In this document: one piece after another, positions 1 to 64,000 of the stretch | Numbering within the stretch: position 1 is the stretch's first letter | How the letters are laid out: the number at the start of each line of letters is the position of its first letter | From: Taiwanofungus camphoratus | Taxonomy: Eukaryota > Basidiomycota > Agaricomycetes > Polyporales > Taiwanofungaceae | Assembly (NCBI GenBank): GCA_003999685.1 | Contig: CP021230.1 | Span: 1,364,001-1,428,000, forward strand | DNA: 64,000 nucleotides | Reading direction: 5' to 3' | Program-made: the position numbers and the translations under genes | Notes under the pieces: model-generated | What the model was told of the DNA's origin: nothing | Seen by the model: only the letters and a program-made list of their open reading frames with translations | Databases searched by the model: none

Positions 1-66
1 TTCGGTGGTTTCTATTGCGTGCGCTCCTGACGGGAATGTGGTATGACAGCGTACATTCTTCCTCAG

Positions 67-2262
67 GAAGGAGAGGCCTGATCGAGTCATTGATCTAGGT
101 GGGAACATCCTGAGGTACGTAGAAGTAGGATCATGTTGCAAACTCCTACCGGGAGAGTCATACATTAGTAGGACTATTCAGCTGGGTTTGTGACCAAGCG
201 GTGCGAGTTACATGGGGCACAGAAAGATGAAGCTCAGTGGTCGATGGGTTCAAGAGCCCAGGTTTGAAAAGTACGCCAGAATTCTTCGGCCCATTACGAG
301 GGCTGAAGCAACAGGTCCACTGTTATATACCCGTCTCATTTGAATGTTGCGTTGACTCCTTTGAGCCTTGTGAACTGCTCACAACCATAGTTGATGGGAC
401 CTAATGTCCTCTCCATGTCGTGAAAGATCCATTATCAGAACAAATTATACTGGCTGGTCTTTTCCAGGCTATCATCCCTGCTTTCAACTGGCGTCTACTC
501 CATGTAACACTAAATTGATATGTAATCTGTACTCTCTTGCAGCCCAGGATTCATGGATATCCAGATCAACGGAGCTTACGGGTTTGACTTTTCCGTATAC
601 GATGGAGATGACGAGGCGTACAGACAAGGAATGAAGACTGTTGCCGAGAAGATTGTCGAGACCGGCGTGACTTCGTGCGTCCCCTAGTTTCTGTCGCGAC
701 CATTGAGCTCACTTCTTGCACAGCCTAGTGCCTACTATCATTGTGCGTATACGATTTGTATCTCGCCTCAAGGCTAGGTCCTCAGACTCCTGCATCATCA
801 AAACTGACCCCTTTCCCAGACACAAGAGAGATCTCTCTACCCCAAGATCCTGCATCTGCTTCGCCCCTTCTCACTTCCTAACTCCGCGACTCTCCTCGGA
901 TGGCACGCCGAGGGCCCCTTCATCCAGCTAGCGAAGCGCGGCGCCCACGCACCGCAGTTTCTTGTACCAGCATCCGGACAGTTCGCATCGTTCGAGGCCG
1001 TTTATGGCGCGGAGAACCTTGTGGACCAGGAAGACTGGCTCATGGCTGGTGCAGGCGGCGACGACAGTGTCGGCGTGCGTATCATCACTGCTGCACCTGA
1101 GATTGAGGGCGTGATGCCTACCGTGGAGGAGGTCACCAAGCGCGGCCTTGTCTTCTCCATCGGGCACAGGTGAGTGCAGCCTCAAAACGTCCAACAGACC
1201 GGTGGTAATCAAGATCATGTAGTATTGCCACGACGGACATCGCGACGGCTGCGGTGGAGCGCGGTGCGCGGCTCATCACCCACCTCTTCAACGCGATGCC
1301 GCAGCTCCACCACCGCGATCCCTCTATCATTGGGCTCCTCGGCGCCTCGCCGCACCTCTCCGCGCCGCAGACGCTCCCCTCGGGCGCCTCGCTGCTCTCC
1401 CGCGCCGCCTCGCTGAACAAGCGCATCCGCGCCACGCAGACGAGCAGCCCGGGTCCGAAGCCGACTTCGGAGGCGTTCGACGACCTCGAGACGCCCCCGC
1501 AGACGCCGATCCTCCGTGCGGCGGACTCGGAACTGCTCCTCGAGAAGGGCAAGGTGGCGCAGATGGCATTCGAACGCCCGTTCTACGAACTGATCGTGGA
1601 CGGCATCCACTCGCATCCCAACTCCGTCAGAGTAAGTGCACGTATGACAGAGGGCATGGCAGTCGTTCTTACCCTCATGGATCGATCGAATTAGCTGGCG
1701 TATTCTGCTTACCCGGACCGTTGCGTCCTCATCACCGATGGTGAGCACTTCAGGTCTGATGTACGATCGAGACACTATCTCATACATTTGCATAGCTATG
1801 AAGATCCTGGACCCGCACCTGCAGGACGGTGTGCACGAATGGCGTGATGGAAAGCGCTTTGTCAAGCAGGGTGACAAGCTATACTTGGAAGGCACTGACA
1901 CGCTCGCGGGAAGGTGAGGTTCCGCAGCGACATTGGTTCATTGGCGCAATCTGGCTGACGCATAACTATAGCGTGGTCACGCTCGACAAGTGTGTTCGGA
2001 ACTTTTCGCGCTTTACGGGCTGCTCCCTCGGCGAGGCGATCAAGTGCGCGACGTTCAACCCTGCAAAGTGAGGCTGACAGAATTCCTTGACATGCGAGTG
2101 GCTGCTGATCGTGAATCATCACGGGACAGATGCCTTGGCATTGAGAACAAGAAGGGTACGCTCCGCCCCGGGGCGGACGCGGACCTGGTTGTCCTCGATC
2201 GTAAAGGTAACGTGTTGAGTACGTGGGTCAAGGGCAAGGAGGCTTGGAGGAAGGGGAACTAG
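67..2262 (+). CDS. nagA: N-acetylglucosamine-6-phosphate deacetylase (5' end outside window)
   Basis: Hydrolyses GlcNAc-6-phosphate to glucosamine-6-phosphate and acetate in cytosolic chitin/amino-sugar catabolism. Exons read as 67-114, 543-674, 724-742, 820-1169, 1223-1631, 1695-1740, 1796-1913, 1972-2067 and 2130-2262, all joined in frame by GT-AG introns and ending in TAG. Family motifs in order: [25 protein letters not shown] (metal-site His and Glu), [32 protein letters not shown] and [16 protein letters not shown] Ser/Pro-rich insert of about 75 residues lies between IIGLLG and the IVDGIHSHP motif and looks fungal-specific. The first exon seen begins just after an acceptor at about 66, so the start codon lies upstream of the window. 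One exon is only 19 nt and the first intron is 428 nt, against about 50-77 nt for the rest. The fold is that of the amidohydrolase superfamily. The family assignment is secure; the exon borders were read by eye. Confidence 0.93.
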
Positions 2263-3463
2263 AAAATTCCCCTCCGAATTTGGCCTGGTCTTGGGAAGCC
2301 GTGCTCGTTAGTGGGTGATAATCAGATAAGGTGTACCAGTACAGTGCTCTTGATTATGGTTTTGGATGTCATAGGGTCTGCTGCTTGCGTGAGTGCCTGT
2401 TCCAAGATTGCGTGCCATCGTCAATCAGGAAGCACAGATTCTTCTCTGGGCTTCTCGCGGATACTACGGTCATTGTAACAAGGTAGAGATGCACAAGAAT
2501 AATATGCTATCAGCGACGGGGCCTCCGTTTTCCTCACCAAGCTATTCTACAGGGCTGAAACATGCATTCTAATCTGTCTTGTGCGGGTCTCAGGCGATGG
2601 CGTCCTCGACAATATGAGCAAAAGGATCTGGCCCCTTGGTTCCCGAGATGTCATCTGACCGCCGAAGAATGATAATTCTCCTTCCTCGCCACCTGCTTCA
2701 AAGGTCTGACCAAGCGCCTCCATATTGATGCAACGGCCGCCGGAAGTAATCATGTACGACTTGGAAGCTAATGATCAGTAGAGAAATTTACACATGCTTC
2801 GTCATGGCTCGTGCTCTGGGAATGATTGGTCACTTCTTGCCGTCAAGGGGTTCTACGAGACCGCATGTTGTGATTTCAGATGTCATGTTTGGCAGACTTT
2901 TGGGATACTCTAACTCGATGAGAACATGACTTGGCGATAAAGGACATTCGATTGCAGCTTATGTACATGATCACAAGTTCCCTTACTCGCGTGCACACAT
3001 GCTTATATGAAAGACGTCAGAGTTCTTGAGAATGAGTATACGTAGTACTTGGCCCCGGGACCGTGATCACGAGAAGTTCCGAAGCAGACCCTCCCAAAGA
3101 GGAAGGTTGTTCGCACGCTTTTAACTGAACGACCTGGAAGAAAAAAAGGGACGTAAAGAACGGTCGAAGATCGCCTCGTTGCGGGCGACTGGACGCGACC
3201 GGTAGCTTCGACGTATCTGAGTTACTTTTACAAGTTCAAGCTTCAAACACACGACAGTAAATGCCAGATAACCATGCTGTTGTTCACTGTTCATCAAGTC
3301 ATACGGGATGACTTGTTATACATATAGCACAACGCAGCGTGGGAACTCATTGCTCAGGCTCCAGGACCCGGTCATCCGCCGCAATATATGTCTCACCGTA
3401 TCGTCTCTCAGCTAGTGCACTTTCGCCCCTCCCTCCCCCCTCCCGCCTCCCGCCTTCGCAGTC
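2263..3463. other. Intergenic region between nagA and the adenylyltransferase gene
   Basis: About 1.2 kb without a recognisable gene. It should hold the nagA 3' UTR and terminator and, at its right end, the promoter of the next gene. The 50 bases before the ATG at 3464 are a C/T-rich tract, typical of fungal core promoters and 5' leaders. I saw no repeat shared with the mobile DNA further right. Confidence 0.6.
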
Positions 3464-4388
3464 ATGAGCACTGACTCACCCGCCCCCTTCACAAACCCGC
3501 CAAATTACGAGTTTCCTACGCACCGATTCCACCGCACGCTCCGCAACCCCGACAAGCAGCCCCTCGTCCTCGTCGCATGCGGCTCCTTCAGTCCAGTGAC
3601 CTTCCTCCATCTGCGGATGTTCGAGATGGCGGTGGACTTTGTCCGGCAAAACACGGACTTTGAGATCGTTGGTGGATACCTCAGTCCAGTCAGTGACATG
3701 TACAAGAAGCCAGGCCTCCTGAGTGCGCATCATCGGTGAGCGGGCGCCTATTGGAGTAGCCACGGCTCAATAACATAATGCGGTTATCAGCGTCCACATG
3801 TGCACGCTCGCGACGGAACAGACATCAACATGGCTCATGGTCGACCCATGGGAGGCCTTCCAGTCATACCAGCGCACCGCCGTCGTGCTCGACCACTTTG
3901 ACTATGAGATCAACACCCGGCTGGGCGGCGTGGCAACACCATCGGGCGCGCACAAGCCCGTGCGCGTGATGCTGCTTGCAGGCTCAGACCTCATCGCGAC
4001 GATGAGCGAGCCCGGCGTGTGGTCCGAGCCGGACCTGGACCACATCCTCGGGCGGTACGGCACGCTGATCATCGAGCGCGCGGGCGCGGACATGGACCAG
4101 GCGATCGACAGCCTCTCGCGCTGGCGGCACAACATCCACCTCATCCACCAGCTCATCCAGAACGACGTCTCGTCGACCAAGGTCCGCCTCTTTCTTCGCC
4201 GCGGGCTCTCCGTGCGCTACCTGCTGCCGGCGCCGGTCGTCGACTACATCGAGCAGCATGGGCTGTACAAGGACGACGGTCCGAGCGCGGGCGCCTCGAG
4301 TGGAGCAATTGCGGCAGAAAAGGATAGGGAGAAGGACGCGGGGCCAGGCGGAAGCGGGAAGGAAAGGACCGAGTCGTCAGCGTCATGA
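3464..4388 (+). CDS. NMA1: Nicotinamide/nicotinate mononucleotide adenylyltransferase
   Basis: Transfers AMP from ATP to NMN or nicotinate mononucleotide, the adenylylation step of NAD synthesis and salvage. Two exons, 3464-3735 and 3791-4388, join in frame across a 55-nt GT-AG intron to give 289 aa. The nucleotidyltransferase signature lies near residues 40-57 (VACGSFSPVTFLHLRMFEMA, carrying the G-x-F-x-P and T/H-x-x-H type ATP-binding elements). The second family motif VSSTKVRLFLRRG lies near the C-terminus, followed by YLLPAPVVDYI. The last 35 or so residues are a low-complexity Gly/Ser/Lys/Glu tail absent from the core family. The ATG sits after a pyrimidine-rich leader and gives the usual fungal N-terminus. 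It is transcribed in the same direction as nagA with 1.2 kb between. No odd features beyond the tail; a housekeeping gene marking the undisturbed left side. Confidence 0.95.
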
Positions 4389-5387
4389 ACTGTGGAAGGC
4401 GTCTCTTACTATGACTTGGCACGCGGGTTTCGGGATGGGGATGGAACGTAAGCAATGAAGAGGGTGTACGTTTAGCGCAAGCCATATCTAGACTTCCGCA
4501 CATTGTTCGGGTCTGCTGCAGGTTGCTGCCCGTCCTCGACGTGTAGAAGGGGAAACAAGGGGTATATTGTGGTGGTTTGATCTGATCTATTCTTATATAA
4601 CTGCAATCGCTTCCAACGTGCATTCCATCTCACGTACTTCGGGCCTAGAGACTGCATCTTGCGTCCGATTTTCTTCCTTACTCCGAAGCGTCCGACGTCC
4701 GGCGAGTCGAGACCTGCCGGTTATGGCTACTATTTGTCCAAGTTCGACACTCCTCCCCGTCCAAGCGCCTGTGAACGGTCTTGTGCGCATTCGGATGAAT
4801 TGGATTGTAATGCCAGTGGAAAATTCTATCGTTTTCATACGGTCTCTAAGCCTCGGGGATGATGCATGATGTCTCATCCATTGACAAGAGCCATTGTGGA
4901 CTCTGTCTTGATCAAGTGCTTCAAATATTAGAAATATGATTACTTTATAGAATCTATGGTTACAGTCCTTTCTAATCAACGAGGCACCCAATGAGCCCAG
5001 TGAATCTCTGTAAAAAAACGTAGTCAACGTTTGCGCAAAATTTGCAGGGGCAGTCATGCACTAGTCGCACAAGCTCACTACAGGTTGACTGGTGTGCGAC
5101 TGTCCTGTGTAGTTAGTTCAAGTTATGCAGTTTTGGTACCAGAAAGGTGACTAAGGCCGACTTTCATTTTTTACAGAGCGTTACGTGCGACACGGTACTT
5201 CACGTGAGCCTGTCCCGAGTAACACTTGGAACTGGAGCTCCAGCTGCTCCACTTGGTTCAAAGTTTAGACCTCGGTCACTGCAAATACACTCTACTTATC
5301 CATCAAAGTCGCAGATGAGCAACAAGTCTGAAGATATCTTAGAACTTTTCAGATCATAACTGATCTAGAGGTGCGAATACAATATTA
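4389..5387. other. Intergenic region, no gene recognised
   Basis: About 1 kb between the adenylyltransferase gene and the end of the kinase inverted repeat. Several short frames are open on both strands but none shows a domain, a plausible intron structure or a sister copy elsewhere in the window. The two flanking genes converge here, so it should hold two 3' UTRs. Confidence 0.5.
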
Positions 5388-5422
5388 CCAACCAATTACA
5401 CCAAGGGTATATATATACGACA

Positions 5423-8021
5423 CTACGGCTCCACACCGAGTGCCTTCATGAAGGTCTCATATGTGACCACTTCCTTCCTCGTTTCTATAAGCTGGCGAAG
5501 CCGATCAGCTACCATAGGTTCGCCTGGTTTTCCGGCAGCGTCCGAAAGTTTCTCTCGCAAATAAGCGTGATAGTCATCCGTCAGATGAAGTTCCGAGAAC
5601 AGAAATCGCAGGCTGGCCACCCATCCGCTGATGAGTGACTCGAAGCAGGAGTGAGCACGCCCTATGACCCCCTGATACACCTCCCGATACATGATAAAAC
5701 GATGTTTGGCGGCACCAATTGATAACAAGTCGTCATTCTGCCAGGAGGTTATGAAACCGATATAGTTCCGGGTAGGATCGAATGAAGCACAGAACCAAAC
5801 CAGGACATAGAAGAACGATTCAAGGTCGAAGCGGTACAAGTGCTGCGGCGTTTTGGTCTGCTTGAGAAGATCAAGAGCCATAAATGGGCCTGTACCAGTC
5901 CTATAGCGCGCTCTGCATTGCTTGACATGCTCATCATCGTCCTTTCCAGTCCCTTTGTTGTCTCCATCGACCCCATCGGCGGAGCTCTTCTGAGGCGGTG
6001 GAGGCTTTGGAATGTCTCCCTCGACTGGCTCTACGTCGTCAGCTTTGGGCATTGTTGCTGCAAGGTCCCAGTCGCACAGGACACCAACAGCACGTCCATG
6101 CTCCCTGTAGAACATGATATTATTGATGCTGATATCCCTATGCAAGATCTCCGATGTCTCCCATACATGATGGTGAGCTGTGAGATATTTATATGTTAGC
6201 ACCATGACTAGTGGACTAGGAATAACATTGACAGACGTACCACGAACTACGGCAACGAAAATGTCCTTGAATTCCTCAGGACCGTTCACGAGTTCGAGAG
6301 GAGAATAGGCTTTGAGGACGAGTGTTCGACAGACACGCTCTTCCACATCGTCCACACCAAAATGCCGAAGATCGCCCATTGATGCTCGAGGTAATTTCAT
6401 CTCCTGCATTGTGCGCGTGAGTGAACATTTGAGATCAACAATGTGCTTGAGGTATTCCGGCCTGAGCTTTTTCCGGACCTTTCTTATGAAACAGTCTTCT
6501 GGCTCGCGCATCTTCGACGGCCATGCAATTTTGGCGACTAATTTTTCCTCTCCCCACAACTGCTTTGCTTTGCCAACAGCTTTCACAGGCACGACCGTCG
6601 TCCCTCGGCCGACAGCACCATACGCCGTAAACACTCGCCTCTCTTCGTCAACGACAACATCGAACTCCAACTCCTCGGTCTCCTCGTTGCCTAAGTCTCT
6701 AGCACTCGGCAGTACGAGCTTCGCTCCCGCGTAGCTGTTATATGTAGGCGAAGGGAATCTGAGAAAGCGAGAGATTCCCAGATTCGCATGATTGGCTGTT
6801 CGAATTGCAGCGACCACGAGCAGCAGCAGATACGGCTGTTCCAAGAAGTCAAAGTCGGCCGACTCGACCAGTCCCATCCGGTCAGCATACCACAGATAAA
6901 CGCGGGTTTTGCGGATCAGAAATCCAGTGGCATAAGAACGTACTCCGTGAGACAGTAGCTCGTTCAGGTATTTCGTCGCCTGTATATCATATTGTGTTAA
7001 CGCATTGCCCGTACCAGACTCTGTTTTGGATTTTTTTCCAGTGCCCTCGGATACCCGTCTGCGCTTCTTAGATGACTCCTCATCAGCGTTTGCATCGTCC
7101 CCGGGATGTTTCCGCTTGGGGACACTTGGGTTATTAGGCTAATCATAACAGCGAAAGAAAGCCTGTGCGTCAGACAAAAGCATGGAGACGGCAACGAAGC
7201 CACATACATTCTTCAGCATTCTCGCATCTACCTTTACATCGGTGTCTTGGGTATATGTTGGCATTGCCACCTTCTTAACTTCTCCGACTGCACCAAGCCA
7301 CTCCCAATTCTGCCGGAACTTATCTTTGTTGACAGTGCCATAGGCAAAATCCGGTTTAAAAGCCGCAGAATTACCACCTACTTTACCGTCCCGCAAGTTG
7401 ATGAATTCTGCTGACACAGCCGGTTGGTTGAGGGATAACTGCTGGATCAGCTCGTCGAACATAGCCTTCAGCCATTGGTAGCAGCCTCTTTCTCCCTTGG
7501 TGGTCCTCATATAGTTTACGAGATTCGTATTTGACAGCGAATATATGCTTCTGTGCTTTGGAAGGTTGTCAGGGGTAAATCCCCACACTTCTCGAACAAA
7601 ATCGATCACAGGGTAATCTCGTGCAATTTTCCCTTGGAATTCCCTCTGCAGGAACCTCTTGACCCTTTCATCCGTAACTCCACTCTCAGTCTGGAGGCTG
7701 GACATACCTGCTTTGCATGGTGTAGGCCAATCTTGTACCGGATGCGAAACAATGTTAAAATCATCCCTGTTTACAAGGTCGACTGATTCACTCACCAGAT
7801 TGTGCATTACGGTCCGGTGGTGGCGTAGCATATCGAGTAGGTTGCTGATCAGCGGATATGGGAACAAACTTGAGAGGAAAGAAGTCTGGAAGATCTCCAA
7901 CAGTATCTCTCTCTTCGCTTGTAGTGTCGTTGTCGAGCATTGTTATGTCAGAATCCGAAGAAGAATGTTGATGGGTACAAGGGTAGTAGTAACCGAACCA
8001 GAATGGAGGAAGTCTGGCCAT
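5423..8021 (-). CDS. FunK1-family fungal protein kinase, copy 1
   Basis: Predicted Ser/Thr-kinase-like protein of the FunK1 family, which is expanded in mushrooms; the substrate is unknown. Four exons on the minus strand: 8021-7796, 7707-7208, 7138-6241 and 6177-5423, about 792 aa. The intron removed at 7207-7139 carries an in-frame stop, which supports its splicing. The N-terminal half (roughly residues 80-240) is the FunK1 N-terminal region. A basic linker (KKRRRVSEG) resembling a nuclear signal follows. The kinase core shows EKLVAKIAWP (lysine strand), EILHRDISINNIMF (catalytic loop with H, D and N) and CDWDLA in place of DFG, as usual in this family. The acidic insert DGVDGDNKGTGKDDDE follows the DWD motif. 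No truncation is seen. The ATG at 8021 has an AAAATGG context, but a TATA-like run lies only about 20 nt upstream, so translation could instead begin at the next ATG, residue 28. Confidence 0.88.
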
Positions 8022-8039
8022 TTTGATAAACAAACGTAG

Positions 8040-8051
8040 CGTATATATATG
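8040..8051 (-). promoter_or_regulatory. TATA-like element before FunK1 copy 1
   Basis: An alternating TATATATA run on the minus strand about 20 nt upstream of the first ATG, identical to the element before copy 2. The distance is short for a TATA box serving that ATG. Confidence 0.45.
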
Positions 8052-8385
8052 TTTTTGCAGTTATGGCCCGTGGACGGGACAATGACGGTTAGGCGCCACC
8101 AACGCGTACATGGTGAACCACGCTCACGTGATAACCGCCCGTCACATCGCTGCAATGACTCCGAGTCGGCCAGGCCGTGATAGATATCATTTCAAAGAAG
8201 ACAACACTGATGTCAAATCCATGTATCATAATGTACAGAACGAAGTATTCTTGTCAACAATTTTAGCCTGCTGTTAATGTCGAAAGGCTCCCTTCTCTGC
8301 AGACTTGTGGTCAACAGCTTAGAGATTTAGATGCTGTAGAACCCAGAAAAGGACTAGGCTCTACCACAAAAGACAAGTCGAGGGC

Positions 8386-9140
8386 GAATTACTTTTTTCA
8401 GAGAACTTCGACATCACGTGTTACTAAGCTAATTAGCTTGCCCAGCACCCCCCCATGTGCCAAGCTAGTTAGCTTGGAAAGCCGTGAGTCCTGTCGGCAT
8501 GAATAAATCTAGCAATAGAGGTATGCACAACAGACTATCTATGTCTTTTGGAAAATGCCAGTACTGATAACAGTGCTGCTGCTGACACCTCCTCTGTCAT
8601 GCTCTCTGGTGGTGTGTGTGATAGTGTGCATGGTAGCATGTGTGCTTGTCACTATGTTGTGTCATGACCAATGATGAGCTTGTCTATCCCCCTCAAAAAT
8701 TAATATTTTCACAGAATTCTTTTTGCAGATGCACTTGGGATGAGATAGCTCATGTTCTTTCAACTACAATATACAATTATAATATATACATGCTCATATT
8801 TTTTATAGGAGTTGCCTTGACCACATGTATACTGATTCAACAGTGCCTGCACTTTGTGCATCATGTTCTGCTTGTCATTGACAACTTGGTTGTGTTTCAC
8901 TCAACACCCTTCAAGATGTCATTCCTCAAGTGCTCAAAGAGATCTGCACACTCTGTGAAGATTTCTTTGATTGCACCATATGGTGCCAAGCAACATTTTA
9001 CTTCTTTCTCTCACATTGCTATACAAGTGCTCAAACAGAGCAAGATTTTACAATGTAGAGAGAGGATGCAGGACATTATTGCATAAAATATTGCAGATAA
9101 GCTATAACCAATTCTATATATGAATATCATCAGGGAAAAT
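8386..9140. other. AT-rich stretch, unidentified
   Basis: DNA between the kinase arm and the composite transposon. It has lower GC content than the genes on either side. An open frame at 8640-9086 (148 codons, plus strand) is Cys/Phe/Ile-rich, matches no domain I recognise and shows no intron signals, so I do not call it a gene. Two palindromes lie at 8426-8439 and 8461-8476. Confidence 0.5.
8426..8476. repeat. Pair of AGCTAATTAGCT-like palindromes
   Basis: AAGCTAATTAGCTT (8426-8439) is a perfect 14-bp palindrome. CAAGCTAGTTAGCTTG (8461-8476) has 7-nt arms. They sit 21 bp apart just outside the end of the kinase inverted repeat. Confidence 0.7.
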
Positions 9141-9457
9141 CACACAATCCAGTAAGAAAACCCTGTTGCAATGGGCCAATAAACACTAAGTTTGGCCAGT
9201 TGTGAACACGCTGCTTGATGTCAGCTGATCATTGAAACAAGCCCCATTGCAACAGGTCAGCCAGGTGTGAATGTATTTCCATTGCAATGGGTTGGCTGGG
9301 CAGGGTACCAGCCTATTGCAATGGGTCAGCTGGGGATGGCACTATCCTGTTGCAACGTGTTGGCCGAAGATGAGACCATCCCATTGCAATGGGTTGGCTG
9401 GTCATAAAACTTACTTGCTGCAATGGGTCAGCTGGTGATAGGTCTGGTGATATGCTT
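9141..9457 (+). repeat. Left terminal inverted repeat, outer part
   Basis: Starts CACACAATCCAGTAA and pairs with the reverse complement of about 41120-41440, sharing landmarks such as a CCAATAAACACT stretch and ATTGAAACAAGCCC. From about 9245 it becomes an array with one TTGCAA palindrome per roughly 34 bp. The X-family remnant at 9458 separates it from its continuation at 12426. Confidence 0.85.
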
Positions 9458-12425
9458 TATAACACTCCAACCCCTACTGGGTACGACCTAGAGACACTGA
9501 AAGGCTATAAAACTTGTTAGTATGCAAGGAGAGTCAGCAGCAAAGAGTTCCTGATCTCAAATTGGTTGAGAGATGTCTTCGAAAGTCTTTGATGACCTAT
9601 GATGTGTGTCGTGACTACTCGATGTAGCTTCAACGCGCTACTGTGTTGTGCTTGTACTAAGAAGAGGCTTAAATGTGAGAACTTAGCTGAATGCAACCCT
9701 TCAATGTGGTTAGACGCAACCCTTCAAGAGACTGTAGAAGGCAGATAGTAAACACAACTCTTTAAACGTAATCGAAGACAGAAGGACACGGTAGAATGCA
9801 ATAGAAGACTGACTTGAAGGTGCTCTTCTTAAGCTCTGCAGGATGGGGGAAAACTTCTCTGTTGGTCCGAGATGTCGTACATCACGTTTATACTACTTTT
9901 ACTATAATGTAAGGCGCATCAGGAGTGGCGTAGCGTGAGTGGCATCCTAACTACTTGCGTACTATGAGCTACAGAGTCACTTCGTAGAGGGAGTGGCTAC
10001 TGTACTGACGTCACTAGGAAGGCTGAGATAAAGGAACGTACATAGACTAAGATGAAACCTGTGGCCGTAGCATTATCGAACGTATTGAGTGGTGTATCGA
10101 AGCTGATCAAGCAATATTGGGGTGGTGTGACTGGTCACATGCGAGGGCCTTTGAGTGGCAACTGCGTGTGGAGTATTGTGTGTAGAGGGAACAGTGCACC
10201 AGAACGTTGGACCGGACCTGACGGAGTGGCTGTGGCATGATTCAAAGCTATCAGAGAGTCTCACAGTGGCTTTTCGGGTTGTATTGGATGTGTCGAGTGG
10301 CGTCGAAGCCATGACTAAGGTCCTAGGGTTGAGTGAGGGTGCTTCACAGGGCCTAGAAGGGCCTGGTGCCTATCATCTCCTTCTTTTTGGAATTTGGACT
10401 GTCCTCAGTCCACACATGACATCTAGAAGCTCAATGGGTGTGACTGGATTGAAGTGCTATGTGGACCTGCATGGTTCTGACCTTCTCATGACTTGTGCCG
10501 ATCATGTGCCGTCGAAGAGGATTTAAGTGGGGGTGACTCAGTCAATTTCTTTTCATGTTCTCGTCTTTACTCAATGCCTCTTCCCTCTTACTGCTTCATT
10601 CCATGGCTTCTCATACTATGACCCCTGCCCTTTCTTCATTGCACACACAACACACTCATGGCCACCTCGTCGCCATGCTTGATACACCCTGTGATGCGGC
10701 TGCCTCTGTCAGAGAGGTGGAGGAGTGGGCTCAGGAGGTTGCAGACCTCCTGATAAGTAACTTAGTCCTTTTTTGTTGTATAATGGCTGACAGATTCTCA
10801 TCATAGAGTACATATTGTAAGGCTCAAGGTGCCGTCAAAGATCCTGAGGTCAAGGGGCATGTCGCTGTGCTCGTTGAAGACCTCACTGAGTGTGCTGTCG
10901 AGTCATGGGTCCACTAGGCCTGCGACAAGTGGCCTGCGCTTGCCGTGGCCATCAATATCACCATTGTGCGTCATGCAGAGGAGGAGCGGCACTTGGAAGA
11001 AGAGGTGCATGCTGCCACTGCTGAAGTTCATCACTTGGAGGAGGAGCGTCGCCAACAGGAGGAGGCCAAGCATTTGGCTAGAGAGGAGGAAGCGGCCATC
11101 CGTCTTGCACAGGAGGCCAAGGAGGCGGTGCACTTGGCCGCTGCTAAAGCTTTGCAGCCAGTCGAGGGTGTTGAGGAGCTCCTTGAAGGAGCCGCCGCTC
11201 CTTCAAAAGGCAAGAAGTGGGCTCAGGAGGATGAGGGGGCCAGTGCGGCTGTAAGTGGCTAGCGCCTTGGTCTTTCTATCTTTCTACTGACTGATTCGTT
11301 ATAAGGTGTCGAAGGGTGATCGTGATGGCTCGGTGGCACTCGAGACTGACTGGGCACAAGTCGCACGTTGGAAGCAGCAGGCAGTGATAGGTGCCAGGCC
11401 CTTCTAGGCTCCATGGAGCGCCCTCACTCAACCCTAGGACCTTAGTCATGACTTTGATGCCACTCGACGCATCCAATACAATCTGAAAAGCCACTGTGGA
11501 ACTCTCCGATAGCTTTGAATCATGCCACAGCCACTCCATCAATTCCGGGCTGATGTTCCAGTGCACCGGTCCCTCTATGCACAATACGCCACATGCAGTT
11601 GCCACTTAAGGTCCTTGCACGAGACCGGTCTTGCCACCCTGATATCACTCAATCTGCTACAACACGCCACTCGATGCACCTGATAACACTATGGCCCCAG
11701 GTTTGGTCTTAGTATATTTCATGTGTGTTCCTTTGTTTCAGCCTTTCTAGTGATGTCAAGTACTGTAGCCACTCCCTCTACAGGCCACTCCGTAGCTCAT
11801 AGTACACAAGTAGTTAGGATGCCTCTTGTACTACACCACTCCTGATGTGCCCTACATTATAGTAAAGTAGTATAAACATGATGTATGATGTCTCGAAACA
11901 ACAGAGAAGTTTTTCCCCATTCTGCAGAGCTCAAGAACAGCACCTTCAATTCAGTCTCCTACTATGTTCTACTGCATCTTTCCGTCTTTGATTACGTTCA
12001 AAGAGTGGCATCTACTATCTGCCTTCTATAATATCTTGAAGGGTTGCATCTCGTCCGTCTTCAAAATCTGTTGAAGGGTTGCATTTAGTCTTATGTCCAC
12101 CTTCGAGTCACATCGAAGGGTTGCGCTAGCATCACATCTCTAACCCTACTCCGCCTTCTACAGTAATTGATGGGCTGCATATCAGCTAAGTCCTCACGTT
12201 TAACCTCCCCTTAGTACGGTACTGTATAGTAGTGCATTGAAGCTATGTTGAGCAGTCGTGACACACATTGTAGGTCATCGAAGACCTTTGTAAACGTCTC
12301 TCAACCCATTTGAGACTGGGAACCCTTTGCTGCTGACTCTCCCCTAGCACACTAACTAAGTACTATAGCCTTCCAGCTTCTCTAAGTCATACCCAGTTGA
12401 GGTTGGAGTGTTATAGTGCATATCA
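9458..12425 (-). mobile_element. Degenerate X-family LTR retroelement remnant
   Basis: An old, CpG-depleted X copy inserted in the left terminal array. One LTR lies at 9458-10375 (starts TGATATGC, ends CCTATCA), followed on the plus strand by the pyrimidine run that is the polypurine tract of a minus-strand element. The internal part 10376-11394 keeps remnants of the antisense coiled-coil ORF seen in the younger X copy. A second X LTR in the opposite orientation occupies 11395-12425. Heavily decayed, with many breaks and no gag or pol left. Clearly older than the copy at 22392-32748. Confidence 0.8.
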
Positions 12426-12790
12426 ATGGGTCAGCCAGGCATAAAACCTACCCATTGCAACAGATCGGCTAGGCATAAAACCTACCTGTTGCAACAGGTC
12501 GGCCAGGCATAATACCTACCTGTTGCAATGGGTTGGCCGGACATGAAATCTACCCATTGCAATGGGTCGGCTGGTGATGGATCCATCTCGTTGCAATGGG
12601 TCGGCTGGCAATGGACCCATCCTGTTGCAATGGGTCGGCCAGGCATGATACCTACTCATTACAACGGGTCGGCTGGGCATGAAACCTACCCGTTGCAATG
12701 GGTTGGCCGGTGATGATACCTATCCGTTGCAACGGGTCAGCTGGTGATGGACCCATCCCATTGCAATGGGTCAGCCAGCCATTCCTCATT
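12426..12790 (+). repeat. Left terminal array, inner part: 34-bp palindromic units
   Basis: About ten tandem units of 34 bp, each with a TTGCAA core inside CCCGTTGCAACGGG or its TG/CA variants, then GTCGGCCGG-like bases and a spacer like CATGAAACCTAC or GATGGACCCAT. The right-hand clusters hold the same unit in the opposite orientation. Confidence 0.9.
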
Positions 12791-12851
12791 TCCAGGAATG
12801 CCCCCTGACCCTTGCAGCAGCCAGGTCAAGTCTGATGCCTAAATGAAGGCC

Positions 12852-14807
12852 TCACTGTTGGGTAAAGCTTTGATAAATTACAGCCATGTTCAGATATACA
12901 TGAAGTCCCAAGAACAGGAATGTAGATATGGTTACATTTTGTACCTTTCTAGTACATGTGCTACAGAATCCACCCAAGGCATTGAAGTCCCTCATGTCAG
13001 TCAGCCTTTGCAAAGAATCAGCAGATTTGACCTGCTCCACCCTGAGATGCTGATAAGCATATACCAATTGAGCAGCAGCTTGGGTCTCAGTGTGCTCATC
13101 AGCCCATCTCAGCAAGTCTGCAGAAAAGACAGATTCTACATAAACAATGAGTGAACACAAAGGCAGGAGTTGGACGAGAGAACCATGATTGAGAACTCAC
13201 CATCATCACTGGGGTCTGGCCCTTGAGCTTGTCCCCCTGCTGAAAATTGTGCCTGTGCATGCCCATGTACTATTAGAACCATGGAAAAGGGGAAAAAGAA
13301 CTTACCTATCTGAGCCTGGCCCTCATCCACCTCCATCTGATCTGCATGCTGCCCAGCATCAGAACTGAGCTTTATGACATCCCCCTGCCCCTGCCCCTCC
13401 TCATCTTCCTCCTCCTCCTCCTCATCATCATCATTATTATCCTCATCACTATCTGTCTCATACTGCAACCCCCCTCCAGAGCTCTGTCCCTCACTGCCAG
13501 ATCCATCTCCAAAAGAGCCACTACCAGAAGAGGAGGATGAAGAAGGAGGGAGAGGAAATCTCCTCTGGCTGGGACTCAATCCCACTTCCACAAACTCCTC
13601 ATTGGCAAAGAACTCCTGACACCTGATGGCCATCATCTCCCTGTAGCCTGTGGAGGTCATGGTGGGACGTCTGGGGCTGAAGAGGTCATGCCTCCTCTTC
13701 TCAAAGAGGGTGAGGTCAGGGTGGGGCTTGGTGGGCCTTTTGATGTCAATGATGGTGCCATAGATGGTGGACACCAAGCACCCAGAAAGAATGGGGCGGG
13801 ACTCACGATACTTCTTCACATTTTCTGTGAGAGGGACAACCTCCACGTCATCATCATACATGAAGGGGGGGAGGGGGACAGTGGACAGAAGGTGGGTTTT
13901 CTTGCCCTTCTTCTTCAGCACTGGGGTTGTCCCACTCCCTGCTATGTGCTTGTGGCTGTGGGTGCTGCACCTGCCACCAACGGCACCACTGGACAACCCA
14001 ATGGTGCTGAACCACGACCCGACGGCACTGTGCTAAGACCCGATGGTGCCATGCTAGGACCTGATGGCACCATGCTAGGACCCATTGGCACTGAACCACA
14101 ACCTGACGGCACCATGCTTGAGCCTGGCAGTGCCATTGCATGCCCTGATGCCAGTCCACCTGCTCCTGACAGCCCCGCTACACCGACGAATGGTGCTGCT
14201 CCTCCTTTGCTTCCTGATGGCGCCAGTGCACAACCCACCAGCGCCGCACCCAGTGGTGGTCTGGCCGATGCTGGAGGGGGGGGAGGCAGCTGGGTCCACT
14301 CCGGCACTTGTGATGCAGCCTGGGCCAATGGGCCTGACTGGGATGGGGTGACAGTGGTAGAGTTGTCCACCCTGGCTGTTCAAATGGAGGAGGACAGGAT
14401 CTACCTGCAGAGGATGCTGGTGGTGGTGGCAGCATTGTCCAGTCGGGTGGTTGAGATAGCAGCTGGGCTGACCGGCCAGCTGATGTTGAGGGTGAGAGCC
14501 CTTCCCGCACCATCGATGAGTGGCCTGCTGATGGGAGAGGTGGGGGAGGAAGCTGCCTCCAGTCTGGCGGTCCAGATGTGTCCCAGAATGGATGCTGGGT
14601 GACTGGTGATGGGGGGGGAGGGGGAAGCACAGTCCACTCTGGAGGTTGGGATGAGGTCCCAGGGGACTGTCTGGAGGAAACAGAACTGAGATTGACTGAC
14701 TGTGAGGGGCCCCTCCTACTCCCTTTCCTTCCTCCCTGGCCTCTCCCTCCTTCTGTCCCTTCTCTGGCCATCTCTAGGGCCACCCTTCTAGGGGGTAGTG
14801 GAGGCAA
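12852..14807 (-). pseudogene. Uncharacterised cargo gene, proline-rich (probably broken)
   Basis: Minus-strand gene of the composite transposon; function not recognised. The first long open part (14807 downward) encodes imperfect repeats of the form PPxW-x-x-LPPPPP-S (four or five copies), then a segment made by a 21-bp minisatellite (about 14240-13975). A conserved-looking part follows (about 13960-13560) with YDDDVEVVPLTENVKKYRES, GTIIDIKRPTKPHPDLTLF and GYREMMAIRCQEFFANEEF. A long Asp/Glu/Ser tract (13480-13360) comes next, and a helical segment continues to about 12980 (SADLLRWADEHTETQAAAQL). Pieces lie in different frames with plausible introns near 13290 and 13190, so some changes of frame are splicing. 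The upstream start is unclear and may lie near 14990. It could be a DNA-binding or scaffold protein of the transposon, but nothing seen proves that. Confidence 0.45.
13975..14240. repeat. 21-bp minisatellite array M1
   Basis: Tandem units of about 21 bp such as GGCACCATGCTAGGACCTGAT, inside the cargo gene on the opposite strand. They translate there as repeated GPSMVPSG-type peptides. Confidence 0.75.
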
Positions 14808-15245
14808 ATTCCATATAGAGGGATCCTGCCCTGTCCTCTAATGCTCACTAGGCTAATCAGATGAGAGAGAGATGGTGGGTGCCTGCAGAGGCTGAGAAGG
14901 CCTGGTGGTGCCCTTTCCCGTGGATTGAGTGTCTGTAACAGGGCCATTGGTATCACAAATAGAGGAATATTGAAAGCACTCACTCTTGAATGTGCTGGAC
15001 AATGGGTCACAGAAATGATGAATTTGAAGCTCAAGATCAGCGTGAAACAGAGCTGGGATTGAATATGAGGAATCAGGCAGGCATCAGTAAGTTTTGGTCA
15101 CGTGATGTGTCTGAACACACCGATCACGTGATCATTTCACAATCTTTTTTGCCATTGTTCGTCCATTGGTCATTGACACCGCCATTGTGACACTCCCCTT
15201 CTATGCATTTCTAGTTGCTTTTCATTATCAAAACCTGCTTTAAAT

Positions 15246-17639
15246 ATGTCCTCTACTCTGTCTGTGCAAAAGAGCCTCTATCTGATGGCAAACCGGGTGC
15301 ATCTGGCCCTCTCTGACTTGCCTGGCCCCAACCATTCATGCCGGACCTGGTTTGAGGAGAGGTTGGAGCAGGAGCTGGTAAGTTTTCCACTATCTCATTA
15401 CATGCTAACTATATACACATTCATTTCAGCATCCCCTCCAGAACCTTCTCATCATGGCCTCCACTGCTAGTGAGTGGCCATATGTGCCCGCCATCATCCT
15501 AAGCAGCACAGGTGAGTTTGTGCATGCCGCTCAGCACAGCATGCCAGCATGATTGGAGGTCATGTCAGCTGAGGATCCAGAAGTCAAGGCCAACCCCTGG
15601 TACTTGGAGCCACCAGAGGGTGCTGTGTCAGAGGTGAGGGAGGAGAGTATGGAGGACACTTGGTGGCAGGCAGATGGTGAGTAGCTGCATGATGATTACA
15701 TGACTTACACTGACTTCTTTTTATTCCCCAGCTGTTGCAGGTGCCAAGAGGACCCGGGAGACATCAGTGGAGGTTGAGGTGGAGGAGGAGACCCAGAGAA
15801 GGAAGAAGGTGAGGATGGGACCGGAGGTTGTGGCACTGCACAAGTCTGGCAGAACTGTGGAGGTGCTGTAGAGGGTGGAGGTGGATGGTGTGAGCTGGGA
15901 GGAGGGGATGGTTGAGGAAGACATCGAGATGGAGGGGATGAGCCCAGTTGAGAGAGGGCAGCGCCATGAGGAGAAGAAACTGGCCCAGCAACCAGCAACT
16001 GCCTCCCCACTGCCATGCCTATTGCCCAGGACACCCTGCAAGCTGAAGGGGATCCTGAAGCCGACAACACCGGTTCCATCAGAGGATGAGTGGGGGCAGC
16101 TGCTGAGGAGGAGCAGCCAGGCACAATCACGGTCACGGTCAGTGTCTGCAGTGCTGAGCAAGCAGGGGAGGCCGTCCCGAAGGCTTGGAGCCATGTGCTC
16201 TGATGAATGGGCATGGCCGATGGTGCATGACTGCTCCATGTTTCTCTCACTTTCAGCTGACATTGGCATAGGACCCACCATGCACCTGGTGTGAGCCAGG
16301 GGAATGTATCATCTCCACCCACCTCAACCAGCCACCCACAGACAAAGTGACAGCCTGTGACAGGTGTCACTTTGCCAAGGCTAAATGTATGCAGTCACCT
16401 CCCACCACACACCACCACCAAGCCACTGCAAAAGTGGCCGATGCCACTGTCTCCTTCAGCTGGCCCTCAACAGGCAAGAAGACTGGGAGGGCACAGGCCA
16501 TGGAGCCGGTGGGGCAGCGCACTCCAGCACCGAAGACGGGGAAGATGGCGGTCTCAAGGAGGAGATCACCTTCTCCTGTTGATGAGCCATCTGAGTCGGG
16601 TGGAGAGGGGACAGTGGCATCTATGCCACCAAAGCGGCGTAGTAAGTTTTTTGTTTCTTGCTTTAGATCCTTCCTCATTGATGGCCAGATATGGCATACA
16701 TAGACATTGTGGTCCCGCCGGCATGGAGGCTTCATGTGCCACGGCTCAGCGACACACTTGTGCAACCGTGGGATGTGCCTGCAGAGGATCTGGGAGGGCA
16801 GGTGGAGCTGCTTGAGTACGAGAACCTGGCCCTGCACCGCCAACTGGCCGCAATGGAGCTCATGGTAGAGACTTTGAGGGCAGCAGTGGAGGGCTTGGTG
16901 GGACCAGGTGTCTTGAACCTGCCAGGTAGGTCCCTGTTCCTTTATTCACACCCTGGCTGACCTTGATCTCCATTTACTCATAGGGCCATCTACTGGGCCT
17001 CAGGAAGAGGTTCCAATGGACCACAATTCTGGTCTCATGGACTGGGAGATCAGCAGAGGTGACCTGGCACCTTCACAGGACGACCTGGCTCCACTCAAGG
17101 ACGACCTGGCTTTGCCTCAGAATGACCCAGCTCTGCCTCAGGAGAACCCAGCTCTAGCTCTGTATATCACAGCGCCAGATGCAAGTGATCCAGCAATGGT
17201 TCACCTGAATACCGGTCTGCATGACCAGGAACAGGAGCCAGTGGTCTGGTTCTCCCTGCCAGACATGGAGAGAAGGGTAAGCAGGGTTTACTCACCTCCT
17301 GTCATCAATCTAGCACCCTCTGTGTTGCCCACACCATCCCCTGCCTCACCGGTCCCCCTTCCTGATGCCCTGGCGCTGCTGTTGCAGGATCTGGCACTGG
17401 TCCATCCACTTGCGGTGCTGATCATCTACTATCCAGCACTGGTCAGCGGTGATAGGGTGCCAGTGATATATCCTGAGGTACAAGGACCCGGTGAAACTCC
17501 TGCTGCCACCTCTGCTTGTGCCCAGCCTCAGTCACAGGTGATGGAGGTGTCCACTGGGAAGGGAGGGGATGGTGTCAGTGCAATGTTGAGTGGATATGGA
17601 GATGAGGAGGATGAAGATGATGTCATGGACATTGAATAG
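15246..17639 (+). pseudogene. Zinc-cluster plus coiled-coil cargo protein (broken copy)
   Basis: Plus-strand cargo gene. The start ATG at 15246 opens MSSTLSVQKSLYLMANRV, followed after a short intron by further open segments. An acidic/basic middle (EVEVEEETQRRKKVRMGPE) leads to a six-cysteine cluster at about 16275-16390: C-x2-C-x4-C, 17 residues, then C-x2-C-x6-C (ACDRCHFAKAKC), reminiscent of fungal Zn2Cys6 DNA-binding clusters. A coiled coil follows (ELLEYENLALHRQLAAMELM, about 16800-16880), then Asp/Pro/Leu repeats (DDLAPLKDDLALPQNDPALP). The gene ends EDEDDVMDIE plus stop at 17639. Introns look to lie near 15377-15430, 16642-16690 and 16926-16983. Two internal stops (TGA near 15550, TAG near 15869) interrupt the frame; TGA would arise from CGA by CpG decay. 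The layout resembles the antisense gene of element X. A transcription-factor-like role is inference. Confidence 0.6.
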
Positions 17640-17754
17640 TAGTGTATCATTGGATGTACAAGCAATTTATATAGTAGTTTTCAAGTAATTTCATTTGCAT
17701 ATACTTCCATTTAGGCTATTTCAGGGTGAACATAAAACAGAAAATAATAAGGCA

Positions 17755-17960
17755 GAAACACCACTGGTGCCACAACACTCAGGTTCAGCACTGCACCCAT
17801 TGCTGCTGGTGCCGCACTCAACACTGCCAGTGCCATAGTCATTGCCACCAGTGCTGTAGTCATCGCTGCCAGTGCCACACTCATCGCCGCCAGCACCGCA
17901 CTCATCACTGCTGGCACCGTAATCATTGTGGCTGGCACCGTGGTCATTGCTGTCAGCGCC
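17755..17960. repeat. 21-bp minisatellite array M2
   Basis: About eight to nine units like CATCGCTGCCAGTGCCACACT between two convergent cargo genes. The consensus CATYGCYRCCRGYGCCRCACT is shared with M3 and, on the opposite strand, M4. Confidence 0.85.
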
Positions 17961-17991
17961 GCACCCCTCAACTTCCTCCTCTCAATGCAAC

Positions 17992-20697
17992 CTAAGTCAC
18001 AGTCCTCCTCCTACCCCTGTTGGCCAGCCTAGGTTTAGATCGTCCAGGCACCCCCTTGCCCTTCTTCCTAGATGATGATTTCACCTCATCCTTCTCCTCC
18101 ACAGGCCCCAACTCATTCTTTTTCCTCTTCCAGCTCACCTCCTTTGGACCGACACCATTCTTCTTTGGCACAGGTAGCACATCAGGTCCACCAGACTTAC
18201 CAGGCTGTGCCTGGGGATGTCTTGAAGCCAATCTGGTCAGTCTGGAGCTGTCCCCCATCACCTCAGTGTCTGCTGATACCACCTCTATGCCTACCCTCAT
18301 CTCATCACATGCAGGCAGCAGGACATTCTCCACCATGTCCTCACTGAGCACTGAGTTGAGAACATAGTCAGGCAAGTCGGTGGGCTCACCCTCCACTTCA
18401 TTGGCCACCTGGGCCTCCTCCAAGTCCCTGAGCATCAGCCCAATCACCAGTGCCATGTTCTGGGTCTTCATCATGTCCAGCTTAAAGTTGTCCCCCCTGC
18501 TGGTGTAATAGGGCCTCGAGGACAGCCACTGGGTGAACTTGGAGCCTGTGGCCATATTGCTGTGGACGGCTCTAGTACAGTGGGGGGAGGTGTACTTCCA
18601 TTCTCCCCAGGCCCATTGATGAGACCGATTGCCAGAAACAATAATGTGAGCCTGGGCAAGGGATGTTAAGGCTGCCATGATGAATATGAAAAGCACAACC
18701 ACACACCAGTTTGGGGATGGCCTTGATGAAGTTGCGATACGGCATCTGTTGGAACAGACTAAGCAGATAGGTCTGTCTTGCCTCTCAGGACTGTCTTGGA
18801 TCATTGCCGGTGACTTGAACTTGGTCCTGGGTATGGCCAGCACAAGAGTCCTTGACGCACTTCCTTCATCCTCCACATGACCGGCCACTGGCTGTCCTCC
18901 AGCATGTGCCAGTGATGGAGATTTGGTATGTTGAGATAAAGGGTTACCAGTGGGCCAACCTCTGCCTGCCAGCACTGAACTTGCACCTGCCGGCGCCACA
19001 CCTGTCACCACCGGCGCTGCACTCATCGCCACCGGTGCCGCACTTGCACCTGCTGGCACCATGCATACACTCGTTGGCCCTGCCACTGCCGCATCTCCTG
19101 TGAGTGGTGCTCTACCTCTGACCGCCACTCTGGGTCTTTGTGTGTGACCTGACCAATGTGGTTCACTAGGCCCCGGCTCATTCCCATTCTCTATGTCACT
19201 TGACTCATTGTGACGGCTACTGTCTTTGTCCAATTCAGTGGTGTTTTTCTCATCTTCAGGGTGAGGTGGCATCACCGCCTTTTCCTTGCCCTTGTTCTTG
19301 CGGCCTGCCTGCTTGGGATGATTAGGCCGAGATGGGACCCTCTTCACCAGCTGCTGAGGTTCCTTGTCCCTGCCCTTCCATGCCTTGAATTTGAAGGTGT
19401 AGTCCACCTCCGGGTCATCCTGCCGGTCAGATCAGAAGTTCAGAAGCCGGTCCACATCTGCCTGGATCATCTTGGTGCAGTCCTTCAAAGTGATGTCCTC
19501 TGGCATATACACAGCTGAGATGTATTTGTCCTGCTCAGACTGCAACACCCCCCAAGGCACCTTCGCCTCTGGCATCCCACAGCACTTGACTATGGGACAT
19601 CCCAGACAATCTGCCAGTCAGCCCAGCAGCTCGGCCACAGGGATGGGGGACATACCATAATGCATGCACACAAACTGTGCTATCAACTGCTTCTTTTGAT
19701 TCAGGCTCACTGCCAAGATGACCTCCTGAGATGGAAGAAGGGGCTCCCCATCCTCTGTGGTGTCCAGCTCCAGTGCCAGCTTGGTATTTCTCTTCCTCTT
19801 CTTTGGCTCCTCCTCCCCATCAACCTCCTGCTCCTGTGCTGTCCCAGTGTCAATGGCTACCAGGATGGTGGACAATATGGGCTCTGACACTCACTGAACT
19901 GGGTGTTTGCATATCTCTTGAACAACCTCAGATACTCCTCTGAGTTCCAGTCCACCACCTTGTCCTCCACCTTGTCCCCACCGCCCAACTAGTCATTGAA
20001 ATCAAAACTGGGGCTTGGAGGTGAGAGAGGAGAGGACAATTGAGGACTGCACACTCACTCTGTGGTGTAGATCTTGGCATTCTTTCCCCTGTACGTGCCC
20101 AGCACATACACCCTCATGCCCATCATCCTGAAGACGTACTGGGCAAACTCCTTGACTGCCTTTTCCCCATGCTTCTCCACCCTGGCCATCTGGACATCTG
20201 CAGGAGCTCCCTCTGTGTTCCATATCTCAGCTTCCCTCACATAGGCAGCCTTCTGCTCTTCTGACACAGCAGCGCACAACTGTGCTTTCATGGTCTGGTA
20301 ATGGGTGATCCACTGAGGGCTGCCTGGTTTGGCACCCCCAGTCAGAATGGCCATCCTGTGCATCAGTTCCTCCTTGCCATGGGTCACCACCACACTCCTC
20401 CAGGTGTATGATGATTTCGAATCAAACTCTTTCCTCTCTGCCTTTTTCTCCTGCTTGTTCCTGGTGTACTTCTTCAATGCCTGCATGGAGATGATCATGA
20501 GCACGTCCTCTGTCATGTAGAGCAACACCTCTCACCTCTTTCTCCTCATCTGTGAGCTTTCTGTTCTCCAATTCCTCCAGATCCTCGTACACATCCTGCA
20601 GGAACTGCGCTCAGGCTGCTCTGTCTGCCTGGTTCCACTCAGGGAACAAAGCATCAATGGCATCCTTGTAAGTCTGAGGGATGGAGTTCCTAGGCAT
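17992..20697 (-). pseudogene. Conserved transposon-associated accessory protein (broken copy)
   Basis: Begins at ATG 20697 (MPRNSIPQTYKDAIDALFPE) and runs to about 17992. After a GT-AG intron at about 20536-20482 comes a block (ALKKYTRNKQEKKAERKEFD, PGSPQWITHYQTMKAQLCAA, REAEIWNTEGAP, AVKEFAQYVFRMMGMRVYVL). I recognise this type from predicted basidiomycete proteins next to transposons: helical, with a W-N-x-x-G/P-P motif and no assigned function. Further segments cover 20020-19400 (SQEVILAVSLNQKKQLIAQF) and a 471-codon frame 19407-17992 (Lys/Arg-rich, with an internal hydrophobic stretch near 18700). At least three in-frame stops outside introns (TGA near 20612, 19618 and 19430) show it is no longer intact. 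M3 lies in its coding sequence. It is divergent from the transposase gene with 218 bp between the two ATGs. Confidence 0.6.
18950..19110. repeat. 21-bp minisatellite array M3
   Basis: Units like CATCGCCACCGGTGCCGCACT, in frame within the minus-strand accessory gene, where they read as Ala/Pro/Val/Ser-rich repeats. Confidence 0.8.
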
Positions 20698-20915
20698 GGC
20701 TTAAGTGAGTGAGCAGCAGAGCAGTGAGGCAAGGCAGATCCCTAGTTTGATGCACTTCAGCTGTTGCGCACTTTTGCTAAAGTTGCTCCAACCCAATGGG
20801 TCACACCTGTTGTCACACAAATGTGCACTCACACGCATCTGCACTCAAGCTTCAATACACATATTTGAGTGCATTCCCTGTGTTTTCGCTCTTCACCACA
20901 AAACAGGTGAACCTG
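20698..20915. promoter_or_regulatory. Shared divergent promoter of accessory gene and KDZ transposase
   Basis: 218 bp between the ATG of the minus-strand accessory gene (20697) and the first plausible ATG of the KDZ transposase (20916). Head-to-head placement makes one bidirectional promoter likely. No TATA box is obvious; several CACACA/TGTG-type repeats are present. Confidence 0.55.
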
Positions 20916-22391
20916 ATGGGAAAAAGAAAAAGAAGATTGAGCTCCCCCATCATCCAGGAGGCCAAATGGAAGCAGAAAAAGACTTCCAGAGGCATGATTT
21001 CTCAGTTGGTGCAGATCAAAGATAAGCCTGGCTTGTCCTTGCCCAGCACTCCTACCAGGAGCACCCCTCTCTGAACTCCAAGAACAAGCAGGCATGCCAA
21101 TGCAGGATATGATCCACCTGTCTATGAGGATCATATTTCTCAGCCTGTGTTTCCATCCACTCAGGTGGGCATTGTCTGAGCCAATGGGACTGCAATGGTA
21201 TCACAGCTCACATTCTTCTCACAGTCTCAACCTGATCTTATGAGGGAGTGGCTGGGGAGCAAAGAGCATTATTTAAATAGACTGTACATGCATGAGGGTG
21301 CCCCCCACCACACAGAACCCTCTTCACAATCACACCCTTCTTCCAGTCATTCTTGCACCCAGTGCAGCATGAAGGGGGTGCTCTGGCGCTGTCTGGACTG
21401 CCTGGCCAAACCCATGTTTTGTATGGAGTGCTGCAAACTGGAACATGCCAGGCTACCATTCCACAGGATCCAGAAATGGACCCATAACACCTTCTTCACC
21501 CCAGCTTGGTTGCAAGATGTGGGAGCATGTATCCAGCTTGGCCACAAGGAGAGTGCCTGCCCCATGACCCTGGATGGACAGAATGGGATGTCCTCTGATG
21601 AGAAAGAGGCCAAGGATGACTAGGTGTTGAAAAAGGAGGGGGGAGAGGTGCCAGATGACATTCTGGTCTTCACAAACCCAGGGCCAGATGATGTGCCGAG
21701 TGAGTGGTGCCCTCAGAGGTGTGCTCAAGAACAGCATCTTGTGTGTGCTCATTCCAAAACTAGATAATTGGGAATTACCACACAATGACACCAATGGCAC
21801 TGTTAGGAATGAACACAGTACCATCCAAAATAGTCACAGCACCATCGGCGATGGTCACAGCACCAGCGGCGATGGGTGTGGCACCGGTGGCAATGAGTGT
21901 GGCGCCGGTGGCGATGAGTGCAGCGCTGGCAGCGATGGGTGCAGTGCCAGCGGCGATGGGTGCGGTGCCGTTGGCGATGAGTGCAGTGCTGTCAGCAATG
22001 ATCTTGGTGCTGCTGGTGAAGATAGCGGTGCCATTAGTGAGACACAGGGCATACCTCATGCAACATTGGGATTGTCTTCAGAGTACATTGACAGGAATCA
22101 TGCCTTTGTGGCATTTGGCACCAGAAGCAACCATCAAATGATGGTCGTGGTCAATACCTCTGGCATTCACCAACTTCTCATTCACTGGTGTGGGTGTGTG
22201 AATGCCCCTCGTTATGAAAACCAGCTGCTGGACATGGGCCTCTACCCGGCCAGCCACAGGCGCATCAAAACATGTTTCACTTTCAAGGTCCTCGATGACT
22301 TCCTGCTGGAGAACCTCGAATGCAAGACCTCCGCCCTCAACTTCTATAGCCGGCTCAGGAGGGCGACCAATCCTGTTTTCCCCCAAGCCGT
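20916..22391 (+). pseudogene. KDZ transposase, N-terminal part (CxC2 cluster); interrupted
   Basis: DNA-cutting enzyme of the Kyakuja-Dileera-Zisupton superfamily, N-terminal portion. It starts MGKRKRRLSSPIIQEAKWKQ (basic, nuclear-signal-like). After an intron ending at about 21222 the frame reads SQPDLMREWLGSKEHYLNRL. The CxC2 zinc cluster follows at about 21340-21480: CTQC, WRCLDC, MFCMEC, then H-x6-HRIQKW, as in fungal KDZ proteins. Next come IHQLLIHWCGCVNAPRYENQ, QLLDMGLYPASHRRIKTCFT and FKVLDDFLLENLECKTSALN, all family-typical. Between CxC2 and this block lie M4 and a change of frame. The coding region stops at 22391, where an X retroelement has inserted; it resumes at 32749. The 4-bp duplication CCGT on both sides shows one gene was split. 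Inactive in its present form. Confidence 0.85.
21800..22030. repeat. 21-bp minisatellite array M4
   Basis: About ten units like GGGTGCAGTGCCAGCGGCGAT inside the transposase gene, between the CxC2 cluster and the next conserved block. The frame stays open through it (DGCGTGGNECGAGGDECSAG). The reverse complement matches the M2/M3 consensus. Confidence 0.85.
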
Positions 22392-23371
22392 TGATGCGCA
22401 CTATAACACTCCAACCCCAACTGGGTACGACCTAGAGAAGCTGGAAAGCTATAGGACTAGTTAGTGTGGAGGGGAGAGTCAGCAGCAAAGGGTTCCCGAT
22501 CTCAAATGGGTTGAGAGACGTCTACGAAGGTCTTTGACGACCCTCTACGTGTGTCGCGACTGCTCGATGTAGCTTCAATGCGCTACTATGCTGTACTATA
22601 CTAGGGAGAGGCTTAAACGTGAGAACTTAGCTGATATGCAGCCCTTCGAAATCTTGTAGAAGGCGGACTTGGGTTAGAGAGAGATGCTAGCGCAGTCCTT
22701 CGATGTGGCTCGAAGGTGAACGTAAGACTGAACGCAACTTCTTCGACTGATGTCGAAGACAGACGAGACGCAAGCCTTCAAGATACTGTAGAAGGCAGAT
22801 AGTAGACGCAACTCTTCGAACGTAATCGAAGACGGAAGGACACAGTAGAATGCAGTAGGTGACTAAATCGAAGGTGCTCTTCTTGAGCTCTGCAGGATAG
22901 GGGAAAACTTCTCTGTTGTTCCGAGACACCATACATCGCATTTATACTACTGTACTATAATGTAAGGCGCATCGGGAGTGGCATAGTATGAGTGGCATCC
23001 TAACTACTTGCGTACTACGAATTATGGAGTGGCATGAAATATACTAAGACAAGACCTGGGGCCGTAGTGTTATCGAGTACATCGAGTGGCGCATCGTAGC
23101 AAATCGAGCGATATCGGAGTGGCGAGACCGGTCATGTGCAAGGACATTGAGTGGCAACTGCATGTGGTGTATTGTGCGTAGAGGGACCGGTACACCGGAA
23201 CATCGGACTGGAACTGGCGGAGTGGCAGTGGCGTGATTCGAGGCTATCAGAGAGTCCCGCGATGGCTTTTCGGGCTGTATCGGACATGTCGAGTGGCGTC
23301 GAAGTCATGACTAAGGTCCTAGGGTCGAGTGAGGGCGCTCTGCGGGGTCTAGAAGGGCCTGGCGCCTATCA
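22392..23371 (-). repeat. 3' LTR of element X
   Basis: 980 bp, TG...CA ends, direct repeat of 31769-32748. It is next to the purine tract, which fixes it as the 3' LTR of a minus-strand element. Confidence 0.93.
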
Positions 23372-23386
23372 TCTCCTCCTCTTTGG
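23372..23386 (-). other. Polypurine tract of element X
   Basis: Read on the minus strand, a run of A and G (AAAGAGGAGGAGA) directly abuts the start of the 3' LTR. This is the site where plus-strand DNA synthesis is primed in LTR elements. Confidence 0.8.
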
Positions 23387-23610
23387 AATTTGGACCGTCC
23401 TCGGTCCACACGTGACGCCTAGAAGCTTGGCGGATGTGACTGGATTGAAGCTTTTATGGGGACCTGCATGGTTCCGACCTTCTCGTGACTCGTGCCGATC
23501 ACGTGTCGTCGAAGAGGATTTAAGCCGGAGCGACTTAGCTGTTTTTCTTCGCTCGTCGTTCCATATTCGACACGCTCCCCCTTTTCTACATCGGCCTCCT
23601 CTACCTTACA

Positions 23611-24983
23611 ATGCCTTCTCGTTCCGCTACCCCCGCTGTCATTGCTTCGTGCGTTCAGCGCGCCCGGGACCGTCTGATCGCGGTGCTCGATACACCCTGT
23701 GCTGACACCGTCCCCGAGGAGGTCGAAGCTTGGGCGCAGGACGTTGCGGATTTGCTGGTACGTCTCTTATCAGCTCGTCCTTTCCTATTTGCTAACTACC
23801 TTTGTTGTAGAGTACGTATCGCAAGGCGCGGGGGCCCGTTGAGGACATGGAGGTGGATGAGCGTGTGGTGACGCTGGTTGGCGAGCTCGCCGAGATTGCC
23901 ACCAAGTCGTGGGCCGTGTGGGTCCGCGATGAATGGCCGGCCCTGGCCACTGCGATCGACGCCGTCACTGCTCATCACGTTGAAGAGGAGAGGCGTCGCG
24001 AAGAAGAGGCATGCCTCCGTGCTGCTGCGGCCAAGGCTCGTCGTGTCAAAAAAGAACACCGCCAAGAAGAAGCCACACGTGTGGCTCGGGAGCGTGAGGA
24101 GGAGGAGGCTGCCCTTCAACGAGAGGCGGAGGAGGCCGCGCAGTTGGCCGATGCCGACGTGTCTAGGATGGTGGAGGGTACTGGGGAGCACGTCGAAGGG
24201 GCCGCTGCCCCTTCGAAGGGAAAGAAATGGGCTTGGGATGATGAGGGTGACGCTGCGGCAGTACGTTACGGAGTCTTGCCCTCCTATTCAATTACTGACC
24301 AGTTTGTAGAAGGCGTCGAAGAGCGACCATGATGGCTCGACGGCGCCCGAGACTGACTGGGCACGAGTCGTGCGGATGAAGCAGCAGGCGGGGGAAAAGG
24401 TATGTGATTTGTTTCTTCAGCTATTCTCCTGAGCTAATACTTCTTCGTAGTGCGATCGATGTCGAATCCGCATTCAGACCGTCGAGTGTGTCTGGGCGGA
24501 GGGCGCCACTGCGTGTGAGCGGTGCATCCAGGCAGCGCAGGGCTGCTATTTTGGTGGGGTCTCGGTCTTGGGTCGTACGAAGAAGACTCGCGGTGGTGCG
24601 AAGAAGCAGGGTGAGTCTTCTTCTTCTTTCTTGCGTTTGTCCCTGACTTGTCTTTTTCTGCAGCCCCCCCTCCTTCGCCTGGACCTTCGATGGGAGAGGC
24701 CAGCGGATCGAAGCGCTGTCGAGTGGCCCAGCCGCCTCGCCCTGCTATCAAGGTTCTCCTGGATGGCGGTAGTCGCCTGGGCCTTGAGCAGGATGACCTG
24801 GACTCGCTCAACCTCGACGAGCAGTCGCACACCGCCATCCGCATGATTCAGGCGGAGCGCGCAAACATTGCATTTCGCCACGCCATGCTCCATGACCTCG
24901 ACCTGGAGCTGATTCGCATGGAACAGGAGGCAATTGCGGGCGGTGGCTTCAATGTGGGTGCTGAGTCGGGCAATGAGGAGTAG
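23611..24983 (+). CDS. Zinc-cluster/coiled-coil protein on the antisense strand of element X
   Basis: A spliced gene inside the retroelement, opposite in direction to gag-pol, between the 3' LTR and integrase. It begins MPSRSATPAVIASCVQRARD and ends VGAESGNEE plus stop. Coding segments are separated by four short (about 50 nt) GT-AG introns with no internal stop seen, so it looks whole. In order: an N-terminal helix (DTVPEEVEAWAQDVADLL), a long charged coiled coil rich in Glu/Arg/Ala (about 23980-24150), a six-cysteine cluster at about 24450-24555 with spacing C-x2-C-x8-C-x8-C-x2-C-x6-C close to Zn2Cys6 DNA-binding clusters, a basic stretch (GRTKKTRGGAKKQ), and a C-terminal helical region (LEQDDLDSLNLDEQSHTAIR). 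A decayed relative lies at 10555-11394 in the older X copy, so the gene belongs to the family. It could be a DNA-binding regulator; its function is unknown to me. Confidence 0.7.
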
Positions 24984-25376
24984 TCGTTGTCTTGTGGCGG
25001 GTCGTGGTCTTTGTACTATAGAAAATTAAACATTCTTTGTCCCAATTGTGAAATGCGTGTTAGAAGGAAATAGAAGTGTTCGAAGAAGAAGAACATATCA
25101 AAGGACTTGGTAAGAAAAATGGTGGCGTTGGTAGGCTCAGTTTGTCATCACTGCCTAGGAGGACTCATAGAATGTGAGCCTCCGTGCAACGTTCAAATCG
25201 AAACGTTCGTAGAACGTCGAAGCGATATCGCGACTTAGTCGAGTTGAATCGTGTATGGTACAGGTAAAAATGATGCTAGATCAAATGGAAAGAGAGGTGA
25301 AATCAAGCATATAGTAAGAGAAAAGAGACCGTTGAAAGTACGCATCGTAGTAGTATAAGTAAAGAGACAGGGGCTT

Positions 25377-28300
25377 CTACTGTTCGCTTTCTTCGACGTC
25401 TTCGACGATGTCATCATCGTCGTCGCTGAGCGAATTGGATTGTTCAAGTTCTTGAAGACGCTCAGTTGAGATGTCTTCTAGGTTGTCCGGGATAGGGATG
25501 GATTGTCGAGCGAAGTAGGGGATGACTCGAAAGGCTGCGATGGGCCGATCGAGGACTGTGCCGTCCAGTTCGCAGATGATGTACGCGCTGCCCTTGTTGC
25601 GTGAGACAACGATGAGGGGGCCTAAGTAGCGGGGGCGCATCTTGCTATTCAGGGACTTCTCGATCTTCGTGTTTCGTACGAGCACTAAGTCTCCTCGTTT
25701 GAAATTAAAGTCCTTGATCGAGTGCTCGTGCTCCTTTTCGAAGCGAAGTGCTGCTGTTCGATGGGCTTTGTAGACCTTTGAGCTGAGTTCGGCTACTTGC
25801 TCCACACGCTTCTGGAGCGCGATTGCTCTACGTGTGATGAGATCTGTCGTAGAAAGAATTGAAGTGGGAGGGGGCTGAAGGTACGTGGCTTCTACGATGT
25901 CGAGAGGGATGAGGGTGTGGGTGCCCGTTATCGCAAAGTACGGTGAGCAACCCATGCGTCGTCGAGTCGTAATGCGTTCGGACCAGAATACGAAGTACGC
26001 CACGCGAGACCACTTCTTCTCGTCTCCGTCGGCGGTTTTGAACAAGGCTTGTCTCGTGCTGAAGTGCGGTCGTTCGACGAGTCCGTTCGCTCTAGAGTTG
26101 TAGCCGCTGATTCGAATGTGGTTGATGTGGTATTTCTTCAACAGATAGTCTGCCGCTTTGATAAATGCTGCACCATTGTCCGTAACGATCTCGCTGAGTG
26201 CGCCCCATCGACAGAGGATGTCTTCGAAGATCCAGTCAGCGAGCGCTGATGCTGTTTCTCTTCGAAGCATTCAAAACTCCGGGTACGTCGTGAGAGAGCA
26301 TCTTCCTTGTACGAGGTATTTGTATCCACCTGATGCGGGCATATGCATCATATCGATATGTATCTTTGCGAAGATAGGGGTGGGCATTGCGACGGTAGGG
26401 GGAATAAGGATTTGCTGAACTTGACGAGACTGGCATAGATGGCACGTTCGAACGAACCATGCTATATCTGCGTAGTGGAACAGCCACCAAAATCGTTCGT
26501 TGACGAAGACTTTTGTTGCGTAGATGCCCCGATGAGCGGTGCGGTTGTGACATTCTCGAAGGATTCGAAGGCGATCGCCAGGCTTGACGACCAATTTGTG
26601 CGCGCCGTGGTTGTCTTTTCGCCATAGAGTGTCGTTATCCAAGAAAAACAGCACGCAGTACTTGAGAAACCCTTCGTATTCGCTGTCCGAAATGCCTTCT
26701 GGCTTCGAAAACGTTCAATGAAACTCGAGGACCTCATTGAGTCTTGCATCTGTGAGCTGCGCTTGCTCTGAACGCGGGACGATTTCGTAGCTATCTTCCT
26801 CCTTTTTGAAATTGGAGCCATCCTCGGCTTCTGCGTTGGTTAGCACGGACATCGTAGGGGCATGAGGGGGAGGTAGTATCTGATGTACAAAGGAGTGCAT
26901 GTGATCAATCCAGTCGTCGAAGTCTTCGTCGATTTCTTCTACGACCGCGTTGCCTGGCTGTGGTGTACGTCGAGAGAGACCATCGGGGCCATGCATTGTA
27001 CCGGGAACATGTACTATCGTGAAGTGGAATGTGAGGATGGCTACTATCCAGCGGTTGATGCTTGCGCTGGGGGCGATATCTGGGCTCTTGAGCATGCCTT
27101 TGATGTAGCGAGCATCGACTTCTACGATGAGGTTTTGAACGCCGATAAGGTAAAGTCGAAGGGATCGAAGGGCGCAGAATAGACTGTAGATCTCGAGTTT
27201 AGGTTGAGAGAACCTTCACTTGCAATCATTCAGCGTGATAGAGCCAAAGCGGTTGTAGTAGCGGATTCAAGTGTTGGCTTCGTCGCACTGACAAAGGTGG
27301 TACCCAACTGCAATGAATGAAGTGTCGACTGCGAGGATTACGGGGGACGGGGAATTGTAGTTGATAGCTCGTAGTGCGGGGGAGGAGAGTAGAGCGTCCT
27401 TGAGGTCTTCTTGTGCTATGATTTGCTCAGGACCGAATTCGAACTCTACATCCTTCCTCGTAAGGCGTACGAGGGCATCGGCACGATGGGCGAAGTTGCG
27501 TATGAAGATTTGAACAACTCCGATAGTTCCTAGAAATGCTCGAACATTGGAGAGCGTAGCGCAGGGGCCCCAGTTGCGTATTGCTGAGACTCGAGAGTCG
27601 TCGGGCAACCATCCTTCAGGAGTACACCGGTGCCCTATGACCATGATTTCGCGTGAGATTAGAACACTCTTTACGCCGGAGAAGGTTCCTCCTGCATAGC
27701 GCATTCGAGTAACGATTCAATTCAAGTTTTCGAAGTGTTCCCATACGAATCTTCGAATCCCATGGTTCGAAGGCAGCCGCTCATCGTTGTAGTCAGATGC
27801 GGGGCCTTTGACTGGAACGTCGTCGATGTAGGGGACTGTAGAGTGCGGGATTTCGGGTTGTAGAATGTGCATGACATTGTCGTGGAATATAGGGACTGAG
27901 TTCATCCAACCCATTGGAAGGGTGATGAGTCGCATGGCACCGTAGGGAGTTTGGAATGTCGTAAGGTCTCTCGAAGACTCCGCGATGAGTCGTTCGTCGT
28001 AGCCTACGTAGAGGTTGAGCATGCTGCCGCACGGTCTTCCTCCAAACTGTTCTGCGAGATATTCTGGCGTTGGTGGTACGCCGGAGTGCTGTATAGTAAC
28101 TGCGTTAAGGGGCTCGAGGGAGTGTACGAGTCGAAGAGATTTCCCGTCCTTCTTTACTACGCAGAACCAACGCGATCGGTACGACGAGTTCGAAGGCTCG
28201 TAGACACCTGCGTCGATTTTTCGCTTGATTATTGCGCAGACTTGATTGTAGATCCCGGGTGGAATTGGGATATTCTTCTGCACCCAGGGCATATGTGGTA

Positions 28301-31300
28301 TGACGGGGAAATCTACGGGAGGGAAGTACTCTGGTTTGAAGCATCCCCTTTCTTCGTTGGTCCATGCGAAGGCTTCGTTGTGCAAGCACATGAAGTGATG
28401 GAGAACTCGACGCTCGTCAGGGAGCAGGAAGGTGCTGCTGTGAAGCTTCTCCATAATTTCGAAGTGTTTACGCGTATAATGGCCAGTAGCTTTGAAGGGT
28501 GGGGGGTCAGCTGAGAGTACTGGCATAATGGATAGGGGGTCGCCCTTGATATCTCGAATTATTCGAAACTGCTTGGGGACCGCTTCTAGAATGGGACGAG
28601 TCTTGAGTGCGACTGGCTTGTACTTCTTCTTAGTAGCTGCGTAGATTTTGTGAGTCGACGTAGAAGATGTCGGATGAATGGAATTAAAAAGCTGAGAGGT
28701 CGAAGCGCAATTCAAAGAGTTCGAAGAGGACGGATTAGGAAGTGAAGCAAAAGGGGCTGAAAATAGAAGTGTCAAAGCCCACATCGAAGTGTTCGATGTG
28801 GCTGAACTGGATGCTTTTGTGTCTGCGGTATAGAGAGACTGCAAATGTGAGGAGACTGAAGAACAAGCAGAGAGATAAAGAGACTGGACTGCACCGGAGA
28901 TCAAAAAATTTATCGGAGCGACGAAAGAAATACTTGGCTTTGCCCCATCGTAGTCGATGACTAGGGCTGCTTCTCCTTGACGATGGGGTATCAAATCCTT
29001 GAAGCGTGAAAACCCGCATGCGGACAGCTTCTATGATGTTGCGGTCGAAAGTGTGGTTTTCCACGTGGATACGTAGGAATTGTGAGGGTTTCACCGGAGT
29101 TGGGACATACTATCGTGATGGTTTGTTCTTCGTTCGCGAAGTTTTTTACGATGCTTTGCGTAAGGACGTCGAAGGGTCATCCAAGAAGAATGTCGTATGC
29201 TGCGTTTTGAATGACGTGAGCCTGAAGATATAACACTACCTCACCAATTTGGAAGGGTACGTTGCGTACGAGCCCTAGAGATCGGTCTACTTCACCGTTG
29301 GCGGACTGCATGTTTAACTGTATCGTAGGGTCGAAGAGAAGCTTCAGGCCTAAACAGACTTCCTCCGACATTGCTACGATTTGTGAGCCTGGATCTACGA
29401 TGCATTCGATCTGTTCTTTATTGTCGATGAGCGCGTAGATCGAACGGATAGCGTTCGAGTTGCGGGCAACCGTGAGATTGGCAGGATGTTCACCATGTGG
29501 GACGTGCTTGAGATAAGTTTCATAGGGATCGGGGACGATAGTAGCTCCTGGCTGTAGCGCTGCACCAGAGCAGGATAGCTGGTGTACCTCTTTTGCTTCG
29601 TCTTCGTCGGTAATCTCTACGATGTGTGCCGCATTGACGGGTTCCGCTGATACTCGCTTGGGTGTAACTGCTTCTCGATACCTATTGCGTACGTCGGGCG
29701 AGATCGAAAGGAGTTCTTCTGGCGTCAGCGTGACGAGAGGAGCTCTCATTGAGTGTGCGAAGATGTCGTCGGCTAGCTTGGGCTGATGGATGGGAACTAT
29801 GGTCTTGTAAGCTGGGTCCTTGCCCTTGTCGTTCGAAGGCTTAGGCGGTGTAGCGAAGTTTCGAAGGTTCGGCGGAGCGTAGGTCGCATCTCGAGCATTT
29901 GCAAAGGGATGGACTGGGGGCGCTGATGGAGTAGATACGGTAGCGGGCTGTGTCGAGGGTACGGACAGCGGGGGAACTATAGCTGCGGGGATCGTCAAAG
30001 GTGCAGAGGTACTTGTCGAAGGTTTAGCTGGGGTCGCTGGGACTGGGACTTCGGTAGGAGCGGCTGACTTGACTGTGTCAGGCACTGGATTGTTGGTACT
30101 GCGTGAGATGGGGGTTGTATCAGAAACTTCTGTGGTCTGCGGCGCTGTCGTAGTAGGTTTCTTGCGCTGTAAAATCTCGATGCTGTCGAAGACCTCCCTA
30201 CGTTTTCGAAGCTGTAGGAGCTCTCTTTCGAGGGCTTTGATTCTTCCTTCCGTGTTGAGCATGAAGGTCTGGACGCCGGCTTGTTCGTTGATGCCATAGA
30301 GCAGGCCAGGTGCTGCTGGCGCGTTGCGGCAAATCCACTCGTAGAGGCGGTCGCGGATCGTAATGCCAGGGATACTACGCAGGATGAATAGACCATTTGG
30401 GAGTACGACCTTTCCTTCGGTGTTACGCTTGCATTTCCCGGCGGCTATGTCTGCTTCTACATGCGGTCAGCTTCGAATACTATGGTTCTGGTCGCCGCAA
30501 AAGTGGCAGGTTTGTTCTGTACTACCTTGGGTTGACGGGAGCCTAGCGGCTACGTTCAATTTGTTACTACTGGGCTGAATAAGGGTGGCGATGGTCTTCG
30601 ATAGGCTCTCGATGATCGTCGAGATGTCTTCGGTCTTAATCATGCCGGGCGGGGTAGTTGTTGAAGTTGTTGTCTGCGGTGCTGCGACTGTCGGCGTACT
30701 CGAAGTACCATGAAGAATGAACGTGGCCGCTGCATGAATATCGGAAAGTGGATAGGGGTCATCGGGATAGTGGTCAGGATGTTTCAGGTGAAGTCGGGCC
30801 TTGAGTCGTGCGAGTAGAGAAGGCTGGAAGCCTCGTAGGAACACTCGACTCTGTTCGATGTCAGAGAGTTGTCGTTGCGTGATTAGGTGCTTCGTAATAG
30901 ATACGAAGTCACGGTAGTAGCTTCCGAGGTCTGCAGTGTTGTGGATTCCAATGCGTGTGCGCTCCCCAATCAACTGGTCCATGTCTGCAAGGGACCATTT
31001 CCTGGTGTCATCGGTACCTGGATAGAGTGCTAGGACGTCGGCTTTCCACTGTGTGTATGTCTTGGTCTGATCGGAAAAGGATTCGAGGGTTTCCCATAGG
31101 TCTGCGACGTCAATCGAGGGGTAACGAATGGCCCATGACTTCTTTTCTGCGTCATCGACTATTCTGCACTGGGTGAATAAGACTTCGATGTCTTGAAAGT
31201 AACGTCGAAGCGATTGGACTTCTGTCGGGTCGAAGATGGGGGCTGTCGAATGGCCTCGAGGGGGCATAAAAGGCGTAGGTGCCGTGTTCTGATTCATTGT

Positions 31301-31714
31301 AGGTTTAGAGGGATTGACGGTGGCTGGTGTGGGGTGATTTGAAGAACTGGGAAGAATGTATGGAGTAACGGTCTGCTGGGACGAGGGTAGAGTCGTAGTA
31401 GTGGGGATAGCGGTATGCGATGTTGATTCTACTGGATCCTCTGGCTCAGGCGATGAACCGGACTGTTCATAGGGATCGGGGGACGAGAGGTTGACTTCTG
31501 GCGTAGATAGCCCTAGAAGCTCGGGAGACAAAGTACGTTCGTCGGAGGTTGAAGGAAACTCTAGCTCGTGATCTACGAGGTCTTCTTCCTCGTGGTTGAA
31601 GGTGTCAGGAGTTGTGGAAAGGGTGGTAGAACTGTTGTTGAGGTTTTCGCTTGTGCTACGACTGGCAGCCTCACGCGCTTGTGAGCGGGTGAATACTGGA
31701 GACGTCTTCGGCAA
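25377..31714 (-). pseudogene. Gag-pol region of element X (broken)
   Basis: Fossil gag-pol of a Ty3/Gypsy element. Gag covers about 31714-30467 and ends at a CCHC-type knuckle start (CHFCGDQNH). The protease region shows IECIVDPGSQI. Reverse transcriptase shows RLVHSLEPLN, LPMGWMNSVPIF and a YIDD catalytic box. RNase H and the integrase zinc finger and core follow. The integrase C-terminus lacks a visible chromodomain. Open stretches are split by roughly six to eight breaks. Confidence 0.88.
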
Positions 31715-31740
31715 ATCTGAAAGCGGCGAATTCCTTGCCT

Positions 31741-31764
31741 GAAATCCCCTCGCGGTGGGCTCCA
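31741..31764 (-). other. tRNA-type primer-binding site of element X
   Basis: On the plus strand, a 24-nt stretch ending CGCGGTGGGCTCCA reads like the T-arm/acceptor 3' end of a tRNA including CCA, four bases from the LTR edge. A related sequence (GGTGGGCTCCA) sits next to another X LTR at 60417-60430. Confidence 0.7.
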
Positions 31765-31768
31765 GAAA

Positions 31769-32748
31769 TGATGCGCACTATAACACTCCAACCCCAACTG
31801 GGTACGACCTAGAGAAGCTGGAAAGCTATAGGACTAGTCAGTGTGGAGGGGAGAGTCAGCAGCAAAGGGTTCCCGATCTCAAATGGGTCGAGAGATGTCT
31901 ACGAAGGTCTTCGACGACCCTCTACGTGTGTCGCGACTGCTCGACGTAGCTTCAATGCGCTACTATGCTGTACTATACTAGGGAGAGGCTTAAACGTGAG
32001 AACTTAGCTGATATACAGCCCTTCGAATTTCTGTAGAAGGTGGACTTGGGTTAGAGAGAGATGCTAGCGCAGTCCTTCGATGTGGCTCGAAGGTGGACGT
32101 AAGACTGAACGCAACTTCTTCGACTGATGTCGAAGACAGACGAGACGCAAGCCTTCAAGATACTGTAGAAGGCAGATAGTAGACGCAACTCTTCGAACGT
32201 AATCGAAGACGGAAGGACACAGTAGAATGCAGTAGGTGACTAAATCGAAGGTGCTCTTCTTGAGCTCTGCAGGATAGGGGAAAACTTCTCTGTTGTTCCG
32301 AGACACCATACATCGCATTTATACTACTGTACTATAATGTAAGGCGCATCGGGAGTGGCATAGTACGAGTGGCATCCTAACTACTTGCGTACTATGAATT
32401 ATGGAGTGGCATGAAATATACTAAGACAAGACCTGGGGCCGTAGTGTTATCGAGTACATCGAGTGGCGCATCGTAGCAAATCGAGCGATATCGGAGTGGC
32501 GAGACCGGTCATGTGCAAGGACATTGAGTGGCAACTGCGTGTGGTGTATTGTGCGTAGAGGGACCGGTACACTGGAACATCGGACTGGAACTGGCGGAGT
32601 GGCAGTGGCGTGATTCGAGGCTATCAGAGAGTCCCGCGATGGCTTTTTGGGCTGTATCGGACATGTCGAGTGGCGCCGAAGTCATGACTAAGGTCCTAGG
32701 GTCGAGTGAGGGCGCTCCGCGGGGTCTAGAAGGGCCTGGCACCTATCA
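31769..32748 (-). repeat. 5' LTR of element X
   Basis: 980 bp, about 98% identical by eye to 22392-23371 and next to the primer-binding site. It is followed by CCGT, matching the CCGT before 22392. Confidence 0.93.
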
Positions 32749-35344
32749 CCGTGTCGGTGAGTGCTTTCACCACCACCCACCAGAAGGTTGCCAATGCTCA
32801 TGGGGTACCCCACCATCAAGGACCGGTATCAGCAATTCCTCAGGGTCATCAGACAGTGGTCTCATCTCAAGGACCTCATGCGACATGGGTTTGGATACCC
32901 ATCCAGACAGCAGCCTGGAGAAGGTGACCTTGCCTTTTTCTGCGCTGTCTGCCCACAACCTGGAGTCAATCTGAACCCAGATTGGAAGGAACATTCTGAC
33001 CAGTAAGCGATCTGACCCCGGTCTGGCTGTGCCCGGTCTGACCATGTCCAGATTGGTGTACACCTGAGGGTTCATGATGGATGGCAACTTCTCTGCAGAG
33101 CATCTCAAGATGAGGAGGCCCAGGAATGATGTGGAGATCACTGACGGCACCGGCTTCTTTGTGGCCAATGGCAGGTACAAGGCCCATCTCCAGGTGGCCA
33201 AGGAGCTCAAGGAGGTAGGTTCCCATCCCACTGGTCCCCATGCCCATGATCCCATGTGTCTTTCTTCCCATTCCACAGCCGGGCACCTGTCACAACCACA
33301 AGGCCGTCAACCTGGCCAATGCTGACTGGCACAAGCTGGAGTCCACCAGGATCGAAGCCACTGCCTGTCCTTGGCATGGCTGCTTTGTCCCACACTCCGT
33401 TGTGGACTTTCAAAAGGGGGAGAGACAGATGAACATGAACTACTCCCTGTCCAATGCCATTGGGTACAACACAAAGGACATTGGCAGGATGCTCCTGCTT
33501 TATGACATCAACTGTCAGTATGGTCAGTATCTGCTGAAGTGGTTCCAGCAAAATCCCTATCTTCAGATGCCCGAAGGTCTCAAAATTGTCAAGGGCATCG
33601 GCTTGTTCCATGTGCATGGGCAACAGGATGCCTGCTTCATTCGATACTCACCCAGCTTCATCCCCGGCGCCGTCCTGGTGGATGGGGAGATCCTTGAGAC
33701 TCTTTGGTCTTCTCTGAACAAGGTGTCTGGCAGCACCAGAGGCATGGCCACCTCTCACCGGAAGGAGGTTCTCAACCGGCACATGAATGACTCCAACTGG
33801 AAGAAGATCATCAACACCGGTATGATGGTCTCATCCTGGCGATGAGTGGATTCGGCTGACCCAGTGTCTTCCTTGCAGAGGAAGTACAAGAACATCAAGC
33901 CCATACTGACAGACACCAAAAGGTCATATCATGAAGGCCAGCATTGATCCCACTTTGCTGGTTCAGTGGAAACAGCAGATGGGAAAGGCTCAACGACACA
34001 GGCTAAAGGATGAAAAAGACATGGATGTCTTTGACATGGAGCTCAGAAAAGGTAAGTGCATCGGCATGCAGCCGAAACCATCCCTTTTCAACATCGGCCT
34101 TTATTCTTCAGCACTGAGCCAGGCCGACATCCAACTGAGGCTGGCTGAGAAGGAGCCCCACCTGGGTTTGTCCCGAGGGGCTGTTGGATGGTTGACTCAG
34201 GGCCTGAAGGTGCAGGAGACACAGTGAGTGGCACCATGTATCATGACATCTTTATCCTCTCATGATGGGTGCAGAATCTCCTTGGCTGCTGAGGTCAGAT
34301 CCATGGGCTGGAATTTGACCACCCAGCAGAAGATCCAGTTGGTGGAAAAAAAGAGGAAGCTGCAAATGAGGATTGACAGCTTTGAGTCCCAAAGATCAAG
34401 GTACATGGCCGGCCTGATGGATGACAATGGGGAGAAGTGGGAAGATGAGGTTTTACCACCAGACAAGGATCTGGGTGAGGAGTGGGATGTCACTGAGATG
34501 GACAATCCCTTTGAGGTGCCCAGTTTGCAAGGGGTCAACCCTGAGGTGGAGGCCAAATACTCATCCCTCTCCCTTTCATCCACCACCGGAGTGGACAGGT
34601 GCCGCCGGGCAGGCCTTCAAGTGCTTCTGCAGCAGGAGATGGATCTCAGGGAAGGTCAGGCCAATGATGCCCTTCATCAGATCCGGATTGCCATCGGGCA
34701 AAAGTCATTCTTGTTCCGCACCAAAGTGCACCATGCCAAGTCCCAGCAGAGGAAGACCAGGGCATGGCAGGATGTCAACACCATAGACAAAACCCTGCAG
34801 CATCATGCCAGGGTGTACAGCAAGGCCAGGAAGGCCCTAGTGCTTCTTGAGGCCCCAGCTGGCCTTTTGGCCAAGTATCAGGTTCTGCACAGAGAGCACC
34901 TGAAGGTGAGCACCGCAGTGGTGGATCCCAATAAAAGAGGAGAGAGGGGGACATCCCTTCCATGGTTCTGGACCATGGATATTCAAGGGGAAAGCGACAC
35001 GGACTCATACATGCAGGAATGTGAGTGCCATCACCCCTTGGGCTGTGTCTCATAAATGGCTGACGTCGGGGGTGACAGTTCATAGGGTGAATTGGTTTAG
35101 GGCAAAGTCCAGGTATGACAGGGTGGTGGAAGAAGAGAAGCAGCTGAGGTATGAGATGAGGTTTGCTGCCAACTACTTTGCCCATCAGAGCGAGATGTGG
35201 GTGAGGCTCATGCAGGAATCCACAGACAGGGACCAGATAGGTCATAGGGCATATGGTGCTCAACAGGCATTCTTGTACTTGGCATTGGCAAGAGATGCAG
35301 AGAGGATATGTCAATGGGTGGAGCAAGTAGCCCATGTACTGTAG
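32749..35344 (+). pseudogene. KDZ transposase, catalytic and C-terminal part
   Basis: Continues the gene split at 22391. Conserved segments in order: DRYQQFLRVIRQWSHLKDL, CAVCPQPGVNLNPDW, MMDGNFSAEHLKMRRP (first catalytic Asp, about 33080), C-x-NH at about 33286, ACPWHGCFVPHSVVDFQKGE, LLYDINCQYG (second Asp, about 33504), GIGLFHVHGQQDACFIRYSP and VDGEILETLWSSLNKVSGST (catalytic Glu, about 33687-33698), then RGMATSHRKEVL and the long helical tail ending FLYLALARDAERICQWVEQV. Introns at about 33214-33278, 34052-34119, 34227-34273 and 35022-35079 have GT-AG ends. The DDE-type residues are all present. Faults are an in-frame TGA at 33065 just before the first catalytic block (CGA would restore Arg) and a change of frame near 33930. 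With the retroelement insertion, the gene cannot make a whole protein. Confidence 0.88.
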
Positions 35345-35409
35345 GATGTTTGTATTCATGCATGCCCACAGCCTATGTCAACATCACATAAATACCATGG
35401 GGTGACTCT

Positions 35410-35570
35410 TGGGCTGTTGACACCACAACTTTGCCCACCAGCACTGCAACTTTGCCCACTGGCACTGCAACTTTGCCCACTGGCGCTGCAACTTTGCCCA
35501 CTGGTGCCACAACTTTGCCCACTGGCACCGCAACTTCGCCCTCCAGTGCCGCAACTTTACCTGCTGGCCT
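35410..35570. repeat. 21-bp minisatellite array M5
   Basis: About seven near-perfect units like CTTTGCCCACTGGCACTGCAA just downstream of the transposase stop codon, related to the M2/M3 consensus. It fills most of the gap between the transposase gene and the convergent gene that ends at 35771. Confidence 0.85.
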
Positions 35571-35770
35571 GGTCACCTTATGCACCTTTCACTGTCAACA
35601 TCATTACTTCGATGGCTGGAACTGAACCTGGGACTGCTGGCACTGCTACTTTGACTGCACTGCAACTTTATGCTAGGACTGTTACTGTGACATCCGCACA
35701 TCAGTTCAAGCCTTCAGGAAAGAAATTGATATCATTGTGTGGACAAGCTACAGATAAGTTCACATGACAA

Positions 35771-36829
35771 CTACAGAAGTACAGGCTCCTTCTCCAGGTC
35801 CCATATCCTAGCAATGATGTCAATCCCTCTTAGCATGTTGACCCTCACCTGCATCTCATATGCCAGCTGTTTATCCACATGAAGCATGTGAGCTTGCACT
35901 CCCTTCAAGTACTCCAAGATAGACTTGTCCCTCTGAGCAGGCAGCTTCTTGGCCAACTCATCCAGACTGGGCCCCTCATATGCTGGAACAGCCAAGACAG
36001 CAGGATGTTGCTGCTCCTCCACATGGGCTCTCCATTCATTGATCTGTGTGGTCTGGTTCAAGAGGGAAGGGAACAAGAGGGGCTTAGAGAGCCCTCACCT
36101 TTCTCTTTATGCCTCTCACATTAGCATCAGCCTCCATCTTGTGCTTGACAGCAAGCACCATTTCTTGTCTCAGATACCTGTCATTCTCTTGAAAGATCTG
36201 CTGGACAAACTGCAAGAGATCAAGGATCTCTGGAGGACAGGGAGGAGTGGCATCACCCATCTGGGCCTTCCACCAGTTGCCCATCCTGATGGCATGATCT
36301 TGGGAGATGCTGGGACCTGGGGCACTGCACAGCTTGAGGTTGGGGTGTGACCTGGATTTCTCAACAGCAGGGTGCTGGACATCCCCTGATGGGGTCTGGA
36401 GCTCAGTGGGCCCTGTGTCCATCACACTCTCAGACTCCCTGGGCAGTGCTGGAGCCAGCTGGGTCTATGGAGGACCATGAACTTCAGGCAATGGAAGAGT
36501 TCAGGATGACACTCACCTGATGGAGAAGCCCCTGCATATCACTCTTCACCAAGTCCTCAAGGCTGGGAGGGATGTGAAGATCCAAGCCTGCAATGGCCCT
36601 CAGGCTGATGGTCATGGCAGCCTGGAGCTGCAACAGGGGATGTGAATGTGTCAGTCTTTCAGACAATGGCACCAAGGGTCCATCATGTACTCACCACTCC
36701 CTTGGCCATGACCATCTGCACCTCTGCATCCTCAGGAAAGGTGTTGGCCCTCATGATCTCCAGATGGACAGGGAGGACCAGATGTGCCTCCATAGAGTCA
36801 AGCAGGGAAATGGTAGCAGCAGAGGCCAT
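35771..36829 (-). CDS. Intact cargo gene of unknown function, 294 aa
   Basis: Exons on the minus strand: 36829-36695, 36627-36517, 36464-36099 and 36043-35771, all in phase 0 with short GT-AG introns, giving 294 aa with no break. The sequence starts MASAATISLLDSMEAHLVLP and contains LRAIAGLDLHIPPSLEDLVK, a Pro/Ser-rich linker, MGNWWKAQMGDATPPCPPEI, ILDLLQFVQQIFQENDRYLR, and a C-terminal helical region (INEWRAHVEEQQHPAVLAVP, LAYEMQVRVNMLRGIDIIAR). I recognise no domain; it is mostly helical and could form coiled-coil contacts. It lies downstream of and on the same strand as the TET/JBP-like gene, separated by minisatellite M6, and converges with the transposase gene. Its intact frame stands out because most neighbouring cargo genes are damaged. 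It is probably a partner in the transposon's own biology, but that is inference. Confidence 0.7.
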
Positions 36830-37029
36830 TGAGGTCACAGAGGTCTTATGGACAGGGAGGTGAATGAGATGGAGATGGGGAGGTTGATATCAGATGCATC
36901 ATTTCAACCTTAAAGGTCACATGACATGCCACTGATGGACTCAAGATCAGCACCTCTGCCCATGGGCATGGCAATCACAGATGCCAAACAAGTCACAGAA
37001 TTTCACATCCATGACGTCTATCAAACTCA

Positions 37030-37490
37030 TTAATGGATTGCAGCACTGGCAGCAAGAGGTGCACCAGTGGAGACAGGTGCAGTGCTGGTGGGCGGAGGTC
37101 CAGCACTGGACCGAGGAGGTGTGGCACCATCGGGTCAGGTCCGGCACCAGTTGGCAAAGGAACAGTGCCATCAGGCAGATGTCCGGCACTGTCAGGGTTG
37201 GTGCAGTGCCAGTGGGAAAAGATACAGCGCTGTCAGGTCAGGTCCAGCACTGGTTGGCAGAGGAGCGGCACTGTCGGGCAGATGTCCGGTGCCGTCAGGG
37301 TTGGTGCGGTGCCAGTGGAAAGAGGTATGGCGCCATCAGGTCAGGTCCAGCACCGTCAGGCAGAGCCATGGCGTCACATGGCACCGGAAATAGGAGGTCC
37401 GGTGCTGGTGGAAAGATGTACAGCACTGTCGGGTCAGGACTGGCACCATTGGATAAGGTCCAGTGCCTGTGGGCAGAGGGGTGGTGGATG
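37030..37490. repeat. Minisatellite array M6 (20-21 bp units)
   Basis: The longest array, with units such as GGCACTGTCGGGCAGATGTCC and AGTGCCAGTGGGAAAAGATAC. It sits between the TET/JBP-like gene and the intact 294-aa gene and is more diverged than M2-M5. Confidence 0.75.
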
Positions 37491-37555
37491 CAGTCCTTTG
37501 ATGTCTCAAAGCTTGGTCATTGGATGAATGTCTGAGAGTGTGTGCAAGTTGCATA

Positions 37556-38849
37556 TTACACTCCATCATATGTATCTACACTCATCCAACCAGCCAATGA
37601 CACCTCTGCTCTCTTATGTATCTTGGTCCTCATATAGTAGGCTAGACATATCCTCTCCTCCTCCTTCCCCACCACCCTGTGCAAAATGGTCCTCCCAGAC
37701 AGGGCTGTGATGGTCCCACTAGGATAGGCCAGTCTCACCCCCACCCCCTCCAGATCCAAGGTCAAATCTTGAGAGTTCCCAATGGTCACCAAGATGTCAT
37801 ACCAGCATGCCATGGCCTTCCAGTCCCTGTGACTGGGACTTTCCCTGTTGGCAATGAAGCTCATCGCATTGAAGGGCGAATGCCATTCCTTCAGCACCTC
37901 ATCCACCCCTGGAAGCCATTGCATCCCTCTCAATGAGGCCATGCCAGACCTGTAAAGCTCAGGGTGAATGATGCTCATTATTCCCCCTATCAATGCAGAG
38001 GTCTCTCTCATCCTCTGCAGCCATACCCTGCTCACAGAGTCTGGCTTCTTCAGCACACTGCAAACCTCTGGATTGAAACTCATGCTCTGGGTGTTGGCCT
38101 TATCTCAGAACTGGTGTGAGCATGAAATCCCTTGTCACTCACCTCATGTCCTTGTTGAAACCATGCTGGGGACAGGTTGATGCATCTAGGGAGGAACTGC
38201 TCACACTGGTCTTCATTCATGTAATACTCAGACTTCATCCTCCAGTTGCCCTCTGACTGGGGATGATGGGATTTCAACTCCTGGTTCAGCATCACTGAAT
38301 CATCCCATATCTGGTGCTGACCATCTCAAATGTCATGCTCATCATCACAAGCAAAAATCAGGTCAAACTCACCTGATGCTCTGGGCTCAGCACATCAGGT
38401 AGATGCCATACCAGAATCTTCCCATGCTGATCCACCACAGTCACTGGGGTTTTGATGACTGGCATGGGATCATCAAACAATGGAGGGAACTGTTCAGAGA
38501 TCCTGGCCTCCTGAGCCTTGTTGAACTCAGAGATTTGAGGGGTCAGCTGTTCAGCATAGGCTCTGATGTCCCAGGGCACTGTCACTGCTCAATCATACAA
38601 CATCAGCAATGGAGACATCAGAACAACTGTCTCTGGCTCACAGCGGGTCATATAGGCTTCTGCCAACTTGGCAGATATCTGATAGGCATTCTGAACAAAT
38701 CTCAATGAGAAGCTCAAGCTGGGGTATATAGAAAAAGGAGGTGGAGGGGGATCAAGGGACATGTGAGACAGGTGATGCAAGAAAAGTTGATGAAGGTAAG
38801 ATGCCACATTCTCAGTATATTCAAAGTGATTGGCCATAGGTGTGCTCAT
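37556..38849 (-). pseudogene. TET/JBP-like 2-oxoglutarate/Fe(II) dioxygenase (one internal stop)
   Basis: Member of the fungal TET/JBP-type oxygenases, which oxidise 5-methylpyrimidines in DNA. Clear exons are 38086-37556 and 38316-38143, plus one ending at 38373, in frame with 56-nt GT-AG introns. Motifs: VVDQHGKILVWHLPDVL, FLPRCINLSPAWFQQGHE, IHPELYRSGMASLRGM, WHSPFNAMSFIANRESPSHR followed by D (H-x-D iron-binding pair), WYDILVTIGN, LEGVGVRLAYPSGTITALSG, ILH (second iron His) and ERICLAYYMR (Arg for 2-oxoglutarate), ending AGWMSVDTYDGV. All expected metal and cofactor residues are present. One TGA lies at about 38589-38591, upstream of the catalytic domain, where CGA (Arg) would fit. The first exon and start codon are uncertain. 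KDZ transposase genes beside TET/JBP genes are a known mushroom arrangement. An active host gene captured here is less likely but possible. Confidence 0.8.
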
Positions 38850-39059
38850 GACAGTTTCATTCAAAACCAAAGGTGATGATTCTGAGATACAGTTGAAATT
38901 GACAAGTGGAAAAAAAATGATTGACATGGACCAAATGCATGTATACGATGACAAACAACATGACAATGACTGTGAATGAAAGCCAATAAAAAATATATGT
39001 ATGTAATAGACAAAATCAGCAAAACATGGGCAGACACAGGTTGAACCCAGTTCAGTTGA

Positions 39060-39313
39060 CCCACCCTTGCCTCACCCATTGCACCAGGTTGGGTTCATTG
39101 CCCACTGACCTATTGCAGCTGGCTGGTTTCATTGTCGGCCAACCCATTACTGCAGGCTGAGATGGTTTCATGACTGGCTGACTCATTGCAACAGGATAGT
39201 GCTATTGCCAGCCAACCTGTTGCAATGGGTAGGTTTCATGCCCGGCCGACCTGTTGCAACAGGATGGTCCCATCGCTGGCCGACCCATTGCAACAGAATG
39301 GTTCCACCACCAG
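39060..39313 (-). repeat. Right terminal array, inner part
   Basis: Units of the same 34-bp palindromic repeat as at 12426-12790 but in the opposite orientation. The innermost units are degenerate. Interrupted at 39314 by a Y solo LTR and resumes at 41078. Confidence 0.85.
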
Positions 39314-41077
39314 TGATGAGTCCCGTAGCCTCCTGGGCCCTGAATCACGATTTTAGAAGCTTTCTAATCCCCCAACCGACCATTCTAAGACTCTTCTACA
39401 GCCTACGACAGGTGGGATAGGTTTCTATAATATTCCTAACGCCTCCTTTCCTTCCTAAACCCTTCTAACACCCTACAAAGTCTTGCAAAGTCACACGAGG
39501 TGCTACGAGGTTTCAAATGCTAGCCACGAAGTCCCTAACTCCTGCTAAGTCCACTATCGGACACTGCTGGCCCTCCCATACTGTTCTATTGGATCTAGGT
39601 CCTACCTACTACGTCACTCATCCCGGGCTTAGCTAAGAAGTCTTAGCTAAGTCTCTCCTAGCTCTTGTGATTGCAGCTATCTCCGATAGGCTCTGAAATG
39701 GTCCGAAGTTCCAGAGGCTGGACTTAGGAAGCCTTGCACACCCCATGGGTCTCGATCCTATGCCATAAGGTCCTCCTATTGTGCATCCATATGATCCTCC
39801 ACCCAGTTAGGACACCTCCTATCCCGATTAGGCCAAGTCCCACTGCTAAGAACTTTGTACGCTCTTAGCCCACTAAGATAGTTGATCACAGCGCATGGCT
39901 GCTCTCGGATAGTCATCCCGCCCTCGTGAATGAACTTGGTCACCTTTCTACCATATGTAGTTACCCTGTTTCAGTTCCTATTTAGTTCCTATCCTTCTTG
40001 TGTTCACTTTGGTGCCCATGCGCTGTAGTACACATTTCGGAAGTGCAAGGATCACTTCACGCAAGAATAGTTCACCTCACACTCTCCTATTTAGTCAGAG
40101 GTAGTTTACTATGTACAACAGAGACCCCTCAGTGCACGCTTCTCTCTTTGGAATACAAGTTCCCCTGTAGCTCCAATCTCAGGAAAGTGCCGCGAGTACA
40201 ACCTTAGGAATGGTCCTAAGGCCCCTAAGTCTCCACCCCAGCTCCATTTCAGTACCTTTGAACTACGTCTACGCTCACAATATATCTACGAACCACGTCT
40301 ACACTTCCCGAACTACGCACTACGATCCACGAAGTCGCTGTGACTTTGCACCCTTCAGCACCTCATATAGTACCTATCCGGTGGGCCTCCGCCTTAGTTA
40401 TACCCTTAGGCTCACGTTGCATCATCCCTACGTCCTACAAATAGCCCTACGACTCTCCCATAGCCTTCATTTCAGGCTATAGTACATCTCCCTATGCCCT
40501 TGAATTCTCCAACCTACGCCTTGAAGTCATCAGACACTTTGAAGCTTTCAGCAACCTCGTTCTCCCATTCTTATTCCAAGTATTAGCTCTCTGAACCATC
40601 TGACCACTCCTACAGGGCTCCTACGCTAGCCAAACCTCGCCCACCTCGTTCTAACAAACCTCTAAGCCTTACGCCCTTTAGCTAACTCTAGCTAAAAGAC
40701 TTTGCAGCAGTCTCGTACCCTCTGCCGCTTAGTTGAAACTATAGTCTATTGGCTTATTGCTCCCTAACTCCATACAGCCTACGAAGTCAGCTTGTGTGAT
40801 TTAGCTAAAACTTCGAAGGACTTCGCAGAACCTCGAAGGACTTTGCGCACTTCGGAGGGCCTCGTAAGGCCTTAGGGATCATATAGCACTTAGGAACAAG
40901 ATCCTGTTGTGCAGAACCCTTGACCCCTTACTCCCCCACTTACAAAAGCAAGACATACAGATTTCCCGGTATCATACAGGTTGTAGCTCCTACCCTCACA
41001 TCCCCACAGTTCACACACTACCTCACAGCCACGTTGCGGAGCACTCCCTAGGTGCCAGGGTCCCCTAGGTCGTATCA
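39314..41077. mobile_element. Y-family solo LTR, copy 1
   Basis: 1764 bp, begins TGATGAGTCCCG and ends GGTCGTATCA. The second copy at 61710-63473 has exactly the same length. Flanks are CCAG (left) and CCGG (right), a 4-bp target duplication with one CpG transition. It splits the right terminal array of the composite transposon. Short open frames inside are not genes. No internal region, so it is probably a recombination product. Confidence 0.88.
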
Positions 41078-41440
41078 CCGGCCGACCTGTTGCAACAGGA
41101 TGGTCCCATCACCGGCCAACCCATTGCAATGGGATGGTTTCACTGCCGGCTGACCTGTTGCAATGGGATGGTCCCATCACCAGCCGACCTGTTGCAACAG
41201 GATGGTTCCATCACCAGCTGACCTGTTGCAACGGGATGAGTCTATTGCTGGCCGACCCGTTGCAATGAGATGGTTCCATCGCTGGCTGACCCATTGCAAT
41301 GGGAATACATTCATGCCCAGCCGACCTGTTGCAACAGGGCTTGTTTCAATGGTCAGCCGACATTGGATGGCCTGTTCACAATGGGCCAAACTCAGTGTTT
41401 ATTGGTCCATTGCAATGGGGTTTTTTTACTGGATTGTGTG
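41078..41440 (-). repeat. Right terminal inverted repeat, outer part
   Basis: Ends GGATTGTGTG at 41440. The reverse complement matches 9141-9457 at about 85%, including the leader before the array. About eight 34-bp units. Confidence 0.88.
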
Positions 41441-41820
41441 CTTACATTTTGTCTTACACATATGTATTGCTAATATGGCCCTATGACTCATATTGCCTTA
41501 TTTACACTTACTCATGGCACTTCTTAGATCACATGCCTTGGTCCGTGCACAAAGTAGAATATGTATATAAGGCCTGTACTTTGTAGGTTGGACCTTAAGT
41601 TTGATTTGGCTACTTGAACACTAGTTATCTGGTTACCCAGATTCTAGCAATCCTATACTTGTATCTTGTGACCTCTTGCTTATACCTGAGGGTACTCACT
41701 CGACATCTATTGACTTTACACTATATGGACAACGCATTGTCTTTAAGCCCTTGCTACCTTCTATCATAGTCAGGCCCTTATGTTGAGGCATTGTGGTTGT
41801 TGATACCAGCTTGTATCAAA
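41441..41820 (+). mobile_element. W-family LTR fragment
   Basis: Homologous (reverse strand) to part of the W LTR at 48165-48707, with shared blocks such as GTCTTACRCATAYGTATTGC, a TATATAAGGCC-like promoter and GGTTGGACCTTAAGTTTGAT. Ends near a GATACCAGCTTGTATCA run at about 41800-41817. Truncated on the left by the composite transposon. Old and CpG-poor. Confidence 0.7.
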
Positions 41821-42830
41821 GAGGGGGAGAGATGCTGGATACTCAAACTTCAGAAATGTAGGACATAGGAGAATATAGGACTGCTGCAATATGGGATATA
41901 GTATTAACAGCTGACTGAGAATATGCTAGAAATGATAGAGGAGAACCCTGTCAGACTGTTGAAAGACCTTGGAGCAGGGGAAACCCAAATCTAAACTTTG
42001 GAAAACAAGTCTGTAGATTCTCTGAGACAAAACAGGAGCACGTATCTTCTCTCTGCTGTCTGATAGGTACAGGAGACTATATAAGGGGTCTGTGGTGTCA
42101 AAGTATCTTATGTAAAATAAGACCAAAGAAACCAAAAGCAAACCAAAAATTATAAAGTCTAGAAACCAATCAGCATATCGTATAGAGAACTAAACTGAAG
42201 AAGGAAATGAAACAGGAACTCTGAATGCAGTAGAAAGGTTACTGGAGAGTGACACAGGGAAGGGGATGCTTATCTGAAGATCATCACATGGGAGATGGGC
42301 TATCTAGCAAGACTTGAGAGGGACAGAGATCTGGGCACACTGAACAGTCAAGCCGATACATAGAGGGCCTAGGCAATGCAAAGGGATCATGGGGACATCA
42401 TGGACAAGAGGCTGGGACTCCAGACAGAGGGACCAATAACCAATGTCAAAAACCAAAGACCAATAACTGAAGGATCAAGGATTGAGGATTGAAAACTGAA
42501 AACTGAAGAACTTTTGCTTGGTTTCCCTTGGTCAATAAGAGGGACTTGGGGATGTAAGAGGGATGCTAGGACAAGCTGAAGGAGTGCATTACAGAGTATG
42601 AGAGACTGCTCTGTGGGATAAAGGCTTCCAAGATGTGCTGTAGAACTTCCAATATCTGAAGTCTGAATAATGATGTTTTAGTGCATTGACTAGGATTCTC
42701 GGGTGGCATTATGATGTGTGGACAGCAGGTCTTTGTTCTGATAATCTGTAGAGTAGCCTAGAAGCACATAGAAAACTAAAAATAGATGCTTTCAGGGTGC
42801 AAAGGAGTATCAGACCTATTATCACATATC
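41821..42830 (+). mobile_element. Z-family LTR fragment, older copy
   Basis: Aligns with the Z LTR at 60471-63734 from about position 60985 onward, including AGTATCTTACGCAAAATAA-like and GAAGCCCAAATCTGAAC-like blocks, and ends near TATCAGACCTATTA. It keeps the undisturbed sequence TTGGGGATGTAAGAGGGATG at 42547-42566, the empty site matching the point where Y copy 2 sits in the other Z LTR. Confidence 0.75.
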
Positions 42831-43794
42831 ACTTGATGGCAGTCAAAGACACAATTGACATTCCTGAGTTATACACAAACTCAGAGGACCATGCTGATAG
42901 CGATGAGGATTATTCAGCTCCTCCTCCATATGGTGCCATTGGGATGTCAGCTGCTGCAGTACATATTCTATTTACATGGATAACTTAGCTTAAACAATTT
43001 TCTCTCTTCTACAGTTCAAGCATGCACCATCATTGTGGACATCAGGTGATATTGTTCTTGAGAAGGAAGAGCATGTCCTACAGCAAAAAATGAACTTCAC
43101 CTCTGGCAAGACAAGTTCCAAGTCCTCTGGTTTTGGAGAAACTAAGTGGGGTAAAAAGACTTCTGACTTCTGTGTTTCAGCTTTGGAGTTGTTGGCAGTC
43201 AAGCTTGAAAAGATTAAAGAAGTACATAAGTCAATGTTCATGATGCTCTGGATTGTCTTAGATCATCAAAAGAGTAATCTCAAGACAATTAAAACATATT
43301 CCAAAACTATATAAGAAAAGGTTAAGTGAATAAGTAGTTTCAGATATTCAAAATTAGATATTGTTTAAAGTATGTCAAGAAAATCAAGATATACTGGATG
43401 GAGTTGATTGAAACCTTCTTATGATCTGAAATGTCTTAAGACTGTGTCTTAAATACCTTCTCAGTACTTTCAGAACACAAAAACAGAAATCAAGACAAGT
43501 CTAAGTAAAATCCAGTGAGGACTTTGCATTAATAAGACAACTTTTCTTAATTTGTACTTGATTTTCTTTTTCCTCTTGTCTTGCACTGTGATGTAAGTAC
43601 CTTTTCAGTACTTCAACAACTCAAAGACAGAAATCAAGACAAGTTTAAGTAGAATCCAGTGAGAACTTTGCATTAATAAGACAAGGTTTTCTTGATTCAT
43701 ACTTAATTTTTTCAGTTCTTTTTGCTTTTATTTCACTCTTACAGCCTTGATCATGATAATCAAGTCCACTAAGTCAACTTTGACTTTTGCTGAT
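42831..43794. other. AT-rich stretch with unidentified ORF and tandem duplication
   Basis: Between the Z fragment and the right kinase arm. A 94-codon frame at 43033-43314 (Lys/Ser-rich, continuing a preceding segment DEDYSAPPPYGAIGMSAAAV after what may be an intron ending at 43015) resembles nothing I know. About 43450-43570 and 43600-43720 are two diverged tandem copies of a roughly 120-bp segment containing CAGAAATCAAGACAAGT and TTTGCATTAATAAGACAA. Confidence 0.45.
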
Positions 43795-44128
43795 GCCCTT
43801 GACTTGTCTTTTGTGGTAGAGCCTAGTCCTTTTCTGGGTTCTACAGCATCTAAATCTCTAAGCTGTTGACCACAAGTCTGCAGAGAAGGGAGCCTTTCGA
43901 CATTAACAGCAGGCTAAAATTGTTGACAAGAATACTTCGTTCTGTACATTATGATACATGGATTTGACATCAGTGTTGTCTTCTTTGAAATGATATCTAT
44001 CACGGCCTGGCCGACTCGGAGTCATTGCAGCGATGTGACGGGCGGTTATCACGTGAGCGTGGTTCACCATGTACGCGTTGGTGGCGCCTAACCGTCATTG
44101 TCCCGTCCACGGGCCATAACTGCAAAAA

Positions 44129-44140
44129 CATATATATACG
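44129..44140 (+). promoter_or_regulatory. TATA-like element before FunK1 copy 2
   Basis: TATATATAC run about 20 nt before the first ATG, mirror of the element at 8040-8051. Confidence 0.45.
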
Positions 44141-44158
44141 CTACGTTTGTTTATCAAA

Positions 44159-46757
44159 ATGGCCAGACTTCCTCCATTCTGGTTCGGTTACTACTACCCT
44201 TGTACCCATCAACATTCTTCTTCGGATTCTGACATAACAATGCTCGACAACGACACTACAAGCGAAGAGAGAGATACTGTTGGAGATCTTCCAGACTTCT
44301 TTCCTCTCAAGTTTGTTCCCATATCCGCTGATCAGCAACCTACTCGATATGCTACGCCACCACCGGACCGTAATGCACAATCTGGTGAGTGAATCAGTCG
44401 ACCTTGTAAACAGGGATGATTTTAACATTGTTTCGCATCCGGTACAAGATTGGCCTACACCATGCAAAGCAGGTATGTCCAGCCTCCAGACTGAGAGTGG
44501 AGTTACGGATGAAAGGGTCAAGAGGTTCCTGCAGAGGGAATTCCAAGGGAAAATTGCACGAGATTACCCTGTGATCGATTTTGTTCGAGAAGTGTGGGGA
44601 TTTACCCCTGACAACCTTCCAAAGCACAGAAGCATATATTCGCTGTCAAATACGAATCTCGTAAACTATATGAGGACCACCAAGGGAGAAAGAGGCTGCT
44701 ACCAATGGCTGAAGGCTATGTTCGACGAGCTGATCCAGCAGTTATCCCTCAACCAACCGGCTGTGTCAGCAGAATTCATCAACTTGCGGGACGGTAAAGT
44801 AGGTGGTAATTCTGCGGCTTTTAAACCGGATTTTGCCTATGGCACTGTCAACAAAGATAAGTTCCGGCAGAATTGGGAGTGGCTTGGTGCAGTCGGAGAA
44901 GTTAAGAAGGTGGCAATGCCAACATATACCCAAGACACCGATGTAAAGGTAGATGCGAGAATGCTGAAGAATGTATGTGGCTTCGTTGCCGTCTCCATGC
45001 TTTTGTCTGACGCACAGGCTTTCTTTCGCTGTTATGATTAGCCTAATAACCCAAGTGTCCCCAAGCGGAAACATCCCGGGGACGATGCAAACGCTGATGA
45101 GGAGTCATCTAAGAAGCGCAGACGGGTATCCGAGGGCACTGGAAAAAAATCCAAAACAGAGTCTGGTACGGGCAATGCGTTAACACAATATGATATACAG
45201 GCGACGAAATACCTGAACGAGCTACTGTCTCATGGAGTACGCTCTTATGCCACTGGATTTCTGATCCGCGAAACCCGCGTTTATCTATGGTATGCTGACC
45301 GGATGGGACTGGTCGAGTCGGCCGGCTTTGACTTCTTGGAACAGCCGTATCTGCTGCTGCTCGTGGTTGCTGCAATTCGAACAGCCAATCTTGCGAAATT
45401 GGGAATCTCTCCCTTTCTCAGATTCCCTCCGCGTACATATAACAGCTACGCGGGAGCGAAGCTCGTACTGCCGAGTGCTAGAGACTTAGACAACGAGGAG
45501 ATCAAGAAATTGCACTTCGACATTGTCGTTGACGAAGAGAGGCGAGTGTTTACGGCATACGGTGCTGTCGGCCGAGGGACGACGGTCGTGCCTGTGAAAG
45601 CTGTGGGCAAAGCAAAGCAGTTGTGGGGAGAGGAAAAATTAGTCGCCAAAATTGCATGGCCGTCGAAGATGCGCGAGGCCGAAGACTGTTTCATAAGAAA
45701 GGTCCGGAAAAAGCTCAGGCCGGAATACCTCAAGCACATAGTTGACCTCAAATGTTCACTCACGCGCACAATGCAGGAGATGAAATTACCTCGAGCATCA
45801 ATGGGCGATCTTCGGCATTTTGGTGTGGACGATGTGGAAGAGCGTGTCTGTCGAACACTCGTCCTCAAAGCCTATTCTCCTCTCGAACTCGTGAACGGTC
45901 CTGAGGAATTCAAGGACATTTTCGTTGCCGTAGTTCGTGGTACGTCTGTCAATGTGATTCCTAGTCCACTAGTCATGGTGCTAATATATAAGTATCTCAT
46001 AGCTCACCATCATGTATGGGAGACATCGGAGATCTTGCATAGGGATATCAGCATCAATAATATCATGTTCTACAGGGAGCATGGACGTGCTGTTGGTGTC
46101 CTGTGCGACTGGGACCTTGCAGCAATGATGCCCAAAGCTGGCAACACAGAGCCAGTTGAGGGAGACATTCCAAAGCATTCGCCGTCTCAAAACAACTCCG
46201 CCGGCGGGGACGATGAGGACGACAAGGGGACTGGAAAGGACGATGACGACCATGTCAAGCAATGCAGAGCGCGCTATAGGACTGGTACAGGCCCATTTAT
46301 GGCTCTTGATCTTCTCACTCAGACTAAAACGCCGCGGCACTTATACCGCTTCGACCTTGAATCATTCTTCTACGTCCTGGTCTGGTTCTGTGCTTCGTTC
46401 GATCCTACCCGGAACTATATCGGTTTCATAAGGTCCTGGCAGAATGACGAGTTGACAATGATTGGTAACGCCAAACATCGCTTTCTCACGAAGCGGCTGG
46501 TGTATCAGGGGGTCATAGGGCGTGCCGATTCCTGCTTCGAGTCACTGATCAACGAATGGGTGGCAAGCCTGCGATATCTGTTCTGGGACCTTCATGAGAC
46601 GGATGACCGTTATGACCGTCTGCGAGAGGATCTTTCGAACGCTGCTGGAAAACCAGGCGAAACAATGGCAGCTGATCGACTTCGACAGCTGATAGAATCG
46701 AGGAAAGAAGTGGTCACATATGAGACCTTCATGAAGGCGTTGGGTGTGGAGCCGTAA
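44159..46757 (+). CDS. FunK1-family fungal protein kinase, copy 2
   Basis: Exons 44159-44384, 44473-44972, 45042-45939 and 46003-46757 give about 792 aa, the same exon lengths as copy 1. Introns are 88, 69 and 63 nt with GT-AG ends; the 69-nt intron contains an in-frame stop, and the 63-nt one keeps the frame open if retained. The first about 330 residues encode the same protein as copy 1. Differences begin in the segment after GFLIR and cluster there and in the C-terminal lobe (for example RYLFWDLHETDDRYDRLRED against RFLFSELHLTDDYHAYLREK). Kinase motifs EILHRDISINNIMF and CDWDLA are intact. The acidic insert after DWD is longer in Asp (GGDDEDDKGTGKDDDDH). Paralogue, not a broken copy; substrate unknown. 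Confidence 0.88.
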
Positions 46758-46788
46758 TGTCGTATATCCTTGTAATTGGTTGGTAATG

Positions 46789-47371
46789 AGTGATATGCCA
46801 GGCCCGGCTTTGGGCCGTCAGCCGGGCCTGACCAAGCCTACTTAGGCCGAGCCAAGCCGGGCCTGCATATGCGGCTGAGAGGGCTTGTGGCCCATGCTCT
46901 CTGAGAGCCCGAGCCGAGCCGTTGTGCCGGGGCCGGGGATATATTACCGGTATTACCTCAATATATGTATTGTTTTCCAGCCTCAGTACACTTAATTGAG
47001 AGTTGTTCAAATTGCACAGATTTAAGCGGACTTCTAAATAGAGAACCTAAATAGGCAGGTAAGCCATTGCTGAAGGGAGGGCTGGCCGGCGTCACACACC
47101 TGGCTTACTAAGCCTTACTTGCCTGTTCAGATGCTCAATTCAAATGTCTGCCTACAGCTAGACAATTCAATCATGCTATATTGATCTGCAAATGAGTGGA
47201 AAGGTGAGATGCATTCTTCTATATATGGATACAGTAAGCCACAGTCTGGGCCGAGTCAAGCCTGAGCTGAGCTTGAGCCAAAGGCCTGGCCTGAATGTTT
47301 AGCAAGCCTGAGCCATGTCAGGCTGGGCCCAAGCCCCAGCTATTGGGCCCAGCTGGGCCTGACACATCACT
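46789..47371. mobile_element. GGCC-rich inverted-repeat element (MITE-like)
   Basis: 583 bp with ends AGTGATATGCCAGGCCCGGC (left) and AGTGATGTGTCAGGCCCAGC (right, reverse complement). The terminal 120-150 bp on each side are rich in GGCC/AGCC words and can pair. The interior holds no ORF. No clear target duplication. A non-autonomous DNA element is the best guess. Confidence 0.6.
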
Positions 47372-47391
47372 AACCAGCAGCCACAATCATC

Positions 47392-48164
47392 TCTATCAGT
47401 GATATGACCTAGATAACCCTGGTACCTAGGGAGCACTCTGTAATGATAAGAACAGTGAGTGGGATGTGCTATATGGCTATAGGAGAAGGGAGCAACTGTC
47501 TATGTGGTATTGAGTAGCCTGTATGTCTTGTTGTAATTGATTGAGGAAGTAAGGGGCCAAGAATCTTGCTCTTCAGGATCTTACTCCTGTGTGCTAAAGG
47601 TTCCTAAAGGGGTTTGAAGTCCTTTGAAAACTTGCAAAGTCTTGAGATGTGGTCTGAAGTGCTTTAAGGATCTGCAATGAGGTGCGTAGTCTTTAGAAGG
47701 ACTTAGTGGGAAGATAGAGGCATAGGAATGAGATAGAAGGTGAGGTAGGATGTGTGAAGAAGTGAGATGAAGTATGGACGATAACAAATTGAGCAGAAAA
47801 GCTTTCTAAGTCCTCATAAGCTAGCTGGAGTTAGCTAAACTTTGTAGGACTTCAGATGATCTTAGAATGAAATAGGGAGAATAGGAAGGGAATAGGGAGT
47901 ATACTGAAGCACTGGAGTGTGATATAGAGGAAGTATAGGTTGTTGTAGAAGGCTACAAGACTACAATAGATGATAAAGGAACTGCTAAATGTAATACATG
48001 GTTTGAAGGTTTTAGAAGTGTAGCAGGGAGATAAAGGTGAAATCAGAGATTGTAGGATGAAGGATAGAATGTAGTGATACATGATAATGATGCAACATGA
48101 GCCTTTAGGGTATAACTAAGGTGGAGGCCCATCAGATAGGGGAGTTAAAGGAATATGCATGATG
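47392..48164 (-). mobile_element. Degenerate Y-family LTR fragment
   Basis: Reverse-strand match to the Y LTR: starts with GACCTAGATAACCCTGGTACC-like sequence corresponding to the Y end, then AGGGGCCAAGAATCTTGCTC-type and AGTCCTTTGAAAACTTGCAA-type blocks. Strongly diverged and with gaps. No gene. Confidence 0.65.
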
Positions 48165-48707
48165 TGATACAAGCTGGTATCAATGACCATGATGTCTCAA
48201 ATGCGAGGGCCTGACTACAAGAAATAGTAGCAAGGACTTAAGGATGATCTGTGGTCCTCTGGGCAAAGTCGATAAGAGTCGAGTGAGTACTCAGGTACAA
48301 AGCGAAAGGTCGCAAGATACAAGTATTGGATTGCTAGAATCCTGGTAACCAGATCAAACTTAAGGTCCAACCTACAAAATACAGGGCCTTATATATGTAT
48401 TCTACTCTGCGCACAGATCATGACATGTGATCTAAGAAGTAGCATGAGTAAGTGTAAGTAAGGTGATATGAGTCATTAGGCTGTATTAGCAATACGTATG
48501 CGTAAGACAGAATGTGTGAGTGGGGCCCGATATGAATCAGTGTTCATGAGTAAGCAGGGCCTATCCAGGGCCTGTATAGTAAGCAGCCATGAGTCAATGG
48601 ACTGTGTGAAGAAGCTGGATCTACCTGAGGCCCATCCAATAAGTGAAAGGCCATGGGACTGATCCGAGGTCCGACTGATAAGATACAAGAGAAAAGAAAT
48701 TGTATCA
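48165..48707 (-). mobile_element. W-family LTR
   Basis: 543 bp, TGATACAAGCTGGTATCA at the left end and AAATTGTATCA at the right. Contains GGCCTTATATATGTATTC, a likely promoter on the reverse strand. Related to the 478-bp LTRs of the chromovirus at 51.0-59.1 kb but clearly diverged. Followed directly by X internal sequence. Confidence 0.75.
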
Positions 48708-50698
48708 CAAGTCACGAGAAGGTCAGAACCATGCAGGTCTCCATAGAGCTTTGATCCAGTTATGGCCATCAAGCTTCTAGACATCACGTGTGGACTGAGG
48801 ACAGTCCAAATTCCAAAAAGAAGGAGATGATAGGTGCCAGGCCCTTCTAGGCCTTGCAGAGTGCTCTCACTCGACCCTAGGACCTTAGTCAGATCTTTGA
48901 CACCACTCAACGTGTCTGATACAGCCCAAGAAGCCACTGTGAGACTCCTCGACAACTTCAAATCATGCCATAGCCACTCAGCCAGTCCCGGTCTGACATT
49001 CTGACACACTATTTCCACTGCGTACAAGATGCCACACATGCTGGCACTTAAAGTCCTTGCACGTGACCGGTCTTACCACTCTGATATCACTGGATCTACT
49101 TCGACACACCACTTGATGCCTTCAATAACGCTATAGTCGCCGGTCTACCTTAGTCTAGTTTCAGTATGTTGATAGGTGCCAGGCACTTCTAGGCCCCGCG
49201 GAGCGCCCTCACTCGACCCTAGGACCTTAGTCATGGCTTCGATGCCACTCGATGCGTCCGATACAGTCCAAAAAGCCACCACGGGACTCTCCGATAGCCT
49301 CGAATCACGCCACCGCCACTCCACCAGTTCTGGTCCGATGTTCTGGTGTACCGGTCCCTCTACGCACAATACACCACACGCAGTTGCCACTCAATGTCCT
49401 CGCACGTGACCGGTCTTGCCACTCTGATATCGCTTGATCTGCTATGACGCGCCACTCGATGTACTCGATAACGCTACAGCCCCAGGTCTTGTCTTAGTAT
49501 ATTTCATGTATGTTCCCTTGTTTCAGCCTTTTTAGTGACGACAAGTAGCCACCCCCTCTACAGGCCACTCCGTAGTTCGTAGTACGCAAGTAGTTAGGAT
49601 GCCACTCGTACTATGCCACTCCTGATGCACCTTACATTATAGTACAGTAGTATAAATGCGATGTATGGTGTCTCGGAACAACAGAGAAGTTTTCCCCTAT
49701 CCTGCAGAGCTCAAGAAGAGCACCTTCGATTTAGTCACCTACTGCGTTCTACTGCGTCCTTCCGTCTTCGATTACGTTCGAAGAGTTGTGTCTACTATCC
49801 GCCTTCTACAGTATTTTGAAGGGTTGCGTCTCGTCCGTCTTTGACATCCGTCGAAAAGTTGCGTTCAGTCTTATGTCCACCTTCGAGCCACATCAAAGGG
49901 TTGCGCTAGCATCTCTCTCTAACCCAAGTCTGCCTTCTACAGTATTTCGAAGGGCTGCGTATCAGCTAAGTTCTCACATTTAAGCCTCTCCTTAGTATAG
50001 TACAGCATAGTAGCACATCGAAGCTACGTCGAGCAGTCACGACACACACCGAAGGTCATCGAAGACCTTCATAGACGTCTCTCGGCCCATTTGAGATCAG
50101 GAACCCTTTGCTGCTGACTCTCCCCTCCACACTAACTAGTTCTATAGCCTTCCAGCTTCTTTAGGTCGTACCCCGTTGAGGTTGGAGTGTTATAGTGTGC
50201 ATCAACGTTTTCTTTATCTCAATGGCTCCAGTGATGTCAGTATAGTAGCCACACCCTCTACAAGCCACTCCATAGTCTCTAGTATGCAAGTAGTTAGGAT
50301 GCCACCCATACTATGCCACTCCTGATACACCTTACATTATAGTACAGTAGTATAAATGTGATGTACGGTGTCTGAGAACAACAGACAAGTTTTCCCCTCA
50401 CTGCAGAGCTCAAGAAGAGCACCTCTGATTCAGTCTTCTACTGTGTTCTACCGCATCTTTCTGTCTTTGATTACATTCAAAGAGTTGCATCTCTCTGTCT
50501 TCTACAGTTCCTTGAAGGGTTGCGTCTAGTCCACCTTTGACCCAATGTTGAAGGGTTGCATTTCTCCATCTTTGACATCACATCAAAGAGTTGCATATAG
50601 CATCTTCATCTCTAGGTCAAGCCCACCTTCTACAGTAGTCTGAAGGGTTGCATCTCAGCTAAGTTCTCACATTCAGTTCTCCCCCTAGTGATACAATT
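48708..50698 (+). mobile_element. Old X-family 3' end (internal tail plus LTR), split by a younger X LTR
   Basis: 48708-48827 matches the X internal sequence next to the 3' LTR, including the purine tract AAAAAGAAGGAGA. The LTR runs 48828-49169, is interrupted at 49170-50204, and continues 50209-50698. CpG sites are mostly lost. Gene-free. Confidence 0.8.
49170..50204 (+). mobile_element. X-family solo LTR
   Basis: 1035 bp from TGATAGGTGCC to TGTGCATCA, CpG-rich and close in sequence to the X LTRs at 22392 and 31769. Flanks ATGT (left) and ACGT (right) are a 4-bp duplication differing by one CpG transition. Inserted into an older X LTR. Confidence 0.88.
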
Positions 50699-50902
50699 TC
50701 TTTTCTCTCGTATCTGATGGATCAGACCTTGGATCGGTCTCATGACCTTTCACTTCTAGGATGGGCCTTGGATAGGTCCAGCTTCTTCACACAGTCCATT
50801 GACTCATGGCTGCTTACTATACAGGCCCTGGATGGGCCCTGCTTACTCATAGACACTGATTCATATCGGGCCCTGCTCACACATTCTGTCTTACGCATAC
50901 GT
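50699..50902 (+). mobile_element. W-family LTR, left piece (continues at 59930)
   Basis: Starts TGATACAATTTCTTTTC and matches the reverse complement of 48165-48707. It stops at ACGT where an X LTR has inserted and resumes at 59930-60014 (ACGTATTGCTAATACAGCC). Confidence 0.8.
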
Positions 50903-51028
50903 TGATAGGTGCCAGGCCCTTCTAGGCCCCGCGGAGCGCCCTCACTCGACCCTAGGATCTTAGTCATGGCTTCGACACCACTCGACATGTCTGATACAGC
51001 CCGAAAAGCCACCGCGGGACTCTCCGAT
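50903..51028 (+). mobile_element. X-family solo LTR, left piece (continues 59077-59929)
   Basis: From TGATAGGTGCC to CTCTCCGAT. The rest lies beyond the chromovirus, together about 979 bp. Flanking 4-bp duplications ACGT at 50899-50902 and 59930-59933 are perfect, which fixes the nesting order. Confidence 0.9.
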
Positions 51029-51506
51029 TGATACAAATTGGTATCTCGGATCCTATATGTTGCCTCACACGTGAGGGCCTGACCACGATAGAAGATGGCG
51101 AGGTCTTATGGTCGATATAGACCGGGTGTCGTGAAGTCCGTAGACTCGAGCGAGTATCACTCAGATATGAGCGAGAGGATACAAGACACGAATATGATAG
51201 TAACAAGATCAGACTTAAGGTCCGACCTAAGCTAAGATACATGCTATATATACAAGTACACATCACGAGCACGGACCAAGAACTACTCTAGGGCAGGAGG
51301 TCCGAACTATGGTACGACTCTGAGGAAAATAGAAAGTGGTACGATCCGGGCGTATTAGCAATACGTGTGAATAATGGGGAATGTGGTAAGCGGCCCGGAT
51401 ATGAGTCAGAGTCCTATGAGTAAGCGGGGCCGATCCGGGGCCCATACAGTAATAGTCTATGAGTAAGCAATGACCGTGGTAATGACAAGAAATCGAAATT
51501 CTATCA
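51029..51506 (-). repeat. 3' LTR of the chromovirus
   Basis: 478 bp, TGATACAAATTGG to TCTATCA, about 99% identical to 58594-59071. Confidence 0.92.
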
Positions 51507-51778
51507 TTACCCCCTTACTAAAGGTCGATCTCCGAACGACCCTACTTGATTTTCCGTTAAATAAAAATGTTCTTCAGCTGTGCGGGTGTTTCACCGCATA
51601 CCGTGAGGGTGTTTCACCTCGAACCTTGAAAGTGTTTCATCTCGTACCTGGTGTGAGACTAACAACGACCGGGTAAGGACCCACGACATCGTGTAAGCCT
51701 CGTGCAATGTAGGCATGTGGGCAGCCGGGTAAGGACCCAGCACCGCTTGCAACCTACCGCCTCAAGCAAACAGCACCC

Positions 51779-52654
51779 CTACTGTTCACCATCACCGTAA
51801 TCTTCGAACCCATAGTCGTCCCATTCATCGTCATTCATGTAGGAGTTAGAGGGTGGGTCGTAAGTCCCGCGGCAATAAACAGGTGGTGGAGAAACGACCG
51901 GGTAGATGTGATAGCTAGGTGGGGGAGGTGGGACGACTGGGGGAGGAGTGAATCGGCCGTCGGGGCCACGAGTGAAAGGGCCAGTACTTGCCCCAGGTTC
52001 TGCAAGGTGTTGGTTGGGCGGTACACCTGGTCCGGATAAGTGATTGAATGGTGGCCCGGGTGCGCGTGGGTGAGGGTGAGGCGTGTCGACTCGGGATGGA
52101 CCGGGTGCAGTATTAGTTCGAGGAGCAGGTGGCCCATTGCTTCGGGAGCGGGACGGGGTAGGGGGAAGGGGTTGCTCTCTTCTGGACATAAGAACGCGTG
52201 GAGGATTGGTGGCCGACATAACTGGGATGGGTGCTTGTGTGGGGCGGTGGATCGAGTCGATTATCTCGCGACGATGATCCTCTCCCGGGGCAGGTAAGAT
52301 GGGTGGGGCAGAAGCGTGGCGTGCTACTGTGCACTCTCGGGATAGATGTCCTGGGGCAGTGCGATGACACCTGGCACAAGTGTAGTCGGGGCAGTCACGT
52401 ACCCAATGCATCATGCTGCCGCAGGCGTGGCAGCGCCCCCGAGGTCTCCAGTTAGGTCCGGGGCGCATGTAGTTTGGGAGAGAGTCGACTCTACTGGGTG
52501 CGGCCCCAATGGACTGTTGTCCGGCCGGGGTGTCGATGAAGGTTTGTAAGGGGTCTTCAGGTTCGGGCGGTGGGGTGGGCCCGCGTGTGACAATGTCGGG
52601 CTGAGATCGTCGTACGAACCTGGAGTGGCTGGTTCGTCGGTGTGGGGCGATCAT
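51779..52654 (-). CDS. Extra 3' ORF of the chromovirus with zinc knuckles (291 aa)
   Basis: Follows the 177-aa ORF after three bases, downstream of integrase on the same strand. Two CCHC-like knuckles in tandem (CHACGSMMHWVRDC and CARCHRTAPGHLSREC) are followed by a long Pro-rich region (PPPPSYHIYPVVSPPP) and an acidic end (DEWDDYGFEDYGDGEQ). The knuckles suggest nucleic-acid binding as in Gag, but it is separate from the element's own Gag at 57-58 kb. Function unknown. Open throughout. Confidence 0.65.
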   Translation of the reverse strand: MIAPHRRTSHSRFVRRSQPDIVTRGPTPPPEPEDPLQTFIDTPAGQQSIGAAPSRVDSLPNYMRPGPNWRPRGRCHACGSMMHWVRDCPDYTCARCHRTAPGHLSRECTVARHASAPPILPAPGEDHRREIIDSIHRPTQAPIPVMSATNPPRVLMSRREQPLPPTPSRSRSNGPPAPRTNTAPGPSRVDTPHPHPRAPGPPFNHLSGPGVPPNQHLAEPGASTGPFTRGPDGRFTPPPVVPPPPPSYHIYPVVSPPPVYCRGTYDPPSNSYMNDDEWDDYGFEDYGDGEQ

Positions 52655-52657
52655 GTC

Positions 52658-53188
52658 TTAGAGGTGGCGGGCCATGGACATATCGTCCATCCTTCGTAGG
52701 GTGCAAACCACTTTGAAGTCTAACTGCCGGATTTTGTTCTTCCATATGGCCAGCTGTTCAGTTGCGTCATCTACCGCTCCTAAATATTGCAACCTAGCGT
52801 CGATGTATTCTCCGTATGCCTCTTGTTCATCCTGGTTGTTTCGTGTATTAGGTAGGGACCCAAGTAGTCGTGCGATGTCTCTCGAATGTCGAACCAGGAT
52901 GTCAAGGAGGATTGGATCCATGTCGTAGATGCAACGCGGGTAGTAGATGACATCAGCTTGTCGGGGTAGAGCGCCTTCTCCCGGTACAGGGTTGTGAAAG
53001 TGTGCGGCGGTTTGAAACCCAAAGAGTGGGCCGTTACCAGTGGATGTCGAGGATGCCAATGACGAGGATTGTACTGCCGTAGGAGAGGTGGCCGTCTGAG
53101 GTGTGCGGGTAGCACGTCGAGTGGCAAGGAAGGCGCGGGCTCGGCCACGAGCGGCGGCTTGGGCAGCGGTGTTAGACTGGCGAGGCAT
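52658..53188 (-). CDS. Extra 3' ORF of the chromovirus (177 aa)
   Basis: Lies between the chromodomain end of integrase (53231) and the zinc-knuckle ORF. An Ala/Arg/Thr-rich N-terminus (MPRQSNTAAQAAARGRARAF) is followed by a helical region (YPRCIYDMDPILLDILVRHS, EAYGEYIDARLQYLGAVDDA). With the next ORF it could form a Gag-like pair (helical part plus knuckles). No signal peptide or membrane segment, so not an envelope protein. Open throughout. Confidence 0.6.
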   Translation of the reverse strand: MPRQSNTAAQAAARGRARAFLATRRATRTPQTATSPTAVQSSSLASSTSTGNGPLFGFQTAAHFHNPVPGEGALPRQADVIYYPRCIYDMDPILLDILVRHSRDIARLLGSLPNTRNNQDEQEAYGEYIDARLQYLGAVDDATEQLAIWKNKIRQLDFKVVCTLRRMDDMSMARHL

Positions 53189-53230
53189 GTTACGAGCGGG
53201 TGGTAGTTCGTCAGAAGGGGTGAACTGGGC

Positions 53231-56200
53231 TTAGCTCAAGTTCTTTCTCTCCTTATATGCTCCCAGAAGCTCCTCCGCAGTACCGGCCAAGTTTGCTTCC
53301 GGTTCCCATGAGTCATCTGCCGAAGAATATCCTTTCCACCTGACCCTATACTCGCGGCGGTTCTTCCGTAAATTCTCCCGATGTCCGGTGATAGCTTCGA
53401 CTTCGTAGTTATCTTCGCCTTCGATTAGTTCCGGGGGTGGTCTCATGTAGTTCTGGCCATGGATCTCCGTCTCTGTATATGGTGATAGAAGGGTAGCGTG
53501 GAAAACGGGATGTACTCGCCATGTTTCCGGGAGTTTTAACCTGTACGACACCGGGCCTAGGACTTCAACGATTTCGAAGGGTCCCTCTCTCTTGGGTGCC
53601 AGCTTCCTGGAAGGGTATGGCAGTTTTAGGTTCCAAGAGTTGAGCCAAACCTGTTGTCCTTTACGGAAGCCTTTCCCTCGTGGTTTAATCCGTTTTGCCA
53701 GTACTGCCTGGGCTAGCTCCATTGCCGTGTGTGCTTGTTCTCTTATCTTCTGGAGGTTCTTCAGGCGATAAGCTGCACCGGGTGTGTCCGATCCTTTGTG
53801 TACAACGGGAATTCCTCACGGTTCGAAGCCCATCATGACTTTAAACGGCGACGCCTTGATCGTCAAATGTTCCCTGGAGTTGTGAGCGAATTGTGCTGTG
53901 CCGAGTAAGGAAGACCATTTGTCTGGGTTGTTGCTTGTGAAGCATCGGAGATACACTTCAAGCTCTTGGTTGACCCGTTCCGTTTCTCCGTCCGTTTGAG
54001 GGTGGAAAGCCGTGCTCATGGCGGATTGCACCCCTGTCATGTGGCATAGCTCTTGGAATACCTTTGACGCGAATTGTGGTCTGCAATCGCTGATCACCTT
54101 GTCTGGGAGTCCAAACCATTTGTAGACCTCGTTGTAAAGGAGTTCCGCCGTTCCTTGCGCGTCAATAGTTTTGTTGCACGGGATGAAAATTACCCCCTTA
54201 CTAAGGTCGTGGTCCACCACGACCAATATGGCATTGTAGCTGTTGGAAAGGGGTAGATCCGTGATGAAGTCGCAACAGAAGGTGCTGAACAGTGTAGCGT
54301 GAGCGGCGGCTCGGATAGGGACGAGGGCGGGACGATCCGGGTGAGTGTTAACCTTCATTTGTTGACATGTGCCACAACCATGAACGTATCGGGCAACAAA
54401 GTCGGCCATCCCAGGCCACCAGTAGTCTCGTCGTATAGACGAGAGAGTTTTCTGAATTCCAGGGTGGCCGGCGGAAGGGAGGTTGTGGTAGTTCGAGACT
54501 GTTTGTCGTCGGAGGTCCTCGTCTAGGGGAATATATACCCGATTGTCATAAAGGAGGTTCCCGTCTCGAATTGTCCAGTGATCATTTGAGCCGTTTTGTG
54601 CATTGCACATTCCTTCCGCATATACCGAGTCATTTACACATGCTTTAGCGATGGAATTCCTGAGACTCGTGTCGATTGCCGCTGCCCATACCTTGTCAGG
54701 TAGGACAGTTACACCCTGGTTGTCTGATGAACCATCGTCGTGGTCGGGGCGTCGGGAGAGTGCGTCGCTTTGTACCATTTGCGTGTCCGGGACGTGAACT
54801 AGCCTGTAATCGAATTCGGATAGGCAGAGAGCCCATCGCGCCTGTCTCCGATTTAGGTTTCGTGCCGTCTTCCAGTATGTCAGATTCTTGTGGTCGCTGT
54901 AAATCGTGACTGGGTATGGGCTTCCGATGAGAAGGTGACTCCATTCATTGAGTCCTCTCATGACGGCCATGAGTTCTCGGTCATAGACGTCGTAGTTTCG
55001 CTCCGCTGGTGTCATGCTCTGGGAAATATAACCGCACGGGTGCCAATCGCCGTTGTCGTCCTTTTGCCTGAGGACTGCACCCGTGGCGAATTTTGATGCA
55101 TCCGTTTCCAATGCGAACGGTTTGTCCGGGTCGGGCATCTGTAAAACCGGTTGTTCCAGGAAGGCTTTCTTCAATGCTTCAAAAGCTTCCTGCTGTTCGT
55201 CATCCCAATGTCATTTGACATCCTTTCGTGTAAGCAAGATCAATGGCTGGGCCAGATGCGAGAACCCGTGTATGAACCGACAGTAGAAATTCCCAAACCC
55301 GATGAATGACCTAACCTCCCTGAGGTTTTTAGGTATCGGCCAATCCTTGATACCAGCTACCTTGACTGGGTCCATGGCGAGTTGTCCAGGTCTGATGATC
55401 ATGCCTAGAAATTCGACTTCTTGCATATCGAATTTGCATTTCTCCGGTTTGAGGTACAGGTCGTTATCTCGGAGTCTTTCGATAACTCGCCGTGTTCGCT
55501 TCTTATGCTCCTCGGGGTCTGTTGAGTAGATAAGGATGTCGTCCATATAGATGGCCAACCACCCTTCCTTGAGCATATCTGCGAAGATCGTGTTCATCAT
55601 CCGTTGGAACGTTGCCGGTGAGTTACACATCCCGAAGAACATTACCAGGGGTTCGTAAAACGAGGGAGGTCCTTCCCCGGCTGCGGGAACGCCAAAAGCC
55701 GCTTTCCATTCGTCACCTTCCTTGATGCAAAGGTTGTTGTATCCTTGACGAAGGTCCATTTTCGTGAAGATCATGGCGTTATTGAGGCGTTCCAGCAGTT
55801 CCGTTATGAGGGGAAGAGGATATCTGTCTTTGATTGTTCCCTTGTTGAGTTCCCTATAGTCCTGACAAGGTCGGTATCCGCCGTCCTTCTTTTCCACGAA
55901 GAAGAACGGACTTGCAAGTGGCGATTTGGACAGGCAGATGTATCCCTTCTTTATATTCTCTTCGAGGAACTTGTCCAGTTCCGCTCGTTCCTCGTGATTG
56001 AGAGAATATGTCGTCTGCTTGAAGTCTTTAAAATCCGGTTTGAGATTTATTTCGTGATCGAACTCTGAATGTTGGGGAAGTCTTGCTGCCTTAGCTTTGT
56101 CGAATATCGGGAGGAGGTCATGGAGATACTCGGGGACGAGTTCCGTGACCGGTTTCTCCTCTTTCTTAGCGTGTTCCTTGATAGCGAGTTCCGTGAAGGT

Positions 56201-58446
56201 AGTGAGTCGACCAATGTCATGCTTGACTTGCCAGATAAGACCATTCCCGAGACGACGATAGGTTCCGTCAAAGGGGTACTCTTTCTCCATAAGAGGTGCG
56301 TCCCGGTATGCTGGATGTGAATCCTGTCCGTATGTTGTGATTTGGTCATCCCCTTCGATGAACGCTATGACCAGTTCATTGTCGTCGACCGTTTCCATTG
56401 CTTGTTCAAGCGTGATGCCGTTTACCGAGTTTTCTTCCGGGGTTGAGACCAGTGAGTCTCGGCGCGTCGTTTGACGAGGGGTTTCTACCGTTGGTAGGAC
56501 TGGGGACATAGTGTCCACGACTTCCCCATCCCCTTCGTCCTCTATTTCTTCGACTGAGGGTTGGCGAGTTTTAATGATTTCTCTGGAGAGGGATTCTGCT
56601 GTTAACCTCTTGATTTCCAGTCGTTTGGCTCTGGTTTCCAATAGGTTTTTCTTCCATTCCCTTGATTCTTCCAAGGTCATACGGTGTTTGAGCTCCACTC
56701 GCCCCGTCTTCCAGTCGATGTCTGGGTTTTCCAATTTGAGCCAGGTATGTCCGAAGATAATATCTTCGTTCCCTATGCTGGCCACGTAGGCTTTAACGAA
56801 TCGGGGTTCTCCTCCTATTTTGTATGAAAGGAGGGCTCTTTTCGTGATGATAGCCTGCTTGTTAGCTGTTCCGTCCACATTGAATACGGGTATTGGGCAG
56901 GGTAAAGCCTCGGTGTGGATGTTGTGTTCCTTCACAAATCTGGGGTGTATGAATATCCCAGAGGCGCTGCTATCGATGAAGGCGCGCGCTTCAACGTCTT
57001 TTCGTCCCACAGTAATCGGAATGTGTAAGGCCTTTTCATTCCGGACTACTAGTACCACACGGGACAGTGAAACTGAAATGGGCAGTGGTTGCGTCGACTC
57101 ACCCTGCCCCTTTAAAAATCCTCTGTGGCCAATTCTTCCATGACCTCTCTCTCGTCATCAGCAGATAGGCTCTTGATGTAGGAGCGATAGTCTGTAGGGC
57201 GTGGGTCTTGCGCCTTGGGCGCGTTCTTCGTCCTGGCTGCCGCCTTCTTGTGACAGTCTCGTGCCGAATGTCCCCTATTATGGCAATAGAAGCATAGGTT
57301 GTTGTCACGGTGGTATTTCCTTTCGCTTTCGTTCAAGGAGCAACCATCCGTCCACTGCTTCCTGTTAGGGGAGGGGAATGAAGAGGTATGGGTTGGGCGG
57401 GTGACGACGGCATCCACGTCAATGGGTTCGCCATAGTCAACCGAAGTGGTAATGTTGGAGATCTGGTCGATCCCCCTATAGATTGCGTCCAGGGATAGAA
57501 CGTCCCTATACCATTTTTCCATGGTGTCTGGCCTTTCGGATATGGCCCTTCCGGCTAAGGTGGCATAGATCTGGCGGTCTAGCCCCTTGATGAATATCGC
57601 CCTAAGGGTAGGGTAGTTGTTCTCGGTGCAATTTCCATTTGCATCGATGGATGCGTCCTTCAACTTCGCCTTTTCGGCCAGAAGTCGGAATCTTTCCACA
57701 TACATTTTAGTAGTGGCCCTCGTTTTCTTGTTCAGCTGCTTGGCTGGTAGTTCCATGAGCACCTGATGCGCTCGCTGCACTCCCTCGTGTTCTGGGAATG
57801 CCAACTTGAGGGATGCCTTGAATATGTCCCATGTCCTGTAGGGCGCCTGGCCCCCTGCCGCTCGTTCGTAGAACGTGTCGCGCCATATGCGCGCGTCTTG
57901 CCCTCCCTTCATGAGGGCGACCACAAATGCGATTTTTGCATCATCGCTGAGGTTGGTGTTGTTTGTGGCGGTGAAATAATGTTCCACCCGCTGGACAAAT
58001 CAGTCCAGGTCTTCTCCTTGCCTGGTGAATGGATCCGGTGCAGGAATGTCGAGCTTGAGGGCTCGAGCCCCTTGCTGCTGAGTGCTGAGGCGAGCTATGA
58101 GTGCCTCCAGCTGCTGTTGGGTCATGTTTCCAATTGTCGCCATTGTGACTCGTCGAGGTGTGGGTGCGGATATTAGAGGAGTGGATGTGGTAGTGGATGA
58201 AGTGGGAGTGGGGGTTCGGGAAGTGGAGGCGGTAAACGAGTCCTCGGTGGTCGGTTCGATGGGTGTGTTTTCTTGCGATCCTCCCGTGAATAAGATGGCG
58301 ATGTCTTTGCCTTCGCCCACAGGGTTTCGCTGGAAGTAAGTAGCGAGGTTGGCCTGTGTTTGTTGGATCGGTCGCCTGGATGTTGTTCTAACCCAGGTAA
58401 GCGGTGAACGCGGATAGATTGGGTTCCGGTTCGCGTCTACGAACAC
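53231..58446 (-). pseudogene. Gag-pol region of the chromovirus
   Basis: Gag, protease, reverse transcriptase, RNase H, integrase and chromodomain in the usual Ty3/Gypsy order. Markers: KMDLRQGYNNLCIKEGDEWK, MDDILIYS, ETDASKFATGAVLRQ, HPGIQKTLSSIRRDYWWPGM, and an integrase core with a DGETERVNQELE-type end. Chromodomains usually guide insertion to marked chromatin. Close to whole, with a few interruptions. Confidence 0.9.
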
Positions 58447-58579
58447 TCGTTGTTCGATGTCGTAGAGAAGTGGTTCCTCTCCCCGTGAAGGTAACCCCCA
58501 ATAATCAGGATCGACGGTCCTGAGATAAGACGTGGTAGTGGATGTATGCCCGCTAGATGGTACTAGGGGCGACTTATTG

Positions 58580-58592
58580 TAAGTCTGATCTT
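58580..58592 (-). other. Self-priming type primer-binding site
   Basis: The 13 bases here (TAAGTCTGATCTT on the plus strand) are the exact reverse complement of 58770-58782 within the 5' LTR. That LTR segment lies about 25-35 bp past a TATA box (58808-58818, minus strand), where the RNA 5' end is expected. This matches the Tf1/sushi scheme, in which the RNA's own 5' end primes reverse transcription. Confidence 0.65.
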
Positions 58593-58593
58593 T

Positions 58594-59071
58594 TGATACA
58601 AATTGGTATCTCGGATCCTATATGTTGCCTCACACGTGAGGGCCTGACCACGATAGAAGGTGGCGAGGTCTTATGGTCGATATAGACCGGGTGTCGTGAA
58701 GTCCGTAGACTCGAGCGAGTATCACTCAGATATGAGCGAGAGGATACAAGACACGAATATGATAGTAACAAGATCAGACTTAAGGTCCGACCTAAGCTAA
58801 GATACATGCTATATATACAAGTACACATCACGAGCACGGACCAAGAACTACTCTAGGGCAGGAGGTCCGAACTATGGTACGACTCTGAGGAAAATAGAAA
58901 GTGGTACGATCCGGGCGTATTAGCAATACGTGTGAATAATGGGGAATGTGGTAAGCGGCCCAGATATGAGTCAGAGTCCTATGAGTAAGCGGGGCCGATC
59001 CGGGGCCCATACAGTAATAGTCTATGAGTAAGCAATGACCGTGGTAATGACAAGAAATAGAAATTGTATCA
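58594..59071 (-). repeat. 5' LTR of the chromovirus
   Basis: 478 bp with a TATA run on the minus strand (58808-58818), next to the primer-binding site. Confidence 0.92.
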
Positions 59072-59076
59072 CCGAT

Positions 59077-59929
59077 AGCCTCGAATCACGCCACCGCCAC
59101 TCCGCCAGTTCCGGTCTGATGTTCCAGTGTACCGGTCCCTCTACGCACAATATGCCACACGCAGTTGCCACTCAATGTCCTTGCATGTGACCGGTCTCGC
59201 CACTCCGATATCGCTCGATTTGCTACGATGCGCCACTCAATGTACTCGATAATGCTACGGCCCCAGGTCTTGTCTTAGTATATTTCATGCCACTCCATAA
59301 TTCGTAGTACGCAAGTAGTTAGGATGCCACTCATACTATGCCACTCCCGATGCGCCTTACATTATAGTACAGTAGTATAAATGTGATGTATGGTGTCTCA
59401 GAACAACAGAGAAGTTTTCCCCTATCCTGCAGAGCTCAAGAAGAGCACCTTCGATTTAGTCACCTACTGCATTCTACTGTGTCCTTCCGTCTTCGATTAC
59501 GTTCGAAGAGTTGCGTCTACTATCTGCCTTCTACAGTATCTTGAAGGCTTGCGTCTTGTCTGTCTTCGACATCAGTCGAAGAAGTTGCGTTCAGTCTTAC
59601 GTTCACCTTCGAGCCACATCAAAGGGTTGCACTAGCATCTCTCTCTAACCCAAGTCCGCCTTCTACAAGATTTCGAAGGGCTGCATATCAGCTAAGTTCT
59701 CACGTTTAAGCCTCTCCCTAGTATAGTACAGCATAGTAGCGCATCGAAGCTACGTCGAGCAGTCGCGACACACGTAGAGGGTCGTTGAAGACCTTCGTAG
59801 ACGTCTCCCACCCATTTGAGATCGGGAACCCTTTGCTGCTGACTCTCCCCTCCACACTAACTAGTTCTATAGCTTTCCAGCTTCTCTAGGTCGTACCCAG
59901 TTGGGGTTGGAGTGTTATAGTGCGCATCA
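59077..59929 (+). mobile_element. X-family solo LTR, right piece
   Basis: Continues 50903-51028 after the chromovirus and ends GTGCGCATCA. CpG-rich, close to the other young X LTRs. Confidence 0.9.
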
Positions 59930-60014
59930 ACGTATTGCTAATACAGCCTAATAACTCATATTACCTTACTTACACTTACTCATGGTGCTTTTTAGATCAC
60001 ATGCCATGGTCTGT
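59930..60014 (+). mobile_element. W-family LTR, right piece
   Basis: ACGTATTGCTAATACAGCC onward, the continuation of 50699-50902. Cut again at 60015 by an X LTR fragment. Confidence 0.75.
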
Positions 60015-60102
60015 TGATAGGTGCCAGGCCCTTTTAGGCCCCACGGAGTGCCCTCACTCAACCCTAGGACCTTAGTCATGGCTTCGACACCACTCGACAT
60101 GT
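60015..60102 (+). mobile_element. X-family LTR fragment
   Basis: The first 88 bp of an X LTR (TGATAGGTGCC to CTCGACATG), truncated. Confidence 0.75.
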
Positions 60103-60139
60103 TGATGAGCACAGACAATGGCTGAACCAAGAAAAGGGC

Positions 60140-60212
60140 GACACTAATAGGATTCAAACCTGCATCCTCTTAACTGGCCTTCCAATGCTTTAGACCATTA
60201 AGCTATAGTGTT
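60140..60212 (-). pseudogene. Degenerate tRNA or tRNA-derived (SINE-like) sequence
   Basis: On the minus strand, about 73 nt with an A box TAGCTTAATGG that fits the consensus exactly, a four-pair D arm (GCTT/AAGC), a B box GGTTTGAATCC one base from GGTTCGAATCC, and ends ACACTA/TAGTGT able to pair as an acceptor stem. The anticodon arm does not fold properly and the T stem has mismatches, so it is not a working tRNA gene. It lies in the gap next to an X LTR. Confidence 0.5.
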
Positions 60213-60430
60213 GGTCAAACCTAACACTTGTTAGGTAGATGTGGGTACAAACCACTGAAGGCTTCGAACTCCCTCTGGGTACAAACCACTTAAGGCTTCG
60301 AACTTCCCAGTCTTATCATCCCATCCCAACTTTGAGATGTTGACCTCCTGGTCAACCAAAGTCCATGTCACATGATTTGCTTAGTCAGGTTATCATAGAA
60401 GGCAACCTTCCCTCATGGTGGGCTCCAGAA
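60213..60430. other. Unassigned internal retroelement sequence with primer-binding site
   Basis: Contains a short tandem repeat (about 60236-60306, GGGTACAAACCACTKAAGGCT twice) and ends in GGTGGGCTCCAGAA, the same primer-binding word as beside the X LTR at 31769. No ORF. Confidence 0.5.
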
Positions 60431-60470
60431 TGATACAAACTATAACACTCCAACCCCTAACTGGGTATGG
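60431..60470 (-). mobile_element. X-family LTR edge (continues at 63735)
   Basis: TGATACAAACTATAACACTC and following bases match the first 40 bp of the X LTR as at 22392. Interrupted by a Z LTR; flanks ATGG and ACAG both derive from ACGG. Confidence 0.75.
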
Positions 60471-63400
60471 TGATATGACCTAGGGAGTCCTGAACTGTGG
60501 GAATGAACCTAGAGAGTAGGTCCGATGTGTCCCAATGAGTAGAGAGTGAGCTGAAGTGGTGGGGTACCTGTGAAGGATACCAGAGGCAAAGGTAAGTGAG
60601 GGAACACGACAGAGAAACTACCTAGACCACTGTCAGGGGCCTAAAAGTCTAGTGTGTGCAGAGGAGTAAGGGGCCAATGAATCCTGCACAACAGGATCTT
60701 ATACCGAGGTGCGGACAGTCTCAGGAAGGTAGGAGTGTGGTCTTTAAATCCGATGGCAGCGGGCTGGTCAAATTCTGGCTAGATGCAAAGGAGTCGAAGG
60801 AACTGAGGGTGCACTGATGGTAAACCGAGAACTGAAAGATAAACTGAAAACTGATGTAATCGGGATAGGGGATACTGCTGAGGGCTGATGGTGTAGGAAT
60901 GGGATGTAGGGCTGGCATAGGTGATGACTGATAGACTGGACTATGTGCAACACGTGCCTATGGGGTATAATGAGGGCGGAGGCACGCCAAATGAGGAGGA
61001 GGAGGGGGGGACTGGTTACTCAGCCCGAAGTTACTCCAACTTCAGGAACGTAGAATGTAGAAGACGTAAAACTGCTACAATATACAATATAATAGGACTG
61101 CTGGCTGACAAAATGCGTAGATACGATGGAGGGAAACCTTGTCAGACTGTAGGGAAGCCTTAGAGCAGGGGAAGCCCAAATCTGAACTCTGGGGGACAAG
61201 TCTGTAGATTCTGTGAGACAAGATGAGAGTGTGTATCTTCTCTCTCCCATCTGGTAGGTACAGGAGACTACATAAGGGGTCCGTGGTGTCAAAGTATCTT
61301 ACGCAAAATAAAACCGAAGAAACTGAAAACAAACTGAAAATCGTAAAATCTAGGATCCGATCAGCATACCATATGGGGAACTAAACTGAAGTAGAACATG
61401 AAACAGGGACACTGAATGCAGTAGAAAGGTTACTGGGGAATGGCACAGGGTGAGGGATGCTTATCTAGAGATCATCATATGGAAGATGGACTATCTAACC
61501 AGACCTTGAGGGGAACAGGGACCTAAGAGTGCTGAACCGTCAAGCCAATGAGTAGGAAGTCTAGACAATACCAAGGGATCATATGGCCATCATGAACAAG
61601 AGGCCGGGACTCCGGACCGAGAGACCGAGAACCAGAACTGAGGACTGAAGATCAAAAACCAAAGGATCAAGGATCGAGGGCCAAAAAAACAAGAGGGACT
61701 TGGGGACGTTGATGAGTCCCGTAGCCTCCTGGGCCCTGAATCGTGATTTTAGAAGCTTTCTAATCCCCCAACCGACCATTCTAAGACTCTTCTACAGCCT
61801 ACAACAGGTGGGATAGGTTCCTATAATATTCCTAATGCCTCCTTTCCTTCCTAAACCCTTCTAACACCCTACAAAGCCCTGCGAAGTCACACGAGGTGTT
61901 ACGAGGTTTTGAATGCTAGCCACGAAGTCCCTAACTCCTGCTAAGTCCACTATCGGACACTGCCAGCCCTCCCATACTGTTCTATTGGATCTAGGTCCCA
62001 GCTACTATGTCACTCATCCCGGGCTTAGCTAAGAAGTCTTAGCTAAGTCTCTCCTAGCTCTTGTGATTGCAGCCACCTCTGATAGGCTCTGAAACAGTCT
62101 TAATTTCTGAAGGCTGGACTTAGGAAGCCTTGCACACCCCCTGGGTCTCGATCCTATGCCATAAGGTCCTTCTATGGCACATCCATATGATCCTTCACCC
62201 ATTTAGGACACCTCCTACCCTGATTAGGCCAAGTCCCGCTACTAGAAACTTTGTACACTCTTAGCCCACTAAGATAGTTGATCACGGCGCATGGCTGCTC
62301 TCAGATAGTCATCCCGCCCTCATGAATGGACTTGGTCACCTTTCTACCGTACGTAGTTCCCCTGTTTCAGTTCCTATTTAGTTTCTATCCTCCTCGTGTT
62401 CACTTCAGAGCCTATGCGCTGTAGTACACATTTCAAAAGTGCAAGGATCACTTCGCGCAAGAATAGTTCATCTCACGCTCCCCTATTTAGTCAGAGGTAG
62501 TTTACTATGTAAGACAGAGAGCCCTCAGTGCACGCTTCTCTCTTTGAAATACAAGTTCCCCTGTAGCTCCGATCTCAGGAAACTGCTGCAAGTACAACCT
62601 TAGGAACGGTCCTAAGGCCCCTAAGTCTCCACCCCAGCTCCGTTTCAGTACCTTTGAACTACGTTTACGCTCACGAAATATCTACGAACCACGTCTACAC
62701 TTCCCGAACTATGCACTACGATCCACGAAGCTGCCGTGACTTTGCACCCTTCAGCACCTTCTATAGCACCTATCCGGTGGACCTCCACCTTAGTTATACC
62801 CTTAGGCTCACGTTGCATCATCCCTACGTCCTACAAATAGCCCTACGACTCTCCCATAGCCTTCATTTCAGGCTATAGTACATCTCCCTATGCCCTCAAA
62901 CTCTCCGACCTACACCTCGAAGTCATCAGACACTTCAGAGCTTCCAGTAATCTCGTTCTTCCATTCTTATTCCAAGTATTAGCTCTCTGAACCATCCAAC
63001 CACTCCTACAGAGCTCCTACGCTAGCCAAACCTCGCCCACCTCGTTCTAACAAACCTCTAAGCCTTACGCCCTTTAGCTAACTCTAGCTAAAAGACTTCG
63101 CAGCAGTCTCGTACCCTCTGCCGCTTAGTTGAAACAATAGCCTATTGGCTTATTGTTCCCTAACTCCATACAGCCTACGAAGTCAGCTTGTGCGATTTAG
63201 CTAAAACTTCGAAGGACTTTGCAGAACCTCGAAGGACTTCGTGTACTTTGGAGGGCCTCGCAAGGCCTTAGGGATTGTATAGCACTTAGGAACAAGATCC
63301 TGTTGTGCAGGACCCTTGACCCCTTACTCCCCCACTTACAAAAACAAGACATACAGGTTTCCCGGTATCATACAGGTTGTAGCTCCTACCCTCACATCCC

Positions 63401-63734
63401 CACAGTTCACACACTACCTACCAGCCACGTTGCGGAGCACTCCCTAGGTGCCAGGGTCCCCTAGGTCGTATCAACGTAAAAGGGATGCTAGGACGAGCTG
63501 AAAGAGTGCATTACAGAGTATGAGGGACTGCTCTGTGGGATAGGGGCACGCTGTAGAACTTCCGATATCCAAAGTCTGAATAATGATGTTTTGGTGCATT
63601 GACTGGGATTCTCGGATGGCGTTATGATGCACGGACAGTGGGTCTTTGTCCTGATGATCTGTAGAGTAGTCTAGAGGCACATAGAAAACCGAAAATGGGT
63701 GCTTTCGGGGCACAGAGGTATATCAGACCTATCA
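60471..63734. mobile_element. Z-family solo LTR, split by a Y solo LTR
   Basis: Starts TGATATGACCTAGGG, ends CAGACCTATCA. About 1.5 kb once the 1764-bp Y LTR and its 4-bp duplication are taken out. Homologous to 41821-42830. No genes; the 60921-61163 frame is not supported by any domain. Confidence 0.75.
61710..63473. mobile_element. Y-family solo LTR, copy 2
   Basis: 1764 bp, same length as copy 1 at 39314. Perfect ACGT duplication at 61706-61709 and 63474-63477. Differences from copy 1 are mostly C/T and G/A, many at CpG. Confidence 0.9.
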
Positions 63735-64000
63735 ACAGCCTAGAGAAGCTGGAAAGCTATAGTACTAATTAGTGTGCAGGGGAGAGTCAGCAGCAAAGGG
63801 TTCCCAATCTCAAATAGGTCAAGAGATGTCTACGGAGGTCTTTGATGACCTACACGTGTGTCACGACTGCTCGATGTAGCTTCAATGTGCTATGGTATGG
63901 TACTAAGGGAAGGCTTAAACAGGTGGACTTAGCTGATATGCAGCCCCTCAGTTACTGTAGAGGGCGGGCTTGGGTTAGAGAAAAGATATAGACGCAACCC
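63735..64000 (-). mobile_element. X-family LTR, cut by window end
   Basis: CCTAGAGAAGCTGGAAAGCT onward matches the X LTR from about its 38th base. Runs off the right edge of the window. Confidence 0.8.

Follow-up and report, generated by a model that had tools for sequence, protein, structure and literature searches.

The locus under study, positions 9141-41440 of a 64,000-nt stretch of Taiwanofungus camphoratus DNA (Polyporales; GCA_003999685.1, CP021230.1, 1,364,001-1,428,000, forward strand; hereafter, the window), represents a defunct and rearranged member of a family of ~17-kb KDZ DNA transposons of Taiwanofungus that carry TET and resemble Kyakuja elements. It is not a single intact insertion, since both of its ends are of one type (type A), they share no target duplication, and the tip of the other type (type B) is missing. 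TET genes in KDZ transposons, together with the proposal that such elements evade methylation, were already published (2025, PMC12730594); what is possibly new is the combination of CpG-bearing 34-bp arrays at both ends, decaying by CpG transitions, with a CpG-poor TET gene beside them. The explanation that we favour as a whole, and hold to be probable rather than secure, is that of a rearranged TET-carrying KDZ transposon whose enzyme would oxidise 5mC in the end arrays and whose CpG-poor TET gene would itself escape silencing.

The element sequence left at the locus amounts to ~16.9 kb (360+6563+9966 bp), the three inserts not being counted, close to the ~17 kb that the preliminary description had estimated for the state before later insertions. 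As that description had proposed, it encodes a KDZ transposase with a CxC2 cluster (PF18758 and PF18803 matches). The gene lies on the plus strand in two parts, the 5' one (21180-22391) with the CxC2 cluster at 22123-22371 (E 4.5e-24) and the 3' one (32751-35764) with the KDZ domain at 33282-33797 (E 3.1e-36). The TET/JBP dioxygenase gene (37556-38588, minus strand) has its domain exon at 37556-38104, with a Tet_JBP Pfam match at 37628-38020 (E 6.3e-18); its two upstream exons are a hand-drawn splice model, in which the first exon is tentative. The H-x-D motif, second His and Arg already recognised in the dioxygenase align with CcTET, as does the equivalent of Asp337, and the equivalent of Gly331 is Ala. 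The aligned Arg presumably has the role generally ascribed to it. For the other residues of AG-type TET proteins, roles are given in PMC12730594.

Gene 2 (18043-20697, minus strand) is homologous to a hypothetical protein of 789 aa from Taiwanofungus and has no Pfam match. Searches of the protein collection, with candidates limited by length and two of the searches scoring just the best 8000 candidates by shared words, yielded relatives from Taiwanofungus alone. Its predicted structure, obtained from a three-sequence alignment, had a mean pLDDT of 31.7 and was set aside. The probable gene 3 (15872-17636, plus strand) is fast evolving, occurs in most aligned copies and contains a possible Zn2-Cys6-like cluster at 16272-16700, below the Pfam cut-off. 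Two candidate ORFs on the minus strand complete the set, one of no assigned function (36087-36464), within a stretch (35951-36751) where all seven aligned sequences lack CpG, and one weakly supported (13139-14032).

The 34-bp arrays are found on both sides of the gene set. On the TET side, the type-A terminus (41074-41440, minus strand) consists of the tip CACACAATCCAGTAA and ~7.7 tandem units, and the inner part of the same array lies at 39074-39313 (minus strand). The array of the far, B side is at 12426-12782 (plus strand), the B tip itself being absent. Each unit contains a CpG-rich palindrome, CCCGTTGCAACGGG, and has four CpGs. We scored 279 units against their own consensus, after dropping 3 of 282 for poor match: CpG columns were off consensus in 734 of 2232 cells, 726 of these being transitions, as against 104 of 2232 cells in the remaining columns scored. 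Because of this CpG-to-TpG/CpA decay, the element DNA appears to have been CpG-methylated for a long time. CpG observed/expected ratios (O/E) are 0.22 and 0.17 in the two element segments; the four 2-kb bins spanning positions 1-8000 have 0.92-1.04, and the retrotransposon insert has 1.12. The genome contains five PF00145 DNA-methylase matches over the cut-off.

The TET region is poorer still in CpG. Across 37559-39071, O/E is 0.00-0.07, below that of KDZ in all six sequences covering the region, as read in window coordinates, so that small indels elsewhere may add or hide CpG; for the TET exon of copy C5a, O/E equals that of KDZ (both 0.03). The TET exon contains 2 CpG, where random synonymous codons would give 31 on average, and uses no CGN codon for its 13 Arg, the strongest deficit among the larger exons tested (38374-38587 was left out as being in the wrong frame, with 6 stops). 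CpG depletion is, however, special neither to the element nor to TET. Other stretches of the window are also depleted (O/E 0.08 at 42000-43700 and 0.20 at 47000-48500), and the gene 2 exon 20058-20483 has 4 CpG against 25.6, with no CGN codon among 9 Arg. The loss may be a mere reflection of age.

Most likely, the TET enzyme would oxidise 5mC in the CpG-dense arrays at both ends, and their demethylation would allow the transposase and the element promoters to work despite host methylation. The TET gene, being almost CpG-free, could stay intact and be transcribed even with the remainder of the element methylated. The sequences thus suggest, without proving it, a demethylase gene that is hard to silence by CpG methylation and that acts on methylatable end arrays. 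TET transposons are thought to fight host methylation; in this family, the arrays offer a concrete candidate target, and the near absence of CpG from the gene bears on how such a gene escapes silencing. The TET genes of L. bicolor and C. cinerea themselves bear 5hmC/5fC, according to the portion of PMC8889193 consulted; freedom from CpG is therefore no general property of TET genes.

It is conceivable, if rather doubtful, that TET does belong to the transposon yet has a genome-wide action, with 5mC oxidised in every repeat and the element's own ends not preferred; here 5hmC or 5fC may itself be the functional mark. The author of PMC12730594 favours non-target-specific TET action in mushrooms, published maps cited in that article place oxi-mC near Kyakuja and on retrotransposons alike, and other repeats of the window are CpG-depleted too. 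However, CpG density is concentrated in the end arrays, which makes them the natural targets of TET, a pattern with which a general effect would still be compatible.

A more elaborate form of end-directed action, which we consider unlikely, is a self-licensing switch combining a near-CpG-free TET gene with arrays whose methylation would control the binding of the transposase. TET, possibly directed by the zinc-cluster-like or the gene 2 protein, would clear the arrays, and a demethylase gene without nearly all of its CpGs would not be easily silenced by CpG methylation. If true, such a switch would be the fungal equivalent, based on an enzyme, of anti-silencing by VANC in plants. The Arabidopsis VANDAL/VANC system works alike in that anti-silencing is element-encoded and tandem repeats occur in the noncoding targets; it differs in using VANC, an anti-silencing protein with sequence specificity. 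The abstract of PMC10398659 mentions no TET oxygenase, and our comparison implies no homology.

We find it improbable that TET simply rides along as passive cargo, maintained through copying alone and of no use to the element. Such a reading draws on a TET exon pN/pS of only 0.51, estimated from few changes (41 nonsynonymous, 23 synonymous), and on stops within the match at 3 of 11 TET loci in the genome. Against it, the domain exon is 94-98% identical at the protein level and open in six of seven sequences, window included (copy C12a covers residues 53-182 only), and the H-x-D, His, Arg and Asp337-equivalent residues are retained. The KDZ exons have pN/pS values of 0.39-0.45. The N-terminal exons of gene 2 (0.18-0.31) are under purifying selection, its middle part being at 0.62, and the ORF at 38592-39071 reaches 1.06. 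These ratios cover 30 frames, 18043-18950 (60 stops) and 22081-22391 (52 stops) having been left out as misregistered, and they are a rough guide, because the plus-strand frame 15872-16291, with 10 stops in other copies, still gives 0.49. A plain codon-phase test gave almost no signal, with one window below 1e-3; with CpG transitions excluded, the list below 0.05 comprised 20 windows, led by 16233-16532 (p 1.8e-7).

A genome-wide comparison of ends revealed two tip types in the element family. The A tip is CACACA and the B tip reads G/A-AGCCC on its own strand, so that the far end is ...GGGCT(C/T); A and B ends are alike from about the seventh base on, and the 34-bp arrays are common to both. 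Exact 7-bp target duplications flank 7 of 608 A x B pairs (~0.04 expected), of which six are neighbours; the seventh is split, its two ends being 200 kb from each other on C5. They are confined to A-B pairs among the 32 A ends and 19 B ends compared. At the tip, 16 of the 19 B ends have a G and 3 an A, and this base therefore appears to be part of the element; 8-bp duplications were rejected in favour of 7 bp plus this base, the eighth base being identical in two of the six neighbouring exact pairs. Exact duplications were absent from all A-A combinations of the 32 A ends, and A-A pairs were accordingly rejected as a second mobile form; one pair matched at one mismatch, with its ends on C3 and C5, and the pair C5:1508051/1521344 has mirror-image flanks. 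The two tip types and the 7-bp rule together provide a means of recognising true copies.

By this measure, it is very unlikely that 9141-41440 is one complete element with later insertions only. The matching inverted ends noted in the preliminary description are real (9138-9405 against 41176-41443, 76% over 268 nt) and they do enclose the gene set, but they are not the two ends of one element. The tips at 9141 and 41440 are both of type A, making 9141-9447 (plus strand) a second A end and not the mate of 41440, and the window contains no B tip with up to 3 mismatches allowed. The two ends have different 7-bp flanks, GGAAAAT and ATGTAAG, and at one mismatch or fewer none of the 19 B ends matches either of them. 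The insert joining the 9141 end to the remainder of the element (9448-12425), LTR-derived and rearranged with inverted LTR pieces, is likewise flanked unequally, by TCTGG and ATGGG. Tip type, flanks and this junction led us to reject a single intact element; where end arrays recombine, an inverted match alone does not define an element. The other two inserts are an LTR retrotransposon within the transposase gene (22392-32748, minus strand; LTRs 22392-23371 and 31769-32748, 98% identical; 4-bp duplication CCGT, on our reading) and a 1767-bp repeat in the A-end array (39314-41080), 93% identical to a copy at 61710-63476, which looks like a solo LTR.

Comparison with other copies, which have the same gene content and order as the window, supports TET, the KDZ transposase and gene 2 as one repeated unit. 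At C12:1033415-1062932 and C13:229429-255313, an A end and a B end enclose all three and show exact 7-bp duplications; at C11:843727-870657 they do so with a duplication of 5/7 bases. The proposal that the genes travel together, and that other copies would have both ends and the same genes, thus held for this unit, though not for the end pair of the window. Nor do the ends stand alone in all other copies, though four A-B pairs of 4.0-5.7 kb have exact duplications but no gene set; these match the window element over at least 150 nt only in the end arrays and look non-autonomous. None of the 11 TET loci in the genome is clear of element parts, as expected if the oxygenase belongs to the element. 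Nine of them have an A end 1.2-3.6 kb upstream, in the same orientation, and eight have KDZ close by, in the same layout; the locus at C5:1679579 adjoins KDZ, and that at C5:1787246 is flanked by a B end and an A end that do not match as a pair. This recurrent layout makes a host TET gene lying by chance beside a transposon remnant, for which nothing speaks beyond adjacency at the window locus, scarcely credible.

The closest known systems are the TET+ Kyakuja of Agaricomycetes (Kojima 2025, PMC12730594), for which an anti-silencing role was proposed. They also combine a KDZ transposase and an AG-type TET in one element, have 7-bp target duplications (seen in Taiwanofungus family copies, none at the window copy) and include Polyporales among the reported host orders; neither Antrodia nor Taiwanofungus is named in the main text of that article. 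Kyakuja termini are 5'-CA..TG-3', unlike the CACACA...GGGCT(C/T) tips found here, and two Laccaria Kyakuja families lack TIRs, whereas the Taiwanofungus ends match each other and carry 34-bp CpG arrays. The Taiwanofungus element also adds gene 2, with matches only in Taiwanofungus. Our literature search returned nothing usable on TET in Antrodia, Zisupton with CxC2, or Spm/TnpA. CcTET of Coprinopsis cinerea (PDB 8jkk, 7vpn) shares the putative key residues of the window TET but differs in Gly331 and in that the window copy is a predicted enzyme in a broken element. Zisupton/Dileera elements have 8-bp target duplications, in contrast to the 7 bp of the Taiwanofungus element. Cryptococcus KDZ1-KDZ3, as described in the consulted part of PMC12810828, share a KDZ transposase and long terminal repeats with it but are ~9-11 kb long, have CxC1, come with no described TET gene and make duplications of 8 bp (KDZ1) or 4-8 bp (KDZ2, KDZ3).

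The element in the window was spotted correctly in the preliminary description but bounded wrongly, and the copy is not intact. The inverted match between the ends at 9141 and 41440 was real on re-comparison, and between both ends lie a KDZ transposase with a CxC2 region (CxC2, E 4.5e-24; KDZ, E 3.1e-36) and a TET/JBP oxygenase (Tet_JBP, E 6.3e-18). In the TET exon alignment, the catalytic HxD, later His and Arg are in register with CcTET, the TET of Coprinopsis cinerea; the equivalent of Asp337 is retained, whereas that of Gly331 is Ala here (residue numbering from the available text of PMC12730594). That text reports TET-carrying Kyakuja (KDZ-type transposons), including TET+ Kyakuja in Polyporales, and already proposes their escape from methylation silencing. 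Since it holds the central idea of the preliminary description, this kind of element is already known.

Alignment of the reversed window element to seven loci of the genome (33.19 Mb, 15 contigs) revealed one element body, split by differing inserts and comprising, in the window, 12426-22391, 32751-39313 and the A end at 41081-41440 (A and B being the two tip types of the family). TET and KDZ are convergent, and gene 2 (18043-20697, minus strand) is divergent from KDZ. Nine of the 11 TET loci in the genome have an A end upstream of TET, in the same orientation and 1.2-3.6 kb away, and eight have a KDZ match 4-14 kb from TET in the convergent layout. Two pairs of loci on contig C9 share identical A flanks and hence look like segmental duplicates; counted by independent locus, 7 of 9 have the A end. 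This apparent duplication of roughly 50 kb (C9:1158884-1207675 and 1234253-1290657) carries two TET loci in each copy. Grouping by eye placed the 86 exon matches of gene 2 at about 16 sites. The stretch of gene 3 (15872-17636, plus strand) aligned in copies C11, C12a, C12b, C5a and C9, with no alignment in C13 or C5b in the same seven-locus comparison. All three protein-search matches of the element's longest unknown ORF came from Taiwanofungus camphoratus, a Polyporales mushroom (77-83% identity). In the C13 copy, a 1.2-kb stretch (window 35755-36950) is inverted, the remainder being collinear.

Pooled pN/pS values, computed for 30 frames, were 0.18 and 0.31 for the gene 2 N-terminus and 0.62 for its middle, 0.39 and 0.45 for KDZ, 0.52 for the CxC2 ORF, 0.51 for the TET exon, and 0.45 and 0.49 for the gene 3 frames; many other frames gave 0.69-1.40. 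These sequence comparisons support TET, KDZ and gene 2 as genes and make gene 3 a probable one, with ORFs 36087-36464 and 13139-14032 as candidates, leaving the proposed total of six or so genes possible. Under a hand-drawn splice model, the reading frame of the TET exons stays open from 38588 downwards; ORF 38592-39071 (pN/pS 1.06) has no coding sign.

Tips A and B had 33 and 19 matches in the genome, respectively, compared with none for the reversed patterns. All 19 B ends entered the comparison of flanking 7-mers, as did 32 of the 33 A ends; 7-bp duplications are given for the Laccaria families of Kyakuja in the available text of PMC12730594. Exact matches were found in 7 of 608 A-B pairs, against about 0.04 expected, and in no A-A pair among the 32 A ends. 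Six of the seven are correctly oriented neighbours; the other joins ends 200 kb apart on C5 (B end, C5:1600264; A end, C5:1800230), which suggests that a large rearrangement separated one insertion and that true mates can be parted in this way. The flanks of C11:843727-870657 agree at 5/7 bases, and those of four further neighbouring A-B pairs (C5:1600264, C5:1731368, C9:1158884 and C5:1777029) do not match. An apparent palindrome of ~13 kb (C5:1508051-1521344) has an A end with a mirror-image flank in each arm.

Both window tips are type A, no B tip was found in the window, the flanks are unmatched and the adjoining LTR-derived insert beside the 9141 end has unequal flanks, all of which argues against 9141-41440 as the end pair of one intact element. 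We conclude that a rearrangement deprived the 41440 element of its true B end and that 9141-9447 belongs to a different copy, of which it is a piece. A 3.0-kb inverted duplication (5384-8385 and 43795-46787, 96%) has one arm on each side of the whole locus and contains an ORF for a protein kinase of fungal type (PF17667, as tested in the right-hand copy). Within the transposase gene, directly after the CxC2 region, sits an LTR retrotransposon with 98% identical LTRs and a gag-type protease, either young or unmethylated given its CpG O/E of 1.12.

CpG O/E is 0.22 and 0.17 in the element segments (TpG+CpA 1.55-1.60), whereas window 1-8000, divided into four 2-kb bins, gives 0.92-1.04. Depletion extends outside the element (0.08 at 42000-43700; 0.20 at 47000-48500); 52000-58500 reaches 0.94, but is itself a retroelement. 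This LTR-type retroelement (51779-57987, minus strand, near-normal CpG) has its protease and reverse transcriptase domains within 55211-57058. Between the window and the other copies, 3143 of 7654 substitutions are CpG-type transitions. CpG content varies along the element: O/E is 0.00-0.07 over the TET region (37559-39071) in the six covering sequences, 0.00-0.15 for the TET domain exon alone in seven and 0.03-0.23 for KDZ in eight; 35951-36751 has zero CpG in 7/7 sequences. C5a, which has a truncated TET gene, shows 0.03 for the TET exon and for KDZ alike. Further exons of the element also fall under synonymous expectation, with a smaller deficit than that of TET among the larger ones. Being common to several copies, the low CpG of TET suggests an origin before their spread; selection against methylation or long exposure to it would each leave such a record.

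Each end of the element is an array whose 34-bp repeat unit holds the palindrome CCCGTTGCAACGGG and four CpGs, and the nearly CpG-free TET gene facing these CpG-rich arrays is the part worth pursuing. Spm/TnpA is one possible parallel. By analogy, VANC may offer another, drawn from the available text of PMC10398659. In the available main text of PMC12730594, no mention was found of subterminal, tandem repeat or CpG. Across 279 of the 282 array units found, with the six central bases serving as search key and left unscored, 734 of 2232 cells in CpG columns were off consensus, 726 of them transitions, compared with 104 of 2232 in the other scored columns.
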